A DNA stretch of 64,000 bases from Calothrix membranacea FACHB-236 (GTDB lineage Bacteria > Cyanobacteriota > Cyanobacteriia > Cyanobacteriales > Nostocaceae). Positions 1 to 64,000 of the stretch are shown one piece after another; positions within the stretch are counted from its first letter, which is position 1; every line of letters starts with the position of its first letter. The notes below the pieces were generated by a model that saw only the letters and a list, made by a program, of their open reading frames with translations, ran no database searches and had not been told where the DNA came from. The position numbers were made by a program, and so were the translations under genes. The stretch spans positions 1 to 64,000 of the forward strand of contig NZ_JACJPX010000019.1 of assembly GCF_014696315.1 (NCBI RefSeq), given 5' to 3'.

Positions 1-287
1 GATGAGGGGGATGAGGGGACAAGATGATAATAAGAAAATACAGCGACACATCAATATATTCTAGAGGGCACGGCGTGCCATGCCCCTACAACCTGTAGCA
101 TTCTTTTTTCAAATTGGTATTACTCAAAAAAAAACAGATCAATCATTTTGGAGGGGGTTTGGGGGACGCAACCGTCCCCCAATCGGGGGTTTGGGGGAGA
201 ATCCCCCAATTCTTCTGGCTTCTTTAATAAGTAACAAATTACCCATTACCCAGTCCCCAGTCCCCAATCCCCAATCCCCAATCCCCA
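1..287. other. Intergenic repeats, no gene
   Basis: No credible gene. The stretch holds GATGAGGGG-type short repeats, one copy of a dispersed palindromic repeat (43-120), a G-rich inverted repeat around 150-212, and tandem CCCCAAT/CCCCAGT heptamers at 245-290 that run up to the stop of the kinase gene. Confidence 0.7.
43..120 (+). repeat. Dispersed palindromic repeat family R1
   Basis: The unit begins GCGACACATCAATATATTCT, continues with an imperfect palindrome (GGGCACGGCGTGCCATGCCC), and ends near TGTCGCATTCTTTT and a TTGGTAT box. Other copies lie at 6601-6659 (reverse), 15455-15533, 23791-23866 (reverse), and in part at 28460-28513. All are intergenic. The size, palindromic core and conserved ends suggest a MITE-like or REP-like non-autonomous element. 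Confidence 0.75.
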
Positions 288-3200
288 TTACCTCAGACAC
301 TTTCCCCTCTCTTGCTGCAATGCTGCTTGGACTTTGGCAAATTCAGTTTCTAAATGCTGTATTTTATCTTTAAAGTTTGTGCTTCCGGTAGAGACGATCG
401 CTTCTAGTTCGCGACAGAGATTTGCTAACTTAGTGGCTCCTAAATAGTCGCTACTTGATTTCCAGCTATGGGCTAGGCGATATAAAGTCTTACCATCTCC
501 TTGAGCAACAGCTATTTTGATTTGTTGCAGCAGTAGTGGGGAATCTTCTAAATAGCAATCAATCATTTCTACAAGGAATCTCTTACCATCTTTGGCGGCA
601 ATTTGCTGAATCTGTTGCAAAGCCTTGGTATTAATTACTGCTAATTCTACCTCTGCAATATCTTTTTGCGGTGGCTTTTGGGAAGTGCCATTACTTGCTG
701 CTGTTGGTACATATCGGCTTAAAGCTTGAGCCAGCGCTTGAATGCGGATGGGTTTGGTAATGTAATCATCCATCCCGGCGCTGAGACATTCTTCTTTGTC
801 GCCTTGTAGCGCCCGGGCTGTCATGGCGATAATTCGCGGGCGAGAATCGGCGGGATACTGAGAACAAATCACCTGAGTGGCTTCAATGCCGCTCATTTCT
901 GGCATTTGCACATCCATTAAAATTACGTCATAAGGCAACTTCTGCAAAGCTGCTAAAACTTCTACGCCGTTACTCACAACATCGGCGCGATACCCCAGTT
1001 GTTTCAGCATCAATACTGCAAGTTTCTGATTCACTGGATGATCTTCTGCTAACAGGATTCTCAGAGCAGATGATTCTGCGATCGCAGAATTGACTGAGTG
1101 CGATTGATGTAACTGGGTAGTTTTTTGGGTAGCAGTTAATTGTCCATTAGTTTCTGTTGTGGCGACAGAGGAAGCAACAGGGGCGACGATGGTGAAATAA
1201 AAAGTAGAGCCCTCTCCTTGCTGACTTTCCACCCACATCTTACCGCCCATCAATTCGCTAAGTTGACGGCTGATAGCTAATCCTAAACCTGTACCACCAT
1301 AGCGGCGAGTTGTGGAAGAATCTACTTGACTGAAGGATTGAAATAAGCGATTTAGTTTCTCTGGGGGAATGCCAATTCCTGTATCACGCACAGCAAAATT
1401 GAGTTGATAAGGCACATCAGCAGAACCAACTGGTAAATTCCTCATTTGGGCTGTAACTGTGACATTGACGCTGCCATTGTGAGTAAATTTAATCGCATTA
1501 CTCAGCAAATTTACTAAAATCTGACGTAGCCGAGTTACATCCCCAACAATCATTTTTGGTACATCGGCGGCAAAATGATAGCTAATTTCTAATCCTTTAG
1601 CTGCGGCACTATTAGCTAGTAAAGCGATAGATTCTTTCAAGCAGTTTACTAAGTCAAAAGGTTCTGCTTCTAGTTCCAATTTGCCCGATTCAATTTTGGA
1701 GAAATCTAAAATGTCATTAATTAAAGAGAGTAAAATTTCCCCACTGGAGCGAATTGTCTCTACAGCATCTTGTTGTTCTGCAGTTAGGTTTGTATCTAAC
1801 AAAATCCCCGTCATCCCAATCACCGCATTCATCGGCGTGCGGATTTCATGGCTCATATTGGCGAGGAAATCACTTTTAGCTTGAGTTGCTGCTTCTGCTG
1901 CTTCTTTTGCTTGCTGTAATTCTATTTCTGCCTGTTTGCGCTCGGTAATATCCTCCGAGATGCCCATTATATATTGTGGGTTACCTGTATTATCAAAAAT
2001 TGGTAACTTCTTAGTATGTAAAATTCTGGTGCCGTAATTTCTAGTTTTAATTGCTTCTTCAGGAATATCTAAAATGCCACCGGAAGCGATGATATCTCTA
2101 TCTTTGCTAGTAAAGAAATCAGCTTCTTCTTTACGGAAGAAGTCATAATCGTTCTTACCGAGTAAATCCTCTCGGGAATAACCTAATAGTTCCTCACCTG
2201 CTTTATTTATTTGCACAAACTTGAGGTCTTTGGCATCTTTGACAAAAATCATGTTGGGAATATTTTCGATAATCGAGGTCAAAAATCTTTGTACATTTTT
2301 AATTTCCGCCTCCGATTGTCTAATATTGCTAATATCGCGGAAGTACCAAATTCTGCCGTAAACTTCACCACTGGGAGACATGACGCTGGTAGAGTAGCGA
2401 TCAAAAATCCGTCCATCTTTAAAAGTAATTTCATCACGGCTAGCTAGTTCCGGATGCTGATATAAATACTCTACCTTTTCCAAAAATTCTTCAGGGTCGG
2501 CTAGACTCGCAAGGGTGTATTCTAAGATTTGGCGATCGCCATTTTCTACAATCTCTGGAGTAATCTGCCATAACTGACAAAATTGTTGATTATAAGAGAC
2601 AACTTTGCGGTTTTCATCAATAATTAGAATGCCATCTAGCGCTGATTCTTGCTGTGCTTTTAAGGTGGCATTTTGGCGACGCAAAGCTTTGGTATTTTCC
2701 TGAATACCCACCGCCATGCGATCAAAAGCAGTGGCAATTTCGGCAAGTTCATCCGAGCCTAATAAACCAGCACGAACGTTAAATTCTCCATTGGCTAACC
2801 TATTAGTCACAGCAACCAAATGGTCTACTCTGCGCGTAAGTGTCAGGTCAAAAAAGAACCATAAGCCAATACAAAATAAAGCTAAAACTGAGCTAGAAAC
2901 CACAGTTCGTCCCACCGCCGCCGCAGAAGCTTCCTGCTTTTCACTTACCAAGTCATACTCTAGAAACAGAACACCAACCCTTGAAGGACGGATTTCTCCG
3001 GGTTTGGCTGGCAAAAGCACAGGATAAATTACTCTGAGGAAGCGCCTATCTGGAGAAAGCGTGACTTCTCCAGCCATTTTCTCTCTGACAGTATTAAATC
3101 TAGATAAATTAGGAGCTGCTTCTGTATCCTTTACAAGACGTTTGCGTAATTCATAATTATTTGACAGCAGAATCTGATCCTGCTCGTTAACTACTAAAAT

Positions 3201-3455
3201 CAAAGGCAATCGCGGATTACTGCCCAATTGACTAATGACAATCTCAGCCTGTTCTACATCCCCTCCCCTGTAAAGGTAATCTAATATGCTTGCAATTTGA
3301 CTTCCCAATGACTGCGCGTAATGAGTCGCGTTCTCTTCAGTTTTATGGTTACTTTCAACAATTTCTCGATTTAAAGAAACCAGCCCTAGCACTGTGCCAA
3401 ACACAATTAAAACCGCAGGAATTGAAAAGCGTAGGGGAAAGGGGAAGCGTTTCAT
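288..3455 (-). CDS. Hybrid sensor histidine kinase / response regulator with HPt
   Basis: Membrane-bound phosphorelay sensor of about 1055 residues. In order: an N-terminal membrane segment (about 10-30), an extracytoplasmic sensor domain, a second membrane segment (about 187-207), HAMP, two PAS domains, HisKA with phospho-acceptor His in [14 protein letters not shown], HATPase with [11 protein letters not shown] and GGTGLGLAI boxes, a receiver with phospho-acceptor Asp in [14 protein letters not shown], and a C-terminal HPt with His in [15 protein letters not shown] complete His-Asp-His relay in one chain normally passes phosphate to a separate regulator, which is not evident nearby. I chose the ATG at 3455; a GTG three codons upstream is possible. 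It follows a solute-binding lipoprotein gene by about 200 bp on the same strand, suggesting the two act together. The ligand is unknown. Confidence 0.93.
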
Positions 3456-3656
3456 AACAAGCACAGAACTTTAGTGAGAATTTTAGGGAATCTTGAGAAA
3501 TAAGGTAACAGGGGGAAAGGGTAAGGGTAAAAGGGGGAAAGGGTTTATTTCATTCATAAGCGGTAGATGCTTTCAAAAAATAAGTCCAGAATTTGAGACT
3601 GTGTTTGGTCAAGATGATTATTGTTTAGAGTTCCCGAATTTTTTGCTAGAGCAACT

Positions 3657-4655
3657 CTAGAGTTTAGCGTTTTTGACAAAGCGATCATCAAGAATGCTAG
3701 CAGGGTCAATTGCTGTGGGAATTAATTTGTGTTCTACCATGACTTTGACAAGTCCTTTCATCCCATTAACTAAAGAAGGATCGGTTTGATTGAGCAATCT
3801 TTGATTTTCTTGGAGGTGAGGTTGGTGCATCCCTTTAAACGCATCAAGGATTTGCTTAGGAGTCACTCCGGTGCGTGGGGCGATTAAAGCTGCAGCCGCC
3901 TCCGGATTGTTGTTCAAGTAATCCAAGGCGCGGAAACGTTCGTTCACCAGAGTTTGAATTGTTGGAGAGTTATTAGCGATCGCATCTTTGCTGACAACTA
4001 GAGTATCAACAATTTCACCGGGAATCTGGCTACTATCAAATAAAAGTTTGGCACCTGCTGCCAGTAATTTGAAGCGTGGCAACCCAAATGTGACGATCGC
4101 ATCAACTTTGTCTTCTTTAAAAGCTCGCTCATGCTGGGAAAAATCCAAGGATACAATTTTTACATCCTTGGGGGATAGTCCATTTTTTTCCAGCGCCCTA
4201 GCGATAAAGAAAGCGCCTAAAGCTGTAGACTCCACACCAACTCGCTTTCCTTTTAAAGCCTTGATATCAGCAATCTCTGGTTTACCCAGAATCACATCCC
4301 CACCATTGGACACATCCATCACCGCAATAATCCGGAGATTTTTTTGAGTTGCAGCCAGTAGCATTGCCTGATCGATAGATAATCCCGCGCCTTCAATCTC
4401 GTGGTTGCGGTATGCCCTTACTTCCTCTGTTCCCGATGGATAATCCACCAAGCGGATGGGTGTATCTTTGTAGTAACCCAAATGACGCGCCAAATATAGA
4501 GTTTCATATCCCGGCCACATATTCGTGCCAATCCGTAGCAATGGCACTTTGGGGGTGGGTGTCACGCAATTTGTCAGCGCGATCGCACAAATTAGCCCCA
4601 TCAAACCGAGTATCCATCGCCGCAGCTTTTTCGCCTTGCTGAACCGTGTTGTCAT
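3657..4655 (-). CDS. Orphan ABC-type substrate-binding lipoprotein (SsuA/NMT1-like)
   Basis: Periplasmic solute-binding protein of 332 residues. It starts with a basic N-region, a hydrophobic stretch (LMGLICAIALTNC) and a lipobox Cys near residue 30, so it should be a lipoprotein. The fold signature is of the nitrate/sulfonate/taurine/thiamine-precursor class: LRIGTNMWPGYETLYLARHLGYY near the start, then GLSIDQAMLLAA and a KGKRVGVESTALGAFFIARAL segment. No ATPase or permease gene is adjacent. The same-strand downstream gene is a hybrid histidine kinase, so a role presenting ligand to the kinase is plausible. Ligand class cannot be fixed by eye; sulfonate, nitrate or a pyrimidine-like compound are all possible. 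Confidence 0.85.
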   Translation of the reverse strand: MTTRFSKAKKLRRWILGLMGLICAIALTNCVTPTPKVPLLRIGTNMWPGYETLYLARHLGYYKDTPIRLVDYPSGTEEVRAYRNHEIEGAGLSIDQAMLLAATQKNLRIIAVMDVSNGGDVILGKPEIADIKALKGKRVGVESTALGAFFIARALEKNGLSPKDVKIVSLDFSQHERAFKEDKVDAIVTFGLPRFKLLAAGAKLLFDSSQIPGEIVDTLVVSKDAIANNSPTIQTLVNERFRALDYLNNNPEAAAALIAPRTGVTPKQILDAFKGMHQPHLQENQRLLNQTDPSLVNGMKGLVKVMVEHKLIPTAIDPASILDDRFVKNAKL

Positions 4656-4721
4656 ACTTTCTACATTAAATTTATAAGTAATGTATGCAACATAGTGGCA
4701 CAGAATTTACTAGCTGAGAAA

Positions 4722-4936
4722 CTAGTACCGCAAGGCGGAATTCAAAATTCAAAATTCAAAATTCAAAATTAAGACAGAGTAAGCGTTTTGTTGATTTTGT
4801 AGACGCAAAGCGGTGAGCCAGCGCGGTCTTGGGGGTTTCCCGCATGAGCGACTGCGCTCGCGTAGCGTATCCGAAGGATTCACCCGAAGGGCTTCCCGTA
4901 GGGTATGGTCTGTTTATTTACGCCGTGCTGTACTAG
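4722..4936. repeat. MITE-like element with CTAGTAC terminal inverted repeats (R3)
   Basis: The left end reads CTAGTACCGCAAGGCGGAA and the right end TTTACGCCGTGCTGTACTAG, an imperfect terminal inverted repeat. A second copy at 58013-58161 shares both ends and an internal GTAAGCGTTT(C/T)GTTGATTT block but has a different interior. This copy contains a G+C-rich block rich in palindromes. Confidence 0.65.
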
Positions 4937-4950
4937 GGGCAAGAACCTCG

Positions 4951-5024
4951 TTTCTCTGTGTTCTCTGTGCCTCTGTGGTTAAATAATTTTTAAACCGCAG
5001 AGACGCAGAGAACACAGAGAGAAA
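4951..5024. repeat. Long imperfect inverted repeat (CTCTGTG/CACAGAG)
   Basis: TTTCTCTGTGTTCTCTGTG and the reverse arm CACAGAG repeated in AGAACACAGAGAGAAA enclose a short AT-rich loop, so the transcript would fold into a stem of roughly 30 bp. It is intergenic and about 270 bp before the desaturase-family gene. A partly related sequence is seen around 63475-63510. Confidence 0.6.
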
Positions 5025-5294
5025 AAACAAATTTGATGGCTACTGCGTGAACAGCTTGCGATCGCATTTCCTTGGGCTTACGTAAATATTATTTAAAAAT
5101 CTGTGTGCTATGTAACTAAAAGCCCAGTTATTTTTCCCTAAAATGCTTTACACCTAACTGGTGAATGATGTATTAAATTATAGCCCTGTATCTACAAGAC
5201 ATTACTGAATTGTAGAGCTTGCTTGCTGTTTTTTGCCTAAGCCCTAACAAAGAAGACTTGAATCGCACAATTAAGATGATGTGGAGTGTTAACT

Positions 5295-6257
5295 ATGCCA
5301 AGTGAGATAATTACTCAAACTGAATTATGGGATGAAAAAACTGAGCAATATCAAAATCCGCAGAAAATTCTCAGTGTTGAAGAATTAAGCATTTTAAATG
5401 AACGCTCTAACTTGAAAGGGTTAGTGCAACTAATAGGACATTTAGCGATTATTGGATGTAGTGGCTATATTTGGGCTACTAACTTTGGTAATTGGCCGTT
5501 AGCCATCCCTGCATTAATCATCTATGGCTTTAGTCTGGCTTGTATGTTTGCACCTATGCACGAAGCTGGACATAGAACCGCTTTTGCCAACAATCGCTTA
5601 AATGATATTGTTGCTTGGTTCGCAGGTGTACTCTCGTTTTACAACAGCACATTTTATCGTCGCTATCACAAATGGCATCACCGTTATACTCGCGTTCCCG
5701 GTAAAGATCCAGAATTAACGGATCTCACACCGCGTAACCTGGGTGAATACTTCTTGGTACTTAGCGGTTTACCTTGGTGGTTAGACAAAATCCAAGGACA
5801 TTATCGCGCAGCACTCGGAAAACTGGATAATTGCCCATTTATCCCAGACACAGCAAAGGCTGAGGTGATTCGTTCTACCAGATTACAATTAGCAGTTTAT
5901 GCAGGTGCGATCGCAATTTCATTTGCAGTCGGTAAACCTTGGTTTTTCATGTATTGGCTACTACCCCTAATTGTCGGTCAACCGCTTCTGCGTTTTATTT
6001 TATTAGGAGAACATACAGGCTGCACTCTTGACGCTAACCTGCTAACCAATACCCGCATCACCTTTACAGTCTGGCCTGTGCAGTTTTTAATGTGGAATAT
6101 GCCACTTCATGCAGTACATCATTTATATCCATCAATTCCATTCCATGCCATGCCCCAAGCATATCCCATGTTGAGTTCCCATTTTACTCATATTGACTCA
6201 GGTTATATCAAAGTGAACCAATATATTCTGGCGAACTTAGGAAAGTTACCTTGCTAA
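5295..6257 (+). CDS. Membrane-bound fatty acid desaturase family protein
   Basis: Integral membrane di-iron oxygenase-fold protein of about 320 residues. The three histidine clusters of the family are visible: HEAGH (HxxxH) near residue 92, HKWHH near residue 128, and HAVHH near residue 277, with hydrophobic segments between (residues about 45-85 and 195-240). The family includes acyl-lipid desaturases, carotenoid ketolases/hydroxylases and related hydroxylases; the exact substrate cannot be set from the motifs. I chose ATG at 5295, which has GGAG 8-9 nt upstream, over the GTG at 5286. A small membrane-protein gene (broken) and a terminator follow on the same strand. Confidence 0.85.
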   Translation: MPSEIITQTELWDEKTEQYQNPQKILSVEELSILNERSNLKGLVQLIGHLAIIGCSGYIWATNFGNWPLAIPALIIYGFSLACMFAPMHEAGHRTAFANNRLNDIVAWFAGVLSFYNSTFYRRYHKWHHRYTRVPGKDPELTDLTPRNLGEYFLVLSGLPWWLDKIQGHYRAALGKLDNCPFIPDTAKAEVIRSTRLQLAVYAGAIAISFAVGKPWFFMYWLLPLIVGQPLLRFILLGEHTGCTLDANLLTNTRITFTVWPVQFLMWNMPLHAVHHLYPSIPFHAMPQAYPMLSSHFTHIDSGYIKVNQYILANLGKLPC

Positions 6258-6354
6258 ATCTTTTCTACAACTTTTTTAGTAGTCCATAAGCCAGATGAAG
6301 TTTCTGAATCTGACAGCAAACTTAGAAATAAGTAAGCGTAAATCATCAAAAACC

Positions 6355-6528
6355 ATGACTACTGACAAAACAAATTCCCAAAATATTGCATCAACTAATT
6401 CTCAGCAAAGTGAAAGCAAAAAATAACTCAATCAAAAGACTTCGGTTGAATTTTCCGTTAGCCTTGTCTTAGGCGTTTTATTTATTATTCTGGCAGCAGC
6501 CACCGCTTATTTCGGATTAGTTCACTAA
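6355..6528 (+). pseudogene. Small single-membrane-span protein gene interrupted by in-frame TAA
   Basis: From ATG 6355 the frame gives a polar Ser/Asn/Gln-rich 23-residue head ending ESKK, then TAA at 6424-6426. The same frame continues as LNQKTSVEFSVSLVLGVLFI, a hydrophobic helix ending AAATAYFGLVH, and stops at 6526. The continuous sense of the two halves (soluble head, then a typical transmembrane helix) and a good terminator right after the second stop suggest one gene of about 57 codons broken by a nonsense change. Alternatives are stop readthrough, re-initiation (no start codon is obvious after the stop) or a sequencing error. I do not recognise the family. It lies 100 bp downstream of the desaturase-family gene and may be co-transcribed. 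Confidence 0.55.
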
Positions 6529-6553
6529 TTTTCTCTAGCGATAAAACTTCAAC

Positions 6554-6579
6554 AGCTTGTTTTAAGACAAGCTTTTTTT
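6554..6579 (+). terminator. Rho-independent terminator
   Basis: AGCTTGT-TTTAAG-ACAAGCT stem-loop (7-bp stem, 6-nt loop) followed at once by TTTTTT. It sits 26 bp after the last stop of the broken small membrane-protein gene and probably ends the desaturase-family transcript. Confidence 0.75.
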
Positions 6580-7149
6580 GTGCCTCTTATCCCAAGTTGA
6601 TGCGACGGATTGTAGGGGCAAGGCAATGCCTTGCCCTCTAGAATATATTAATGTGTCGCTTCAAAAAATTCTCAGAAATACAGCGAATTGTTCTGCAAAT
6701 TAGCCTGAGAAATCAAATCGGATTCCTATAGCTGATATTTTATGCGTTGTGGTTGGATTTCTGCCAGTTGTTCTCGTCCGTCAAGAGTGCTGTGTTAATG
6801 ATGTAGCGATTACAGCACTCTCACAACTGGCTCATGACAGCAGAAGGAGGGATTTTGGGTGTATCTGTCACACAATCTTCTTTCTGTCGTTCTCTGTTGT
6901 TATCTATTGAAACTCGAAATGAAATAATTGAAATGCCAAATTGCCAAAAAGGAATCAGGAGTTTTTCTTGTAGCCAAATTCAATTTATGTGCAGTCGATT
7001 ATATCTCTTGGCACTTTCCCAGGCTTGCTTTGGGTAATACAAACAGAGTAGACATTGAGTAGATACAGTTGACATAGGATGCGTTACGCGATCGCTAACG
7101 CATCCTATGTCAACTGATATCCTGAGAAAAGGACAACAATTGGACTCAA
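6580..7149. other. Intergenic region with repeats
   Basis: No credible gene. It holds an R1 repeat (6601-6659), a separated inverted repeat AGAGTGCTGT/ACAGCACTCT (6784-6821) and a GCGTTACGCGATCGCTAACGC palindromic repeat (about 7078-7109). An open frame at 6834-7037 has no ribosome-binding site or protein-like composition. Confidence 0.55.
7078..7109. repeat. Palindromic GCGTTA...TAACGC repeat (R5)
   Basis: GGATGCGTTACGCGATCGCTAACGCATCC forms a near-perfect hairpin carrying a HIP1-like core. Close relatives occur at about 11591-11622 and 37731-37761; looser relatives (GGTGCGTTA...GCACCCTA) lie near 8516-8545, 28393-28424 and 38413-38488. All are intergenic. Confidence 0.65.
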
Positions 7150-8208
7150 TTATGTCCAATATAAAATATTCGCATTTGGGAAGCGATTTTGAATTTCTGC
7201 CTCAAAAAAGCGTTTCATAGAGTTGGTTGTGTTCGCATCATAAACATACTTAATCCCGCCAAACTTATTGCGCTTGATCCGGCGTTTTTCTTCATCCATG
7301 TCTAATTTGGATTGCGGATACCAACTTTGCAAAACTTCCTTTGAGCCTGGTGTAAAGCGGTGCGAAATTAGCTCAAAAGTCAATGCACACTTGTAATTTA
7401 GTGCTTCGCTAATCAAGTCAAATAAGCGACTGTAGTGCATCTGCCAATCATCTATAGGCATAATTGGCGCAATTACCAATCCTACCGGATAGCCACTGTC
7501 AGCTAACTTCCGCAAAGCTTTCAGGCGTGATGCTACAGATGCCGTACCACCTTCAAACTTACCCGAAATCGGTGCCGCATTGACGCTCATTCGGCATTGA
7601 GTGCGACCATTGTGAGGTAAGTTGAGTAAGCTATCTACCGCGTCAAACTTTGATACCCAGCGTAAATTTGCATTGCTACGAGTACCAAAGTAACGAATAC
7701 ATTCAGCCAAGCTACCTGTTAAATGCTCAATACCTAGGGGGTCAGTATAGCAGCTCACCTCATAAGTTGTAAGCTTTTCTGGTTTTTCGTAATTACTTAA
7801 ATTCTCTAATATTTGTGGTAAGTTCGCATAAGTGCGAATTACAGGCGGGCCTGATAAACTACCTGCCAAATAACAATATTGACAATGTGCTGGACAACCC
7901 TCAGCAATGTGAAATTGCCAATCAGCAGATGGTGGGATCGGACTCAGCTTAAATTGGCTAGGTGGTGCAGTAACAACCGCAAGGGTACGCTTGGCAATAT
8001 TGTAAGTCTCACGTTCATTGTCTCCACGCAAGCCAGTTAAGCGATTACCAGCTAACTCTTTGATGGGTAAGTTAAGTGACTGCACACGCTCAAAAATCTT
8101 CTGTCCCCAAGGTTCATTTAAAGCAGCTGGAGTAAACATCACTTGTTCAGGCATCCACAACTTTGCTGCTTGTGTTGATGAGTCTGCTTTTGATATGAGG
8201 TCTGTCAT
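7150..8208 (-). CDS. Radical SAM protein, spore photoproduct lyase (SPL) family
   Basis: About 352 residues. A CPAHCQYCYLAG segment (Cys near residues 105, 109 and 112) is the CxxxCxxC motif binding the 4Fe-4S cluster that cleaves S-adenosylmethionine. The flanking WQFHIAEGCP and the LRWVSKFDAVDSLL and CRMSVNA segments fit the spore photoproduct lyase family. In spore formers that enzyme repairs the spore photoproduct thymine dimer. Cyanobacteria do not make endospores, so the substrate here is uncertain; another DNA-lesion or unrelated radical reaction is possible. I chose ATG 8208 over TTG 8220. It is flanked by long spacers and appears monocistronic. Confidence 0.8.
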   Translation of the reverse strand: MTDLISKADSSTQAAKLWMPEQVMFTPAALNEPWGQKIFERVQSLNLPIKELAGNRLTGLRGDNERETYNIAKRTLAVVTAPPSQFKLSPIPPSADWQFHIAEGCPAHCQYCYLAGSLSGPPVIRTYANLPQILENLSNYEKPEKLTTYEVSCYTDPLGIEHLTGSLAECIRYFGTRSNANLRWVSKFDAVDSLLNLPHNGRTQCRMSVNAAPISGKFEGGTASVASRLKALRKLADSGYPVGLVIAPIMPIDDWQMHYSRLFDLISEALNYKCALTFELISHRFTPGSKEVLQSWYPQSKLDMDEEKRRIKRNKFGGIKYVYDANTTNSMKRFFEAEIQNRFPNANILYWT

Positions 8209-8220
8209 AGTATTGTGCAA

Positions 8221-8591
8221 AATCGTTGTGCGTTTGTAGCTAAGATTTGCAATTAGTTATCCTTAGCTTGTCAAGAGTCCAAAAAACCTAAATTTTTGAC
8301 CTTTGACATTTGTACAGACGCGATTAATCGCGTCTCTGCAACTCTTATGTCCCGCTTATCTAAAATATCTTTAATTCTCATAACTCTATCTTAAAATCAG
8401 AGTTGAGAATTTATCGTTATCAATGAGCGGATATTACTGAATTAAACAGTAGTAATTACCCTCATATTCTGGATTCTTGAAATACCCTTAGCAGCACATC
8501 ACATTCTAGACCTTGGTGCGTTATCAGAAAGTGTAACGCACCCTATACATACTAAAAATAGAAAATCTTAAATATGCAATTTTATCGACAA
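8221..8591. other. Intergenic spacer with repeats
   Basis: No gene. Holds a copy of the GACGCGATTAATCGCGTC palindrome (8311-8340) and a GGTGCGTTATC...GTAACGCACC hairpin near 8516-8545. The rest is AT-rich and unremarkable. Confidence 0.6.
8311..8340. repeat. Palindromic repeat R2 (GACGCGATTAATCGCGTC)
   Basis: The unit TGTACAGACGCGATTAATCG continues CGTCTCTGCA. The same 30 bp recurs at 24961-24990 and 35561-35590. Variants with GATGAATC or GATCAATC centres lie at 23922-23945 and 50521-50547. The conserved asymmetric flanks (TGTACA left, TCTGCA right) show copy spread rather than chance palindromes. Confidence 0.75.
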
Positions 8592-8906
8592 TTAACTAAT
8601 AACCAGACCAAAAACTAATAAAAAATATCCAATATGGATTAAAAAGGTAATCAATCCAGCTATAAATACTCCTTTCATCACATAATTTTTACCTTGATAC
8701 TTTAACCATAAACACAATGGAATAGCATATATAAGCTGCCAGAGTGAAAAGCCGTATATTCCGTAAACTATAATTTTTAAAGATAAATTATAATTACTTT
8801 GTGTAAGAGCAGCAATAACAAGGATTAAAATAGTAAATGCTAGATGAAATAATAAGAGTAGAAAGAATCCAGTAATTATATTTTTAGCTTTACTTATTTT
8901 TGACAT
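8592..8906 (-). CDS. Small integral membrane protein, unknown
   Basis: 104 residues with three clear hydrophobic segments (about 11-33, 45-65 and 78-102) and almost no soluble part. An ATG start at 8906 is the only good one. I do not recognise a family. It stands alone between two long spacers, with no operon partner. Confidence 0.6.
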   Translation of the reverse strand: MSKISKAKNIITGFFLLLLFHLAFTILILVIAALTQSNYNLSLKIIVYGIYGFSLWQLIYAIPLCLWLKYQGKNYVMKGVFIAGLITFLIHIGYFLLVFGLVIS

Positions 8907-9172
8907 ATTTTATGTATAATTGCTGCATCGCTCTTATCGTAGTAGATTTAGTTTATTACAAGATATGGCAAGGCAAATATGATTGCCTACCCTACATATA
9001 TTTCATCAATTAAATATAAACCTAAGTAAGTTGGCGTGAAAAAACGCAAGTATATTACGAAACGTAAATAGACTTAAAACCCTTACTAATGAACAATGAC
9101 AAATGACAGCCTTAGCCAGTTAGCTTTAATTTTGCCGACCTACTTATATTTGAATATGAATAATACATGATT

Positions 9173-9652
9173 TTATTTATTTTGCGGATTGATTAAAATC
9201 GATTTTGGCTGCTTTGCATCAAATAAAGAAGCTGACAGCAGAATAACCGGGCTGTTTGTTTTGTTCTCTCCATAATGAACCATACCGCCAGGTTCAACCA
9301 AGGCATCACCTACTGTAATCTCTACAGTTTCCCCTTTTTTGAGAATCACTTCTGTACCATTAGCTTTTGTGACTTTAGCTTCTCCATCTACAACTGTATA
9401 AGTTAAAGTTCCTGATTCTACTCGTTCAATTTGCATTCCCGGATGGATATGAATCGGAAGTTTTGTTTTGGGTGCAATTGTGTAACGCACAAGTTCAAGA
9501 ATTTGCTTTTTATCTTGATTTGGATACCCATTAGCTAAAACTTCACGGGTGACAGATTGCGTGTAACTATTCGGTGATATGTTTTGGCTTTTAACCGCTA
9601 TGCTACCAAAAGTTAAAATAGCTAAGGGGAGAATCAGAGATAGTTTTTTCAT
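9173..9652 (-). CDS. Exported cupin-domain protein
   Basis: About 159 residues from ATG 9652, starting MKKLSLILPLAILTFGSIAV, a signal peptide. The mature part is one cupin barrel: HIHPGMQIERVESGTLTYTV holds metal-ligand-type His and Glu, followed by GETVEITVGDALVEPGGMVHYGEN, the second cupin motif. Such proteins bind a metal or small ligand; no catalytic function can be assigned. The open frame extends upstream to 9727 with a Cys-rich leader that does not look like protein, so I prefer the internal ATG. It lies downstream of alpha-amylase on the same strand but behind a strong hairpin terminator. Confidence 0.75.
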   Translation of the reverse strand: MKKLSLILPLAILTFGSIAVKSQNISPNSYTQSVTREVLANGYPNQDKKQILELVRYTIAPKTKLPIHIHPGMQIERVESGTLTYTVVDGEAKVTKANGTEVILKKGETVEITVGDALVEPGGMVHYGENKTNSPVILLSASLFDAKQPKSILINPQNK

Positions 9653-9835
9653 CTTAAAGCTTGACACTTGTGCCTTATTTACAGGATTTACGCAACTGGC
9701 ACATTGATCTTCTGGCATAGGAGTCAAGAGTCAAGAGTCAAAGGTCAAAAATTTAGATTTTTTGGACTCTTGACATTTGACTCTGGACTAAGCTAAACGA
9801 AACAAATATGACCCTTGCGTAAGTCCTAATTTAAA

Positions 9836-9873
9836 AAGGTAAATTATTTCACTAGCGTGAAATAATTTACCTT
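9836..9873 (-). terminator. Strong hairpin terminator after alpha-amylase
   Basis: A 17-bp perfect stem (AAGGTAAATTATTTCAC and its complement) with a 4-nt loop. On the minus strand it is followed by TTT, 72 nt after the amylase stop. Flanking A and T runs on both sides could let it act in both directions. Confidence 0.6.
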
Positions 9874-9944
9874 AAAAACAGGTTATTTGGAATCTAAGCA
9901 GCTAATTTTTAGAGATTCATCTCTAAATTTTCGCAATTTATCGG

Positions 9945-11423
9945 TTATTCTTGCACCCAAACTGATACTGAGCCACCTAAGCAACGGAATTCAGCCCAAC
10001 CCGAATCATTGGTGTATACAGGTTCTTTGATGTGTTCTGTTAAATCGATGAATTTAGTATTAGGCTTACCAACTTCCATCCATTTATGACCTTCTGGGCC
10101 ATCACTCATAATTACAGCCATTGCTTTGGGATGCTCTTCATCACCTAAACGTGTCCAGCCAATCGTGTTCCAATGGTCAAAATAGCTGTATTGTGGCCCA
10201 TAAGCATAATGCTGACGTGCATAAAGTAACTTATCAAGAATCCAACGGTGAGAGGGCATAAAAATCTTGTAGCGATTGCCATCTCTTCCCCAATCTTCAT
10301 ATTCTGCGCCGTAGTAATCAGCATGAAATACGCAAGGATAACCTTCTTCTCGGAGCAAAATAATGGCGTATGCTAGCGGTTTAAACCAAGGTTCAACTAC
10401 AGATTCTAAGGCTTGCAAAGGTTGAGAGTCATGATTCTCAACAAAGGTGACAGCATGGCTTGGACGTTGTTGCATCATTGTGCCATCTAAAATCCGCCGC
10501 AGATCATAATTGCCTCCAGATTTGCTGGCTTGATGGAAGTTGTAATGTAGTGGTACGTCAAAAACTGACATCTTACCACCAACCTGATCAACATACCAAA
10601 GCAGAGTATTTATATCGTTATACCAATACTCTCCGACAACAAATAAATCTTTTCCAGCATGGCGTTCTAGTTCATCTATCCATTGGGGAAAGAACCATGA
10701 GGAAATATGTTTGATAGCATCCAAACGAAAACCATCTACCTTTGTGGTGTCAAGATACCATTTACCCCAGTAAGTGATTTCACCACGTACCCAATCGTCT
10801 TGGAAATCTAGATCGCTACCCATCAAGTAGGCAAAGCTGCCTTTTTCCAAGGCTACGTAGTCATCAAATTTTTTCCCTTCTAGTAAATAAATCGTGCTGC
10901 GATCGCCTTGGTTATATTCGTTATAATCAACAGCATCAAAATGCCACCAGTGCCACTCAAAGTTAGAGTATTTGCCTTTTCTGCCAGGGAAATTGTAATG
11001 AGAGTAGGTCTTGATTTCCTGCAACCCACCTTTAGGATTGAGGCGATCGTCTTGAGAAAAAGGCGTGGCTTTTGGTGTTTCTGTATGATCGCCACCCATT
11101 TTATGATTTAAAACTGCGTCTGCATAAACTTGCAAGCCATGTGTGTGCAGAGATGTAACCGCATCAAGATATTGCTGACGTGTACCGTATTTTGTCCTTA
11201 CTGAGCCTTTTTGATCGAATTCACCTAAATCAAATAAGTCGTAAACACCGTATCCCACATCATATGCACCAGCAAATCCTTTATACGCGGGTGGTAACCA
11301 TAAGGCTGTAAAACCTGCTTCTGCTAATTCTGGCGCTGAAGCTTCAACTTTGCTCCACAAGTTCCCATCATTAGGGATGTACCAGTGGAAATATTGCATC
11401 ATTGTGCCGTTAATCTTTGCCAT
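9945..11423 (-). CDS. Cytoplasmic alpha-amylase (GH13)
   Basis: 492 residues, no signal peptide, so it should act in the cytosol on glycogen or maltodextrins (alpha-1,4 glucan endohydrolysis). The start, GTMMQYFHWYIPNDGNLW, and overall length match the bacterial liquefying/cytoplasmic amylase group (GH13 subfamily 5). The four conserved regions are present: DAVLNH (about 102), GFRLDAIKHI with nucleophile Asp near 235, FVVGEYW with acid/base Glu near 265, and FVENHDSQP with stabiliser Asp near 332. It is monocistronic, with a terminator hairpin 72 nt beyond the stop. Confidence 0.93.
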   Translation of the reverse strand: MAKINGTMMQYFHWYIPNDGNLWSKVEASAPELAEAGFTALWLPPAYKGFAGAYDVGYGVYDLFDLGEFDQKGSVRTKYGTRQQYLDAVTSLHTHGLQVYADAVLNHKMGGDHTETPKATPFSQDDRLNPKGGLQEIKTYSHYNFPGRKGKYSNFEWHWWHFDAVDYNEYNQGDRSTIYLLEGKKFDDYVALEKGSFAYLMGSDLDFQDDWVRGEITYWGKWYLDTTKVDGFRLDAIKHISSWFFPQWIDELERHAGKDLFVVGEYWYNDINTLLWYVDQVGGKMSVFDVPLHYNFHQASKSGGNYDLRRILDGTMMQQRPSHAVTFVENHDSQPLQALESVVEPWFKPLAYAIILLREEGYPCVFHADYYGAEYEDWGRDGNRYKIFMPSHRWILDKLLYARQHYAYGPQYSYFDHWNTIGWTRLGDEEHPKAMAVIMSDGPEGHKWMEVGKPNTKFIDLTEHIKEPVYTNDSGWAEFRCLGGSVSVWVQE

Positions 11424-11688
11424 ATCTTGTTCTGCTAGTCAATATCAGCTTTGAACAAAGATACAGTAGAGATTGGTAAAAATTCGGAATTTTGGTGGCA
11501 ATTTTGCGCTGATAATCTAAAGAAATAATTAAGAAATGGATATTCGCTCGGTAAACTTGCATAGTAGCGAGGGTTTGAGCGATTTTAAGAGATGCGTTAC
11601 GCTATCGCTAACGCATCCTACGTGAATTTCAAAAATCAAATATGAATTTTATAAGATTAAGAAATATACGGTTGGGATAAATTTAAAT

Positions 11689-12009
11689 ATGTCCAAGAGA
11701 GAAAGGAGATTTAAAGCAGTTAAGTCTCTTGATAATGTAGAAATCATTATTCAGGAACCATGTCAGGTGCGTTGGGCAGATATGGAAGGCGATAATGATG
11801 TGCGAAAATGTCACTATTGTCAATTAAATGTTTATAACTTTTTAAGCAAGTCTCCTCAAGAAATTATTAATTTAATTAATCTTCATGAAGGCAAACTTTG
11901 CGCTCAGTTTTTTGCCCGTGCTGATGGGACGATGACAATGGAATCTTGCCAAGAGAAACAAGATGTTGAGATGGTGAGAGGTAACATTCAGGTAAGGAGT
12001 GAAGAATAA
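11689..12009 (+). CDS. Small Cys-containing protein of unknown function
   Basis: 106 residues. The pattern EPCQVRWADMEGDNDVRKC, then HYCQLNVYNF, then EGKLCAQFFARADGTMTMES and a final Cys is a recurrent bacterial module (PC..W..M.G...R.C..C...VYN...GrLC.rf.rRaDGT....C). Five cysteines and the CHYC pair suggest metal or disulfide chemistry; no function is established to my knowledge. There is no signal peptide. The gene stands alone. Confidence 0.7.
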   Translation: MSKRERRFKAVKSLDNVEIIIQEPCQVRWADMEGDNDVRKCHYCQLNVYNFLSKSPQEIINLINLHEGKLCAQFFARADGTMTMESCQEKQDVEMVRGNIQVRSEE

Positions 12010-12251
12010 TATTGCCATCCTATTTCAATTTTGAAAAATATCGGTTTTGGCTGTTGAATCTTACGGTTTCGATAGTTGCTTTCCGACGCAAGACGATAGA
12101 AACGCGCTATCTCACTGTTGACTGTCAACTGTTAATAGTCAACAAACATGTATGTAATATTTGACAAATCATTTAGGATTGCCATAAAAATTTTGCTTTT
12201 ATCTTTATCAGTAATTGATGTCAGCGATTCAACCTGATTCGTATATAATTT

Positions 12252-12761
12252 ATGATTGAAATCAACCTCTTATCAAAAGAAACTCTGGCAGCCGCTATTG
12301 ATTTAGCAAATAAAGTATTTCCATATCAAAGATGGAGGGAAAAGGCAAGCTGGATTTTTAAATTGAGTTTGATGCATGGTTATTTACCAAAGTTATTATT
12401 GGAATTTTTAGGTATTAGTTGGTGTCGTTATTGGGTAGCAGTTAATTCACAAGCAGATGTTTTAGGTATTACCGGACTATATACCCAGCGTGGAGATGCA
12501 GAAACTTACTGGCTAGGTTGGACTTGCGTTAATCCTGAAGCGAGAGGACAGGGAATTGGTGCTAAATTAGTTGATTTTGCGATTAATCAAGCCAAGAATG
12601 CAGGGGCTAACAATCTCAAACTTTATACTTCAGACCTTCCAAGTAATGCGATCGCACGTCAGTTATACGAACGCCGAGGATTTGAATTAGTTCAGCAGGT
12701 TCCTCAACAGCTTCAACAAAATACTTTTAATCTTCTTTATTACCAACTCCCATTAAAATAG
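12252..12761 (+). CDS. GNAT-family N-acetyltransferase
   Basis: 169 residues. The acetyl-CoA binding loop is visible as VNPEARGQGIGAKLVDFAI (Q/RxxGxG/A type), preceded by strand residues ADVLGITGLYT and followed by LYTSDLPSNAIARQLYERRG, the usual beta5-alpha4 segment. The acceptor (small molecule or protein N-terminus) is not predictable. It lies alone between short spacers; the 12010-12251 gap has no recognisable gene. Confidence 0.85.
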   Translation: MIEINLLSKETLAAAIDLANKVFPYQRWREKASWIFKLSLMHGYLPKLLLEFLGISWCRYWVAVNSQADVLGITGLYTQRGDAETYWLGWTCVNPEARGQGIGAKLVDFAINQAKNAGANNLKLYTSDLPSNAIARQLYERRGFELVQQVPQQLQQNTFNLLYYQLPLK

Positions 12762-12915
12762 CCGACATTGCTTCCATATAGAGATCAGATCTAGGAAAAG
12801 TGGCCGAGAGAGCGATCGCATGACTAATGTATTTTAGTCCAGATGCGATCGCCTGTGTATTGAAAATCACGCACACGTAATTTATGCTGGCTAAATTAAG
12901 AGAAAATTAAAGGAC

Positions 12916-12940
12916 AATCAGCTTAACGATATAGCTGATT
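12916..12940 (-). terminator. Candidate hairpin at the end of the coiled-coil protein gene
   Basis: AATCAGCT/AGCTGATT with a 9-nt loop, 8 bp past the stop of the minus-strand gene at 12948. It has only a weak downstream U run, so it is a tentative call. Confidence 0.35.
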
Positions 12941-12947
12941 CCAATTT

Positions 12948-13955
12948 TTAAGGACAAGCAGCATTAGGATTAGGTGTGTTGATGGAATTGTCTTGTAATG
13001 ATAAATAAAATTCTTGTGTCTGTGGAAAAGACTTATGTGCATTAGTGTAATTTTTTACTGTATCTAAATACGATTGCGCTTGTCGTAAATATTTCTGTGC
13101 TTCGTATTTCCATTTTTTAGCTTCCTTTAGAGAATTTCTTTCCTCTGCAAGTCGCTGTTTCTCTTCAGCTTGCTGCTGCTGCTGTTCAGCAAGCCGCTGC
13201 TTTGTCTCAAAACAAATTTGTTTATTTTCTGCTGTTTGCTGGTTTGCAGATAACCCGACTGCTTGCAATGAAATATTATTGTTTATCCTATTAAAATTTG
13301 CTTGGTTGAAGCTATCGCTGAATGTTGGTAAATAATATTCTGAAAAATTAGGAATTTGTACTAGTTTGGTATCTGTTGATGGCTTTGGAGCTATTTGTTT
13401 ACCTTCTTTGGTATCAAATGAAGTACAAGGGTTGAATAAATATACTCCTAAAAGAGTCACTGTTACTCCTAAAATTGCTGATATTATATTGATATTTGAC
13501 TGTTTGCATAAATAAGTTTTTTTAGGCTGATGAGGGTCTCTCTGCAAGGGTAGAACCACTATTTTATCGGAATTATTCAGATAGCTACTCTCTTTTAAAT
13601 CATCAGCTTGATTGCTATGATTTAAATTGCTATTTTGAGCATCGATTGGTTCATGTATTCTTAATTGAATCACCATCTCTTGCTCAACACGGTCAATAGA
13701 TTTGCTAAGAATGGTGTCATATACCGCTAATTCCAAAATTTGCTCAAGCCGCCTTTGCTGTGCTTGTGAGGGTTCGCAAATAGTTATTAATCTCCGGTAT
13801 TCTTCAATTATTTTTTTAAGATATTCATTAGTTAGGCTATAAGCATCACTGGTAATTGCTACGGATTTACAATGAAGCAGTCTATGCAACCAATTATTAA
13901 GATGTTTATAACTTATCTTATTGCTTTGAGAATTTGCAAAAAGGTTATTTTTCAT
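12948..13955 (-). CDS. Membrane-anchored Gln-rich coiled-coil protein, unknown
   Basis: 335 residues, family not recognised. The N-terminal 120 residues are helical and charged (HLNNWLHRLLH, then a long helix with RRLEQILELAVYD) and probably cytoplasmic. A single membrane helix follows (ISAILGVTVTLLGVYLF, about 150-175). The distal part is polar, with a Glu/Gln/Lys coiled coil (KQRLAEQQQQQAEEKQRLAE, about 245-290). Composition is AT-rich. It is divergent from a sigma-70-like gene across about 400 bp, a layout often seen for a regulator and its membrane partner; that link is only inference. Confidence 0.6.
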   Translation of the reverse strand: MKNNLFANSQSNKISYKHLNNWLHRLLHCKSVAITSDAYSLTNEYLKKIIEEYRRLITICEPSQAQQRRLEQILELAVYDTILSKSIDRVEQEMVIQLRIHEPIDAQNSNLNHSNQADDLKESSYLNNSDKIVVLPLQRDPHQPKKTYLCKQSNINIISAILGVTVTLLGVYLFNPCTSFDTKEGKQIAPKPSTDTKLVQIPNFSEYYLPTFSDSFNQANFNRINNNISLQAVGLSANQQTAENKQICFETKQRLAEQQQQQAEEKQRLAEERNSLKEAKKWKYEAQKYLRQAQSYLDTVKNYTNAHKSFPQTQEFYLSLQDNSINTPNPNAACP

Positions 13956-14226
13956 TATTAATATTCTCCTATTGATTGAGGAACTCGTTTACATAGTAAA
14001 TAGGAACCTTGGAGTACAACTCAAGGTAAAGGTGAGGTAGATCAACCTGATTTTTCTAAACCATCTCATATGTCTTTAGATAGATAGTGCTGATTTGAGA
14101 CAAAGTGTGACATGGATTATAGAAAATCAATTTAAAAAAATGAAAATAATTGCAAATATTACTTAGCCATATATTGTATAAAAAAAACTTAGCTGTAAAG
14201 ATAAAAAAATCAATAATGTATTCAAT

Positions 14227-14349
14227 GTGACAGTTCATAAACTGGTTAAGTCAATATTGAGTCACGTTTCGTCAAGCAACAATACTAATACTTCAGAAAG
14301 AGGTCGCAAACAGGAGTTAGTGAGAAGTTTGACCCATATTTTTTCCTAA
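14227..14349 (+). CDS. Possible short ORF resembling the N-terminus of the next gene
   Basis: A GTG-started frame of 40 codons ending 13 nt before the sigma-like gene. Its segment SILSHVSSSNNTNTSERG resembles KILLSRILSSTSTTEGG near the start of the downstream protein, at both DNA and protein level. No strong ribosome-binding site is visible. It may be a leader peptide, a duplicated and truncated gene start, or an upstream extension left by a frameshift. Confidence 0.3.
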   Translation: MTVHKLVKSILSHVSSSNNTNTSERGRKQELVRSLTHIFS

Positions 14350-14362
14350 TCAAGAAAAATAA

Positions 14363-15055
14363 ATGGGAAAAACGTCTTACAGCAGTACCGTTAGCAAAAT
14401 TCTGCTGAGTCGCATCTTGTCAAGCACAAGTACTACTGAAGGTGGGAGTCAAACGAATAAGTCAAATTTAGAACAAATTCTTTGCTTGGAGGAAAATTTA
14501 GATATTATGATGAACGCAAGAAATAGAGAATGCTATGCAGAAGTCACCGAAATATTGCAATCCAAGAAACTCAAAGATTACATAAAACTGCGGCTATACA
14601 TCCTGAAAATGAATAGTATCCTCTATGAAGAAGACGTGATTAATTATGCGGCTCTTTGTTTAGTTGAGACATTGCGCTCAGGAAAAAAAGTTCCTTATCC
14701 GATTGCTTGGGCTAAGGTAGTTAGCCAACGCTACATCAGCAGCCAGTATGACAAAGCTAAAAGTAGTGAGGCGACTGATGCAGATAAATTAGAATATTGG
14801 GCTAACTGTCGAGCCGAGGATAAGATGCCATGTGATGAGACAGAAGAAATTCGTAAAAAAATTAAGCTACTAAGACCAAGGAATCAAAGATTGTTGATTT
14901 GGAGATTTTTTAAGCATCTTTCCTGGGATAAAATTGCTGAATTACTAACCCAAGAAGAAGGCATAAAAATTAGCACTGTGACTGCCCGTAAACGGGGTGC
15001 AAGGGCGCTAGATGAATTGAGAAGTAAATATATGGATGAGTCAAAAATTTTATAA
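14363..15055 (+). CDS. Sigma-70-like regulator
   Basis: 230 residues. After a Ser/Thr-rich head, residues about 85-135 resemble sigma region 2 (EEDVINYAALCLVETLRSG, then WAKVVSQRYIS). Residues about 165-222 resemble region 4: LRPRNQRLLIWRFFKHLSWD, then IAELLTQEEGIKISTVTARK and RGARALDELR, a helix-turn-helix with a longer than usual turn. It could be a divergent extracytoplasmic-type sigma factor or a related DNA-binding regulator. The divergent gene upstream encodes a membrane-spanning coiled-coil protein that might be its partner. A 58-residue membrane-type ORF lies 200 bp downstream on the same strand. Confidence 0.65.
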   Translation: MGKTSYSSTVSKILLSRILSSTSTTEGGSQTNKSNLEQILCLEENLDIMMNARNRECYAEVTEILQSKKLKDYIKLRLYILKMNSILYEEDVINYAALCLVETLRSGKKVPYPIAWAKVVSQRYISSQYDKAKSSEATDADKLEYWANCRAEDKMPCDETEEIRKKIKLLRPRNQRLLIWRFFKHLSWDKIAELLTQEEGIKISTVTARKRGARALDELRSKYMDESKIL

Positions 15056-15099
15056 ATGCTCCATGTAAGCAATATTGATAATATATCTATATATTTCTC

Positions 15100-15124
15100 C
15101 CTCCTAAATCAAAATAGGAGGTTT
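15100..15124 (+). terminator. Candidate terminator after sigma-like gene
   Basis: CCTCCTA-AATCAAAA-TAGGAGG stem-loop followed by TTT, 45 nt after the stop. The U run is short, so confidence is moderate. Confidence 0.45.
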
Positions 15125-15258
15125 CGTAATCAGTATGTTTAGTAAATAAATTTAAATAACAATAATTTAAGTCAAGAATTCTTAACATTTAAATAAGTCA
15201 CTATTTGAGAAAGCCAGCCACTAATTAATTAGTAGATAACTCAAAATAGGAGAAATTT

Positions 15259-15435
15259 ATGAACAATAATAAGCTGAAAGATATCGTTTTAGCCGGAGTT
15301 ATCTCAACTCTCGTAGGTGGTTCATTAGTGCTGGCGATTATTGATGAAAACTACCGCTCTACCTTTATAGATTTAGCCAAAGTAGGAGTGGGTGGCTATA
15401 TTGGGTTAACAATTCCCAAGTCGCAATATAAGTAA
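15259..15435 (+). CDS. Small hydrophobic protein, 58 aa, unknown
   Basis: ATG 15259 is preceded by AGGAG 6 nt upstream. The protein has a hydrophobic segment (DIVLAGVISTLVGGSLVLAI) and a second, Gly-rich one near the end (VGVGGYIGLTI), with two or three polar residues at each end. Phage-holin-like or small membrane-protein architecture is possible; no family is recognised. It sits between the sigma-like gene and a hybrid kinase on the opposite strand. Confidence 0.6.
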   Translation: MNNNKLKDIVLAGVISTLVGGSLVLAIIDENYRSTFIDLAKVGVGGYIGLTIPKSQYK

Positions 15436-15454
15436 TATCAATTCAAAAAATGTT

Positions 15455-15533
15455 TGCGACACATCAATATATTCTAGAGGGCATGGCAGTGCCATGCCCC
15501 TACAGTCTGTCGCATTCTTTTGTGAAATTGCTA
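15455..15533 (+). repeat. R1 palindromic repeat copy
   Basis: Starts TGCGACACATCAATATATTC and carries GGGCATGGCAGTGCCATGCCC, a perfect 10-bp-arm palindrome, then TGTCGCATTCTTTT. It is the cleanest copy of the family described at 43-120. Confidence 0.75.
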
Positions 15534-15586
15534 TAAGTAGCTTGGTATTAAAAATTATGAAAATCTGCCATGCCCCACGCCTATTT

Positions 15587-16708
15587 TCAAGACAAAGGTA
15601 AAGCAATATGTACCGTTGTTTCCTGTTGATAAATACTGGAAATTGAGAATTGCCCACCAAAAATCTTGACGATTTTTTTCACTAGTTTTAAACCCATGCC
15701 TATGCCTTGTTGTTCATAGGTTTTGCGTTCAAATTGCATGAAAGCACCGATTTTGGAAATCTGTTCTGCTGTCATCCCTCTGCCTAAATCATGGATATAG
15801 AGATTCAGCATTTCTTTGTCTACTTGAGTGCTAATTTTAATGGCTGTGCCAGTTTGGGAGAATTTGAGGGCATTATCGACTAATTCATGGAGGATAATTT
15901 CTAGATATTGCTCTGAGATGGATACCTCAGCTTCCTCAATTGCAAATATTAAATCTTCACTGCGATGAAAAATTTGGGCATGAGATTGCAAAGCTGTTGC
16001 GATCGCATCCTGAGAAAAGCGAGTTGATTGTGGTTCGATGTTTTGCGGCTGCTGTGCTAATAACTCTAGTTCTAAATAAATCAGGAATTGTTTAGTTAAT
16101 TTTTCTAAGTTACGGGCGGATTGATCTGCCAAGCTTAAAAATTCACGGATTTCGGCAAGATTCATGTTCTCAAAATCATCCATCAGCAATCTGACGATGC
16201 CAACAATACCATTGAGTGGTGTATTCAGTTCGTGGGGTAAAGCAGCAGCTAAGTTACGGCGCAGTTCATTCAGGGTGCTTTCTAAGACTGTGATGGTATT
16301 GGCTTGGATATGAGATAAATTTTGGATTTTGTCGTACTGTTGCTTAATTCTCAGCATTGCATGAACGCGGGCGCGTAGTTCTACCGCGTTGACGGGTTTG
16401 CTAATAAAGTCTTCCGCACCAGCTTGTAAGCAGCGTGCTAGGTCTTCTTTACCCGTGAGAGCTGTCACCATAATAATAGGGACTGCTTGCCATTGCGACA
16501 TGGCTTTAATTTGTTTACAGACTTCTATACCATCTATTCCCGGCATCATGACATCGAGCAAAATTAGATCTGGCTGAAATAGGTTGAGAGATGCGATCGC
16601 TTCTTGTCCACCAGCCGCATAATGCAGTATGTAATCTTTTTGACTTAAAAATGCTTCAATCACATCAAAGTTATCGGGTTCATCGTCAATGACTAAAATA
16701 GAGGCCAT
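15587..16708 (-). CDS. Response regulator-histidine kinase hybrid (REC-HisKA-HATPase)
   Basis: 373 residues, soluble. An N-terminal receiver (ILVIDDEPDN, phospho-acceptor in PDLILLDVMMPGIDG, Lys in FISKPVNA) is followed by a helical linker, HisKA with His in AALPHELNTPLNGIVG, and HATPase with ALKFSQTGTAI, HDLGRGM and QGIGMGLKLVKKI. The REC-first layout is common for cyanobacterial kinases that take phosphate from another sensor. The same-strand gene upstream (16843-22089) is a very large hybrid kinase ending in a receiver, only 134 bp away, so they may form one relay. Confidence 0.9.
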   Translation of the reverse strand: MASILVIDDEPDNFDVIEAFLSQKDYILHYAAGGQEAIASLNLFQPDLILLDVMMPGIDGIEVCKQIKAMSQWQAVPIIMVTALTGKEDLARCLQAGAEDFISKPVNAVELRARVHAMLRIKQQYDKIQNLSHIQANTITVLESTLNELRRNLAAALPHELNTPLNGIVGIVRLLMDDFENMNLAEIREFLSLADQSARNLEKLTKQFLIYLELELLAQQPQNIEPQSTRFSQDAIATALQSHAQIFHRSEDLIFAIEEAEVSISEQYLEIILHELVDNALKFSQTGTAIKISTQVDKEMLNLYIHDLGRGMTAEQISKIGAFMQFERKTYEQQGIGMGLKLVKKIVKIFGGQFSISSIYQQETTVHIALPLS

Positions 16709-16842
16709 AATAAAAATTCAAAATAAAGACTAACTTGAAAAAGGGCATGGGAAAGACAGATTTTTATACAAAGTAAATAGGCTTGAAACTCTTACGAATC
16801 ACAAATGACAAATAACCAATGACAAATGACAGCCCTACCGCT

Positions 16843-19800
16843 CTACTGACTTAATAGCTGTTGAATAGTGGTAGCTAATTGCTTGAGTTTAACAGGTTTA
16901 CTTAAGTAGTCGTTGGCTCCGGCGGCGATGCAGCGATCGCGATCGCCATTCATGGCTAATGCTGTGAGTGCCACAATCGGAGTATTAACTAAGGCGGAAT
17001 CGAGACGAATCAGTTTGATGGCTTCTAAACCGTCCATAAAGGGCATTTGAATATCCATCAAAATTAAGTCAGGGTGTTGAGTTGTCGCCAATTCGATGGC
17101 TTCTTTACCATTATTTGCTAATAGAATGCGATAGCCTTTGGCTTTGAGATAGCTAGAAACTGTACTGATATTGGCTTCGTTATCTTCAGCTAGCAAAATT
17201 AGGGGCGCAGTTTTATCAAGGTTTGAGGAAACAAATTCTGGAGTAACATCTGGTTGAGTATCTGCGACAACGGGAGCAACTGGGGTATAGGGTAACTCGA
17301 TGGTAAAACAACTACCTACACCTAATTCGCTAGTTAACCCCACGCTACCACCGTGCAGTTCTACAATTCGCTTCACTAATGCTAGCCCCAAGCCTGTACC
17401 AGCGTATTGACGATTTAAGGCGCTATCAATTTGGATGAAAGGCTTAAATAGTTTGTTGATATTTTCTTGGGCGATGCCGATCCCTGTATCTTTCACGGCA
17501 ATCTGCAAAAAATGTTGCCCCAGAGAATTATTAGCGATGTCGAGGGAAATTTTGTTAACTTCTAGGGTAATTCGTCCCTGTTCTGGAGTGAATTTTACCG
17601 CATTGTTAAGTAAGTTAATTAATACTTGACGAATGCGCCGTTCATCTACTAATAGGTTTGGTAAATTTTGCGGAATTTTAGTTTCTAGCTGGATGCGTTT
17701 TTGCAATGCTTGTTGTTTGATAAATGCCAAACTAGATTGACACAAATTTGTTACAGAAATTGCGGTGTAATCAAGCTTAATTTGTCCGGCTTCAATTTTT
17801 GCTACATCCAAAATATCATTGATCAACTCCAGCAAATGAGAGCCGCTGCGTTCAATGGTTTGTAAAGCTTTGAGTTGTTGGGGATTGATGCTGCCAAAAA
17901 TTTCGTCTTGTAGCCCTTCAGTCATACCAAGAATGGCATTGAGGGGGGTACGAAGTTCGTGACTCATGTTAGCTAAAAATTCATCTTTGAGGCGGGTAGC
18001 ACGGGCAAGTTCTTCGTTAGAAAATGCTAGCTGTTGATTGATTTCTGTGAGCTTGGCTTCTGCTTGTTGGCGTTCAGCGAGTTCTTGCTGTAATTGCTCA
18101 AACAGACTCGCTTGCTGAATCGCGATCGCTAACTGGTTGGCAATTTGTTGCAGGATTTGGGCTTCTGAATTTTTCCAGACTCTTCTTTCCTGGCAAGCAT
18201 GAATAACTAAAATTCCCCAAAGCTTATTTGTTGCCCAAGGCGAAACCCAGCGATGATTATGGTCGCGCGCTTCTTGTAAGATGGGCGCTACAATTTTGGA
18301 TTGGATTTGTCCTTCCTGGGAATATTCCACCAAGCAATTCGTCCAAATATCATTCATGACATCGGGGACGATGCGAGGCTTACCTTGCCAGTAGCAATCA
18401 AGGATTTCTTGAGACCAAACTTCGTTTTCCCAGTGGCGATGTTTAAGGCTGACAAATTCAGGAGATACGGCTTCTTCCGCAATTTGACTTCTACCATCCG
18501 CAAACAGCTGAAACACAATGACGCGATCGCACTGCAGCAAATCTTTCACCTGCTGAGTTACCGTTGCTAGAATTTCTTTGAGATCCAAAGACTTGCGAAT
18601 TTGTTCAACAATTGCCCCCAAAGTTTGCTGTCGCCGCAGTTGCAGGGCAATTCTCGCTTCCGCCTGCTGCCGTACCAACAGTTCCGACTGAATTTGCTTG
18701 TAGAGACTGGCTTGTTGAATTGCGATCGCCAACTGGTTAGCAATTTGGCGCAATAATTCGATTTCCCTTGTTGTCCATGAATGAGGTTCATGATTTTGGT
18801 ACATCCCCAACAAACCCCAAAGTGATTCATTCACGAAGATGGGTGTAATTACATAAGCTTTGGCTTGAAACTGCTCTAAAATTTCAATATGGCAAGGCTG
18901 TAAGCCAGCTTGATAAATATCAGTGACTACTAGGGTTTCGTAGTTTTGGAATCGACCACCTTGAGTTTCTTGGAGATAAGTATCTTCCCATACTTTTTTT
19001 ACCTCATCTCCCACAAGTTTTACCCAATCAGCAACCACAGATTCCGCGATAAACTCACCACTCCAATCTGGTTGAAAGCGGTAAAGGGCTACGCGATCTA
19101 CTCCTAATACTTGTCTGACTTCAGTCACTGCTGCATTGATAATCACCTCAATATCTAGAGATTGGCGAATAGTTTGGGTAATATTCCACAGCAACTGTTT
19201 GTGCCTGGCCTGCTGTTGCAGTTGCATCTGTGCTTGTTGGCGTTCTTGCAATGCAGCTTTTTGTTCGCTCATATCCACTACTACACAGATAGTTTGGTCA
19301 TCTGAGCCTGGGATGACTGCTGCTCCCAGCAACACAGGAATCTTGCTGCCATCCTTGCGGTAATATTCTTTTTCCCAAGGATTTATCGCGCCATATTGCT
19401 TCAGATGCTCTATTGCTGAAATATCAGCCGCTACATATTCGGGTGGGGTCATGGCTTTCCAATCAATCACCCCAGCGTTTAATTCTTTTCTGGTGTAGCC
19501 TACCATTTGTAAGAAGCAATCGTTAGCATCGGTAATGTCCCCTTGAAAATTGGCAAAGAGCATCCCAACTACATTGGAATCAAACATTCGCCGGAAGCGG
19601 AGTTCACTATTTTGCAGAGCTATCTCCGCGCGCTTGCGATCGCTAATATCAAAGTTGACCCCTATGATGCTTTGGGGTTTACCCTGAGCATCTCGAACCA
19701 CTACCCCATAGGCTTTGATGTAGTGGATGCTGTCATCCGAATGTACAACCCGAAACTCAGTATTGTATTCTGCTTGACCTAAAATAGCTTGCTGGAGCAG

Positions 19801-22089
19801 TTCTTCGATGGGTTGGTAGTCATCTGGATGTAGTCTGTTTCTCCAAGTTTCGTATGTTACAAGGGAATCAATTTCTGGATCAAAATCAAACAGTTCGTAT
19901 ATCCGTTTATCCCCAAGGATAGTGTTCTGTAAAATATCCCACTCCCAACAACCAATTCCCCCAGATTTAAGTGACAAGGCAAGGCGTTCCGATATTTTCT
20001 GGAGTTCTAATTCTCGTGCTTGTAATTCTTGAGTTCGCTGTTCTACCCTTGCTTCTAAGTCCTGATTCAAGCGATGTAATGCATCGTTTGCTGCTATCCG
20101 CTGCAATTCTGCAGTTGCTCGCGCTGCAAATACCTGGAGTATAGCGATCGCCTCGGTATATTTATGCTGTGGCAAGGGCTGCCCATCTAAAATACAAAGG
20201 CTACCAATTGCCTTGCTGAACTCGTCTTTTAAAGCAATACCCAGATAGCTATCAGCCTGCATTTTCACCAAGTCTAAATTATTAGGAAAGGATTTTTGAA
20301 CTTGGCTTTCGCAGTAAAATTCTCCGTATTTTAAGGTAGATTCGCAAGGGGTGCCAGCGGGATTGTAGGACATTTCAGGCACTAAGGCTCCATTCGCCCA
20401 AAATCCCAGGGTATGAACTTTATCACCTACTATTTCAGTAACAAGGGCATAACGGACATTTAAGGCTTCGGCAATGTGGCGGACGAGGGCAGGGAAAAAG
20501 TCCTCTCCCGTGACAGCCGCAGTTCCTGTTACCAATTTTTGCAGCGTCATTTCCGCCCGCTGGCGATCGCGCAGTTGCTCTTGCAATTGTTGGTGGGTGG
20601 TGGCTTGCTGAAGGGCAATTTCTAAATGTACGGATAAAGCTTGTAGCAGTTCTACTTCTGACTGTTGCCACTCACGAGGTTGTTGAGTTTCAGTAACATT
20701 AAGTAAGCCCCAAAGTTCACCGTTACACAACAGAGGTATCAAAATTTTGGCGCGAATCTGGAGGCCGATGAGCATTTCTCGGTGACAGTCAGACATTTCG
20801 ATTGTGTAAATATCTGGTACGACGCGAATATGCCCCTGGCGATAATTTTCTCTGTAATTTTCCTGAAAACAGCTATCTTTGACCCATCTACCCATCAAAG
20901 ATAGGGAGGAGGTAGTAGATTCTGCAACAACTGTGGCTGGCCCATCTTCTTCAAATCGCAAAATGATCACGCGATCGCAGTCTAAAAATTGCCGTACCTG
21001 CTCCACTGTAGTATCGAGAATGGTTTGCAAGCTCAAGGACGAGCGAATTTGCATAGCAATATCAGATACCAGTTGCGCCTGTTCTGCTTTAGTCTTGAGG
21101 GCGGTTGTCCGGACTTCTACTTGCTGCTCTAATTCCGCAGTCCTAGCTTCTAGTAATTGCACCTTTTCCGTTTCTAGCTGCACTACTTTCTTTTCCAATA
21201 CCTCTGCCAGCTTGTATAACTCCAAGGGGTTGAGGGCTTGCAGCAAACTGCTTTGAGTTACAATCCCTAATAATTCGCCCTGCTCACCTGTAACCGCCAC
21301 CCGCCGAATTAAGCGCTGTTCCATCATCTGTTGCACCACCAACAGCGAATCTTCAGGTTTTACAGCAAAAATTGGCGTACTCATCACCATGTGAGCGCGA
21401 CAGGTTTCCAAATTCATACCCAAGGCGTAAAACTGCACAATATCCCGTTCGGTCACAATTCCCATAGGGATTTTGAGTGGTGCGTCTTCGCTACCACCCA
21501 GTTGCACAATCATCACAGAACTGACACGATGGGCTGTCATCAGTTGCGCGATCGCCAATATCGAACTATCTGGCGCAGCACAAATCACCTCACAACTCAT
21601 TACCTCAAATGCCAAACGCAAGCGCAAAAGATTCACAGTGCGAGAAGATTGCCGTAAACTTTCATTTGTGAGCAAGCCCACAACACAATCCTGCTCATCG
21701 AGAAGAGGTAAATGGCGAATGTGGTACTGCTGGAGCAAATTCACCACAAAAAATACATCAGTAAAGTCAGACTCATACAGAGTGATGACTGGATTAATCA
21801 TCACTTCTCGAATCGTCAAATTCTCCAAAGGACGCTGTTGGGCACACAGGCGCACCACATCTCTTTCTGTGAAAATACCTAATAATTTATTATTATCTAC
21901 TACTAAAATACAGCTGGCTCTGGCATCAAGATGGAGTTCATCAACTTTAGTGGCATCACAAACAGCCCGCACACTGCTCATGAGAGCGATCGCGTCCATC
22001 ACCAGAGTATCTAGTCCAACTATTAGGGGATTGCGGACAATTGCGGATTTTAATTCTGAGGAAGTGAGAGCTGCTGTGTGCTTAAACAT
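16843..22089 (-). CDS. Giant multi-sensor hybrid histidine kinase with CBS domains
   Basis: 1748 residues, no membrane span, so a cytosolic sensor. Approximate order: two CBS pairs (10-285, with VMINPVITL- and VMSTPIFAV-type motifs), a coiled linker, two GAF domains (350-690), two PAS domains (720-985), two further GAF domains (1005-1380), HisKA with His in [16 protein letters not shown], HATPase (NAVKFTPEQGR, DTGIGIAQENI, GTGLGLALVKRI) and a C-terminal receiver (PDLILMDIQMPFMDG). CBS pairs usually bind adenine nucleotides, so energy status may be one input; GAF domains could bind bilins or cyclic nucleotides. GAF1, GAF3 and GAF4 share DCDRV- or VDRVALYRF-type cores that suggest internal duplication. 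No canonical bilin Cys was clear to me. Confidence 0.92.
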   Translation of the reverse strand: MFKHTAALTSSELKSAIVRNPLIVGLDTLVMDAIALMSSVRAVCDATKVDELHLDARASCILVVDNNKLLGIFTERDVVRLCAQQRPLENLTIREVMINPVITLYESDFTDVFFVVNLLQQYHIRHLPLLDEQDCVVGLLTNESLRQSSRTVNLLRLRLAFEVMSCEVICAAPDSSILAIAQLMTAHRVSSVMIVQLGGSEDAPLKIPMGIVTERDIVQFYALGMNLETCRAHMVMSTPIFAVKPEDSLLVVQQMMEQRLIRRVAVTGEQGELLGIVTQSSLLQALNPLELYKLAEVLEKKVVQLETEKVQLLEARTAELEQQVEVRTTALKTKAEQAQLVSDIAMQIRSSLSLQTILDTTVEQVRQFLDCDRVIILRFEEDGPATVVAESTTSSLSLMGRWVKDSCFQENYRENYRQGHIRVVPDIYTIEMSDCHREMLIGLQIRAKILIPLLCNGELWGLLNVTETQQPREWQQSEVELLQALSVHLEIALQQATTHQQLQEQLRDRQRAEMTLQKLVTGTAAVTGEDFFPALVRHIAEALNVRYALVTEIVGDKVHTLGFWANGALVPEMSYNPAGTPCESTLKYGEFYCESQVQKSFPNNLDLVKMQADSYLGIALKDEFSKAIGSLCILDGQPLPQHKYTEAIAILQVFAARATAELQRIAANDALHRLNQDLEARVEQRTQELQARELELQKISERLALSLKSGGIGCWEWDILQNTILGDKRIYELFDFDPEIDSLVTYETWRNRLHPDDYQPIEELLQQAILGQAEYNTEFRVVHSDDSIHYIKAYGVVVRDAQGKPQSIIGVNFDISDRKRAEIALQNSELRFRRMFDSNVVGMLFANFQGDITDANDCFLQMVGYTRKELNAGVIDWKAMTPPEYVAADISAIEHLKQYGAINPWEKEYYRKDGSKIPVLLGAAVIPGSDDQTICVVVDMSEQKAALQERQQAQMQLQQQARHKQLLWNITQTIRQSLDIEVIINAAVTEVRQVLGVDRVALYRFQPDWSGEFIAESVVADWVKLVGDEVKKVWEDTYLQETQGGRFQNYETLVVTDIYQAGLQPCHIEILEQFQAKAYVITPIFVNESLWGLLGMYQNHEPHSWTTREIELLRQIANQLAIAIQQASLYKQIQSELLVRQQAEARIALQLRRQQTLGAIVEQIRKSLDLKEILATVTQQVKDLLQCDRVIVFQLFADGRSQIAEEAVSPEFVSLKHRHWENEVWSQEILDCYWQGKPRIVPDVMNDIWTNCLVEYSQEGQIQSKIVAPILQEARDHNHRWVSPWATNKLWGILVIHACQERRVWKNSEAQILQQIANQLAIAIQQASLFEQLQQELAERQQAEAKLTEINQQLAFSNEELARATRLKDEFLANMSHELRTPLNAILGMTEGLQDEIFGSINPQQLKALQTIERSGSHLLELINDILDVAKIEAGQIKLDYTAISVTNLCQSSLAFIKQQALQKRIQLETKIPQNLPNLLVDERRIRQVLINLLNNAVKFTPEQGRITLEVNKISLDIANNSLGQHFLQIAVKDTGIGIAQENINKLFKPFIQIDSALNRQYAGTGLGLALVKRIVELHGGSVGLTSELGVGSCFTIELPYTPVAPVVADTQPDVTPEFVSSNLDKTAPLILLAEDNEANISTVSSYLKAKGYRILLANNGKEAIELATTQHPDLILMDIQMPFMDGLEAIKLIRLDSALVNTPIVALTALAMNGDRDRCIAAGANDYLSKPVKLKQLATTIQQLLSQ

Positions 22090-22359
22090 TTATGCCTTGT
22101 GCTTGCACCCTTTTCAATGGAGCATGTATTTACGCTTCGTTGTACCAGTATATTTTTAGATATAAAAATATACTAGGAAATTTACCAAGAAATTATAGTT
22201 GCTCTATTGAAAATGGGAATGGGGCATGGGGCATTGGTTAACAGTCAACAGTCAGCAAGAGGAAAAGGGCAGGGGGCAGGGAGCGAGGGGGAAAACCGAG
22301 ATGGAGCTTGTACTCCGCCCAAGTCCAGCGCCCTTCTAGGGCTGGGCTTGTTCCCATGT
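22090..22359. other. Spacer with low-complexity repeats
   Basis: No gene. GGGGCATGGGGCATTGG and AGGGGGCAGGGAGC-type G-rich repeats fill the 3' half and run into the 3' end of the larA-like gene. Confidence 0.6.
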
Positions 22360-23688
22360 TCAGCTATGCTCCACACAAGGGGAAAGGACTTTTTCCCCCT
22401 GCTCCCTGCTCCCTTGCCCCCTGCCTCTTCCGGTCAACCGATAAAGTATCTCACCAGCTTTTGGTACAAGTAAAATGCCTTCATCTTCGCGGTTCGCCCA
22501 TTCTTTAGGTTCAATGGTAGCTGGATCGCGATAGTTCAAGTTATGAGCAGCGCAACGTTCTGGGGAAATACCAGTGGCTAGAGTTACCCGAATCCGCGCT
22601 TGTTCTCCTTTAATTGCATCGAAAGTACCCATACCTTTTAAGTGAGTACTATGGGCTAATACTCCACCGGGATAATGTTGAAATTTATCCCATTGTTTCA
22701 GGAAATAATCTCGCACATGGTAGCCAATTTGGGCAAGAATTTCGCCATGTGTATAGCTAAATTCTGTAATATGCGGCGCATAGATAATTACCTCACCACC
22801 ATCAGCGACAACTGGCTCTAATTTGTACATTCCTTTAGCTGCTGTCCAAATGTCATCATACATTTTAGGCATCACGGAAAGCACTTGTTTAAAAGGCTGA
22901 TCTACATATTTAATATGCAATTTTGCTGATAATTTCGCCGCAGCTTCCCAAGCTGGTTCTGGTTTATCTATATAAAGTCCCGCTAACTGATTTGTTCCCG
23001 GTGAAACTACCATCGCCAAACAAAGTTTAGGAGTCGTAATTAGGCTAGCAGCGAGGTTAATTAAGCGCCTGACAGGTGTAATTCCTGGCGTACCGATAAT
23101 TTCATAACAAGTAATTAAAGCCCCTAACCAGTGTGATAAATCAATTACTTCTTGCCCACCAATCCCAGGAAAAAAATATTTATTCCCGCCAGAAAATCCT
23201 ACAACTTCGTGGGGAAATACTGGGCCACAAATCATTATTAAATCATACTCAGTTACCAGCTTGTTAACACGTACTTCTACTTCTTGATGCAGCATTCCAT
23301 TGCTAATTTCTGCTATTTCCGCAGATGGAATTACCCCACAAGAAATGAAAGTATCTGGTAGATGCCAAAGGTGGTTAAAAATCTGCACTTTTTTAAAAGT
23401 TGTTTCGCGTTCCTGCGGTGTCACACCAACCAAGCGATTGATTTGTTCTTCACTCATGGGATTATGTGTACCCAGAGCAATCAAATAATCTAAAGCAGCC
23501 ACCCGCTTACCCAACTCCTGATGCAGCAAGCGAAACATTTGGGGAATTGGTGCAGTACGAGTTCCATCAGGAATTAATACTAGGATGCGCTTTCCATCCA
23601 ATTGAGGATTTGCTAAAGCCGCATGAACTAATTCGGAAACTTGCTCATCTGCAAGTGTCCCGTGAGTTACGTCTAATGAATACATCAT
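22360..23688 (-). CDS. larA-like: LarA-family nickel-dependent racemase/epimerase; proposed D-mannonate/D-gluconate 2-epimerase
   Basis: 442 residues of the lactate racemase (LarA) family, whose members invert the alpha-hydroxy carbon of hydroxy acids with a nickel-pincer nucleotide. The catalytic set is visible: DGTR (Asp41, Arg44), GTHNPMSEE (His75), and His160, Lys170 and His186 in GPVFPHEVVGFSGGNKYFF...LSH. Their spacing (10, then 16) is exactly that of the Ni ligands and cofactor-attachment Lys of Lactobacillus LarA. The family is known to include gluconate 2-epimerases. Its neighbours are an UxuB-like SDR, glucuronate isomerase and gluconokinase, so interconverting mannonate and gluconate is the best-fitting role (inference). 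Cofactor genes larB/C/E are not in the window. The last ~18 residues are encoded by G-rich repeat DNA. Confidence 0.8.
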   Translation of the reverse strand: MMYSLDVTHGTLADEQVSELVHAALANPQLDGKRILVLIPDGTRTAPIPQMFRLLHQELGKRVAALDYLIALGTHNPMSEEQINRLVGVTPQERETTFKKVQIFNHLWHLPDTFISCGVIPSAEIAEISNGMLHQEVEVRVNKLVTEYDLIMICGPVFPHEVVGFSGGNKYFFPGIGGQEVIDLSHWLGALITCYEIIGTPGITPVRRLINLAASLITTPKLCLAMVVSPGTNQLAGLYIDKPEPAWEAAAKLSAKLHIKYVDQPFKQVLSVMPKMYDDIWTAAKGMYKLEPVVADGGEVIIYAPHITEFSYTHGEILAQIGYHVRDYFLKQWDKFQHYPGGVLAHSTHLKGMGTFDAIKGEQARIRVTLATGISPERCAAHNLNYRDPATIEPKEWANREDEGILLVPKAGEILYRLTGRGRGQGSREQGEKVLSPCVEHS

Positions 23689-23790
23689 ACAATTTTGGAT
23701 TTTAAATTTTGGATTTTGGATTGCGTTCTGTCAATCCATCTGTTGCAATTATTTTTTGAATTGATATGATTCAAAATTCAAAATTAATCC

Positions 23791-23866
23791 CAATTTGAAA
23801 AAAGAATGCGACAGATTGTAGGGGCAAGGCACTGCCTTGCCCTCTAGAATATTATTGATGTGTCGC
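23791..23866 (-). repeat. R1 palindromic repeat copy
   Basis: Reverse copy of the R1 family: TGCGACAGATTGTAGGGGCA, palindrome GGCAAGGCACTGCCTTGCC, then TCTAGAATATTATTGATGTG. It lies between the larA-like gene and the SDR gene, followed by an R2-type palindrome (23922-23945). Confidence 0.75.
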
Positions 23867-23945
23867 AAACATTATTTGATTTTCCATAAGAGACGCGATA
23901 AATCAAAAAGACGCGAATTAAAGACGCGATGAATCGCGTCTCTAC

Positions 23946-24782
23946 TTAAACGCCGCTGTAGATGCTAAAACCACCGTCTATAGGTACAACTACGCCGTTG
24001 ATGAAACTAGAACCAGCGCTGCATAACCAAATCACCGTGCTGAGTAATTCTTCTGGTTCACCAAAACGTCCGGCTGGGGTATGTTCAATAATTTTTTGTC
24101 CGCGATCGCTTAAACTGCCATCAGGATTTAACAGTAAATCTCGATTTTGTTCCCCAATAAAGAAACCAGGTGCGATCGCATTCACTCGCAATCCGGCTCC
24201 ATATTTTTGTGCGAGTTCTACCGCTAGCCAGCGCGTAAAGTTATCTATCCCCGCTTTAGCCGCTGAGTAACCCACCACCCGACTAATTACACGGATAGCA
24301 GACATCGAAGAAATATTAACGATACAACCCCGAGGTTGATTTTTTTCTACCATTGCTTCACCAAAAACTTGGCTAGGTAATAAAGTCCCCACCAAATTCA
24401 GACTTACCACCTGCTCAAAAGCTGCGTGTGGCATATCAAAGAAAGTAGCATCAGGTGTAATTGTGGCAGCCGGGACATTACCACCAGCCCCATTGATTAA
24501 AATATCTATTTGCCCCCAACGCTGTAAAATCGCATCCCTAGCGATTTCTAATTGCGTGCGATCGCTCACATCTGCCAGCACCGCCACACTTTCCCCACCA
24601 TGAGCGATAATATCCTTAACTACCGCCTCTGCCCTGACTTCATTACGCCCCAAAACCGCCACCCGCGCCCCAGCCAAACCCAAACCCCGTGCGATCGCAC
24701 CACCCAACACACCCGATCCACCTGTAATTACTGCTACCTGGTCTTGCAGGCTAAAAAGCTTATCCAATATTAAATTTGGCAT
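23946..24782 (-). CDS. SDR oxidoreductase, probable D-mannonate oxidoreductase (fructuronate reductase, UxuB-type SDR)
   Basis: 278 residues, a classical short-chain dehydrogenase. Cofactor motif TGGSGVLGGAIA near residue 20, INGAGGN near 97, Ser158/159 in NISSMSA, and catalytic Tyr172/Lys176 in GYSAAKAG. The INGAGGN...FFDM insertion and the C-terminal RFGEPEELLSTVIWLCS...FINGVVVPIDGGFSIYSGV resemble the SDR-type D-mannonate oxidoreductases of Gram-positive bacteria rather than generic SDRs. It would reduce D-fructuronate to D-mannonate with NAD(P)H. It lies between uxaC and the larA-like gene on the same strand, presumably one operon under the LacI regulator. A gluconate 5-dehydrogenase is the main alternative. 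Confidence 0.8.
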   Translation of the reverse strand: MPNLILDKLFSLQDQVAVITGGSGVLGGAIARGLGLAGARVAVLGRNEVRAEAVVKDIIAHGGESVAVLADVSDRTQLEIARDAILQRWGQIDILINGAGGNVPAATITPDATFFDMPHAAFEQVVSLNLVGTLLPSQVFGEAMVEKNQPRGCIVNISSMSAIRVISRVVGYSAAKAGIDNFTRWLAVELAQKYGAGLRVNAIAPGFFIGEQNRDLLLNPDGSLSDRGQKIIEHTPAGRFGEPEELLSTVIWLCSAGSSFINGVVVPIDGGFSIYSGV

Positions 24783-24960
24783 TGATAATTCCCCTCAAAC
24801 TGTTTTCAAAGCCTTAGATCCCCCCAACCCCCCTTAACAAGGCAATAAGAGTCTTCAAGTCCCCCTTTTTAAGGGGGATTTAGGGGGATCTAGCAATTTA
24901 GAAGCCTAAACAACTAATTTAAAAACACGCCGTAGCCCTATTCTCTCGACTCAGCACTAT
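24783..24960. repeat. Inverted repeat spacer between uxaC and SDR gene
   Basis: AGATCCCCCCAACCCCCCTT and the reverse arm AAGGGGGATTTAGGGGGATC (about 24817-24889) enclose a loop containing another short stem (CCCCCTTTTTAAGGGGG). This is a hairpin type common in cyanobacterial spacers and lies inside the putative operon. Confidence 0.6.
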
Positions 24961-24990
24961 TGTACAGACGCGATTAATCGCGTCTCTGCA
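24961..24990. repeat. R2 palindromic repeat overlapping the uxaC stop
   Basis: TGTACAGACGCGATTAATCG then CGTCTCTGCA. The reverse strand of its centre supplies the last codons and TAA of uxaC, evidence of insertion into or next to the gene's 3' end. Confidence 0.7.
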
Positions 24991-26404
24991 ATTTATAAGC
25001 ATCCTTCGCGAGGTCATAAGCTACAGCCACAGCCATGTCATAGCCTTCCTCCTCCTCAATTAACCCCCGTACTACCAACCCCGCTAACCAATTACAAGCT
25101 ACACGCCGCCAAACAGCGTGACGGGCGGGAATAGAAACGAAAGCGCGTGTATCATCGTTAAACCCAGCAGTATTGTAAAGTCCCGCAGTTTCCATTACCT
25201 GATTGAAGTAGCGCTCCATACCATTAACGCTATCGTGAAACCACCAGGGCGGCCCAAGCAATACAGCCGGATAATGCCCAGCTAGCGGCGCTAACTCACG
25301 GCTATATGTGCTTTCATCCAAACCAAACAAAATTAAATGGAAGTCTTGATTATTACCATAAGCATTCAGCAACGGACGCAGATTTTGCGTCCACTCGATT
25401 TGTAAAGGTATATCTGCACCTTTATCAGATCCAAAGCGCTCAAACATAGCCGAGTTATGGTTACGCATGATACCACAATGCATCTGCATCACTAAGCCAT
25501 CTTCCACACTCATCCGCGCCATTTCCATGAACATATGACCAGTAAACTGCTCTGCATCACTGGGATTGAGCTTGTTATTTAACGCCCTAGCAAAGATAGC
25601 TTCCGCCTCTTCGTCAGAAAGGCGCGTGGTATAAGGTGTAGCAGCGCTGTGGTCAGTAGCTGTTGCACCCATCTTTTTAAAGAAAGCCCGACGTTCTTCT
25701 AAAGCTTGGATAAAAGCAGCGTAGGTACTAATTTCCCTACCTACAGCCCTTTCTAACTGAGCAAGATTTTCCCGCCATCCGATAACGTCTAAGTTGACAA
25801 CTGCATCTGGTCGAAAAGTCGGTTTAATTTGGGTAAAATCCTCTTCGTGCAAGGATTGATGGTGTTCTAGATTATCGCTAGCTGCATCGGTGGTACAAAG
25901 TACTTCTATATTGAAGCGTTTAAATAAAGCACGGGGTGAAAATTCCGGTAAAGCTAACTGCTTTTCTAGATAATCGTAGATATTGCCAGCATTGCGCGAA
26001 TTTAAAGGCTCATCCACACCAAAGACGTTGATTAGTTCATCTTTCAGCCACAAACCAGAGGGTGTACCGCGAAATAGATAAAAATGGTCTGCAAATATCT
26101 GCCAAATTTTGCGATGGTCAGTTTCTATCGGTGTACCATCTTTGGTAGGTATGCCGAGTGCTTCTAAAGGTATGCCCCGACTATAAAGCATTCGGAAAAT
26201 GTAATGGTCAGGAATGATCAATAATTCCGTTGGCGAACCAAATCGGGCGGCGGGATTCGCTAACAAAGCTGGCTCGACATGACCATGCGGACAGACTAGG
26301 GGTAGATTAGAGATGCTGTCAAAAAATTGACGCGCGATTTGTCGCTGTACTGGTTCTGGAGCAAAACAGCGATCGCTTGATAAACTGCGTTTTTGAGTTA
26401 ACAT
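24974..26404 (-). CDS. uxaC: Glucuronate isomerase
   Basis: 476 residues of the UxaC family (amidohydrolase-like TIM barrel), interconverting D-glucuronate and D-fructuronate. The metal-site LVCPHGHVEP near residue 36 and LCTTDAASD, QMHCGIMRNHNS, FNDDTRAF and FVSIPARHAVWRR match the family along the full length. The last residues LQRRD and the stop are encoded by an R2 repeat copy (24961-24990), so the repeat has set the C-terminus. It is downstream of the lacI-type regulator and upstream of the SDR and larA-like genes, all on one strand. In the proposed pathway it uses glucuronate from myo-inositol oxygenase. Confidence 0.95.
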   Translation of the reverse strand: MLTQKRSLSSDRCFAPEPVQRQIARQFFDSISNLPLVCPHGHVEPALLANPAARFGSPTELLIIPDHYIFRMLYSRGIPLEALGIPTKDGTPIETDHRKIWQIFADHFYLFRGTPSGLWLKDELINVFGVDEPLNSRNAGNIYDYLEKQLALPEFSPRALFKRFNIEVLCTTDAASDNLEHHQSLHEEDFTQIKPTFRPDAVVNLDVIGWRENLAQLERAVGREISTYAAFIQALEERRAFFKKMGATATDHSAATPYTTRLSDEEAEAIFARALNNKLNPSDAEQFTGHMFMEMARMSVEDGLVMQMHCGIMRNHNSAMFERFGSDKGADIPLQIEWTQNLRPLLNAYGNNQDFHLILFGLDESTYSRELAPLAGHYPAVLLGPPWWFHDSVNGMERYFNQVMETAGLYNTAGFNDDTRAFVSIPARHAVWRRVACNWLAGLVVRGLIEEEEGYDMAVAVAYDLAKDAYKLQRRD

Positions 26405-26764
26405 CTTTTTTTAGTAAAGTTTATTTTTGTGATTGGTAATTGGTAATTGGTAATTGGTAATTGGTAATTGGTAATTAAATATCTCTGACATAATCTATGT
26501 TTTAAAGTTTATGTCTGCTGCTTGATTTCAAGAAATTGATATTAGCATTTCTGAGACAGAAGGGTTTCTAATGGATTAGCACAGCAGTGAAAAAATGAAT
26601 ACAACCTAGGGCTTTACTTGTTGAATCAGAGATTGCTTATTTCCGCCGTATTGTATTAGGATTTTTCAATCACCCATTACTCATTACTCATTACTCATTA
26701 CTCATTACTCATTACTCATTACTCATTACCCATTACCCATTACCCATTACCCATTACCCATTAC
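26405..26764. repeat. Spacer with two blocks of 7-bp tandem repeats
   Basis: GGTAATT heptamers (about 26431-26476) and CATTACT/CATTACC heptamers (about 26671-26763) flank a middle part that may hold a promoter for uxaC. I saw no TGCACACGTGTGCA operator here. The repeats run into the 3' end of the lacI-type gene. Confidence 0.75.
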
Positions 26765-27787
26765 CTATTTCCTCACCGTACTTCCTCGCTCAATTAAATA
26801 AGGAGATAAAACGCGATTTTCTACAGTTTTATCCTGCAATAAATCAAGTAACATTTGCATAGCAGCGCGACCAATTTCTAACATTGGCTGGCGAATTGTT
26901 GTTAATGGTGGAGTAATATAACCGCCTAAAGCAATACCATCAAATCCTACTAAACTTAAATCTTGAGGTACAGAAATACCTAATTTTGTACAAGCTAAGA
27001 GCGCACCAACTGCTACCATGTCGTTGTAACAAAAAATTCCTGTTACGCCAGCTTTAACTAACTGAGGTAGCATTTGTTGTCCGGTGACAACATCGCTGGT
27101 TCTGGTATTATCTTCTTCTCTAATTGCTATCCAATCTTCTATCTGTGGTAGATTAGCCTCACTCAGAACCGTTTGATAACCTTCTAGGCGTAACTGATTT
27201 GATAAACTGCGATCGCCTACACCCAAGTAACCTATAGAAGTGTGTCCTAAACTGACTAAATGCTCTACAGCTAATCTAGCGCCTAAAAAATCATCTATTG
27301 TAACTGAGTGAAAGATTTCTGGTTTGTCTTCGGTTTGGCTATTAATAAAAACTGTGGGTGCAGCTATTAGCCCTATTTGCTTGGTATGGTATTTACTAAT
27401 TCGGGAATCGGCTACTAAAATACCGTCTACTCTCCGACGATAAAAGTTATTAATAGCTGCTATTTCTTGCTCAACATTTCGGTGGGAAGTACTTAACAAC
27501 ACACTCAAATCTGAGGATCTAGCTATCTGTTCTATTCCTTCTACTACCTCCGCAAAAAAGGGATCTGCGATTGAAGTTACTACTACCCCAATGGTATTAG
27601 TTCGTTGAGTTTGTAAACTTTGAGCAATCCCATTGGGAACATAACCCATTTCCCGCGCTAGTAGTTTAATTTCTTCTCGCACTTTGGGGCTAATTAAGGG
27701 ACTATCTCGCAAAGCACGTGAAACCGTGGTATGCGAAACACCTGCTTTCCGAGCAATATCTTCTATGGAGATTTTTCTTTTGCTCAT
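26765..27787 (-). CDS. LacI-family transcriptional regulator of the sugar-acid/inositol genes
   Basis: 340 residues. N-terminal helix-turn-helix ISIEDIARKAGVSHTTVSRA with hinge RDSPLISPKVREEIKLLARE, then a periplasmic-binding-protein-like effector domain (GVVVTSIADPFFAEVVEGIE ... GIFCYNDMVAVGALLA ... VGFDGI). LacI proteins bind palindromes with a central CpG, and TGCACACGTGTGCA lies 21 bp upstream of the start codon, shared with the divergent gluconokinase. The same palindrome occurs twice before myo-inositol oxygenase at 53.4 kb, so the regulator probably controls both loci (inference). The effector may be a pathway sugar acid or inositol. Confidence 0.9.
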   Translation of the reverse strand: MSKRKISIEDIARKAGVSHTTVSRALRDSPLISPKVREEIKLLAREMGYVPNGIAQSLQTQRTNTIGVVVTSIADPFFAEVVEGIEQIARSSDLSVLLSTSHRNVEQEIAAINNFYRRRVDGILVADSRISKYHTKQIGLIAAPTVFINSQTEDKPEIFHSVTIDDFLGARLAVEHLVSLGHTSIGYLGVGDRSLSNQLRLEGYQTVLSEANLPQIEDWIAIREEDNTRTSDVVTGQQMLPQLVKAGVTGIFCYNDMVAVGALLACTKLGISVPQDLSLVGFDGIALGGYITPPLTTIRQPMLEIGRAAMQMLLDLLQDKTVENRVLSPYLIERGSTVRK

Positions 27788-27807
27788 TTATTACCTTACT
27801 ACACTTT

Positions 27808-27823
27808 ATGCACACGTGTGCAT
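27808..27823. promoter_or_regulatory. Probable LacI-type operator (ATGCACACGTGTGCAT)
   Basis: A perfect 16-bp palindrome with central CpG, between the divergent lacI-type gene (start 27787) and gluconokinase gene (start 27863). Its 14-bp core recurs only at 53409-53422 and 53443-53456 as far as I can see. Confidence 0.8.
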
Positions 27824-27862
27824 GATAATATTAATTATTAGGAAAATTGAGATATTTGTCAA

Positions 27863-28348
27863 ATGATTATTCTGGTAATGGGTGTTTCTGGCTCTGGTAA
27901 GACTACCATCGGAAAACTGCTAGCCGACTCTTTACACTGGACATTTAGCGACGCTGACAGTTTCCACTCATCAGAAAATGTAGAGAAAATGCGGAGTGGT
28001 ATCCCCTTAACGGAAGCTGACAGAACACCTTGGTTGCAAAATTTGCAAACAGCTATTAAAAATTGGCTACAAGAAAATCAAAATGTAGTCCTAGCGTGTT
28101 CAGCCTTAAAAGACAGCTATCGCCAATTTTTGTTAGTGGATAGCAACCTCATCAAAATAGTCTACCTCAAAGGGTCTTACGAGTTAATCCAAAAGCGCTT
28201 GCAAGAACGCCAGAATCACTACATGAGTGCAACCCTATTGGATAGCCAGTTTCATACTCTGGAAGAGCCATTAGACACTATATATATGGATATTGCAGAG
28301 ACACCACAAGTAATTGTGCAAAATATTAGAACAGCTTTGGGAATTTAG
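27863..28348 (+). CDS. gntK: Gluconokinase
   Basis: 161 residues, the size of GntK-type gluconokinases, which make 6-phosphogluconate from D-gluconate and ATP. The P-loop GVSGSGKT is at residues 7-14. Family signatures DADSFHSSENVEKM, CSALKDSYR and MSATLLDSQFHTLEEP are all present. It is divergent from the LacI-type regulator and shares its operator. In the proposed pathway it phosphorylates gluconate made by the LarA homologue and feeds the oxidative pentose phosphate pathway. Confidence 0.92.
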   Translation: MIILVMGVSGSGKTTIGKLLADSLHWTFSDADSFHSSENVEKMRSGIPLTEADRTPWLQNLQTAIKNWLQENQNVVLACSALKDSYRQFLLVDSNLIKIVYLKGSYELIQKRLQERQNHYMSATLLDSQFHTLEEPLDTIYMDIAETPQVIVQNIRTALGI

Positions 28349-28459
28349 GAATTGGTAATGAGTAATGGGTAATTGGTAATTGGTAATTGGTAGGGTGTGT
28401 TGTCGCGCAGCGCAACGCACCGATATACCTTATAGGAAGCATTGTTTTATACCAACTAT

Positions 28460-28513
28460 ACCCAGACAATGCCATGTCCCTACAATCTGTCGCATTCTTT
28501 TCTCAAATTGGTA
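28460..28513 (+). repeat. Partial R1 repeat
   Basis: Only the right half of the R1 unit remains (CAATGCCATGTCCCTACAAT, then TGTCGCATTCTTTTCTCAAA), preceded by a GTAATTG heptamer run and a GGGTGTGTTGTCGCGCAGCG hairpin of the R5 type. Confidence 0.6.
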
Positions 28514-28540
28514 TGAAATTTTTAATTATAAATGAGCCAT

Positions 28541-29077
28541 CTACGCTAATCGCAAAGCAGGACATTTTTGTAAAAAACTAGAGGCTTTTTGATGGGCATT
28601 ATCATTATCAATATTTACAGGTGTAGGTCGAATAACCCCATTAAATAAATCATCCAAGCCATAGGGAGTGAAAAATTGCCATTCTCCTTGTGCATTTAGC
28701 CGCACTCCCACAGCCGTTGCAGTATGTAACCATTGCGTAATCCCATCTTCTGTACTATGGTAGGTTCTTTCGCCATCACGCCAACGGGCAAAACTAGCTT
28801 GATTTTTAACATCAAACTCGTGGTGAGGAAATTGTTCCGTGAGGGTAGCTTTTGCTGCTAGTTCTTGGGAACGGTTTCCCTGGATATCAAAAAATGCAAT
28901 ATCAAAGTCTTTGATTACTAAAGCACAATCATCACCAAAAATTGCCCGCCAAACAGTATTTCGCACCGCACCACCTGCTAACCACCAATCAGGTAGGTTA
29001 AGTTGTGCGATCGCAGGTAAAATCATCCCTACAGGTGAATCAGCCAGGATCATCTGTAAGCGAATATTACTGTTCAT
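28541..29077 (-). CDS. Nucleotidyltransferase-fold protein (DUF925/NTP_transf_6 type)
   Basis: 178 residues. WWLAGGAVRNTVW then IKDFDIAFFD (the DxD-like pair of nucleotidyltransferase folds), and ARWRDGERTYHSTEDGITQW in the middle fit the small nucleotidyltransferase-like family once called DUF925. Biochemical function is not known to me. Monocistronic. Confidence 0.75.
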   Translation of the reverse strand: MNSNIRLQMILADSPVGMILPAIAQLNLPDWWLAGGAVRNTVWRAIFGDDCALVIKDFDIAFFDIQGNRSQELAAKATLTEQFPHHEFDVKNQASFARWRDGERTYHSTEDGITQWLHTATAVGVRLNAQGEWQFFTPYGLDDLFNGVIRPTPVNIDNDNAHQKASSFLQKCPALRLA

Positions 29078-29423
29078 ATCAAATTCAGAGAATTTTTAGC
29101 TAGCAAGCGAAAATATTACCATTCATCTTTGCCAAAGTTTAAGCTGTTACGCATTTAAATTGTGTATTTCGCACTCAGGTTGTCAAAAGGAGCCAGTGCG
29201 TTGGGCGGCTTTGCCGACTTGAAGCAACTGGCGTTCAAGAGTCCAAAGTCCAAGCTAGCCTTTGACCCTGGACTATTGACCCTTGACAGTCCTAACGCCA
29301 GAATATTTGATTTAGGTGCGTATCAGCTTATTTAGTTATTTATTCGTAGTATAAATATCAAATAATTGTACTGTAGTCCAAAAACAAAATTTAATTTTTT
29401 AATTCAATTTCTATTTTTGAATT
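29078..29423. other. Intergenic spacer with an R4 repeat
   Basis: No gene. Holds GGAGCCAGTGCGTTGGGCGG...GCAACTGGCGTTC (29183-29238), a repeat with copies at 55532-55580 and 58033-58089, then tandem AAGTCCAAG-type runs. Confidence 0.6.
29183..29238. repeat. R4 repeat (GGAGCCAGTGCGTTG...CAACTGGCGTTC)
   Basis: An inverted structure in which GCCAGTGCGTTG and GCAACTGGC pair imperfectly around a variable hairpin loop. Two further copies: 58033-58089 (same orientation) and 55532-55580 (reverse). Confidence 0.65.
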
Positions 29424-30689
29424 ATGGAAGACTTATTCGCCAGCATCAACCTGACTCTAAATCAGGAACTACCAGCCATCACAGAGTTACAGCAAGCGCT
29501 TTTCACAGAACTCAGCATAGATGAAAATCAACCAGGGACAATTCTGCGCGACTTCCAAATTTTAATAGATTTTATCCAACCAAAAGGTGTGGAAGTTAGT
29601 AGCGTTAATCATCTTTTACCCCTAAAGGTATTATCAGAACTGAATTTGCAGTTAAGTCACCCAATTGATACTAAACTGAAACGTCCTGTACAAAAATCCT
29701 ATCCTTATATCAATGGGCTTTATCTGTTATTACGCAGTTCAGGAATCGTTCAAATTAAATCTCAAGGTAGAAAACAATTTTTAGTATTAGATGAAGCTGT
29801 TTTAGAATCTTGGTCTAAGCTCAATTTAACAGAACGTTATTTCACCTTACTAGAAGCCTGGTTAATTTGGGGAAACAACGAAATTTTAGGTGAACGTCAA
29901 GATACCTGGAATAATTTATTTAAATGTATTCAATTTTGGGCGCGAATTCCCGATCCAGGTTTAAAGTTTGCTAAATATGACGACCAACAAGTTCTTGGTT
30001 ATTATCCTGGGCTACACAATATTGCTTTATTAGAGTTATTTGGTTTATTAACTATTAAACAGGGAAAAGCCCAAGAAGGCAAGGGATGGCGTATTACCAG
30101 TGTAGAACGTTTACCGCTTGGTGATGCGATGTTTAGGTTATTATTCCCAGTTGGAATTATAGGCAAGTTTGAAGAAGAGATTAATATCAACTTTGGGCAA
30201 TTACAACCTCATTTTCAGCCATTCTTTCCTGAATGGCAAAATAATCTAATTTTGCCCAAGCAAGGTTTTACTGATGGCATTTATATTTTTAAAGTATCAG
30301 TTTCTAAATCTTGGCGGAGGATTGCTATCCCAGCAAAAAGAGAACTTAGCTGGCTAGCTAGCACAATTCTTGATGCTTTTGATTTCGACTACGATCACCT
30401 ATATGAATTTAGTTATAAAGACCGTTTTGGTCGGACTTGTACAATAGCTCATCCTTATACAGAATCACCCCCATTTGCCGATCAAGTCCGCATTGGTGAT
30501 TTATCCCTAGAACCAGGTACAAGCATGACTTATCTTTATGATTTTGGCGATAATTGGAAATTTGATGTGCAATTAGAAGCCATTGAACCACCAGATAACA
30601 AAATTAAGAAAGCCAAAATTTTAGAAATTCATGGCGATGCACCGCAACAGTATTGGAGTGAAGATAATGATTGGGATGAAGATGAGTAA
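29424..30689 (+). CDS. Plasmid pRiA4b ORF-3-like family protein
   Basis: 421 residues. The C-terminal ~140 residues (IYIFKVSVSKSWRRIAIPAK ... LSWLASTILDAFDFDYDHLY ... DLSLEPGTSMTYLYDFGDNW) match the pRiA4b ORF-3 domain, often carried by plasmids and transposons, with an acidic tail (WSEDNDWDEDE). The first ~270 residues are of unknown class. No function is established. The gene stands alone with no transposase nearby. Confidence 0.75.
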   Translation: MEDLFASINLTLNQELPAITELQQALFTELSIDENQPGTILRDFQILIDFIQPKGVEVSSVNHLLPLKVLSELNLQLSHPIDTKLKRPVQKSYPYINGLYLLLRSSGIVQIKSQGRKQFLVLDEAVLESWSKLNLTERYFTLLEAWLIWGNNEILGERQDTWNNLFKCIQFWARIPDPGLKFAKYDDQQVLGYYPGLHNIALLELFGLLTIKQGKAQEGKGWRITSVERLPLGDAMFRLLFPVGIIGKFEEEININFGQLQPHFQPFFPEWQNNLILPKQGFTDGIYIFKVSVSKSWRRIAIPAKRELSWLASTILDAFDFDYDHLYEFSYKDRFGRTCTIAHPYTESPPFADQVRIGDLSLEPGTSMTYLYDFGDNWKFDVQLEAIEPPDNKIKKAKILEIHGDAPQQYWSEDNDWDEDE

Positions 30690-30758
30690 TATTGTGTTCA
30701 GTTAAATACTTGTCATAAATGTAGCAGAGGGTTCAGAGGTAAAGATTTGGTGTAATCT

Positions 30759-31217
30759 CTACTTAACACTTATCAGCCTCCGTAAAGGTATAATTAGCAC
30801 GGCTCCTCCAACCACGACAAAAATTGAACCCAAACCTGTAAACATTGTAGGCAAAAACCATAGCTCAAACCACGAATTAATTATGACAGAATCCGGGTCT
30901 TGAGGGGGGTATAAAACTTCTACTTGCTGACCTTTTTTAAATGCTGGTGGCTTACTACCTGTATGGGATTCAAATATAGTTTCTTGGCCAGAACTTGGAG
31001 TAATTTTAACAATTGGAAAGTAAGCAGAAGAGGAGCGACCCTTACTATCTTTATATGAACGTAGCTTGGAATCAATTACAGTTCCCTGTAAAGATTCTGC
31101 TGTTTTAACAAAAGAGTGAGTATTAATAGCAAAAATGATGCCTATGACAGCAAATAAACCGCCAATACCCGCAAACATTGAACCAAACATTAAAAAGAAT
31201 TTTGATTCATCATTCAT
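30759..31217 (-). CDS. DUF3592-like membrane protein
   Basis: 152 residues with an N-terminal membrane helix (about 8-32) and a C-terminal one (about 115-142) around an extracytoplasmic domain of about 80 residues (SLQGTVIDSKLRS ... FPIVKITPSSGQETIFESHT ... GQQVEVLYPPQDPDSVII), the pattern of DUF3592 proteins. Function unknown. Confidence 0.7.
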   Translation of the reverse strand: MNDESKFFLMFGSMFAGIGGLFAVIGIIFAINTHSFVKTAESLQGTVIDSKLRSYKDSKGRSSSAYFPIVKITPSSGQETIFESHTGSKPPAFKKGQQVEVLYPPQDPDSVIINSWFELWFLPTMFTGLGSIFVVVGGAVLIIPLRRLISVK

Positions 31218-31350
31218 AGAAGTTTCAAAATCAACTATTAAATAACTTTAGTATTTACCGAAAATTTGATACATAAAGGCTTTATATTTCTTATCTAAAC
31301 AAACTAGATAATACTAAATTCAAACAATGCTCCCTACATTCGCGGGATTT

Positions 31351-31383
31351 AGATCCCCGACTTTTTGAAAAAGTCGGGGATCT
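31351..31383. repeat. Perfect 16-bp inverted repeat downstream of dnaG
   Basis: AGATCCCCGACTTTTT-G-AAAAAGTCGGGGATCT, 17 nt beyond the dnaG stop. There is no U run after the stem, so it is more likely a dispersed hairpin repeat than a simple terminator, though it could protect the 3' end of the transcript. Confidence 0.6.
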
Positions 31384-31399
31384 GAGCAAAAACTTTTAA

Positions 31400-33316
31400 C
31401 TAAACCAAGTCTGTAATGGAAAATTGGCGTTGGCGGTCTAGTTCCTGAAGTTGTAGTTTTTCAGTATAAAAAGCTTGATAATATGATTGCCATCTTTCTG
31501 GTTCTGCTTCTGGATCGGTTTCTTGCCACAGTTCCAAAAAGTGACGATAGCGCTTTTCTCGCATCACTCTTTCCATACAAGCGATCGCAGCTTGAACAAC
31601 TTGCGGAGTCCGCATGATATCTTTTTTACTTATCTCATTTAAATGAAACAAATGAGATACTAAATTTAAATCTTCAGCTAATTCTAGGTATCTATCTTGC
31701 AGATTGGACATTAAGTCTACTTGCTCTATGGTTAACTCGATAATTTTTTGCCATAAAAAGCGGTGGTGAGAAAGGCTAAATTGTAAATCTCTCTCTTCTA
31801 ATGCATTTAAAATCGCTTCGCGCTGTTCGGGACAATGTAAGTAAATCCGCAATAATAAGCCTTCTGCACGTTCTAGCAACCCACGCTCGCTATTAGTAAC
31901 TGAAGCCTGGGAAGCTTTATTATTCTCCCATTTTTTTTTGATTGATATCGGTTGAGCGCTGCTAGTAACAGGAGAAATTTGAGTTAGTAAATTTTCGACT
32001 CGTAGCGGAATTAGTCTGCTATCTCCCAAGCTGAGGATTTCCGCACAATAGGAAATATAATAATTCTGCGTATCTTTGTTGACTATGTTTTTCAGTAATT
32101 TTACTATGCTTTGGGTGACTTGCTGAAAATCTGTAGGCTGTTTTAAATCACGGTCTTTGAGGATTTGGTCAATTTGCCAATTCAGCCACAAGGGAGCATT
32201 GGTTAAAAGTTGGTGATAGTCTTCTGGGCTATGGCTATGCAAGTATTCATCAGCATCCTTACCATCGGGGATGTTGAGAATTTTTAGTTGCACTTCGCCC
32301 ATATAGGCGAGTTCGGCAATTTCGCCAATCGCCCTAGATGCGGCGTTAGTACCTGCATTATCCGCATCAAAGTTGAGAACTAATTGTTTTGAGTCGGTAT
32401 AGCGTAATACCAAGCGGACTTGGTCTAAACTTAAAGCAGTACCCAAGGAAGCGACAACATTATTAATTCCTGCGGCGTGGAGAGCGATCGCATCAAAATA
32501 TCCTTCTACCACCACAGCTTGATCGAATTGCGAAATCCCAGATTTGGCTTGATCGAGGGCGAAGAGGGTTTTCCCTTTACTAAAAAGCTCAGTTTCCGGG
32601 GAATTGAGATACTTTGGTTGCTCATCGGTGAGGGTTCGTCCACCAAAGCCAATTACCCGCCCTTGAATATCGCGGATGGGAATCATTAAGCGATCGCGAA
32701 ACACATCATAATAGCCGCCCCCTTCCTTGCGGGGTTTAATCAATCCGGCTTTTTCTACTAGTTGCACTGGGTAATGTTTACTATCTACCAAATAACGGTA
32801 AACAGTCTCCCAACCTGCGGGAGCATAACCTAAGCCAAACTGCTGTATTGTTTCTTCTTTGAGAAGGCGATCGCTTTTAAGATACTGTAGGGCTTTTTGT
32901 CCAGCAGATTGTCTCAGTGCGTGTTGATAAAACTGTGCTGTGGAAGCGAGAACTTCATATAACTGTTCGCGCAAAGACAGCTGACGTTGCAATTCTTGTC
33001 TTTGCTCAGGTTCTAAGGTTTGTACAGGTACTTGGTAACGCCGTGCTAAATCTAGCACCACTTCCGCAAAGGAACGTTTGCCCACATCCATTACAAACTT
33101 AATCGCATTTCCCCCAGCTTGACAGCCGAAGCAATAATACATTTGCTTAGTCTGACTGACAGTAAAGCTAGGAGTTTTCTCATCGTGGAACGGGCATAAT
33201 CCCACAAAATCTTTACCGCGCTTGCGTAAAACTACATACTCAGAGACGACATCTACAATATCAGCACGTTGTTTAACTTCTTCAATTGTATCCGGGTGCA
33301 AGCGGGGAATTTGCAT
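31400..33316 (-). CDS. dnaG: DNA primase
   Basis: 638 residues. N-terminal zinc ribbon (CPFHDEKTPSF ... YYCFGCQAGG, about residues 42-67), primase core (FGLGYAP, FGGRTL, PKYLNSPETELFSKG), TOPRIM (VVVEGYFDAIAL then VASLGTAL and LNFDADNAG) and a C-terminal helicase-binding region. Makes RNA primers with the replicative helicase at the fork. Start at ATG 33316 (MQIPRLHPDTIEEVKQRADI) is the usual one. Confidence 0.97.
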   Translation of the reverse strand: MQIPRLHPDTIEEVKQRADIVDVVSEYVVLRKRGKDFVGLCPFHDEKTPSFTVSQTKQMYYCFGCQAGGNAIKFVMDVGKRSFAEVVLDLARRYQVPVQTLEPEQRQELQRQLSLREQLYEVLASTAQFYQHALRQSAGQKALQYLKSDRLLKEETIQQFGLGYAPAGWETVYRYLVDSKHYPVQLVEKAGLIKPRKEGGGYYDVFRDRLMIPIRDIQGRVIGFGGRTLTDEQPKYLNSPETELFSKGKTLFALDQAKSGISQFDQAVVVEGYFDAIALHAAGINNVVASLGTALSLDQVRLVLRYTDSKQLVLNFDADNAGTNAASRAIGEIAELAYMGEVQLKILNIPDGKDADEYLHSHSPEDYHQLLTNAPLWLNWQIDQILKDRDLKQPTDFQQVTQSIVKLLKNIVNKDTQNYYISYCAEILSLGDSRLIPLRVENLLTQISPVTSSAQPISIKKKWENNKASQASVTNSERGLLERAEGLLLRIYLHCPEQREAILNALEERDLQFSLSHHRFLWQKIIELTIEQVDLMSNLQDRYLELAEDLNLVSHLFHLNEISKKDIMRTPQVVQAAIACMERVMREKRYRHFLELWQETDPEAEPERWQSYYQAFYTEKLQLQELDRQRQFSITDLV

Positions 33317-33580
33317 ATTTTTGTTATTTGTCCTTTGTCATTTGTTGTTTGTCATTTGTCATTTGTCATTTGGTAATTGGTAATGGGTAATTGGTAATGA
33401 CTACTTCTCCCTTATCTCCCTCATCTCCCTCATCTCCCTCATCTCCCCAATCCCCAACTTGGGAGAAAAGACAAAGGACAAATGATTAGGTACTCCTGAT
33501 GGATATTATATTGTTGTTGCTCAACCAAGAAATATAGATAGCATGGCTGAGGCTGAGTCTTATAAGAGGAAATACTGAAG
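33317..33580. other. Spacer with 7-bp tandem repeats
   Basis: No gene. TTTGTCA and CTCATCTCC tandem repeats between the divergent dnaG and amidase genes. Promoters cannot be placed by eye. Confidence 0.55.
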
Positions 33581-34921
33581 ATGGGGCGTATTTTTATTTC
33601 TGCTGCTCACGGAGGCAAAGAAACTGGCGGAATCGATCCAGGGACGATCGCAGGCGGGACAACAGAAGCTAAAGAAATGATTTTGTTGCGGGATTTGATT
33701 GTAACAGAACTGCGGGCGCGGAGTTTTGAGGTTTTGTCTGTTCCCGATGATTTGAGTGCAGCTGATACAATCACCTGGATCAATTCTCGTGGACGTTCCA
33801 CCGATGTGGCGTTAGAAATTCACGCTGATGCTGCTACTAGCCCAAATGTGCGCGGGGCTAGCGTCTTCTATATTGCGAGTAACGATCAGCGTAAAAGCAA
33901 TGCGGAACTTCTATTAGTAGGGCTTTTACGCCGTGTACCCCAATTACCGAATCGTGGAGTTAGACCTGATACTGATAGTGGATTAGGTCGGTTAGCATTT
34001 TGCAGACAAACTGCGATCGCTGCTTTGTTGATGCAAGTAGCATTTCTCAGCAGTCCTGAAGATAGGTCTTTATTACAAAGCCGTCGCCGTGATTTTGCGC
34101 TAGGAATTGCCGATGGCTTGGCATCTTGGAGTCGTGTAGTTGACCCCGGACAAGGTACTCCCCCAGTCGTTAGTTATCCTCCTATTAATATTAGTATTAA
34201 CGGGCAAAATTACGCCGAAAAAGGCATACTTGTTAATGGTAATGCTTATATTCCCATTGATTTAGCAGACCGCTTGCGAGTTGATTTAACAAAAGTTCCT
34301 GAAGTTCGCCGGATTACCTATCATAAAGTCGTGTATGTTAAAGCAATTGAACTGCGAGACTTTAATGTTTCGGTTGGTTGGGATGCAGCAACCAAAACTG
34401 TACAATTGCGTTCTATTTTGGTAGTTTGCCCTGGTCAATTAGATAGAATTGTATCAAATGGCAACACTTCTGAAGTGCAGTTACAAGTATTCTTGAGAAA
34501 TAATAATGAGAATGCTTTAGTGCGATTTCCTGATATACCAAAACTCTATCGAGAAGAAGCCAGCGTAGAAGGAGTTAATTACGATATAGCCTTTTGCCAA
34601 ATGTGTGTAGAAACTGGATTTTTACGCTTTGGTGGTGATATTAAACCTGAGCAAAATAACTTTGCTGGCTTAGGGACAATTGGCGGCGCTACACAAGCAG
34701 CATCTTTTGAAAGTGCCCGAATTGGCGTGAGGGCACATATCCAACATTTAAAAGCTTATGCCAGTTTAGAACCTCTAGTAAATGAAGTTGTAGACCCCAG
34801 ATTTCGATTTGTGACACGGGGAATTGCACCATTAATTGATCAATTATCTGGGCGCTGGTCAGCAGATTTAGATTACGGTGCCAAAATTACAGCGATGGTC
34901 AAACGTTTATATGGTCTATAA
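33581..34921 (+). CDS. N-acetylmuramoyl-L-alanine amidase-like protein with glucosaminidase-type C-terminal domain
   Basis: 446 residues. Residues 1-175 form an Amidase_3 fold: Zn ligands His10 (SAAHGGKETGG), Glu29 and His81 (LEIHADA). The position normally held by the catalytic Glu is Gln152 (LLMQVAFLSSPED). A central segment (about 205-285) resembles a stalk/copper-amine-oxidase N-like beta domain (INGQNYAEKGILVNGNAYIP). The C-terminus (about 320-440; IAFCQMCVETGFLRFGGDIK, FAGLGTIGG) resembles the glucosaminidase/lysozyme-like domain. No clear signal peptide. Likely a peptidoglycan-binding or remodelling protein; whether the amidase domain is active is open. Confidence 0.8.
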   Translation: MGRIFISAAHGGKETGGIDPGTIAGGTTEAKEMILLRDLIVTELRARSFEVLSVPDDLSAADTITWINSRGRSTDVALEIHADAATSPNVRGASVFYIASNDQRKSNAELLLVGLLRRVPQLPNRGVRPDTDSGLGRLAFCRQTAIAALLMQVAFLSSPEDRSLLQSRRRDFALGIADGLASWSRVVDPGQGTPPVVSYPPINISINGQNYAEKGILVNGNAYIPIDLADRLRVDLTKVPEVRRITYHKVVYVKAIELRDFNVSVGWDAATKTVQLRSILVVCPGQLDRIVSNGNTSEVQLQVFLRNNNENALVRFPDIPKLYREEASVEGVNYDIAFCQMCVETGFLRFGGDIKPEQNNFAGLGTIGGATQAASFESARIGVRAHIQHLKAYASLEPLVNEVVDPRFRFVTRGIAPLIDQLSGRWSADLDYGAKITAMVKRLYGL

Positions 34922-35103
34922 ATTAGTGCTGAGTGCTGAGTGCTGAGTGCTGAGTGGAGAGCGGTGAGTGTTGAGTGCTGAAGGTGATAATAGTTGACTA
35001 TCTTATGCAATATGATTAGCTTACAGAAGTAGGTTTTATATAGATAAAAATAGCCTTAGGCTGAAAGCCTAAGAGCTATAATTTGCAATCAATTAGGATG
35101 AGT
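34922..35103. repeat. STRR and hairpin spacer
   Basis: GTGCTGA heptamers (about 34926-34975) and a CTTAGGCTGAAAGCCTAAG hairpin (about 35052-35070). No gene. Confidence 0.6.
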
Positions 35104-35105
35104 AT

Positions 35106-35504
35106 TTATTTATTATGGGAAATAGAGTTTTTTTGATGCTTTTGTTTTTCCACAGATGCACGAAGTCCGCCAATAATCTTACCAACTTCTTCGGCTCGAT
35201 TTAAAAGTAGGTTAAATTGGACTGTTTCTAAATAACCAGCATCTAAAGCAACATAAAGTTGAGAGCGCAATTCAGCACAAGATGACTTGGCTATAGCAAG
35301 AAATTGGTGAAATTCTCCTAAATAAGTCCTTTCAAAGCCCTCAGCAATGTTCGACATGATAGAAACTGCTGCTCTTTGCATTTGTCCTGATAGCCCAAAG
35401 TCTCTAGTAAATTTACCCTGCTGAGTAACCTCATAAATATTTTTAGTTAATAATCTTGCCTTTTGCCACGCAATCAAATCTTCAAACCGCTCTATTCTAC
35501 TCAT
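35106..35504 (-). CDS. Four-helix bundle protein (S23 rRNA intervening-protein family)
   Basis: About 132 residues. [40 protein letters not shown] and [18 protein letters not shown] are the family's helix signatures. Such proteins were first seen as ORFs in 23S rRNA intervening sequences but are widespread elsewhere; their function is unknown. ATG 35504 is preferred to GTG 35516. Confidence 0.85.
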
Positions 35505-35560
35505 TTCACTCACCACTTAACACTCAAAATTCACAACTCATAATTACCACTCAGAACTCT

Positions 35561-35590
35561 TGTACAGACGCGATTAATCGCGTCTCTGCA
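35561..35590. repeat. R2 palindromic repeat copy
   Basis: Identical 30-bp copy of the unit at 8311-8340, just after the start region of the four-helix bundle gene. Confidence 0.75.
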
Positions 35591-35616
35591 ACTCATTACT
35601 CAGCACTCAGCACTCA

Positions 35617-36390
35617 TTACGCTGTTTTGAAAAAGCGGATGATTTCGCGCACATGATCGAGAAATTGTCCGTCAGTGGAAAGTTGCGCGATCGCATTTCT
35701 GGCTTCTCTAGCTAAACGTTCGTGTTCGGTTTGGTTGGTGGCGCGTAGTTCTTCTAAATTGGCGGCGATTCTGGCTAAGTCACGGCGGGTTTCTTCGCTA
35801 AATCGTTGTTGAGTTGCGGGAATAGAGTAAGAGTTTTCTGGATCAAGCCTGTCTTCCAAGGATTTGACTTTTTCTTCCAAGATGGAAAAGCGATCGCGCA
35901 GTTCCATAATATCTTCACGGGGATATTGCCATTCTTGACGAATCATCCGTAATCTTGTGTATAAATACTCGTAGGCGCGGATAGCTGGACGGAGGACGGT
36001 TAATAACAAAGCTGCACCGGAACTGATGTATCCTACAGCACTAATACCCGTGGCGGCGAGGGTATAGAGTCCAATGGTGGAAATGATATGTAAAGCGATC
36101 GCCACCCAAAGCGATCGCTTGGCTAAAATTTTGACATACTTTAATTGTTTCTCGTCTACGGGAATTCCCTTTTCTTTGGACTGTGCGCCTTCTGCTAAAA
36201 CTTCTTTGGCTTGAAAATGCACATTCCAGGGTACGGTAACAATTACCAACAACCACCAAAAGCTTGCACCACCAATTACCCAATCGAGAAAGCTACCAGC
36301 CGGGATGTGCAACCATTGCAGGATGCCAAAAGTCCCCAGTACTATCACTAAAATTCCGACAATAGAACTAACGAAAAAATTAATATACAT
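35617..36390 (-). CDS. Membrane protein with C-terminal coiled coil, unknown
   Basis: About 257 residues. Two N-terminal hydrophobic segments (about 3-26 and 37-55), then two around 92-135, followed by a charged helical tail (LRDRFSILEEKVKSLEDRLD ... LARIAANLEELRATNQTEHE). Family not recognised. ATG 36390 chosen over GTG 36411. Two HIP1 sites lie inside it. Confidence 0.65.
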   Translation of the reverse strand: MYINFFVSSIVGILVIVLGTFGILQWLHIPAGSFLDWVIGGASFWWLLVIVTVPWNVHFQAKEVLAEGAQSKEKGIPVDEKQLKYVKILAKRSLWVAIALHIISTIGLYTLAATGISAVGYISSGAALLLTVLRPAIRAYEYLYTRLRMIRQEWQYPREDIMELRDRFSILEEKVKSLEDRLDPENSYSIPATQQRFSEETRRDLARIAANLEELRATNQTEHERLAREARNAIAQLSTDGQFLDHVREIIRFFKTA

Positions 36391-36562
36391 AATTATCCTA
36401 CCTATAGTCACACAGCCAACTTACACATTTCTTCCTGTCAACAGTCACCAGTCAACAGTCAGCAAAGTGTAATTGAAAAGCGTAATAGCTTACCTCAATG
36501 ATGGCTAGGCTTGGGCAGTTTTACGGTAATCCGTATGATAGTTTTTAGAATTGCACAATTAG

Positions 36563-36967
36563 CTACAAGATGAGGTAGCTATGCCAAATTGGTTGGGTAT
36601 CTTTGTTTACCCTTTCTGGTAAAAGCAATCGCCAAGTTTTACCTTCTCGTTGAATTTGCAGATAAACCTCAAAAGGTTGTTGCGGTTGCGTCAAGCGTCT
36701 CTTAGGTAATTTGATAATTAAGTCGTAGGTTCCTCGTACCCGAAAAGCAGGTAAATTTTCAATGGTGAGGGGTTTTTGTTCGCTAATTGCTAGCTTTTCA
36801 ATATCAAACCCTTGTAAGTCTAAATCCAGCTTTTGGCTAAGTTGTTGTTGCGTTTGTTCTAGCTGAAGTGCGATCGCTTTTTGCACTAACTGATTAGTGG
36901 GTAGCAGCCCAATCGTACCACAGGCTGTCAATAGCACTAGTAAAGCTGTCAACACTAACCGCACCAT
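36563..36967 (-). CDS. Putative lipoprotein, unknown
   Basis: 134 residues. Starts MVRLVLTALLVLLTACGTIG with a lipobox (LTAC), Cys16 as lipid site. The rest is a compact domain with amphipathic helix KAIALQLEQTQQQLSQKL and strands. Small orphan lipoproteins of this size are common in cyanobacteria. It is divergent from the O-methyltransferase gene across 68 bp. Confidence 0.65.
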   Translation of the reverse strand: MVRLVLTALLVLLTACGTIGLLPTNQLVQKAIALQLEQTQQQLSQKLDLDLQGFDIEKLAISEQKPLTIENLPAFRVRGTYDLIIKLPKRRLTQPQQPFEVYLQIQREGKTWRLLLPERVNKDTQPIWHSYLIL

Positions 36968-37035
36968 AGTTCTTTTTTACAGATCACTCTCCAGCGATAG
37001 TATAGCGGTTGATGAGCCGAATTCTCTAATCTACT

Positions 37036-37701
37036 ATGTCAACGCGAACTCTTGGGTTGAATGAACAACTCTACACTTATTTGTTATCGGTTTCCCTGCG
37101 TGAACCAGAAATTCTTCAGAGATTACGCCAAGAAACAGCCAGCCATCCTAGCGGGAATATGCAGATTTCTCCCGAACAAGGACAGTTTATGAGATTGCTA
37201 GTGCAGTTAATTGGTGCGAAGAAAACCCTGGAAGTTGGCGTATTTACGGGTTACAGTTCGCTTTCTGTAGCCTTGGCGCTTCCGGCTGATGGTAAAATTA
37301 TCGCCTGTGATGTTAGCGAAGAATATACTGCAATCGCGCGATTGTATTGGCAAGAAGCAGGAGTGTCCGATAAAATTGACTTGCGATTAGCACCAGCTTT
37401 AGCAACTCTAGATCAGTTATTAGCTACTGGGCAAGCTAATACCTTTGATTTTGCTTTTATTGATGCCGACAAAGTCAATTATGACGGTTATTACGAGCGG
37501 GCTTTACAGTTGATCCGTCCGGGGGGATTAATTGCGATTGATAATGTTTTATGGTCGGGAAGAGTTGCCAATCCAGAAATTCAAAATGAAAGTACCCAAG
37601 CTATACGTATCCTCAATCAAAAGTTACACAACGACGAAAGGGTAACACTTTCTCTGCTTCCTATTGGGGATGGCTTAACTTTAGCACTCAAAAGATATTA
37701 G
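37036..37701 (+). CDS. SAM-dependent O-methyltransferase (caffeoyl-CoA type)
   Basis: 221 residues, full length for the family. SAM site KTLEVGVFTGYSSLSVALAL, acidic ribose contact in ACDVSEEY, and the metal/catalytic FDFAFIDADKVNYDGYYERA and IAIDNVLWSG motifs are intact. It methylates a catechol-type substrate, not identifiable here. Monocistronic. Confidence 0.9.
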   Translation: MSTRTLGLNEQLYTYLLSVSLREPEILQRLRQETASHPSGNMQISPEQGQFMRLLVQLIGAKKTLEVGVFTGYSSLSVALALPADGKIIACDVSEEYTAIARLYWQEAGVSDKIDLRLAPALATLDQLLATGQANTFDFAFIDADKVNYDGYYERALQLIRPGGLIAIDNVLWSGRVANPEIQNESTQAIRILNQKLHNDERVTLSLLPIGDGLTLALKRY

Positions 37702-37772
37702 AGATAATTTATAAAGTAAACCTTAAATTGTAGGATGCGTTAGCGATAGCGTAACGCATCGACTAACAAATT

Positions 37773-37982
37773 CTAGTTTTCCTGATCAAGCAACAAAATA
37801 TAAGGCCACATCAAAGCTTGGATGAAACAAACAAACATTGAAAATAAATTTGCTGCCCAAACTATCGGAAAATTTGTATACTCGTAGATTTCGCGTAGTT
37901 TATTTCTTAGTTGTAGCCATTGGATAATAGCACCTAAAGTATAAGAAATAGCGGCAACAAATAGCCAAATTGACATATGCAT
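37773..37982 (-). CDS. Small membrane protein, 69 aa
   Basis: Two hydrophobic segments (about 3-22 and 39-63) with a short polar loop (QLRNKLREIYEY). Family unknown. A 32-residue membrane-type ORF with strong ribosome-binding site lies 54 bp upstream on the same strand. Confidence 0.55.
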   Translation of the reverse strand: MHMSIWLFVAAISYTLGAIIQWLQLRNKLREIYEYTNFPIVWAANLFSMFVCFIQALMWPYILLLDQEN

Positions 37983-38697
37983 AATCTTACCTACCTAACA
38001 GTAGACATGAAAATATAAAAACTCTGACTTACTAAGTTAAAGTGTGAAATCCCGATGCCACAACGATTTTTGCACTTGGATTGCTGCAATTACATTTAGT
38101 ATTACCACAAATATCACGTAAAACCTGTTAGACATCACCTCCTCCAGAATTAACAAGTGGAGTTTATTTATATTTCGTCAGATAGTACTTGATTCTTCAA
38201 TGAACTACAACAGCTATTAAGCTAATTCTGAAACTGAGGGCTTATAAGAATCCTAAATTTTTCCTAAAATTTATTCTTATTCTTTAACTTCTACGTCCTT
38301 GGCAGTAGTTGGCAGTTAACCAGACTACATTAATCAGAAAAAATGTAGCTTTTACAACAATTCAATAAGTCCCTAATCTATAACAATCCTAGCCGATTGT
38401 TGAACATATACTTAGGGTGTGTTGTCCCGTAGCGCAACGCACGGCATTCTATACCTTGGTGCGTTACACTTCGTGATCACGCACCCTACAGTTACTTAGA
38501 TTTTTTCAAAAATAAAATCGAATAATTCATTTTATCCATAGTTTGTCTATTCCCTGTTACCTCCACTAATGAATTTAATTTTGTGCGAGTAAGGATTACA
38601 ACAATCATGTATCATCTAGAGAGTATCTTCTATGACTACTAACTCCCAAGCTTAAAAGTTGCGTTATTTATTTAACACTTGAGTTTTTAGGTTTTTT
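37983..38697. other. Long spacer with one possible mini-gene
   Basis: Apart from the 32-codon frame at 38037-38135, no gene is seen. It includes GGTGTGTTGTCCCGTAGCGC and TTGGTGCGTTACACTTCGTG hairpins (38413-38488) related to family R5. Confidence 0.5.
38037..38135 (-). CDS. Possible 32-residue membrane mini-protein
   Basis: ATG 38135 directly follows GGAGGAGGTG, a perfect but close Shine-Dalgarno. The product MSNRFYVIFVVILNVIAAIQ plus a short basic tail is a single membrane helix, resembling in size the small subunits of photosynthetic complexes, though no match is claimed. It could be co-transcribed with the 69-residue gene downstream. Confidence 0.4.
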   Translation of the reverse strand: MSNRFYVIFVVILNVIAAIQVQKSLWHRDFTL

Positions 38698-39759
38698 ATG
38701 CCGCGAACAACCTCATCTAAATCTCACTCAGTTAAAGCTACACCATTAGCTCTCTCGGAGTTACATATCTACTTAGATGCGCTAGAAAAAGAACATCAAT
38801 CGTTATTAAAACAGATTAAGCGAAAGCGCACAGAACTCAAAAATTTTGTGGAAAGAATGCGTTCTTTAGCTACTGAAATATTTCATCGAGCAACTCCCAA
38901 ATTACAACAAATGACAGACATAGATCGGGAAATTCATGCTCTATTTGATGAAATATTTACTAAGAGAAAGTTAGGTAAACAAACCCTAAAAAATATTAAA
39001 TTAGTTTACCGGAATCTCCAGTTGGCAGGAGTCATCAGTCCCAAAATTGAAACAAAACTAGAAGATACAGAGCTAGATGAACTATTTGAAAATTTAAGAC
39101 AAGATGTTGATTTTGACGAAGAAAGTGCTGAAAGTCACGATCAACATCGAGCAAGACAATCAGAATGGGGAGATACTTCTGCAACTAGAAAAGATGAATC
39201 TCGAAAAATTCGGCAAACATTTCTGAAATTGGCTGAAATATTTCATCCTGATAAGGTAACAGACAGCGAGACGCAGATGTACCATACAGAAATTATGAAA
39301 GAAATTAATAAAGCTTACCAAGAAGGAGATTTAGCCAGACTATTAGAAATTGAAAAACAGCATGAATTAGGAGAAGCGATTGATAATAATAGTGAGGATG
39401 ATTTAACTAGAAGATGTAAAACTCTAGAACAACAAAATCAAATTTTGAAAAATCAATATGAAGATTTAAAACGAGAACTACGTCAGGCGAAACATACTCC
39501 AGAAGGGGCGATGGTTAAGGATCATCGCAAAGCTGCGAAAGCAGGTATGGACTCTATTTCGTATATGTTAGATGAAATAGAAGCTCAAATGAATATAGTT
39601 ACAGAAATCCGGGATTTTGTTAAAGATTTTAAGGAACAAAAAATCACAATTCAAGATTTTCTTAATGGCCCGGGGATTTTACATGATTTGAACCAAGAAA
39701 TTATGGCAGATATTCTAGAGCAAATGTTATCAGAATTACATGGTGTTGTGAGGTTTTAA
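38698..39759 (+). CDS. J-domain (DnaJ-like) coiled-coil protein
   Basis: 353 residues. A helical coiled-coil N-terminus (about 20-75, LDALEKEHQSLLKQIKRKRT) precedes a segment with the J-domain HPD motif: FLKLAEIFHPDKVTDSETQM, then IMKEINKAYQEGDLARLLEI (about 175-220). A second coiled coil follows (LEQQNQILKNQYEDLKRELR). J-domains stimulate DnaK ATPase; its client is unknown. There are no Gly/Phe or zinc-finger regions. Confidence 0.7.
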   Translation: MPRTTSSKSHSVKATPLALSELHIYLDALEKEHQSLLKQIKRKRTELKNFVERMRSLATEIFHRATPKLQQMTDIDREIHALFDEIFTKRKLGKQTLKNIKLVYRNLQLAGVISPKIETKLEDTELDELFENLRQDVDFDEESAESHDQHRARQSEWGDTSATRKDESRKIRQTFLKLAEIFHPDKVTDSETQMYHTEIMKEINKAYQEGDLARLLEIEKQHELGEAIDNNSEDDLTRRCKTLEQQNQILKNQYEDLKRELRQAKHTPEGAMVKDHRKAAKAGMDSISYMLDEIEAQMNIVTEIRDFVKDFKEQKITIQDFLNGPGILHDLNQEIMADILEQMLSELHGVVRF

Positions 39760-39767
39760 AATAGACA

Positions 39768-39825
39768 TAAGTAGCCGTCATGAACTGGGTACACCAGAAC
39801 ACATGAAAAATTCATTAATCCCCCT
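39768..39825. repeat. Left arm of a 58-bp perfect inverted repeat
   Basis: Begins TAAGTAGCCGTCATGAACTG and ends CATTAATCCCCCT. It matches the reverse complement of 41848-41905 over all 58 bp. Together they flank about 2.0 kb that contains a kinase remnant, an ArsR gene and an AHSA1 gene. Confidence 0.9.
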
Positions 39826-39983
39826 TGCTCCCTGCTCCCTACCCCCCTGCTTTTTCAAGCTAGGTTGGCGAAATTAAAGATAACTGGCTGAGGCTGTCAT
39901 TGGTCATTGGTCATTGGTGAGGATTTTCAACCTATTTACGGTTATTAACATAGTTGGGTTTATTTTTACCGACTTACTTACTT

Positions 39984-40079
39984 TTAGGAATTTTTACTAA
40001 GATTAAACCTTTGCTGACGAATCGGTAGTGTAATCATAAACTCTGCACCTGCACTTGTTATTTGTCCCCATTGTTGTGT
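39984..40079 (-). pseudogene. Fragment of a histidine kinase C-terminus
   Basis: The minus strand reads QQWGQITSAGAEFMITLPIR then a short tail and stop. The Gly-Ala-x-Phe-x-Ile-x-Leu-Pro end is the typical last strand of HATPase domains. No upstream kinase sequence continues in frame, so this is a remnant of a deleted kinase. Confidence 0.5.
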
Positions 40080-40294
40080 TCCCGCCTCGGGTTGCCCACA
40101 AGGGGGAGCCACTGCAGTGGTATCGGAGTATCAACCTTCTCCAGGATTGAAAGTACGGATACGGGTTCTGCAAAGCACTACAGCAAACCCGCAGGATATT
40201 TTGAATTTTGAATTACTCGGAGGGGTTGACTTTCTAGACTAGTACATTTAACCTAGTAGTTAATTAACTGCGCGGTTAAATACTTCCAATCTAA
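40080..40294. other. Rearranged spacer upstream of arsR-type gene
   Basis: No gene. Contains GGGGGAGCCACTGCAGTGG and other scrambled repeat pieces. It holds the likely promoter of the ArsR-type gene. Confidence 0.45.
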
Positions 40295-40645
40295 ATGTCC
40301 ACCGATCAATTGAGCGTCACCTTTGCCGCCCTTGCCGATCCGACTCGGCGGGCAATCTTAGCTCATCTTGCTAAGGGCGAAGCATCGGTAACTGAGCTAG
40401 CCCAACCCTTTGAGATGAGCCTACCTGCCATTTCTAAACATCTCAAAGTGCTGGAGCGTGCGGGATTAATCGCACGGGGTCGAGAGGCTCAGTGGCGACC
40501 CTGTCGATTAGAAGCACAAACGCTCAAGGAAGCAGCAGATTGGATTGAGCAATATCGCCAATTCTGGGAACAGAATTTGGATCGTCTAGACGAGTATTTA
40601 CAACAATTGCAAGCAGAGGACAACAAACGCGATCGCGAATCATAA
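40295..40645 (+). CDS. ArsR-family winged-helix regulator
   Basis: 116 residues. LADPTRRAILAHLAKGEASV then TELAQPFEMSLPAISKHLKV, the winged helix with recognition helix AISKHL. It lacks CxC metal sites; the family pair with AHSA1 genes is common, where the regulator represses itself and its partner. It is 29 bp upstream of the AHSA1 gene, surely one operon. Both lie within a 58-bp inverted repeat pair. Confidence 0.9.
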   Translation: MSTDQLSVTFAALADPTRRAILAHLAKGEASVTELAQPFEMSLPAISKHLKVLERAGLIARGREAQWRPCRLEAQTLKEAADWIEQYRQFWEQNLDRLDEYLQQLQAEDNKRDRES

Positions 40646-40674
40646 ACTGCGTTCCCTTCTTCAGGAGAAACAAG

Positions 40675-41658
40675 ATGTTGAAACAAAATGACTCCACATC
40701 CACTCAGTCCGAACGCGAGATTATCATTACCCGTATCTTCAATGCACCGCGAGAACTTGTATTTCAGGCATGGACAGACCCAAAACACATTGTCCAATGG
40801 TGGGGGCCAAAAGGCTTTACAACTCGTGTAACTGAACTAGATTTGCGTCCAGGCGGTCAATCACGGTATGTCATGGTTGGCCCCGATGGCACAGAGTACC
40901 CGGTCAAAGGTGTTTTCTTTGAAATCGTGCCTCCTGAACGGATTGTCAGCAGCGATGAATTTGACGAAGGCTTTGAGCAACTAATCAACGGAGATTTGCC
41001 ACAAGGAATCGTCATGACAGTGATGTTTGAAGATTTGGAAGGCAAGACTAAACTGACTCTTCAAATTCGTCATGCAACCGAAAGCGATCGCCGTAAGCAT
41101 GAAGAGATGGGTGTGGTTGCTGGGTGGAATTCCACTTTCGACTGTCTCGACGAATTCCTGGCCAAGCAACTTAAACAGCAACAGAATGGTTTTGCTGTTA
41201 CCTTGCCATCAGATACAGAAATCCTGATTACTCGCATCTTTAATGCCCCACGCAGACTTGTGTTTGAAGCTTGGACTCAGCCCGAACATGTTAAGCGCTG
41301 GTTTGGGGGTTGTAGCAGTATGACAATGACAGTTTGCGAAATTGACCTGCGCGTGGGAGGTGCTTGGCGCTATGTCTTACATGACCCTAAAAACAGCATG
41401 GAACACGCATTTTCAGGAGAATATCGTGAAATTGTGCCACCAGAAAGATTGGTAACTAGCGAAATATATGAACCAGTACCCAATAGCGACCATCTCAATA
41501 CCCTCATTCTGAATGAAGTTGATGGCAAAACAACGCTGCATATTCACATCCAACACCAGTCTAGAGAACAGAGAGATGGGCATCTCCAATCTGGCATGGA
41601 AGAGGGACTGAACGAGACTCTCAACCGTCTCGAAGCACTCCTTCAATCAATAGGATGA
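40675..41658 (+). CDS. Tandem AHSA1/SRPBCC-domain protein
   Basis: 327 residues holding two AHSA1-like (SRPBCC) domains. Copy 1 (about 13-165): EIIITRIFNAPRELVFQAWT, HIVQWWGPKGF, FEIVPPERIV. Copy 2 (about 178-327): EILITRIFNAPRRLVFEAWT, HVKRWFGG, REIVPPERLVTSE. AHSA1 domains are usually single-copy in about 160-residue proteins, so this is a fused duplication. They bind hydrophobic ligands; ligand unknown. SD CAGGAG is 7 nt before ATG. Confidence 0.88.
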   Translation: MLKQNDSTSTQSEREIIITRIFNAPRELVFQAWTDPKHIVQWWGPKGFTTRVTELDLRPGGQSRYVMVGPDGTEYPVKGVFFEIVPPERIVSSDEFDEGFEQLINGDLPQGIVMTVMFEDLEGKTKLTLQIRHATESDRRKHEEMGVVAGWNSTFDCLDEFLAKQLKQQQNGFAVTLPSDTEILITRIFNAPRRLVFEAWTQPEHVKRWFGGCSSMTMTVCEIDLRVGGAWRYVLHDPKNSMEHAFSGEYREIVPPERLVTSEIYEPVPNSDHLNTLILNEVDGKTTLHIHIQHQSREQRDGHLQSGMEEGLNETLNRLEALLQSIG

Positions 41659-42039
41659 CAATGCTATCCCTTGTAGCTTGAGTTTGGGGTAAGGGTGAAA
41701 GCTAGGGAGCTAGGGCAATACTTGTCGGTTAAGGGCAAAAGGGGAAGGGGAAAAGGGGTAAGAAAAAACCTTTAACCCTTACCCTTTAACCTTTTCCCCA
41801 AACCAAATTCCGAGTTAAAAATCCTTAACCGAGCAGTATTGGGAGCTAGGGGGATTAATGAATTTTTCATGTGTTCTGGTGTACCCAGTTCATGACGGCT
41901 ACTTACAAAAGAATGTGAAAGATATTACAACCACCAAGTTGTAATGAGCGAACTGGTAGCGCTTTTCCTTTCAGCAGGGCTGAATCTTGCGGTTTTCCCG
42001 TGAAGTTAGTACCAAGCTTACTGTATCGACAGCCCTGCT
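41659..42039. other. Spacer with right arm of the inverted repeat
   Basis: No gene. GGGTAAGGGTGAAAG-type runs and an AAGGGTAAGAAAAAACCTTT / AACCCTTACCC hairpin (about 41740-41795) precede the right arm (41848-41905). Confidence 0.55.
41848..41905. repeat. Right arm of the 58-bp perfect inverted repeat
   Basis: AGGGGGATTAATGAATTTTT through GACGGCTACTTA, the exact reverse complement of 39768-39825. Confidence 0.9.
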
Positions 42040-42816
42040 TTACACAGCCGCGATCGCACAAACTTGTAAACCAACTGGTGTATGAATAATTACAGATTCC
42101 ACGCCGAAAACTTGGGCGATCGCATTTGGGGTGAGGACAGCTTCCGGTGTACCCACATCCCAGAGATGACCTTGTTTTAATAAAGCAATGCGGGAACTAT
42201 AACGCGCAGCTAAATTTAATTCATGTAATACAGTGACAATAGTTAATTCTTGTTGCTGATTTAAATCTTTGAGTAATTCTAATAGTTGTAATTGATAATT
42301 TATATCTAAATAAGTTGTCGGTTCATCTAATAATAAAACCTGTGGTTCTTGTGCCAAAGCTAAAGCCAAAAAAGCCCGTTGTCTTTCGCCACCAGAAAGC
42401 TGTTCAACCAGGCGATCGCTAAATTTTTCTAGTTGTGTTTTGGCAATTGCTGCTTCTACTTTTTGTTTATCTTTAGCTGTTAATTCCCATTGCCACCAAG
42501 GTTGATGGGGTGTCCGTCCGAGGCTGACTAATTGTCGCACAGTTAAGCCTACAGGCACCGTTTGTTGTTGCGGTAACAATGCCAATTTTTGAGCAACTAA
42601 ATGCGGTGGCTGCGAGTGAATTGCTTTGCCATCTAGTAACACCGTTCCTTGCTGTGGTGAAAGAATGCGACTGAGTAATTTTAATAATGTAGACTTCCCA
42701 GAACCATTAGCACCAACTAAACTTAACCACTCTCCGGTTTGTAGAGTTAGGTTAATGTTTTGAATTATGGGATCTGAAGTGTAACCGCCAGTGAGGTTTT
42801 GTAATTCTAGGGGCAT
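42040..42816 (-). CDS. ABC transporter ATPase, FecE/siderophore-heme type
   Basis: 258 residues from ATG 42816 (MPLELQNLTGGY). Walker A GANGSGKST, Q-loop LPQQQ, signature LSGGERQ, Walker B VLLLDEPTTYLD, H-switch VLHELN. The FecE-like class drives import of iron chelates, heme or cobalamin with a FecCD permease. A longer open frame extends upstream through a 7-bp and a 21-bp tandem repeat array, but that part reads as monotonous repeats and is not likely coding. The permease gene lies upstream on the same strand, separated by about 550 bp of repeats. No periplasmic binding protein or TonB receptor is in sight. Confidence 0.88.
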   Translation of the reverse strand: MPLELQNLTGGYTSDPIIQNINLTLQTGEWLSLVGANGSGKSTLLKLLSRILSPQQGTVLLDGKAIHSQPPHLVAQKLALLPQQQTVPVGLTVRQLVSLGRTPHQPWWQWELTAKDKQKVEAAIAKTQLEKFSDRLVEQLSGGERQRAFLALALAQEPQVLLLDEPTTYLDINYQLQLLELLKDLNQQQELTIVTVLHELNLAARYSSRIALLKQGHLWDVGTPEAVLTPNAIAQVFGVESVIIHTPVGLQVCAIAAV

Positions 42817-42819
42817 AAG

Positions 42820-42955
42820 GGTGAAAGATGAAGGGTGAAGGGTGAAAGGTGAAAGGTGAAGGGTGAAAGGTGAAGGGTGAAGGGTGAAGGGTGAAAGGTG
42901 AAGGGTGAAAGGTGAAGGGTGAAGGGTAAAGGGTGAAGGGTGAAGGGTGAGTTTC
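42820..42955. repeat. 7-bp tandem repeat array (GGTGAAG/GGTGAAA)
   Basis: About 19 head-to-tail GGTGAAR heptamers directly upstream of the fecE-like start codon. The heptamer period keeps all frames open over long runs, which explains the spurious long ORFs here. Confidence 0.9.
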
Positions 42956-43270
42956 AAAGCCGCAACTTTCAGGTTCAAAGCCGCAACTTTCAGGCTCAAA
43001 GCCGCAACTTTCAGGTTCAAAGCCGCAACGTCCAGGCTCAAAGCCGCAACTTTCAGGTTCAAAGCCGCAACTTTCAGGCTCAAAGCCGTAACTTTCAGGT
43101 TCAAAGCCGCAACTTTCAGGCTTAAAGCCGCAACGTCCAGGCTCAAAGGCTCAACGTTCAGGTTTAAAGCCTCAACTTCTAAGCTCAAAGCCTCAACGTT
43201 CAGGTTTAAAGCCTCAACTTCCAAGCTCAAAGGCTCAACGTTCAGGTTTAAAGCCTCAACTTCCAAGCTC
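42956..43270. repeat. 21-bp minisatellite, 15 full units
   Basis: Units of AAAGCCGCAACTTTCAGGTT+C in alternating variants (..TTTCAGGTTC, ..TTTCAGGCTC, ..GTCCAGGCTC, then AAAGCCTCAACTTCCAAGCTC in the 3' third). Being 21 bp, it is open in several frames on both strands. Variants are ordered, not random, suggesting duplications of two-unit or larger blocks. A 16th partial unit follows. Confidence 0.95.
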
Positions 43271-43366
43271 AAAGCCTCACCAAATATCATAAGTTCACAA
43301 CACAATTTCTCCTCCTTGTCCCCTTGTCCCCTTGTCCCCAGTCCCCAGTCCCCAGTCCCCAGTCCC

Positions 43367-44356
43367 TCATCCCCCACTCGAACGGCGATAAAGTAACCAG
43401 ATAAATAATGGTGAACCTAGTAAGGCGGTGACTGAACCTACTGGTAATTCTATGGCTCCTAGCCGGGAGAGTAAATCGGCAAAGATGAGTAACCATGCAC
43501 CAGCTAAGGCGGAAAGTGGTAATACGAAGCGATGATCTGTACCAACAATGAGGCGGACACCGTGGGGAACCACAAGGCCGACAAAGCCGATTAAACCGCC
43601 AATGCTAACTGCACTAGCAGCAAGTAAAGTTGCAACACCACCAATTAATAAACGCGATCGCGTTAATGATACGCCCAAACTTAAAGCTAAATCATCTCCT
43701 AAAGCCAAGACATTTAGCGATCGCGCGAGCAAACATCCCGCCAGCAATGCCACGATAATATAAGGGCCAGCAATGGTAATTTCTTTCCAACCTCGACCAT
43801 TCAGACTTCCAACCAGCCAGTTAAGGGCAATTTGAATTTGACCGTCTTCAGCTACTAAAAGTAACGTACTTTGTGCCGCACCAAATAAAGAACTCACCGC
43901 TACACCGCCTAAAATCAAGCGTTCTACGGCAATTCCTGACCCAGCGCGCCCCAAGAAAATCACTATAGCCGAAGTAACAATTGCTCCCAGCCAAGCTGCA
44001 AGCGGAATAGCGGCGGGAAAGATTTGCAACACCACCATCACGATTACAATTAACCCTGCACCGGCGGAAATACCCAAGATAAAAGGATCGGCCAGGCTAT
44101 TACGTAACATTCCTTGCAATAGCGCGCCGGACATTCCCAAAGCTGCACCCACAATCAAAGCTGCAACAATTCGCGGGAGTCGCAAATCCCAGATAATTGT
44201 TTGTTTAATGCGATCGCCTTGGTGCAGAATTGCCTGCCACAATTCATCTACACTCAAAGGTACTGCACCTTGAGACAAGGAAAGTGCTAGCGTCACAAAG
44301 AGCGCTGAAACTAAAAGTGCGATCGCCCAAAATAGGCGGTATTTGGGGTTTGTCAT
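43367..44356 (-). CDS. FecCD-family ABC permease (iron chelate/heme/cobalamin)
   Basis: 329 residues, about ten membrane helices. RLPRIVAALIVGAALGMSGA, LADPFILGISAGAGL, and GGLIGFVGLVVPHGVRLIVG are canonical FecCD motifs. Pairs with the ATPase downstream. Substrate is probably an iron chelate but not provable here. Confidence 0.9.
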   Translation of the reverse strand: MTNPKYRLFWAIALLVSALFVTLALSLSQGAVPLSVDELWQAILHQGDRIKQTIIWDLRLPRIVAALIVGAALGMSGALLQGMLRNSLADPFILGISAGAGLIVIVMVVLQIFPAAIPLAAWLGAIVTSAIVIFLGRAGSGIAVERLILGGVAVSSLFGAAQSTLLLVAEDGQIQIALNWLVGSLNGRGWKEITIAGPYIIVALLAGCLLARSLNVLALGDDLALSLGVSLTRSRLLIGGVATLLAASAVSIGGLIGFVGLVVPHGVRLIVGTDHRFVLPLSALAGAWLLIFADLLSRLGAIELPVGSVTALLGSPLFIWLLYRRSSGG

Positions 44357-44410
44357 TTGTCATTTGTCATTTGTCATCCCTCTCTATTCTCCAATCCCCA
44401 ATCCCCAATG

Positions 44411-44541
44411 CCCAGCAAGCCTTCCGCTTTGGCATGGGTTATCACGAAAATGGGGAATGGGGTTTTTTCATCGTTGCGGATCGTGACCGATTCCCAGAAC
44501 TCGCTCGAAGACTCTATATTCCCCTGCACCTTCCATCCTAA
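44411..44541 (+). other. Possible protein remnant
   Basis: The + frame reads FRFGMGYHENGEWGFFIVAD then RDRFPELARRLYIPLHLP and a stop. The composition is protein-like, unlike the surrounding repeats, but no start codon or family is apparent. It could be the tail of a lost gene. Confidence 0.2.
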
Positions 44542-44616
44542 GGTTTGTCTTTTGACATGGTATCGGGTGACAATGCACAGTTGGTTAAATGTAATCCCCA
44601 ATCCCCATTCCTCAAT

Positions 44617-46233
44617 CTAAAAATCAAACGTTGTCCGCAACACCCCAACATATTGGGTATTATTGCTGCTATTGTTCTCTGGATTGAGAACTACCCAAAA
44701 GCCAGGAGTAACGGAGATATTATCATTGAGCCGCATACGATAAAAGGCTTCGATGTGGTAAGCATGGTCACTTTCTTGACGAACATCGCTGCTGGTAACG
44801 TGGGGTGGGATACCAAACAATATTCCTGGGAGATTACCTCTACCGCCGAAATCAGGGAAGGATACGCCAATTGCGCCAAACCAAGCATTAGCATTAGCGC
44901 CATTGTTAACTAATAATGTATCTCTGCCACCCCTACCATCAGGGATATTACTCAAACCAGAATTTTCCGCACTAGCCCAGATATACCCACCCCAAGCATG
45001 AACCTGGAAGTTTTGCGAAAAGCGATAGAATCCTTGTGCGCCTACTATATTGTTAGACGTTGCAATGGTATCTCCAAAAGGAGAAATTGCTAGGTTACTA
45101 CCTGCTCCACCTGTAAGATTAACTTGTCCCCCAGGACTATAGCCATGAGAATAGGCAATCCCAATCGAACCTTGTTTGCCGTTGAAAACCAAGTGTGCTA
45201 AAGCATTGTAACCGCCATTAAATATGCCATTGCCTGATGATGGATTTTCGGGAGAACCTGCAAGATAGCCTAAAGTCAAAATTACATCTGGGGTGATAAA
45301 CCAATTAACTGCTGCACCACCACCACCCCGCCGGAATAACGGACTATATTGTCCAAACAGTGAAGGAACGCCGTTACCGTCATCTGCAATTACAGCGGGG
45401 GTCACGGTTGATGTAATATCAGTGTAGCCAATACCTACAGGCCCCACTACAAAGGCAAGAGCATCGCTGACGGGGAAGTAGTAACGGATATGAGGAATAG
45501 ATAGATTATTGTTGCTGTTGGTGTCAAAGTTCAACCGCGTCATACCAGTACCCGTGACGGAGGCTATCTGACTGGTATTATTAGAATTTAAGAAGTTGCC
45601 AAACTCCAGCCGGACTCGCAACAAGTCTTTGCCTGTAAAGCTGCTTTCTAAATTCAGACGACCGCGATCGCTAAAGTAGGTGTTGGATTGATCTCTATCT
45701 CCGCCTACACTGTTACCAAAGGTATCGCTAACAGCAGTAATAATTTGAGCATTTAATCTAGTAGTGGTGGAAAACTGTTGCGCCTCTAATGTTGCTTCCC
45801 GCGCCTCTAATACATCCACTCGCCCACGCAGAGTTGCTAATTCCGCGGAAAACTCTTGTTGTAAATTTTGCAACACTGCTAAGTCTTCTTTTCTGACTAA
45901 ATCAGTAGTCGCAGTTGCGATTAATTCATTAATTCTGGTCAAGCAAGCATTTAAACCAGCTGCAAACTCATAACGGGTAAGGGCACGGTTGCCGCGATAA
46001 GTTGCGTCAGGATAACCTGCAATACAGCCGTAGCGTTCAACTAATGATTGTAATGCTTGAAATGCCCAATCGGTAGGGTTGATATCTGAAAGTTGAGACA
46101 CAGAGGTTACTTGGTCTTGCAAGGTGCCAAAGTTAACATCTGCGTTAGGAAAGCGATCGTTTGCAGGTATTGCCCAGGCTGCGGGGCAGATAAAGAATAA
46201 TAGGGGAAAAGTGCATAATAAATTTTTTAGCAT
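44617..46233 (-). CDS. OprB-family outer-membrane porin with SLH domain
   Basis: 538 residues. Signal peptide (LLCTFPLLFFICPAAWA), SLH domain (about 48-100; DWAFQALQSLVERYGCIAGY, YEFAAGLNACLTRI), a coiled-coil spacer (LRGRVDVLEAREATLEAQQ) and a beta-barrel ending in an aromatic (TTFDF). Such porins of cyanobacteria pass sugars, ions or iron. It is downstream of the CUT2 sugar ABC transporter genes on the same strand (426 bp gap), so a role in inositol or sugar entry across the outer membrane is plausible. Confidence 0.9.
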   Translation of the reverse strand: MLKNLLCTFPLLFFICPAAWAIPANDRFPNADVNFGTLQDQVTSVSQLSDINPTDWAFQALQSLVERYGCIAGYPDATYRGNRALTRYEFAAGLNACLTRINELIATATTDLVRKEDLAVLQNLQQEFSAELATLRGRVDVLEAREATLEAQQFSTTTRLNAQIITAVSDTFGNSVGGDRDQSNTYFSDRGRLNLESSFTGKDLLRVRLEFGNFLNSNNTSQIASVTGTGMTRLNFDTNSNNNLSIPHIRYYFPVSDALAFVVGPVGIGYTDITSTVTPAVIADDGNGVPSLFGQYSPLFRRGGGGAAVNWFITPDVILTLGYLAGSPENPSSGNGIFNGGYNALAHLVFNGKQGSIGIAYSHGYSPGGQVNLTGGAGSNLAISPFGDTIATSNNIVGAQGFYRFSQNFQVHAWGGYIWASAENSGLSNIPDGRGGRDTLLVNNGANANAWFGAIGVSFPDFGGRGNLPGILFGIPPHVTSSDVRQESDHAYHIEAFYRMRLNDNISVTPGFWVVLNPENNSSNNTQYVGVLRTTFDF

Positions 46234-46659
46234 GGTTTTAAAAAGGATATATGCAATAGTTGGTAATTGGTAATTCGTAGTTCGTAATTCGTAATTCGTA
46301 ATTCAAGCTAACTCAGCAATTATTATTAGTGGCACAACAATGTTGTGCCCTTAATTTATGGTTAAATCGCGTTAATTTTGAGGAGTAAAAAACGAACTGC
46401 GTTCGCGTAGCGTCTCGCAGAGAAGGCACGTTCGGCGTAGAGATGTAGGTTGGGTTAAGCGCAGCGCAACCCAACATGAATATTTAAAGCTTAATCGATA
46501 TTTTGGTGTTGGGTTTCCTTACGTCAACCCAACCTACTAATCTGGTCGTAAATTCTTCCTTCGCATCTTTGCGGTTCGTTCCTCAACCTATCTGCACACT
46601 AGCGAGAATGAAACAAACAAATTACGAATTACGAATTACGAATTACGAATTAGTAATTA
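46234..46659. other. Spacer with STRRs and hairpins
   Basis: No gene. GTAATTC heptamers (about 46262-46305), a GGTTGGGTTAAGCGCAGCGC hairpin (about 46447-46476) and AATTACG heptamers (about 46619-46652) between the porin and permease genes. Confidence 0.6.
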
Positions 46660-47658
46660 TTACCGTTTGGTTCTTCTGCGGAGTCGGTCAATCATTACTG
46701 CCACAATAATTACTAAACCTTTAACAACAAGTTGCCAAAAGTAAGACATATTCAACAATGTTAAACCATTGTTGAGAACGGCAATAATTAATGCACCGAG
46801 AAGGGTTCCGCCAATAGTACCAATACCACCTGTAAAGCTAGTACCGCCTAAAATTACAGCCGCGATCGCATCTAGTTCGTAACCTTGTCCTAATAAGCCG
46901 GTGGCGCTGTAAAGGCGGCTGGCGCTCATGATTCCGGCTAAACCTGCTAATAATCCACTTACGCCATAAACAAATAGTAAGACGCGATTGACTTTAATCC
47001 CAGTGAGTCTTGCGGCTCTTTCGTTACCACCTACTGCGTAAATTTGCACACCTAATACTGTTTGCCGCAGAATAAACCAACTAGCTGCTACAGTTAGTAA
47101 GGCAATGATTACTAGCCAGGGAATGGGGCCTAAATAGCTATTACCTACCCAAGCAAAATTTAGGTCGGGGTTAATTACAGTTGTACCATTAGCTACTAAA
47201 TAAGCAGCACCACGTAAGGCTGTGAGTGAACCCAAGGTGACAATAAATGGCGGTACATCCAAAAAGGTGATTAGCGCACCGTTGACTAAGCCTAAAAGCA
47301 ATCCTGTTAATAATGCCGCAGGTACAGCCGCCCAACCTAAAGCCGGCAGTAGCGATACCAAGACCGCAACGACGGCAGAAACAGCCAAGATGGAACCAAC
47401 AGAAAGGTCAATACCACCTGTAAGAATGACAAAGGTCATGCCTGTTGCCAGCACAATGTTAATTGATGCTTGGCGCAAGATATTAACAGCGTTACCAGCT
47501 GTGCCAAAGTTGGGAGTGAGAAGCGCAAATAAGATACAGATGAGTATCAGAATGGGCAGAATACCTGCTACCTGGAGAAAGTTGTTAATTGATTGCCGCT
47601 GGCGAGATTTAGCCTGGCTTTCAGGTCGATTTTGGGTAGGTCTTAAAGTTTGACTCAT
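46660..47658 (-). CDS. CUT2 ABC transporter permease (RbsC/IatP-like)
   Basis: 332 residues, about ten membrane helices. [40 protein letters not shown] and the late [20 protein letters not shown] are RbsC-family signatures. The ATG overlaps the ATPase stop by 4 bp (ATGA), so translation is coupled. Sugar specificity of this family is broad (ribose, xylose, galactose, myo-inositol); myo-inositol is favoured here because of the upstream myo-inositol oxygenase. Confidence 0.92.
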
Positions 47659-49205
47659 GATGCTAGTACCTCTGCTGCTCCTGTGGCATAGTGCATAATG
47701 TTTTCTTGGGAGATTTCCTTACCTGGGCTACCGTCAAGTTCACCAACTAACTGCCCTTCGCGCATCACTAAAACGCGATCGCTCATTCCCACAACCTCGG
47801 GTAATTCGCTGGAAACCATTAAAATGGCAATACCTTGGGCTGCAAGTTCGCTCATAATCCGGTAGATTTCGCTTTTGGCACCAATATCTACACCGCGTGT
47901 CGGTTCATCCAACATCAACACTTTGGGTTTAATGGCTAGCCAACGCGCTAGTAAAAGTTTTTGCTGGTTTCCACCGGAAAGATCCACGGCGCGAATTTCT
48001 AAATTCGCGAGTCGGATTTGAAAGTTTTCGACTGCATCTGTGGCAATTTTATTTACTGAACCCCAGTTAACAATGCCAGCGTTAGCATCCTGTCTGAGGC
48101 GATTCAGGGCAATATTTTTGCGGGAACTCATTTCTAAAAATAAACCCTGGTCTTTGCGGTCTTCGGGAACGTAACCAATTCCCGCAGTAATAGCATCACT
48201 AGGGTTATTAATTTCGAGTTTTTTGCCATCGAGGAAGACTTCACCACTGGCTTTGCGGTCAGCGCCAAAAATTAGCCGGGATACTTCTGTGCGTCCCGCA
48301 CCAACTAGCCCAGCTAAACCAACAATTTCGCCAGCATGAATTTGTAAACTAGCGGGTTTAACCTTGCGTCCATCGCTGATATTTCTCACATCCAGCACCA
48401 CCGGGCCGACATTGGCTTGGCGTTGATGTTCGTAAAAATCCTGCATGGGACGACCAACCATCATCTGCACCAAGCGCTGGGGAGAAATTTCCTCCCGTGT
48501 GAGTGTGCCAATATATTGACCATCGCGTAGTACACTAATGCGGTCAGCCAAGGCATAGATTTCTTCCATGCGGTGGCTAATATAAATAATGGCAATGCCA
48601 TCATTGCGGAGTTTGCGAACCACCTCAAATAAACGTTCCGTCTCGCGGTCTGATAGGGCGGCTGTGGGTTCATCCATCACCAAAACGCGGCTGTTATCTT
48701 TTAGCGCCCTGGCAATTTCTACCTGTTGTTGTTCCGCAATTGAGAGCGTACCAACTATAGTATTAGGTGCAAAACTAGCGCCCAAACTTTGCAGTACTTG
48801 GGTTGCTTCCCGTTCCATACCTTGGCGGTCTAAAAACTGACCTTTTTGCAACTCGCTACCCATAAAAATATTTTCGGTAACGGTTAAATTGGGTGCAACA
48901 TTCAGTTCTTGATAAATCAGATTAATCCCCGCCTGTCGTGCTGTCCCGGGATTAGTAATTTTTATTGTTTGACCATTGATGCGAATCTCTCCTTCATCGG
49001 CTATATAAGCCCCAGCCAGGATTTTCATCAATGTACTTTTCCCTGCACCGTTCTCCCCCATCAGGGCGTGAACTTCTCCCGGATAAATTGTGAGATTAAC
49101 ATTTTGGAGAGCAGGTACACCATGAAATCGTTTTGTTATTCCTTGCATTTCCAACACCGGGGTGGTGGTTGGTGCATTGGGTATTCGTTGGAAATCGGTT
49201 GTCAT
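47655..49205 (-). CDS. CUT2 ABC transporter ATPase (RbsA/IatA-like)
   Basis: About 516 residues with two nucleotide-binding domains, as in RbsA. The first has Walker [10 protein letters not shown], signature LSIAEQQ and DEPTAALS; the second has degenerate Walker [10 protein letters not shown] and signature [30 protein letters not shown] 49205 ([12 protein letters not shown]) is chosen; the open frame continues upstream only through GGGGATT tandem repeats. Operon: binding proteins 1 and 2, then this gene, then permease. Confidence 0.92.
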
Positions 49206-49354
49206 AAGTTGTTTGGGGGATTGGGGATTGGGGATTGGGGATTGGGGACTGGGGATTGGGGATTGGTGACTGGGGATTGGGGATTGGTGACTGGGGATAA
49301 ATAACTTTTGACTTTTGACTTTTGACTCAGCACTCAGCACTCAGCACTGCTGAT
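49206..49354. repeat. GGGGATT tandem repeats between binding protein 2 and ATPase
   Basis: About ten GGGGATT/GGGGACT/GGTGACT heptamers inside the operon, then TTTGACTTTTGACTT. They look like an STRR expansion in a gap and may affect translation or transcript length. Confidence 0.75.
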
Positions 49355-50347
49355 TTACCACCCTGGAAAGCTGCTGACATTGTCTTGAGTAATCAACTTC
49401 ACCGGAATCAGGATATTAGGATTGCTGGGTTTTTTACCGTGTAAAATGTCATTGCCAACTTGAACAGCTTTTTGCGTCATTCCTCTGGGGTTTTGGGTGG
49501 CTGTTGCTGCATAGAGACTTTTTTTAGATGCGATCGCATTAATTGCTTCTGGCGCACCATCAACTCCCACGATGAAAAATTCTTTGCGTTTGGCTTGGTT
49601 TGCTGCTAAATCTACACCTACGCCACTGGGGTCGTTAATGGCAAAGACTGCATCTATTTTGGGGAAGGTAACTAGTAAATCGCCCATGACTCTCAATCCC
49701 CCATCTCTGCTTCCTTCGGCGTTCTGGTTTTTCGAGAGGATTTTAATATTGGGATATTTGGCTAAGGTATTTTCACAACCATTGACTCGCTGAATTACTG
49801 AGTTAACTGGCGGGCCATTAACAATGACGACATTACCTTTACCTTTGAGGCGATCGGCAATATATTGACAAGCAACTTCTCCAGCTTGCAAATTATTGGT
49901 GGTAACTGTGGCATCAACTTGAGCATCAACGGCTGTATCTACCGCAATTACAACTGTACCTGCTTGTCTGGCTTTATCGACTGCAGGTCTAATACCTTTA
50001 CTATCAGCCGCATTCAAGATAATTAAGTCAGTATTTGCAGCCACGAAATTTTCAATTTGGTTAAATTGCTGGTTGAGGTCATAGCCGCTAGAAACCACAG
50101 TCACTCTGACATCATTACCGCCAATTTTTTTGGCTTCGCTTTCAGCACCTTTACCCATCAGCACGAAGAACGGGTTACTTAAATCGCCAACGGTAACACC
50201 TACGGCTTTTAATTTTCCCTGATGATTGCCGTTAGCATCTATGGCATTTGTGCTATTCCGAGAGACATTAGGACTAATACAGCCACCAAGGGTTGTGCTA
50301 ACGATACCTAATATACTGGCTACTATTGCAATCCTGTTTACGTTCAT
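49355..50347 (-). CDS. CUT2 sugar-binding lipoprotein 2 (RbsB/IbpA-like)
   Basis: 330 residues, lipoprotein signal with lipobox Cys at about residue 23 (TTLGGC). Periplasmic-binding-protein type I fold: GVTVGDLSNPFFVLMGKGAE, VVSSGYDLNQQFNQIENFVA, AIDAVFAIND and FFIVGVDGAPEAINAI. It is a close paralogue of the gene just upstream: large blocks such as AKYPNIKILSK and NQNAEGSRDGGLRVM are nearly identical. Its adjacent copy may recognise another isomer or be under different control. Confidence 0.9.
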   Translation of the reverse strand: MNVNRIAIVASILGIVSTTLGGCISPNVSRNSTNAIDANGNHQGKLKAVGVTVGDLSNPFFVLMGKGAESEAKKIGGNDVRVTVVSSGYDLNQQFNQIENFVAANTDLIILNAADSKGIRPAVDKARQAGTVVIAVDTAVDAQVDATVTTNNLQAGEVACQYIADRLKGKGNVVIVNGPPVNSVIQRVNGCENTLAKYPNIKILSKNQNAEGSRDGGLRVMGDLLVTFPKIDAVFAINDPSGVGVDLAANQAKRKEFFIVGVDGAPEAINAIASKKSLYAATATQNPRGMTQKAVQVGNDILHGKKPSNPNILIPVKLITQDNVSSFPGW

Positions 50348-50603
50348 TTAAACTCCTCATAAAATTCAACTTAGCTCCTAAACCCTTCCCCTTGTCCCCC
50401 AATACGGTTGGTTAAAAATTTTTCGTCATAATTTGGGTGTGGGAAAGACGCGGTAATTTTGGTGTTGGGGAGACGCGATAATTTTGGTGTGGGAAAGACG
50501 CGATAATTTTGGTGTTGTGGAGAGACGCGATCAATCGCGTCTCTACAAGATTTAAATGTCAATCGATGTTGTCTCATCCCCCTCATCTCCCTCATCTCCC
50601 TCA
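50348..50603. repeat. Spacer with tandem AGACGCG...AATTTTGGTGT units
   Basis: Between the two binding-protein genes: about three imperfect copies of a 30-bp unit (AAGACGCGATAATTTTGGTG) ending in an R2-type palindrome (50521-50547), then CTCATCTCC repeats. No gene. Confidence 0.7.
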
Positions 50604-51587
50604 TCACCATCCTTGGTAACTGCTAATGTTCTCTTGCGTTACCAGCTTGACTGGAATCAAAATATTGGGATTACTCGGTCTTTTGCCCTGTAGAATGTCG
50701 TTACCAACATCAACAGCCTTTGCAGCCATCCCGACTGGATCTTGAGCCGCAGTTGCCGCAAATAAGCTATCTTTGGTTGTCATGGCTTTAACTGCATCTG
50801 GGCCACCGTCAACCCCAACGATAAAAAATTCTTTGCGCCTAGCTTGTCTCGCTGCTAAGTCTGCGCCTACGCCACTTTGATCGTTGGTGGCGAAAACTGC
50901 ATCTATTTTGGGGAAGGTTGTCAGCAAATCGCTCATGACTCGTAATCCTCCGTCCCGGCTTCCTTCGGCGTTTTGGTCTTTGGAAAGGATTTTGATATTA
51001 GGATATTTCGCTAATGCCTTTTGGCAGCCATTCACGCGCTGAATGACTGAATCCATCGGTATACTGTTGAGGATGACGACGTTACCTTTACCTTGTAAGC
51101 GATCGCCAATATATTCACAAGCAATTTCTCCAGCTTGCAGATTATTGGAGCTAATTGTGGCATCTACCTCTGTATCCACAGCCGCATCCACAGCGATGAC
51201 TGTCTTTCCGGCTCGTCTGGCATGATCAATTGCAGGTTTAATCCCTTTATTATCTACCGCGCTGAGAATAATTAAGTCAGCATCAGCAGCCACGAAATTT
51301 TCAATTTGGTTAAATTGCTGATTTAAATCAAAGCCGCTGGAAACTATACTCAATTTCAGATCGTTACCAGCAATTTTTCTAGCTTGGGACTCAGAACCCT
51401 TAGCCATAGCTACAAAGAAGGGATTTCCCAAATCACCAAGACTAACACCAAGCGATCGCAATTGGGAATTTTGCTCGCCCTGATTTTCTGCGATCGCGTT
51501 TGTGCTGTAGCGCGAGACGTTGGTACAAGCTGCCAAAGTACTGCTGATCAGGCTGATGATACTAGCTGCGGTCGCAATTTTCCTCAT
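50604..51587 (-). CDS. CUT2 sugar-binding lipoprotein 1 (RbsB/IbpA-like)
   Basis: 327 residues with lipobox Cys (STLAAC) near residue 21. Same fold and motifs as its downstream paralogue: GVSLGDLGNPFFVAMAKGSE, DLNQQFNQIENFVAADADLI, FPKIDAVFATNDQSGVGAD. First gene of the transporter operon. A 15-bp palindrome (51624-51638) lies 37 bp upstream of the start codon. Myo-inositol or a related cyclitol is the favoured ligand (inference from the linked oxygenase and regulon). Confidence 0.9.
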   Translation of the reverse strand: MRKIATAASIISLISSTLAACTNVSRYSTNAIAENQGEQNSQLRSLGVSLGDLGNPFFVAMAKGSESQARKIAGNDLKLSIVSSGFDLNQQFNQIENFVAADADLIILSAVDNKGIKPAIDHARRAGKTVIAVDAAVDTEVDATISSNNLQAGEIACEYIGDRLQGKGNVVILNSIPMDSVIQRVNGCQKALAKYPNIKILSKDQNAEGSRDGGLRVMSDLLTTFPKIDAVFATNDQSGVGADLAARQARRKEFFIVGVDGGPDAVKAMTTKDSLFAATAAQDPVGMAAKAVDVGNDILQGKRPSNPNILIPVKLVTQENISSYQGW

Positions 51588-52464
51588 AATTCATCTATCC
51601 AAATATGGATTTCAACCTATATCTGCAATGTCATTGCAATTTGAACTAGATCTGAAAACTTCAGACCTAATTGAGTGGCGCTGCTAGCTTCTAGCTGCTC
51701 GATTGCTGTCAAATCTCTAATCTATTCATAGTGATTTGAGCTATTACTATTAACGCTACTCCTACTAATTCCGAAAAATTTGTCACCAGATTTTAAGCTA
51801 TAAGCTCAGAGCAAATCTGAATGCTTAAATTCTGAATTAGCATTAATGCTTGTTTTGAATTTTAAAAATCGCTGGCTGCAATACATCAAAATTTTACATT
51901 AGAGTTTTGTAAAAGCTGTTTGAATGTACTGGTATAAATTACTTTTTCTTTGGTTAATCTTGCTTGTAGCGGCAGGCACTTTTTATCTAAAACTACTTTT
52001 TCTAAAGTTGTAAAACTCTAGCGTTTTCCTATCTCTAGAGAAGTATTTCTGAGAAATTAGCCGCTTTTAGCTCATATCCAAATTTAACCAAATTCACTGC
52101 TATTTCTGAAAATCAATTCATAAAATTTAACACTCTCCAGGAACTAATATTTAATGTCAAATTTCAGATATTTCAGAGTAAGCCATTGTGAATTTTTATG
52201 GCAATCCAGCAAACCATCTGTTACCCATAAAACGTATAACAGCACCATACCTGAAAATTCTTGGACATTATTTTTAAATCTGCCTCAAATATGCTATTTT
52301 TAATAACTATTTTTGAGATTATTCTTGACGTGACATATTACAAAACGGTATTATTTTCATCTATCTAACGTCAGAATCTAGTGTGAAAAACTCAATTTTT
52401 CTCTGATTGCTACATGGGTATAGAGGAGATTTACAAAATCTTGAGCTTGGCAATCAACCTATGC
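51588..52464. other. 877-bp promoter region between transporter operon and MIOX gene
   Basis: No gene. AT-rich, with the TGCAATGTCATTGCA palindrome at 51624-51638. The rest has no repeats. The MIOX gene ends just beyond (stop at 52465), so this spacer probably carries the transporter promoter. Confidence 0.55.
51624..51638. promoter_or_regulatory. Palindrome upstream of the transporter operon
   Basis: TGCAATG-T-CATTGCA, perfect 7-bp arms around one base, 37 bp before the start of binding protein 1. It shares the TGCA ends of the LacI-type operator but not its CACGTG centre, so it could be a diverged site or that of another regulator. Confidence 0.4.
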
Positions 52465-53358
52465 TTAAAATTTTAAAGTAGCAGGTAAATACTTAGCCAC
52501 TAAATCTTCATAATATGGTCTGAGTTCTTGCCAATTTGGAGGATTGGGATTTTTGGAATACAAATCATAAGGATTGAATAATTTTACCCACTTGAACATT
52601 TCGCGATCGCGCTGATTCATTAAATGTTCGTAAGCGTTTTCTCGATGTTGTGGATAAAAGGAGTGATAACGCAAAATGTATAAAGCGGTTTCAGGTAAAT
52701 AGGGTTTCATCATGTGATAGAAATATTCATCATGACCCCATGACATCTGGACATTACTCAGTCCACAATTCGGCTTGTAAATTCCATATTTGGTGTTATA
52801 TTTCGGGTTATTGTAATCAGGATTATCTTGAAAAAATTCCGCGAAGACAATTTTATTGGAGAATGCACAACCCACAGGGTAAGTATCGCCTACAGTCGCC
52901 CATTGTGGTTCGCCAAATAAACACAGCACCTTCCCCATATCGTGAAAGAAGCCAGTTAGTACCATCCAATCAGGATGTCCATCAGCACGAATAGCTTCTG
53001 ATGTTTGTAATAAATGTTGTAACTGATCTAAATCTGTATCTGGATCAGAATCATCAACTAATTGGTTTAAAAATTCTACCGCATCCCAAACCGTCATTTC
53101 TCGCTGATTAAACTGCAAAAACTCTGCCTTTTTCTGAAGCACAAAGTCGTAGGTTTGGTTAACATGATTTAACCGATAAAACTCTTTAACTGAATCTCTA
53201 GTAGTTGTTTCATAATTTCTGTATTCTGCAGTAGTTTTACCTGCTTGAACTATGCTTTCTGGATCGGGATAGCGATTCAGTACATCCTCTTCCCATTCTT
53301 CTAAGGAATGTAAGGGATTATTTTCAGCTTGGTTAATAGTATTGAGAGTATAAGACAT
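52465..53358 (-). CDS. Myo-inositol oxygenase (MIOX)
   Basis: 297 residues, similar in size to the animal and plant enzymes (about 285-320). It oxidises myo-inositol with O2 to D-glucuronate using a mixed-valence di-iron centre. All six expected metal ligands are visible at matching spacing: His115 (LDQLQHLLQTSE), His139-Asp140 (FFHDMGKV, with Lys143), His209 (MSWGHDEY), His232 (RYHSFYP) and Asp265 (FNPYDLYSK). GEPQWATVGDTYPVGC and NCGLSNVQMSW are also family hallmarks. Two LacI-type operators lie 48-98 bp upstream. The enzyme is rare in bacteria. Its product is the substrate of the glucuronate isomerase at 25 kb. Confidence 0.95.
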   Translation of the reverse strand: MSYTLNTINQAENNPLHSLEEWEEDVLNRYPDPESIVQAGKTTAEYRNYETTTRDSVKEFYRLNHVNQTYDFVLQKKAEFLQFNQREMTVWDAVEFLNQLVDDSDPDTDLDQLQHLLQTSEAIRADGHPDWMVLTGFFHDMGKVLCLFGEPQWATVGDTYPVGCAFSNKIVFAEFFQDNPDYNNPKYNTKYGIYKPNCGLSNVQMSWGHDEYFYHMMKPYLPETALYILRYHSFYPQHRENAYEHLMNQRDREMFKWVKLFNPYDLYSKNPNPPNWQELRPYYEDLVAKYLPATLKF

Positions 53359-53405
53359 ATTGCGAGGAGTTACGCCAGTTTCTTATGGAATCGGACTTTT
53401 GCCCT

Positions 53406-53425
53406 TAATGCACACGTGTGCATTA
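53406..53425. promoter_or_regulatory. LacI-type operator copy 1 upstream of MIOX
   Basis: TAATGCACACGTGTGCATTA, a perfect 20-bp palindrome whose 14-bp core is identical to the site between the lacI-type regulator and gluconokinase genes. Starts 48 bp upstream of the MIOX start codon. Confidence 0.85.
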
Positions 53426-53442
53426 GCTGATATTTTTATAAT

Positions 53443-53456
53443 TGCACACGTGTGCA
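53443..53456. promoter_or_regulatory. LacI-type operator copy 2 upstream of MIOX
   Basis: TGCACACGTGTGCA, centre 34 bp from copy 1, about three helical turns, so two dimers could bind the same face and cooperate. Confidence 0.8.
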
Positions 53457-53830
53457 TTAAACGTGTGTTAAGTTTTTTTGCAACTCCCGGAGTCAACTAC
53501 AGCAATTTGCGTAGAGTTTTGGCTGCTGGTGTCAGCGTAGCGCCAAGCTTGTAGTGTGTAGGCGCTGAAAACAAGAATTATCACCTAAACCGCCTCAATC
53601 TTGATTCCCATAGCAGCAGGTATCTTTAACAGTTGGGTTTGACCTATGAGTAATAGTACCCTCGAGGGTACTATTACTCATAATTTTTAGTTGATATTGT
53701 AGCTTTGTGAGTAAAGCGAAAGAGACATCTTTCTTCTAGCTCATATTTTATTTTTAAAGTTCACGTAGGATGCCTTACTAACCCATCCGTATCAACTTAG
53801 ACAATCAACATTAATTTATTAAAGAAATCT
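53457..53830. other. Spacer with a 38-bp perfect palindrome
   Basis: No gene. Contains a loop-free 38-bp palindrome at 53645-53682 in an AT-rich region, between the MIOX promoter and a small secreted-protein gene. Confidence 0.6.
53645..53682. repeat. 38-bp perfect palindrome
   Basis: Two 19-bp arms meet without a loop: outer parts TATGAGTAATAGTACC and its complement, centre CCTCGAGG. It is much longer than most single-protein operators. Confidence 0.85.
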
Positions 53831-54259
53831 ATGCGTTTAGCTAAAGTTTTTGCCTTTGTTCTCTCATTTTTAATGTTATTTTTTAATGCGCCAGTAATAG
53901 CAGATACAATTACTTCTCCCACCTTAAGAATTATAGAAACAGATCAAGTTACTGGAGGTAAACTGAGTGTAAACACAACAACTAAATCTTTGCCAGCAAC
54001 AACAGTCATTCGCTCTGCTAAACTTTTCTTGCCTGCTGGTGAAACTGGAACAATCAATAAAATTCAAATTACTGGGCCAAATGGCCTTGCATTTGGTTGT
54101 CAAAATATTAAAGTGCAAGATGGGGTTGATTTAATTAAAGCTTGTGGTGGCCCCGCTGTTTTACAAGCAGGTGGACAGATTACTTACATCGCGGAAGGAA
54201 GTGGTTTTGCACCGGAAGAAAACACCAAGATTACAGTAGTTTTATCGGATGAATTTTAG
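53831..54259 (+). CDS. Small secreted protein, unknown
   Basis: 142 residues starting with a signal peptide (FAFVLSFLMLFFNAPVIA, cleavage near residue 25). The mature domain is a beta-rich, Thr/Gly-rich sequence (TDQVTGGKLSVNTTTK, LFLPAGETGTINKIQITGPN) with two Cys that could pair. No family recognised. It lies 170 bp from the DUF1350 gene on the same strand. Confidence 0.65.
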   Translation: MRLAKVFAFVLSFLMLFFNAPVIADTITSPTLRIIETDQVTGGKLSVNTTTKSLPATTVIRSAKLFLPAGETGTINKIQITGPNGLAFGCQNIKVQDGVDLIKACGGPAVLQAGGQITYIAEGSGFAPEENTKITVVLSDEF

Positions 54260-54427
54260 ACTCCGATTGACGCTTAAGTCTACCTAGAATTATATTCAAT
54301 AAGTCACGCTAGCTTTTATTCCAGGCACAAGTTATTTGAATCTGCTTCCGCATTCAATACCCGTGCTTGGAATAAATTATATAAATTCACAATGACGAAC
54401 ACTTGCTATTGCTTGATGAGGTAAATT

Positions 54428-55501
54428 ATGAGTCTCAAGCTAAGATTTAAACCAGTTTCTTTTAGTTGGGTTGCGCTACATCCCCAACCTCGAGGAGTCA
54501 TACAATTCATTGGGGGAGCGTTTTTCGGGACATTTGGCCCCATGTTCTTTTATCGCTATTTACTAGAAAGTTTATTTCATCGGGGCTATACAATAATTCT
54601 TTTGCCATTTAACTTTACTTTTGACCATTACACCGAAGCCGGGTTTCTCATCAAAGAACAGTATAGACTTATCCCGGAATTGGTGAGAATGGCAAAGCTA
54701 GAGGGTTATGACTATGACATTTACCAAGATAACTCTAACTTTGCTTGGATAGGTCATAGTATTGGTTGTAAATACATTGCGCTTTTAGAAGCATTTAGTA
54801 GCTTTCCTGATGACCCAGAGGCTATCAAGCAGATAATTCGTGAAGTAGTTCAAGAAACTTCAGGTTCTTTATCTCCAGAAAAACAAGAGCAGAAAGTTAA
54901 AAGTGTATTCAATGATATCGAATACCTAATTCATGAACTGAGGCTGAAAAATAGAAGAACTCAAAATTTGATTTCTTATTATGTCAATCCAGAAGATTAT
55001 ATATCTCAGACAAAAACTGATAATTCGGATGTAAGTGTTGGGAGTCTCTTTATTAAAAGCCAGCCATCTTTACTCTTAGCTCCGGTTAATACTAGACTTG
55101 ACAGTGCGATTAAACCTAAAGCTTTGGCAAATTTTCTCATTCGTCTAGGAGTGAATATTAAACCCACTCCTGAAGAAACATTTGCTTTAATTCAAAAGAG
55201 CCGTTTATTTAATTTGCTGGGATTAATTTATTTCAAGTCGGATAATATAGGTAAATCGACACGGGAATGGTTCTTAGATGTATTTAAAAAACCACCACAA
55301 GATTTCTGTGCGGAATTAAAAGGTGGACATTTAAGACCTTTAGGATTTCGGTTAGGTAATTCTGTGATCAATTTTCCTGATTCTTGGGCGATTTTACCTA
55401 TTCAATCCGTCAAAAGTAGAAATGCCGATTTTGAAGTTTATGTAACTCAATTGCTCAATTATCTCGAACAAAAACGTCGGGAAAAGCAAAAACCAAATTA
55501 A
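54428..55501 (+). CDS. DUF1350 family protein
   Basis: 357 residues. WVALHPQPRGVIQFIGGAFF at the start, FGPMFFYRYLLESLFHRGYT and WIGHSIGCKYIALLEAF are the alpha/beta-hydrolase-like hallmarks of the cyanobacterial/plastid DUF1350 family (GHSIGCK as nucleophile elbow). Function unknown. Confidence 0.85.
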   Translation: MSLKLRFKPVSFSWVALHPQPRGVIQFIGGAFFGTFGPMFFYRYLLESLFHRGYTIILLPFNFTFDHYTEAGFLIKEQYRLIPELVRMAKLEGYDYDIYQDNSNFAWIGHSIGCKYIALLEAFSSFPDDPEAIKQIIREVVQETSGSLSPEKQEQKVKSVFNDIEYLIHELRLKNRRTQNLISYYVNPEDYISQTKTDNSDVSVGSLFIKSQPSLLLAPVNTRLDSAIKPKALANFLIRLGVNIKPTPEETFALIQKSRLFNLLGLIYFKSDNIGKSTREWFLDVFKKPPQDFCAELKGGHLRPLGFRLGNSVINFPDSWAILPIQSVKSRNADFEVYVTQLLNYLEQKRREKQKPN

Positions 55502-55531
55502 GAGGTTATTGAGCTTTGGACTCTTGACATT

Positions 55532-55580
55532 TGAACGCCAGTTCACTCAACAGAGGGAACCTCCGCACGTGACTGGCTCC
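55532..55580 (-). repeat. R4 repeat copy
   Basis: Reverse orientation copy with GAACGCCAGTT...ACTGGCTCC ends around a GAGGGAACCTC hairpin, next to the left CAST end. Confidence 0.55.
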
Positions 55581-55585
55581 CCTAG

Positions 55586-55755
55586 TGTACATTCGCACAT
55601 TATATGTCGCAATTCGCAAATAATGTCGCGACCGATTAAAAGTGATGTAAGCTTTTTTGCACAAGGTTTTTAGCTTTTTTGTTAATAAAATAAGCAAAAT
55701 TATAAATTTGCACATTCTATGTCGCAAATTGTATTTTCGCAAAATAAATGTCGTT
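55586..55755. mobile_element. Distal CAST transposon end (TGTACA with CGCA-type TnsB sites)
   Basis: Starts TGTACATTCGCACATTATAT and carries four similar sites: TTCGCACATTATATGTCGC (55592-55610), TTCGCAAATAATGTCGC (55613-55629), TTTGCACATTCTATGTCGC (55707-55725) and TTTCGCAAAATAAATGTCG (about 55735-55753). TGTACA termini with spaced TnsB sites are the end structure of type V-K CRISPR-associated transposons. The site type differs from the GTGACA-type end at 56501-56593. It runs directly into cas12k sequence. Confidence 0.75.
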
Positions 55756-55762
55756 TATTTAC

Positions 55763-56339
55763 ATACTGACCCGCATAAATAATTCCTTTGATCGTCCTAG
55801 TAAACCCCTGTACCAAGGTCAATCACACATTTTGGTTGGAGTCAGCTTGGGGCTAGAAAAACCTGCAACTATTGCCTATTGCTGTAGTGGATGCGATCGC
55901 TCTCAATGTCATAGCTTATCGAAGTATTCGCCAGTTACTGAGCGACAATTACGAACTCCTGAATCGCCAAAGACGACAACAGCGATCACTATCTCACGAA
56001 CGCCACAAAGCACAAAAAAGTTTCTCCCCTAATCAATTTGGCTCATCTGAGTTAGGGCAGCATATAGACAGATTATTAGCTAAAGAAATTGTAGCGATCA
56101 CACAAACCTACAAAGCAGGTAGTATAATCCTGCCCAAGCTAGGAGATATGCGGGAAATTGTTCAAAGCGAAATTCAAGCCATAGCCGAAGCAAAATGTCC
56201 TGGCTATGTAGAAATCCAGCAAAAATATGCCAAACAGTATCGAGTTAACGTCCATTCTTGGAGCTACGGCAGATTAATTCAAAGCATTCAAAGTAAAGCT
56301 GCTCAGGTAGGAATCATACTTTTCAGAGAACTGATATAG
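55763..56339 (+). pseudogene. cas12k: cas12k fragment (frameshifted)
   Basis: The C-terminal part of Cas12k, the RNA-guided, cleavage-dead effector of V-K CAST. Frame 1 gives LTRINNSFDRPSKPLYQGQS then HILVGVSLGLEKPATIA. A 7-bp tandem duplication (ATTGCCT-ATTGCTG, about 55871-55884) shifts the frame, and frame 2 gives AVVDAIALNVIAYRSIRQLL, NRQRRQQRSLSHERHKAQKS, SELGQHIDRLLAKEIVAITQ, IILPKLGDMREIVQSEIQAI and HSWSYGRLIQSIQSKAAQVG. It stops early after GIILFRELI, before the usual C-terminal tail. The N-terminal half is missing, replaced by the transposon end. Confidence 0.85.
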
Positions 56340-56420
56340 CTATAATTTTGAAGAACTTTAGAACGTTTAATAATTTAATAATCCCAAGTATTTCGGATAA
56401 AATAATAAATTTTCTTGTTT
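56340..56420. other. AT-rich stub where tracrRNA would be expected
   Basis: Between cas12k and the CRISPR unit, intact V-K systems encode a tracrRNA of roughly 200 nt. Only about 80 AT-rich bases remain, with no evident repeat:anti-repeat pairing, so a functional tracrRNA is not expected here. Confidence 0.45.
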
Positions 56421-56453
56421 GGGTGGGTTGAAAGCAAATCCGACTGCTGGCTT
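56421..56453 (+). CRISPR. Delocalised homing CRISPR unit, spacer matches tRNA-Thr
   Basis: GGGTGGGTTGAAAG, the conserved 3' end of V-K CRISPR repeats, is followed by CAAATCCGACTGCTGGCTT. Those 19 nt equal the 3' end of the tRNA-Thr gene (reverse complement of 56634-56652). The three bases 5' of the target are GTT, fitting the GTN PAM of Cas12k systems. The 5' part of the repeat is degenerate, as is usual for homing crRNAs. Confidence 0.88.
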
Positions 56454-56500
56454 GATATTGTATAGAGTAAAGCCTACAGAACTCATGGATTCTATATTAG

Positions 56501-56593
56501 ATGACATTAATTTGTCACTACTTCGCTACAAAGGCTTATCTAGTTTCAGCGACATTAATTTGTCACCGACGACAAATAATTAGTCACTGTACA
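56501..56593. mobile_element. tRNA-proximal CAST transposon end
   Basis: Reading from the tRNA side it begins TGTACAGTGACTAATTATTT (56593 inward), then GGTGACAAATTAATGTCG and a third GTGACAAATTAATGTCAT site at 56501-56518. This resembles the left ends of characterised V-K CAST elements, in which the left end lies nearest the target. Confidence 0.85.
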
Positions 56594-56634
56594 GCGGACA
56601 AATAATGTGGCAATCGACAGTACTACAGTACAAA
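56594..56634. other. Possible second CAST-end relic
   Basis: Reading from the tRNA side: TGTACTGTAG, then GTACTGTCGATTGCCACATT, then ATTTGTCCGC up to the TGTACA of the next end. The ACATTATTTGTC core resembles a degenerate TnsB site, as if an older insertion at the same tRNA has decayed. Confidence 0.35.
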
Positions 56635-56706
56635 AGCCAGCAGTCGGATTTGAACCGACGACCTTCCGATTACAAGTCGGATGCACTACCACTGTGCTAT
56701 GCTGGC
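56635..56706 (-). tRNA. trnT: tRNA-Thr (anticodon TGT)
   Basis: A 72-nt cloverleaf: acceptor GCCAGCA/TGCTGGC, D-stem GCAC/GTGC with loop AGTGGTA, anticodon arm TCCGA-CTTGTAA-TCGGA, T-arm GTCGG-TTCAAAT-CCGAC, discriminator U. All stems pair fully. CCA is not encoded. Its 3' end is the protospacer of the adjacent CAST homing spacer. Confidence 0.95.
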
Positions 56707-57084
56707 GGGCTGAGGTATTGCTATTAAGCACTAACCGATTTCTAATCATAGCATAAGCAGATGATTTGTCAAGGAATACAACTAAAAAAATTTTTGAACC
56801 TATAAGGGGCAGGAAAAATCTGAGTAATTTATCCGATGCAGCCTGTATATTTTGCTAAGCTTTCACATTCGAGAGCGGTTTGCAAGTGTGACATTTGTAG
56901 GACAACTAACAAAAATTATGCATATTAATCACCCATAAAGTTGATAAATTAATAGTCATAGCAAAAGCTAACTTTAATCCTGGGCTAGGCACGAAAATAT
57001 CTGGTAGAGTTTTAAGGCGATACTTTTTTGGTAGGACTGGCTAAAGGAACACAAAGACATCATTATTATTTACAGATCACAAGC
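56707..57084. other. Spacer between tRNA-Thr and argF
   Basis: No gene. AT-rich upstream region of argF. An upstream in-frame start at 57028 would extend ArgF by 19 residues that are not conserved-looking (HHYYLQITSM), so it is treated as leader. Confidence 0.5.
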
Positions 57085-58005
57085 ATGGCAGCGTTGAACG
57101 GACGAGATTTATTAAGTCTGGCGGATCTGAGTTCTACAGAACTTCAGGAACTCCTACAATTAGCAACTCAACTCAAGTCAAAACAGCTAAAGCTACACAG
57201 TAATAAAGTGTTGGGATTATTGTTCTCCAAAGCTTCAACTCGCACACGCGTGAGTTTTACTGTGGCTATGTACCAACTAGGTGGACAGGTAATTGATCTC
57301 AACCCTAATGTGACTCAAGTGAGTCGTGGGGAACCAGTGCAAGATACAGCTAGGGTGTTGGATCGATATCTGGATGTGTTGGCAATTCGTACGTTTGCTC
57401 AACAAGAGTTGGAAACTTTTGCTAACTATGCCAAGATTCCTGTAATTAATGCGCTGACTGATGCAGAACATCCTTGTCAGGTATTGGCAGATTTAATGAC
57501 AATTCAAGAGTGCTTTGGTGGTCTCAAAGGGTTAACTTTAACCTACGTAGGTGATGGCAATAATGTCGCTAACTCTTTAATGTTGGGTTGTGCTTTGGCA
57601 GGAATGAATGTCAGAATTGCGACACCTAAAGGCTATGAGCCAGATAATAAAATTGTAGAACAGGCAAGAGCGATCGCTAATCATCAAACTGAAGTTCTCC
57701 TGACTCACGATCCAGAAATTGCTGCTAAAGGGGCAGCTGTTCTCTACACTGATGTCTGGGCGAGTATGGGTCAAGAATCAGAAGCAGACGATCGCTTCCC
57801 AATCTTCCAAGATTACCAAATTTCCGAGCAGTTATTGAGTCTTGCTGACCGCGAAGCTATTGTTTTACACTGCCTACCAGCCCATCGTGGTGAAGAAATT
57901 ACCGAAGCCGTTATTGAAGGTTCACAATCACGCGTTTGGGATCAAGCCGAAAATCGAATGCACGCCCAAAAAGCTTTGTTGGCTAGTATTTTAGGGGCAG
58001 AGTAA
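57085..58005 (+). CDS. argF: Ornithine carbamoyltransferase
   Basis: 306 residues from ATG 57085 (MAALNGRDLLSLADLS). Carbamoyl-phosphate site SKASTRTRVSF, ornithine-loop HPCQVLADLMT, and HCLPAHRGEEI with active-site Cys are all intact. Makes citrulline from ornithine in arginine synthesis. The chosen start gives the usual family length. A CTAGTAC-ended repeat follows the stop by 7 bp. Confidence 0.97.
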   Translation: MAALNGRDLLSLADLSSTELQELLQLATQLKSKQLKLHSNKVLGLLFSKASTRTRVSFTVAMYQLGGQVIDLNPNVTQVSRGEPVQDTARVLDRYLDVLAIRTFAQQELETFANYAKIPVINALTDAEHPCQVLADLMTIQECFGGLKGLTLTYVGDGNNVANSLMLGCALAGMNVRIATPKGYEPDNKIVEQARAIANHQTEVLLTHDPEIAAKGAAVLYTDVWASMGQESEADDRFPIFQDYQISEQLLSLADREAIVLHCLPAHRGEEITEAVIEGSQSRVWDQAENRMHAQKALLASILGAE

Positions 58006-58012
58006 GGAAAGG

Positions 58013-58161
58013 CTAGTACCGCAAGGCGGAAGTCAAAAGGAGCCAGTGCGTTGCGGGGGTTCCCCCCGTTGTAGCAACTGGCGTTCAAAAGTCAAAATTA
58101 ATGCAGTGTAAGCGTTTCGTTGATTTGAAATGGTTTGTTTACTTCCGCCGTGTTGTACTAG
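58013..58161. repeat. MITE-like R3 element with nested R4
   Basis: CTAGTACCGCAAGGCGGAAG on the left and TTCCGCCGTGTTGTACTAG on the right, an imperfect inverted repeat. Compared with the 4722-4936 copy, the middle holds an R4 repeat with GGGGGTTCCCCCC loop instead. The nested order gives a relative age: R3 first. Confidence 0.65.
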
Positions 58162-58493
58162 TTTTTGAGCATAGAGTTTTCTGCTTAAATCTCAGACTCT
58201 TCCCTGTTTGCTTTTGAGGAACTCAATTTTTCAACATGGATGAGGTTTAAATGTATTTTTCATCCTCAAGCATTCATAAAAACGACCTCATCCTTTCTTT
58301 TCTTTGCTTATTGTTCGCTACATAGCATTCCTATTGCATTTGTAAAAGCAAAAGTACATTTGTACCTGCTTCTTACCTTAAAGAGTAATTTTACAATCAT
58401 TGAGAATCGCTATATTTACAAATCAATTCCAAAATTAAATAGGATTGCCATATATTCTTTTTAGTTTGTCCTTGCTTATATGGGATTTTATGT

Positions 58494-58507
58494 AGTACTA
58501 ATGTTCT
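58494..58507 (+). promoter_or_regulatory. LexA box (cyanobacterial type)
   Basis: AGTACTAATGTTCT fits the cyanobacterial consensus RGTACNNNDGTWCB at every position. It lies 34 bp before the lexA start codon, so lexA is probably autoregulated. Confidence 0.85.
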
Positions 58508-58540
58508 AGGGACATTTGTATTTACTTCCCAACAAAAATT

Positions 58541-59146
58541 ATGGAACGTTTAACCGAAGCTCAACAAGAACTTTATGAATGGCTGGCAGAATACATCCGA
58601 ACGCATCAGCATTCGCCTTCAATTCGGCAAATGATGCAAGCGATGAATTTGAAGTCACCAGCACCAATTCAAAGCCGTTTAGAACATTTACGCACTAAAG
58701 GTTATATTGAATGGACTGAAGGGAAAGCGCGCACAATTCGGATTTTACGTCCTGTAGCAACAGGTGTACCAATTTTAGGTACTATTGCTGCTGGAGGTTT
58801 AATAGAACCTTTCACAGATGCTGTCGAACATTTAGATATTACTAATTTTTCCTTACCTCCTCAAAGTTATGCTTTGCGGGTAGCTGGCGACAGCATGATT
58901 GAAGATTTAATTGCTGATGGTGATTTAGTATTTTTGCGTCCTGTACCAGAACCAAATCAACTTAAAAATGGCACCATTGTTGCTGCCAGAGTTGAAGGAC
59001 ATGGTACTACATTAAAGCGTTTTTATCGCAGTGGCGATCGCGTTACTCTCAAACCTGCAAATGCTAAATACCAACCGATTGAAGTTCCTGCTATCCATGT
59101 ACAGGTGCAAGGTTCTTTAATCGCCGTCTGGCGTGATTATAACTAG
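58541..59146 (+). CDS. lexA: LexA repressor
   Basis: 201 residues. Winged-helix DNA-binding domain (about 1-65, HSPSIRQMMQAMNLKS), autocleavage site Ala84-Gly85 in TIAAGGLIEP, catalytic Ser118 (RVAGDSMIED) and Lys159 (GTTLKRFYR), all at E. coli LexA-like positions. SOS-type repressor, able to self-cleave. In cyanobacteria LexA has also been tied to carbon and redox control. Self-regulation is suggested by the operator upstream. Confidence 0.95.
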   Translation: MERLTEAQQELYEWLAEYIRTHQHSPSIRQMMQAMNLKSPAPIQSRLEHLRTKGYIEWTEGKARTIRILRPVATGVPILGTIAAGGLIEPFTDAVEHLDITNFSLPPQSYALRVAGDSMIEDLIADGDLVFLRPVPEPNQLKNGTIVAARVEGHGTTLKRFYRSGDRVTLKPANAKYQPIEVPAIHVQVQGSLIAVWRDYN

Positions 59147-59281
59147 GGGTTAGGGCATAGGGCATGGGGCATGGGGCATAGGGCATGGGAGGGATGAGGG
59201 AGACAAGGGGACAAGGGGAGAAATTACCAATTACCAATGTCCAATTCCCAATGACGAATGACAAATGACAAATGACAAATT
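59147..59281. repeat. Short STRR spacer between lexA and helicase gene
   Basis: GGGGCAT heptamers and ACAAATG repeats. No promoter element seen with confidence; co-transcription with lexA is possible but unproven. Confidence 0.55.
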
Positions 59282-60763
59282 ATGTACCTGACGCTAAATA
59301 GAGTGCAAGAACTGCCCAGTTTTCGCTTACGATTGCCATTGTTAAGGGAAAATCAGGGCAGTTATCAAACTCAAAAATCATTACCAGGATGCCCAAAAAT
59401 GCCGCAATCTCTGCAATTGCGGCAATATCAGCGCCAAGCCATGACAAGCTGGTTTGCTAATAATGGCAGAGGTACGCTGAAAATGGCTACTGGTAGTGGT
59501 AAGACTATCACAGCATTGGCGATCGCTTGTGAATTATCTCAGCAGATTAATTTACAAGTTTTAGTGGTGGTTTGTCCCTATCGTCATCTTGTCACCCAAT
59601 GGGCACGAGAATGCGAAAAATTTAACTTGCAGCCGATTTTAGCATTCGAGAATGTCCGCAATTGGCAAAGTCAACTCTCTACCCAAATCTATAATCTGCG
59701 TTCTGGTTCCCAAAGGTTTGTTACGGTGATTACTACCAACTCCACATTAATTGGAGATGGTTTTCAGTCACAGGTGAAATATTTTCCCGACAGAACTTTA
59801 ATTATTGGCGATGAAGCCCATAACTTAGGCGCACCAAAGTTAGAGGAAAGTCTACCACGTCGCATTGGGCTGAGGCTGGCGTTGTCTGCTACACCAGAAA
59901 GGTACTTTGATGATGATGGTACTCAATCTTTGTTTGATTATTTCGGCCCTGTGCTGCAACCAGAGTTTACCTTGAGGGATGCGATCGCTCAAGGAGCTTT
60001 GGTACATTATCTCTATTACCCGATTTTGGTGGAATTAACAGAAGCCGAAAGTATTGCCTATTTAAAATTAACGCGCAGAATTGGGCGTTCATTACTATAT
60101 CGGGAGAGAGAAAATGGCACAGTTGGAGATTTTGAAGATAACGAAGATTTGAAGCCATTGTTAATGCAACGCGCCCGATTAATTGGTGCAGCAGAAAACA
60201 AGTTAACTGCTTTGCGGGAATTAATGGCAACTCGCAAAGATACTACCCACACCCTATTTTATTGCAGCGATGGTTCGCAAGAAAGCGGTCAACGTTCATC
60301 TTTACGTCAACTGAAAGCCGTTGCTAAAATTCTTGGCGTGGAATTGGGGTACAAAGTTAGTACCTACACTGCCCAAACTTCCTTAGCAGAAAGAGAAGTT
60401 TTACGCCGTCAATTTGAAAGCGGAGAATTGCAAGGTTTAGTAGCAATTCGCTGTTTAGATGAGGGTGTCGATATCCCCGCAATTCAAACTGCGGTAATTT
60501 TATCAAGTTCTGGTAATCCTCGTCAGTTTATCCAAAGGCGCGGGCGCGTTTTACGTCCCCATCCAGGAAAAGAACGCGCCATTATCTACGACATGATAGT
60601 TTTACCGCCAGATTTAGAAAGGGAAACTATAGAAGTAGAACGCAATTTGTTAAAAAAAGAATTGCGGCGCTTTGTAGAGTTTGCTGATTTAGCTGACAAC
60701 GCTGGCGAGGCGAGAATGAAGTTACTTGCTTTACAAAAACGGTATGGTTTATTAGATATATGA
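59282..60763 (+). CDS. SF2 DEAD/DEAH-type helicase, defence-type (possible phosphorothioation-linked)
   Basis: 493 residues. Motif I KMATGSGKT near residue 75, motif II IIGDEAHNLGA, motif III LALSATPERYF, motif VI QFIQRRGRVLRPHPGKERAI. The layout resembles the restriction-type helicases found with DNA phosphorothioation (Dnd) genes in cyanobacteria, and a DndD-like ATPase lies 540 bp downstream on the same strand. No nuclease domain is evident. A terminator-like hairpin after the stop separates it from the next genes. Confidence 0.75.
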   Translation: MYLTLNRVQELPSFRLRLPLLRENQGSYQTQKSLPGCPKMPQSLQLRQYQRQAMTSWFANNGRGTLKMATGSGKTITALAIACELSQQINLQVLVVVCPYRHLVTQWARECEKFNLQPILAFENVRNWQSQLSTQIYNLRSGSQRFVTVITTNSTLIGDGFQSQVKYFPDRTLIIGDEAHNLGAPKLEESLPRRIGLRLALSATPERYFDDDGTQSLFDYFGPVLQPEFTLRDAIAQGALVHYLYYPILVELTEAESIAYLKLTRRIGRSLLYRERENGTVGDFEDNEDLKPLLMQRARLIGAAENKLTALRELMATRKDTTHTLFYCSDGSQESGQRSSLRQLKAVAKILGVELGYKVSTYTAQTSLAEREVLRRQFESGELQGLVAIRCLDEGVDIPAIQTAVILSSSGNPRQFIQRRGRVLRPHPGKERAIIYDMIVLPPDLERETIEVERNLLKKELRRFVEFADLADNAGEARMKLLALQKRYGLLDI

Positions 60764-60776
60764 ACCGCCGATGGAC

Positions 60777-60830
60777 GCAGATAAACGCCCATTATTTATC
60801 TGTGTTCATTGGCGTTTATCTGCGGTTTTT
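60777..60830 (+). terminator. Terminator-like hairpin after the helicase gene
   Basis: GCAGATAAACGCC and GGCGTTTATCTGC form a 13-bp stem with a 21-nt loop, then GGTTTTTT, 14 nt after the helicase stop. The arms are also a common cyanobacterial spacer repeat. Confidence 0.5.
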
Positions 60831-61131
60831 TATTGCTTTTTGTAAAAATTTTGGTAATAGTGAAGAATGAGGTTAAGAAGTATGGGATAATTTAAGTTAT
60901 ATTCTTAATAATGGGATGTTAGATAAATTTTTAAAATCACAAATATTCCATTATATTGTATGCTTTCAGTATATCAGCAAAGCAATTTTAAATAAAGCCC
61001 TTCCTACTAAAAATTTTCTACTTTACCCCACCAATTTGTGAGAAATTAAAGATAAGACAAAGGGTAGAGCAGAAGATGCGATCGCAATCAAAGATACAGG
61101 TAAAATAAAGAAAAATTATCTACCATCCGCG
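60831..61131. other. Spacer before the DndD-like operon
   Basis: No gene; AT-rich. Likely promoter region of the small gene and the DndD-like ATPase gene. Confidence 0.5.
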
Positions 61132-61305
61132 ATGTCACCAGAGCAAAATATCGATGATGTGCAGGAGCCAATTACCAGCGCCCCACCGGAAGTACGGCAG
61201 ATTATTGAACGAGTATGGAAGCTGGAAAAAGGCAGACTAGATAAGAGAATTAACAGTCACATTAACGATGAAATATTGGTGATTATTAAGGAAGAGGTGC
61301 GATGA
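61132..61305 (+). CDS. 57-residue protein translationally coupled to the DndD-like ATPase
   Basis: Product MSPEQNIDDVQEPITSAPPE, then VRQIIERVWKLEKGRLDKRI and a short tail to VIIKEEVR. The stop TGA overlaps the ATPase ATG (ATGA), so the two are coupled. It is a short helical, charged protein without membrane segments or a recognised family; it is shorter than DndE (about 110 residues). A small partner or antitoxin-like subunit is possible. Confidence 0.7.
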   Translation: MSPEQNIDDVQEPITSAPPEVRQIIERVWKLEKGRLDKRINSHINDEILVIIKEEVR

Positions 61306-63374
61306 AGCTGACTTCCATTAAGCTTTGCAATTTTCGCTCCTTTTATGGTACGACACCAGAGATAGTAATTTCTGGGGGAGATGTTCTCAACACCACAATA
61401 ATTCATGGTAATAATGGCTCTGGAAAAACCAGTTTACTTAATGCCTTTACCTGGGTATTATATGAGAAGTTTAGTGCAGCATTTGCATCGGTAGAACAGC
61501 TAGTTAATAAAAGAGCGATCGCCGAAGCGAAACCCAAACAGGCTATTGAATGTTGGGTAGAAATTGGCTGGGAACATGAAGGTAAGCGCTACCGTGTAAA
61601 ACGTTCCAGTCGGGTTTATAAAAACGAGAGTGATTTTGAAGCTGGGAAAACTCAATTAACCATGTGGGTAGGTGGCGATGATGGTAAATGGTATTTCCCA
61701 CCCCAGCAACCAGAAGATATCATCAATCAAATTTTACCTGCGAGTTTGCATCAATATTTTTTCTTTGATGGGGAACGGATTGAAGAAATCGTCCGTTCTG
61801 ATAAAAAAGCGGAAATTGCGGAAGCGACAAAGATATTCTTAGGTGTAGAGGTAATTAACCGTTCAATTAAACATTTGAGTGAAGCGAAAAAAAGTTTAGA
61901 AAATGACTTAAAAGCCATTGGGGATTCGGAAATAAAACAGCTTTTGCGACAGCAAGAAAAAATAGAACGGGAAATTGAAAGCATTACCCAACGCCAAACT
62001 GAAATTAAACAAGAATTAGAATATCAACAAACCTTAAAAAAAGAAACAAGTAACCGTTTACGGGAACTGAGTGCGGCAAAAGAATTACAAGAACGCTGTC
62101 AAAATTTAGAAGCGCAGAACCAAGCGTATAAAGAAGAATATAAGAAGACTCGCGAATCCCTGAAAAAAATAATTTCTGTACGAGGCTATACAGTTCTCCT
62201 TTCTGAAACTACATCCCAGTTTCGGGGAATTATGCATGATTTAAAACAGCGTGGTGAATTAACGGCGGGAATTTCGCGGGAGTTTATCGACGAGTTACTC
62301 AATTCGCAACGTTGTATTTGCGGTACAGATTTAAATGTCGGTAGTCATCCCCATACAAATGTGACTCTATGGTTAAATCAAGCAGGTTCTTCAGCAGTAG
62401 AAGAAACAGCTTTTCGCATGAGTGCCCAAGTTGATGAAATTGATAAACAAGCAACGGCATTTTGGGAAGAAGTAGATAGAGAACAAGCGAGAATTAATCA
62501 ATTAAGGCAAAATATCTCGCAAATTGAAAGCGAATTAGATAACATTCAAGACAGATTGCGTAAAGATGCTAACGAAGAGATTAGCAGTTTACAGAAACGC
62601 TTAGACGGAATAGAAAATAAAATAGATGAGTTAAATCGAGAACAAGGCGCTAACCAACAACAAATCGCCCACTTTACCACAGAAATCGAAGCTTTAGGTA
62701 AACAAATTGCCAAGCAAAAGCTAAACGAAGAACGCCAAGCATTAGCACAGCGACGAATTAACGCTACCCAAGATGCAATTGAAAGATTAACAGAAGTAAG
62801 AAACCGTCAAGAAAAGCAATTTCGTCTGCAACTCGAAAAGCGAGTACAGGAAATATTCGCAGAAATATCCTTTACTCCTTATCTTCCCAAAATTAGCGAT
62901 AAATATGAACTGACGCTAGTAGAAAATACTGCTGGAGTAGAAGCACCAGTTGCAGCTTCCACCGGAGAAAATCAAATTCTCAGTTTATCTTTTATCGCCA
63001 GTATTATTGATAGAGTCAGGGAATGGAGTGAAAAGCGGAAAATGCTGATGTTACCAGAAAGCAGTACCTTTCCAATTGTGATGGATTCACCTTTTGGTAG
63101 CTTAGATGAAATTTCCCGGCGACATATTGCTCAAACAATTCCCAAGTTAGCAAATCAGTTAATTGTCTTAGTCACAAAAACTCAATGGCGCGGTGAAGTT
63201 GAAGAAGAAATTGCAGATAGAATTGGGAGAGAGTATGTGCTGACTTACTTTTCTTCCAAGCCAGATTGCGAACAAGATTATATTGAATTAGGTGGGGAAA
63301 GATATCCTTTGGTAAGGCAAAGTCCTAATGAGTTTGAGTATACAGAGGTTGTTGAGGTAAAGCGAGATTGGTGA
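61302..63374 (+). CDS. SMC/Rad50-like ATPase, DndD-type
   Basis: 690 residues. Walker A IHGNNGSGKTSLLNAFTW near residue 35, FFFDGERIEEI, a long coiled coil interrupted by a Cys-rich hinge (CICGTDL, about 345), and C-terminal STGENQILSLSFIASI, then MDSPFGSLDE (Walker B and D-loop). The head-coil-hinge-coil-head layout is that of Rad50/SbcC and of DndD, the ATPase of DNA phosphorothioation. DndA, B, C, E are not in the window. It could instead be the ATPase of another defence system. Confidence 0.75.
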   Translation: MKLTSIKLCNFRSFYGTTPEIVISGGDVLNTTIIHGNNGSGKTSLLNAFTWVLYEKFSAAFASVEQLVNKRAIAEAKPKQAIECWVEIGWEHEGKRYRVKRSSRVYKNESDFEAGKTQLTMWVGGDDGKWYFPPQQPEDIINQILPASLHQYFFFDGERIEEIVRSDKKAEIAEATKIFLGVEVINRSIKHLSEAKKSLENDLKAIGDSEIKQLLRQQEKIEREIESITQRQTEIKQELEYQQTLKKETSNRLRELSAAKELQERCQNLEAQNQAYKEEYKKTRESLKKIISVRGYTVLLSETTSQFRGIMHDLKQRGELTAGISREFIDELLNSQRCICGTDLNVGSHPHTNVTLWLNQAGSSAVEETAFRMSAQVDEIDKQATAFWEEVDREQARINQLRQNISQIESELDNIQDRLRKDANEEISSLQKRLDGIENKIDELNREQGANQQQIAHFTTEIEALGKQIAKQKLNEERQALAQRRINATQDAIERLTEVRNRQEKQFRLQLEKRVQEIFAEISFTPYLPKISDKYELTLVENTAGVEAPVAASTGENQILSLSFIASIIDRVREWSEKRKMLMLPESSTFPIVMDSPFGSLDEISRRHIAQTIPKLANQLIVLVTKTQWRGEVEEEIADRIGREYVLTYFSSKPDCEQDYIELGGERYPLVRQSPNEFEYTEVVEVKRDW

Positions 63375-63555
63375 TCAAGAGAAACGAACCGCATGGCTTT
63401 CCGCAGGGTAGTACCCTAAAAACACGAAGGAAAGAAGGTAAGAGGTAAAAGAGAGAGTATCAAGATTTTATCTCTACTTCTTTGTGTTCTCTGTACCTTT
63501 GGGGTTCGTTATCCTTGTATGCTTTAATAGCCTAAGTTTCTACTAACTACTATTA
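63375..63555. other. Spacer with hairpin sequence
   Basis: GAACCGCATGGCTTTCCGCA and the CTTTGTGTTCTCTGTACCTT run, related to spacer repeats seen near 4951. No gene. Confidence 0.5.
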
Positions 63556-64000
63556 ATGCTTCTACCATTAATACTCGCCTCGCTTTTTACCTTACCAAAC
63601 TCCATCACCCTCGCCTTTTCTGATACACAAAAACACTGGGCTAATAATTGCGTTCAAGAACTAGGAGAAAGAAAATTAATTACAGGCTATCCAGATGGAA
63701 GCTTTCGCCCAGAAGCAACAGTCACACGCGCCGAAGCCGCAGTCTTAATGTTGAATGCTTTCCCCGATGCACCAATCAAACGTAGTACTACTACATTTAA
63801 AGATGTACCTGCTAATTATTGGGCAAACAAAGCAATTACTACTGCTTATCAAAAAGGCTTTTTCTCTGGTTATCCAGGGGGAATTTTTCAACCTAACCAA
63901 GCAATTCCCCGCGCCCAAATTATCGGTGTTGTGGCTGGGGGTAAAAATTATAGTCCTGTATCTAACCCAGCCCAGACATTACAACAATATTTTGAGGATG
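63556..64000 (+). CDS. SLH-domain exported protein, truncated by window end
   Basis: From ATG 63556 (MLLPLILASLFTLPNSITLA, a signal peptide) the frame is open to the window edge, 148 residues. Two SLH repeats are visible: DTQKHWANNCVQELGERKLI with GYPDGSFRPEATVTRAEAAV, and DVPANYWANKAITTAYQKGF with GYPGGIFQPNQAIPRAQII. SLH domains anchor proteins to the cell wall. The C-terminal function lies beyond the window. Confidence 0.85.
   Translation, partial: MLLPLILASLFTLPNSITLAFSDTQKHWANNCVQELGERKLITGYPDGSFRPEATVTRAEAAVLMLNAFPDAPIKRSTTTFKDVPANYWANKAITTAYQKGFFSGYPGGIFQPNQAIPRAQIIGVVAGGKNYSPVSNPAQTLQQYFED

What the first reader, a model, noticed from the sequence alone, without database searches (positions are those of the whole stretch)
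22360..53358. Candidate undescribed route: myo-inositol to 6-phosphogluconate via a nickel-pincer epimerase
Enzymes seen: myo-inositol oxygenase (all di-iron ligands), glucuronate isomerase, SDR resembling D-mannonate oxidoreductase, LarA-family protein with intact Ni-pincer residues (His160, Lys170, His186), gluconokinase. Established knowledge: LarA-family members include D-gluconate 2-epimerases, i.e. gluconate/mannonate interconversion. No mannonate dehydratase (UxuA), KDG kinase or KDPG aldolase gene is in the cluster. Inference: mannonate is epimerised to gluconate and phosphorylated, entering the oxidative pentose phosphate pathway instead of the UxuA-KdgK-KdgA branch.
Basis: partly seen in the sequence, partly recalled or inferred. 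Interest (0 to 1): 0.95.

Follow-up and report, generated by a model that had tools for sequence, protein, structure and literature searches.

The report
Symbiosis gene HrmA, probable nickel-pincer epimerase
The cluster is the hormogonium-regulating (hrm) locus of Nostoc-type cyanobacteria, and its unexplained gene hrmA looks like a nickel-dependent enzyme that completes a route from myo-inositol to 6-phosphogluconate, which would turn a plant-controlled developmental switch into a testable question of metabolism.

Summary
The genes are all there and intact. The proposed route (inositol, glucuronate, fructuronate, mannonate, gluconate, 6-phosphogluconate) is well supported by comparison; no enzyme has been assayed. 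The LarA-like protein is closest, in sequence and fold, to GntE2 (4NAR), a proven D-mannonate/D-gluconate 2-epimerase. In Nostoc its gene abuts the mannonate-forming SDR gene (23 of 23 loci measured); in other phyla it often lies near that SDR or 6-phosphogluconate dehydrogenase. A related LarA is fused to gluconokinase in Saccharobesus. The genome has larB, larC, larE and gnd, and no uxuA match. A 14-bp palindrome with three exact copies in 8.81 Mb stands between lacI and gntK and twice before the inositol oxygenase gene.

One paper names five of its six genes and calls hrmA unknown; another says hrmA lacks homologues. By position hrmA is this LarA-family gene. The mannonate-to-gluconate branch was proposed for Thermotoga in 2012 and its enzyme shown in 2020. 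New here: a function for HrmA, the closed inositol-fed route, the operator. Against it: six related genomes keep inositol oxygenase without LarA.

The parts
22360..23688 (-). LarA-family protein, 442 aa; HrmA by position; proposed nickel-pincer D-mannonate/D-gluconate 2-epimerase
   Evidence: 4NAR (GntE2) 222.7 bits against 38.2 for the best lactate racemase; Foldseek 4nar rank 1, TM 0.82/0.86; NF052594 194.6 bits, under its cut-off of 500
23946..24782 (-). SDR, D-mannonate oxidoreductase type (HrmU): fructuronate to mannonate
   Evidence: PRK08277 387.1 bits, cut-off 281
24974..26404 (-). glucuronate isomerase UxaC (HrmI)
   Evidence: NF002794 511.8 bits, cut-off 387; 2q01 463.3 bits
26765..27787 (-). 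LacI-family regulator (HrmR)
   Evidence: LacI and Peripla_BP_3 domains
27809..27822 (.). operator palindrome TGCACACGTGTGCA between lacI and gntK
   Evidence: a site of this kind in 21 of 22 Nostoc lacI/gntK gaps
27863..28348 (+). gluconokinase GntK (HrmK)
   Evidence: TIGR01313 162.6 bits, cut-off 113.75; 1knq gluconate kinase E 2e-31
44617..46233 (-). OprB-type porin with SLH domain
   Evidence: conserved beside the transporter in several relatives
46660..47658 (-). CUT2 sugar ABC permease; stands where PMC5987646 draws the frt fructose transporter
   Evidence: position
47655..49340 (-). CUT2 sugar ABC ATPase
49355..50347 (-). sugar-binding protein 1
   Evidence: Peripla_BP_4
50604..51587 (-). 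sugar-binding protein 2
   Evidence: Peripla_BP_4; 4rwe 342 bits
52465..53358 (-). myo-inositol oxygenase (HrmE)
   Evidence: Pfam MIOX 373.2 bits; 2huo 281.6 bits
53409..53422 (.). operator palindrome upstream of MIOX, copy 1
   Evidence: a site within 400 bp upstream of MIOX in 17 of 18 Nostoc loci
53443..53456 (.). operator palindrome upstream of MIOX, copy 2

Best explanation
The genes form one regulon, the hrm locus, and encode a complete route from myo-inositol to 6-phosphogluconate. MIOX (HrmE) oxidises myo-inositol to D-glucuronate. UxaC (HrmI) isomerises that to D-fructuronate. The SDR (HrmU) reduces it to D-mannonate. The LarA-family protein (HrmA) inverts C2 of D-mannonate to give D-gluconate, with the nickel-pincer cofactor made by LarB, LarE and LarC encoded elsewhere in the genome. 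GntK (HrmK) makes 6-phosphogluconate, which the genome's Gnd passes into the oxidative pentose phosphate pathway. HrmR, a LacI-type repressor, controls lacI (and the genes behind it) and gntK on one side and MIOX on the other through TGCACACGTGTGCA. Shown here: gene content, family membership, the palindromes and their conservation, no UxuA match in the genome, larB/C/E and gnd in it, and the neighbourhoods elsewhere. Inferred: every substrate, binding of HrmR to these sites, the identity of the LarA gene with hrmA (by order), and any effect on hormogonia.
For: (1) Best solved relative 4NAR (GntE2): E 7.3e-65 over residues 31-421, against 7.3e-09 for lactate racemase. The AlphaFold model (mean pLDDT 82) finds 4nar first, TM 0.82/0.86; other LarA structures reach at most 0.72/0.74. 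PMC7583248 reports D-mannonate epimerisation by GntE2 and names its residues (passages); the cofactor-binding and catalytic positions and the loop Glu match in HrmA. (2) By tblastn ends, hrmU stops within -1 to 4 nt of the start of hrmA in 23 of 23 Nostoc loci measured. (3) Of 29 non-Nostoc loci with at least 3.5 kb on each side, 19 have an SDR match, 14 have Gnd and 24 have one or the other within 5 kb. In L062 and L065 a FGGY kinase lies between LarA and Gnd; the one scanned (L065) is nearest to gluconokinase, 236.1 bits, under its cut-off of 648.55. (4) Saccharobesus has GntK fused to a group-18 LarA, then larE, larB, a TauE/SafE protein, a tagaturonate-epimerase-family gene and gnd, with uxaC further on; Catenovulum has uxaC-TRAP-gntK-larA-larC-larE-larB. 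(5) UxuA: 0 of 26 Nostoc-type carriers searched. LarE 27 of 27, Gnd 23 of 23, LarB and LarC in the own genome. (6) Operator: three exact copies in 8.81 Mb, all here; 21 of 22 and 17 of 18 at the two places in Nostoc loci, one other site in 433,433 bases; the exception, L041, has the same altered palindrome at both places. (7) Of 217 Nostocaceae genomes 45 have MIOX and LarA matches, 12 MIOX alone, 1 LarA alone, 159 neither.
Against: No enzyme of this window has been assayed. HrmA scores 194.6 bits against the curated group-18 hexonate-epimerase model, cut-off 500, and is 33% identical to GntE2; three substrate-side positions differ from GntE2 (V162/S156, A284/G286, G342/N348 by the alignment), so a neighbouring hexonate is possible, and the model is weak at 325-346. 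Six Nostocaceae genomes (G315, G573, G578, G674, G684, G715) keep full-length MIOX without any LarA match, several with gntK and the operator. HrmA's two closest non-cyanobacterial relatives (L042, L044) show none of the queried pathway genes beside them, nor do several others. Some outside loci carry a KDG-kinase-like PfkB protein (4 of 29) or, in L091, a GarL/HpaI-like aldolase, and 5 of 20 non-Nostoc carriers have a UxuA-family match, among them L057 and L091 with uxaC-SDR-larA-gnd. Co-occurrence is inflated by linkage and shared descent. In the window-only scan three sites at up to three mismatches is not unusual (37 of 100 shuffles); it is their exactness and places that matter.
Confidence: 0.82

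Rival explanations
1. HrmA is an NPN epimerase of another sugar acid (for example altronate, galactonate or an aldarate), and the locus makes or removes a signal molecule and is not a carbon route, as the hrm literature has proposed.
For: [quoted passage not shown] HrmA lies below the curated group-18 cut-off. Some genomes keep MIOX and gntK without LarA. PMC7583248 itself suspects that GntE1 has another native substrate.
Against: Gluconokinase in the same regulon, Gnd within 5 kb of LarA in 14 of 29 outside loci, the GntK-LarA fusion in a related group, and GntE2 as closest solved relative all point to gluconate as product.
Confidence: 0.13
2. Mannonate leaves through an unrecognised dehydratase and KDG branch elsewhere in the genome, and HrmA works in the other direction or on another pool.
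For: kdgK and KDPG aldolase were not searched for genome-wide; KDG-kinase-like and aldolase genes lie near LarA in some outside loci.
Against: No PF03786 match and no ManD-like protein in the genome; the operator has no exact copy outside this cluster.
Confidence: 0.05

Closest known systems
hrm (hormogonium-regulating) locus of Nostoc, hrmE K R I U A (PMC5987646, PMC8074062; passages)
   Same: Same gene families; the order R-I-U-A is that of the hrmRIUA operon. [quoted passage not shown] Strain 210A of PMC5987646 is locus L095 here, with MIOX to LarA together.
   Different: In the window the MIOX and transporter piece is inverted and about 24 kb from gntK, and 257 bp separate hrmU from hrmA. 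The papers read give HrmA no function; PMC8074062 calls hrmE unknown too.
GntE2 (LarAH20) of Thermotoga maritima, 4NAR, and its hexuronate network
   Same: Closest solved relative; same cofactor-binding and catalytic residues; the same mannonate-gluconate-6-phosphogluconate branch was proposed there.
   Different: 33% identity; no inositol oxygenase in the described network (as cited); Thermotoga also has UxuA (control).
LarAH group 18 (NF052594, 'putative hexonate epimerase')
   Same: Best NCBIfam match; members stand beside uxaC, gntK and gnd, once fused to gntK.
   Different: HrmA 194.6 bits, cut-off 500; about 30% identical to the Catenovulum member.
Lactobacillus suebicus galacturonate route (PMC6978723, passages)
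   Same: Joins the isomerase route at mannonate to 6-phosphogluconate.
   Different: There mannonate is phosphorylated first and then epimerised; the genes were not identified.
Francisella inositol oxygenase operon (PMC3479022, passages)
   Same: MIOX with UxaC and a mannonate oxidoreductase.
   Different: Goes on by UxuA-KdgK-KdgA.

Membership tests
LarA superfamily (NPN-dependent 2-hydroxy acid racemases/epimerases) | Lar_N domain and LarA fold | tested here: met
   Pfam Lar_N 74.1 bits, cut-off 23.3; ranks 1-19 of Foldseek are LarA-family or LarA-like structures
LarA superfamily (NPN-dependent 2-hydroxy acid racemases/epimerases) | cofactor-binding and catalytic residues | tested here: met
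   D41, R44, H75, H160, K170, H186, K285 present; in 82 or 83 of 83 aligned homologues
LarA superfamily (NPN-dependent 2-hydroxy acid racemases/epimerases) | cofactor genes larB, larC, larE in the genome | tested here: met
   LarB 289.4 bits, cut-off 175; LarC 488.2, cut-off 22.1; LarE 333.8, cut-off 150
GntE (D-gluconate 2-epimerase) | signature of groups 18-20: loop E-V/S, Trp in helix 11 (PMC7583248) | tested here: met
   E161-V162 and W281, identical in 83 of 83; the helix-14 position was not judged, the model being weak there
GntE (D-gluconate 2-epimerase) | D-mannonate/D-gluconate epimerisation | not testable with these tools
   needs an enzyme assay
LarAH group 18, NF052594 | score over the curated cut-off | tested here: not met
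   194.6 bits, cut-off 500
hrm locus | genes E, K, R, I, U, A with the order R-I-U-A | tested here: met
   window order lacI-uxaC-SDR-larA with gntK divergent and MIOX under the same palindrome; MIOX, gntK, lacI, uxaC, SDR and larA together in 18 of 25 Nostoc loci
hrm locus | sequence identity with HrmA of Nostoc punctiforme ATCC 29133 | not tested
   that chromosome was not reached by name; the link rests on gene order and on strain 210A (L095)
hrm locus | repression of hormogonia | not testable with these tools
   literature only (PMC5987646, passage)
canonical UxuA-KdgK-KdgA branch | mannonate dehydratase | tested here: not met
   no PF03786 in the own genome; the control rings in E. coli and four others; no ManD-like protein

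The most novel reading that the evidence does not exclude
HrmA is a nickel-pincer mannonate/gluconate epimerase. The plant-induced hrm locus is then a complete drain of inositol and hexuronates into the oxidative pentose phosphate pathway, not a producer of an inhibitor. HrmR senses a uronate of the route, and hormogonium formation is repressed by the flux or by the removal of a sugar acid. A host would set the developmental state of its cyanobacterium by feeding a catabolic operon, and nickel would be a cofactor of that switch.
Probability: 0.42. Interest if true: 0.86.

Novelty: new variant of a known kind. Interest (0 to 1): 0.74.

Why it matters
hrmA is a genetically identified gene of the plant-cyanobacterium symbiosis whose biochemical role the papers seen here leave open (PMC5987646: 'unknown'; [quoted passage not shown] passages). 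A concrete catalytic hypothesis makes the question testable with a standard assay and named metabolites. It also changes how the locus reads: the route is closed, so its end point is central metabolism. And it marks a subfamily of nickel-pincer enzymes, found here in Cyanobacteria, Chloroflexota, Acidobacteriota and other phyla, whose frequent neighbours (mannonate SDR, Gnd) predict its function.

Tried and rejected
Considered and set aside: (a) uxuA, kdgK or another gene under the same operator elsewhere: three exact copies, all in the window, and one 2-mismatch site on C115, whose neighbours I did not work out. (b) ManD-type dehydratase: two MR_MLE hits, judged Ala-Glu epimerase-like and MenC-like by sequence and neighbours, not by a family scan. 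(c) The ABC transporter as an inositol importer: it stands where PMC5987646 draws the fructose transporter frtA1A2BC, so I claim nothing about inositol; best solved relative of one binding protein 4rwe. (d) LarA carriers were first sought in the order (1 of 195) and the phylum (4 of 386), which looked like an isolated transfer; the family set (46 of 217) corrected that. (e) L042 and L044, the closest non-cyanobacterial relatives, gave no useful context. (f) The tree puts the Nostoc clade with Chloroflexota L042/L044; its bootstrap had not settled and 19 of 61 inner branches are open, so it is only a hint of transfer. (g) Greedy ORF calls in GC-rich loci were unreliable and used only to pick proteins to scan. 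(h) In G567 SDR, UxaC, LacI and GntK were not found in the stretches taken; the rest of that genome was not searched for them.

Limits of the counts. L027, L030 and L043 were left out of the operator count (22 of 25 Nostoc loci used). 26 of 55 non-Nostoc loci with under 3.5 kb on a side were left out of the neighbour count, and SDR matches down to 29% identity are counted and may be other SDRs. The 46 LarA matches include broken or partial copies (G282, G569, G637, G654, G683); six of the 57 MIOX matches are fragments or weak (G575, G576, G626, G628, G667, G680). The tree used 64 of 83 rows, the structure 27 sequences. Of the papers, four held hrmA only in their reference lists (PMC12825409, PMC9620832, PMC6426835, PMC11314209); none was read whole; the last search held 106 papers of which 15 were listed.
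Full report
WHAT IS THERE. The window lies in an 8.81-Mb, 164-contig genome, a Nostoc-type cyanobacterium by its relatives. Curated models put UxaC, the SDR and GntK over their cut-offs. MIOX matches its Pfam model at 373.2 bits and aligns with mouse MIOX over residues 37-296. The LarA-like protein carries the Lar_N domain. A LacI-family regulator lies between uxaC and gntK. The span is two pieces: larA-SDR-uxaC-lacI with divergent gntK (22360-28348), and porin, CUT2 ABC transporter and MIOX (44617-53358). Between them lie DnaG, an amidase, an O-methyltransferase, FecCD, FecE and others. In the same-genus genome G568 the two pieces are contiguous (L172). In G572 the same block, DnaG to FecD, lies between gntK and MIOX as in the window, and LarA stands about 23 kb from the SDR. 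So the split is a rearrangement seen in the genus; all genes of the set are intact in the window.

ONE REGULON. A scan of the window for CG-centred palindromes (8 or more of 9 positions) gave five hits: three of the type TGCACACGTGTGCA, one between lacI and gntK and two upstream of MIOX, and two unrelated ones at 37337 and 53663. In the whole genome the 14-mer occurs exactly three times, all here; allowing two mismatches adds one site, on C115. As a caution, three window sites at up to three mismatches are reached by 37 of 100 shuffles, so the point is that all three are exact and where they lie. In 22 Nostoc loci examined, GCANACGTNTGC is in the lacI/gntK gap in 21 of 22 and within 400 bp upstream of MIOX in 17 of 18, with one other site in 433,433 bases. 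The one exception, L041, carries a changed palindrome, the same change at both places in opposite orientation, as expected if one repressor reads both. That HrmR binds these sites is inferred; [quoted passage not shown] uxaC, SDR and larA follow lacI on the same strand and are called the hrmRIUA operon in PMC8074062 (passage).

THE EPIMERASE. Among solved structures the best sequence match is 4NAR, 222.7 bits over residues 31-421; the best lactate racemase gets 38.2 bits. The AlphaFold model (27 sequences, mean pLDDT 82.0, weak at 325-346 and 421-442) finds 4nar first, TM 0.82 and 0.86, 33% identity; other LarA structures reach at most 0.72 and 0.74. PMC7583248 identifies 4NAR as GntE2 of Thermotoga maritima, measures D-mannonate epimerisation and gives its cofactor and catalytic residues (passages). 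By the alignment, H160, E161, K170 and H186 match H154, E155, K164 and H180 of GntE2, and D41, R44, W281 and K285 match D38, R41, W283 and K287; three substrate-side positions differ (V162/S156, A284/G286, G342/N348), V162 being allowed in the published group signature. In 83 aligned sequences H160, E161, V162, K170, H186, W281 and K285 are identical in 83 of 83, and D41, R44 and H75 in 82 of 83. Against the curated group-18 'putative hexonate epimerase' the protein scores 194.6 bits, cut-off 500, so I do not file it there; the Catenovulum and Saccharobesus proteins belong there (620.9 and 618.9 bits). I read HrmA as a separate GntE-like subfamily.

CONTEXT ELSEWHERE. In 18 of the 25 Nostoc loci MIOX, gntK, lacI, uxaC, SDR and larA lie together; the other seven are cut short or lack MIOX in the stretch. 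By tblastn ends the SDR stops within -1 to 4 nt of the larA start in 23 of 23 Nostoc loci measured; in the window the gap is 257 bp. Of 29 outside loci with at least 3.5 kb on each side, 19 have an SDR match within 5 kb, 14 have 6-phosphogluconate dehydrogenase, 24 one or the other, 9 both; UxaC is there in 4, a UxaE-like match in 6, a FGGY kinase in 2, a KDG-kinase-like PfkB protein in 4. In L062 and L065 a FGGY kinase lies between LarA and Gnd; the L065 protein is nearest to gluconokinase at 236.1 bits, cut-off 648.55. On plasmids, Embleya has uxaC, larB, larE, larA and larC close together, Catenovulum has uxaC-TRAP-gntK-larA-larC-larE-larB, and Saccharobesus has one protein that is gluconokinase fused to a group-18 LarA, then larE, larB, a TauE/SafE protein, a tagaturonate-epimerase-family gene and gnd, with uxaC further on. 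Such a fusion is strong evidence, for that group, that kinase and epimerase share gluconate.

GENOME CHECKS ASKED FOR. larB, larC and larE are in the own genome, each over its cut-off and each on another contig. LarE is in 27 of 27 genomes searched and Gnd in 23 of 23. UxuA has no match in the own genome or in any of 26 Nostoc-type carriers; 5 of 20 other carriers have one. Of 217 Nostocaceae genomes MIOX has a match in 57 and LarA in 46; 45 have both, and the one with LarA alone (G642) is 72% complete. Fisher's test gives 4e-34, but the genes are linked and the genomes related, so this is only a description. Against the reading: six genomes keep full-length MIOX without a LarA match. Beside their MIOX, G573 has lacI and an SDR remnant, G674 uxaC fragments with lacI and gntK, G315 and G684 gntK alone, and G715 gntK and lacI; for G578 the stretch holds only MIOX and the transporter. 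The operator stands in all six (L164-L169). G282, with intact MIOX and lacI, has only fragments of uxaC, SDR and larA.

WHAT IT IS CALLED. [quoted passage not shown] Its strain 210A is our L095, which holds MIOX to LarA together. [quoted passage not shown] The window has R-I-U-A in that order, so the LarA-like protein is HrmA by position. The HrmA sequence of Nostoc punctiforme itself was not available to me. I recall, from no call, that a transposon insertion in hrmA changed the response to the hornwort host in the 1997 work. That paper I did not look up; the 2003 HrmR paper, the 2002 review, the 2013 sugar-transporter paper and the 2012 Thermotoga paper are not held, and I know them only through citing passages.

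WHAT IS NEW. The branch mannonate - gluconate - 6-phosphogluconate was proposed for Thermotoga in 2012 (as cited in PMC7583248 and PMC6978723). GntE enzymes were shown in 2020 and 2024 (PMC7583248, PMC11770544; passages). Francisella has MIOX with the canonical UxuA branch (PMC3479022, passages). [quoted passage not shown] I found no paper that assigns HrmA to the LarA family or closes the route; the searches were made, in an open-access library only, so this is weak evidence of absence. If HrmA is the epimerase, nothing in the locus is a dead end: it runs from inositol to central metabolism. How that represses hormogonia stays open. Either the flux itself matters, in keeping with repression by soluble sugars (PMC10575698, passage), or the route removes a sugar acid that HrmR or another sensor reads.

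Noticed in passing
L175:16688 and 16899-17981; L029:3066 and 1655-2725: In G571 (L175) and in L029 (a contig of the same length as that of G570, L178) a further exact operator stands before a fatty-acid-desaturase-family gene (PF00487) not far from gntK, a possible extra regulon member.
   Followed up: partly
L041:5746 and 6473: Nostoc sp. S13 has the palindrome changed in its centre (CACAGGTGTG / CACACCTGTG) at both hrm sites, which suggests that repressor and operators changed together; its HrmR N-terminus shows only small differences from its relatives.
   Followed up: partly
L013:7521-9290 (Saccharobesus litoralis plasmid): Gluconokinase fused to a group-18 LarA, both halves over their curated cut-offs; the record calls it only a gluconokinase.
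   Followed up: yes
L015, L164, L166-L169: The hrm locus decays piecewise in some Nostocaceae genomes: uxaC, SDR and larA are lost or fragmentary near MIOX while MIOX and the transporter stay.
   Followed up: partly
genome G000:C132, C99, C77: larC, larB and larE lie on three contigs other than that of larA, and LarC is also over its cut-off in the control Synechococcus elongatus, so cyanobacteria may have another user of the nickel-pincer cofactor.
   Followed up: no
window 42040-43377: The FecE-like ATPase ORF has an N-terminal extension of about 185 residues that reads through a short-unit repeat; similar repeat-like tails seem to occur at the end of the larA ORF and the start of the RbsA-like ORF.
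   Followed up: no
window 53663 (AGTACCCTCGAGGGTACT): A second, unrelated perfect 18-bp palindrome about 300 bp upstream of MIOX.
   Followed up: no
G000:C115:12771-12784: The only other near-match (two mismatches) to the operator in the genome; its neighbours were not worked out.
   Followed up: no
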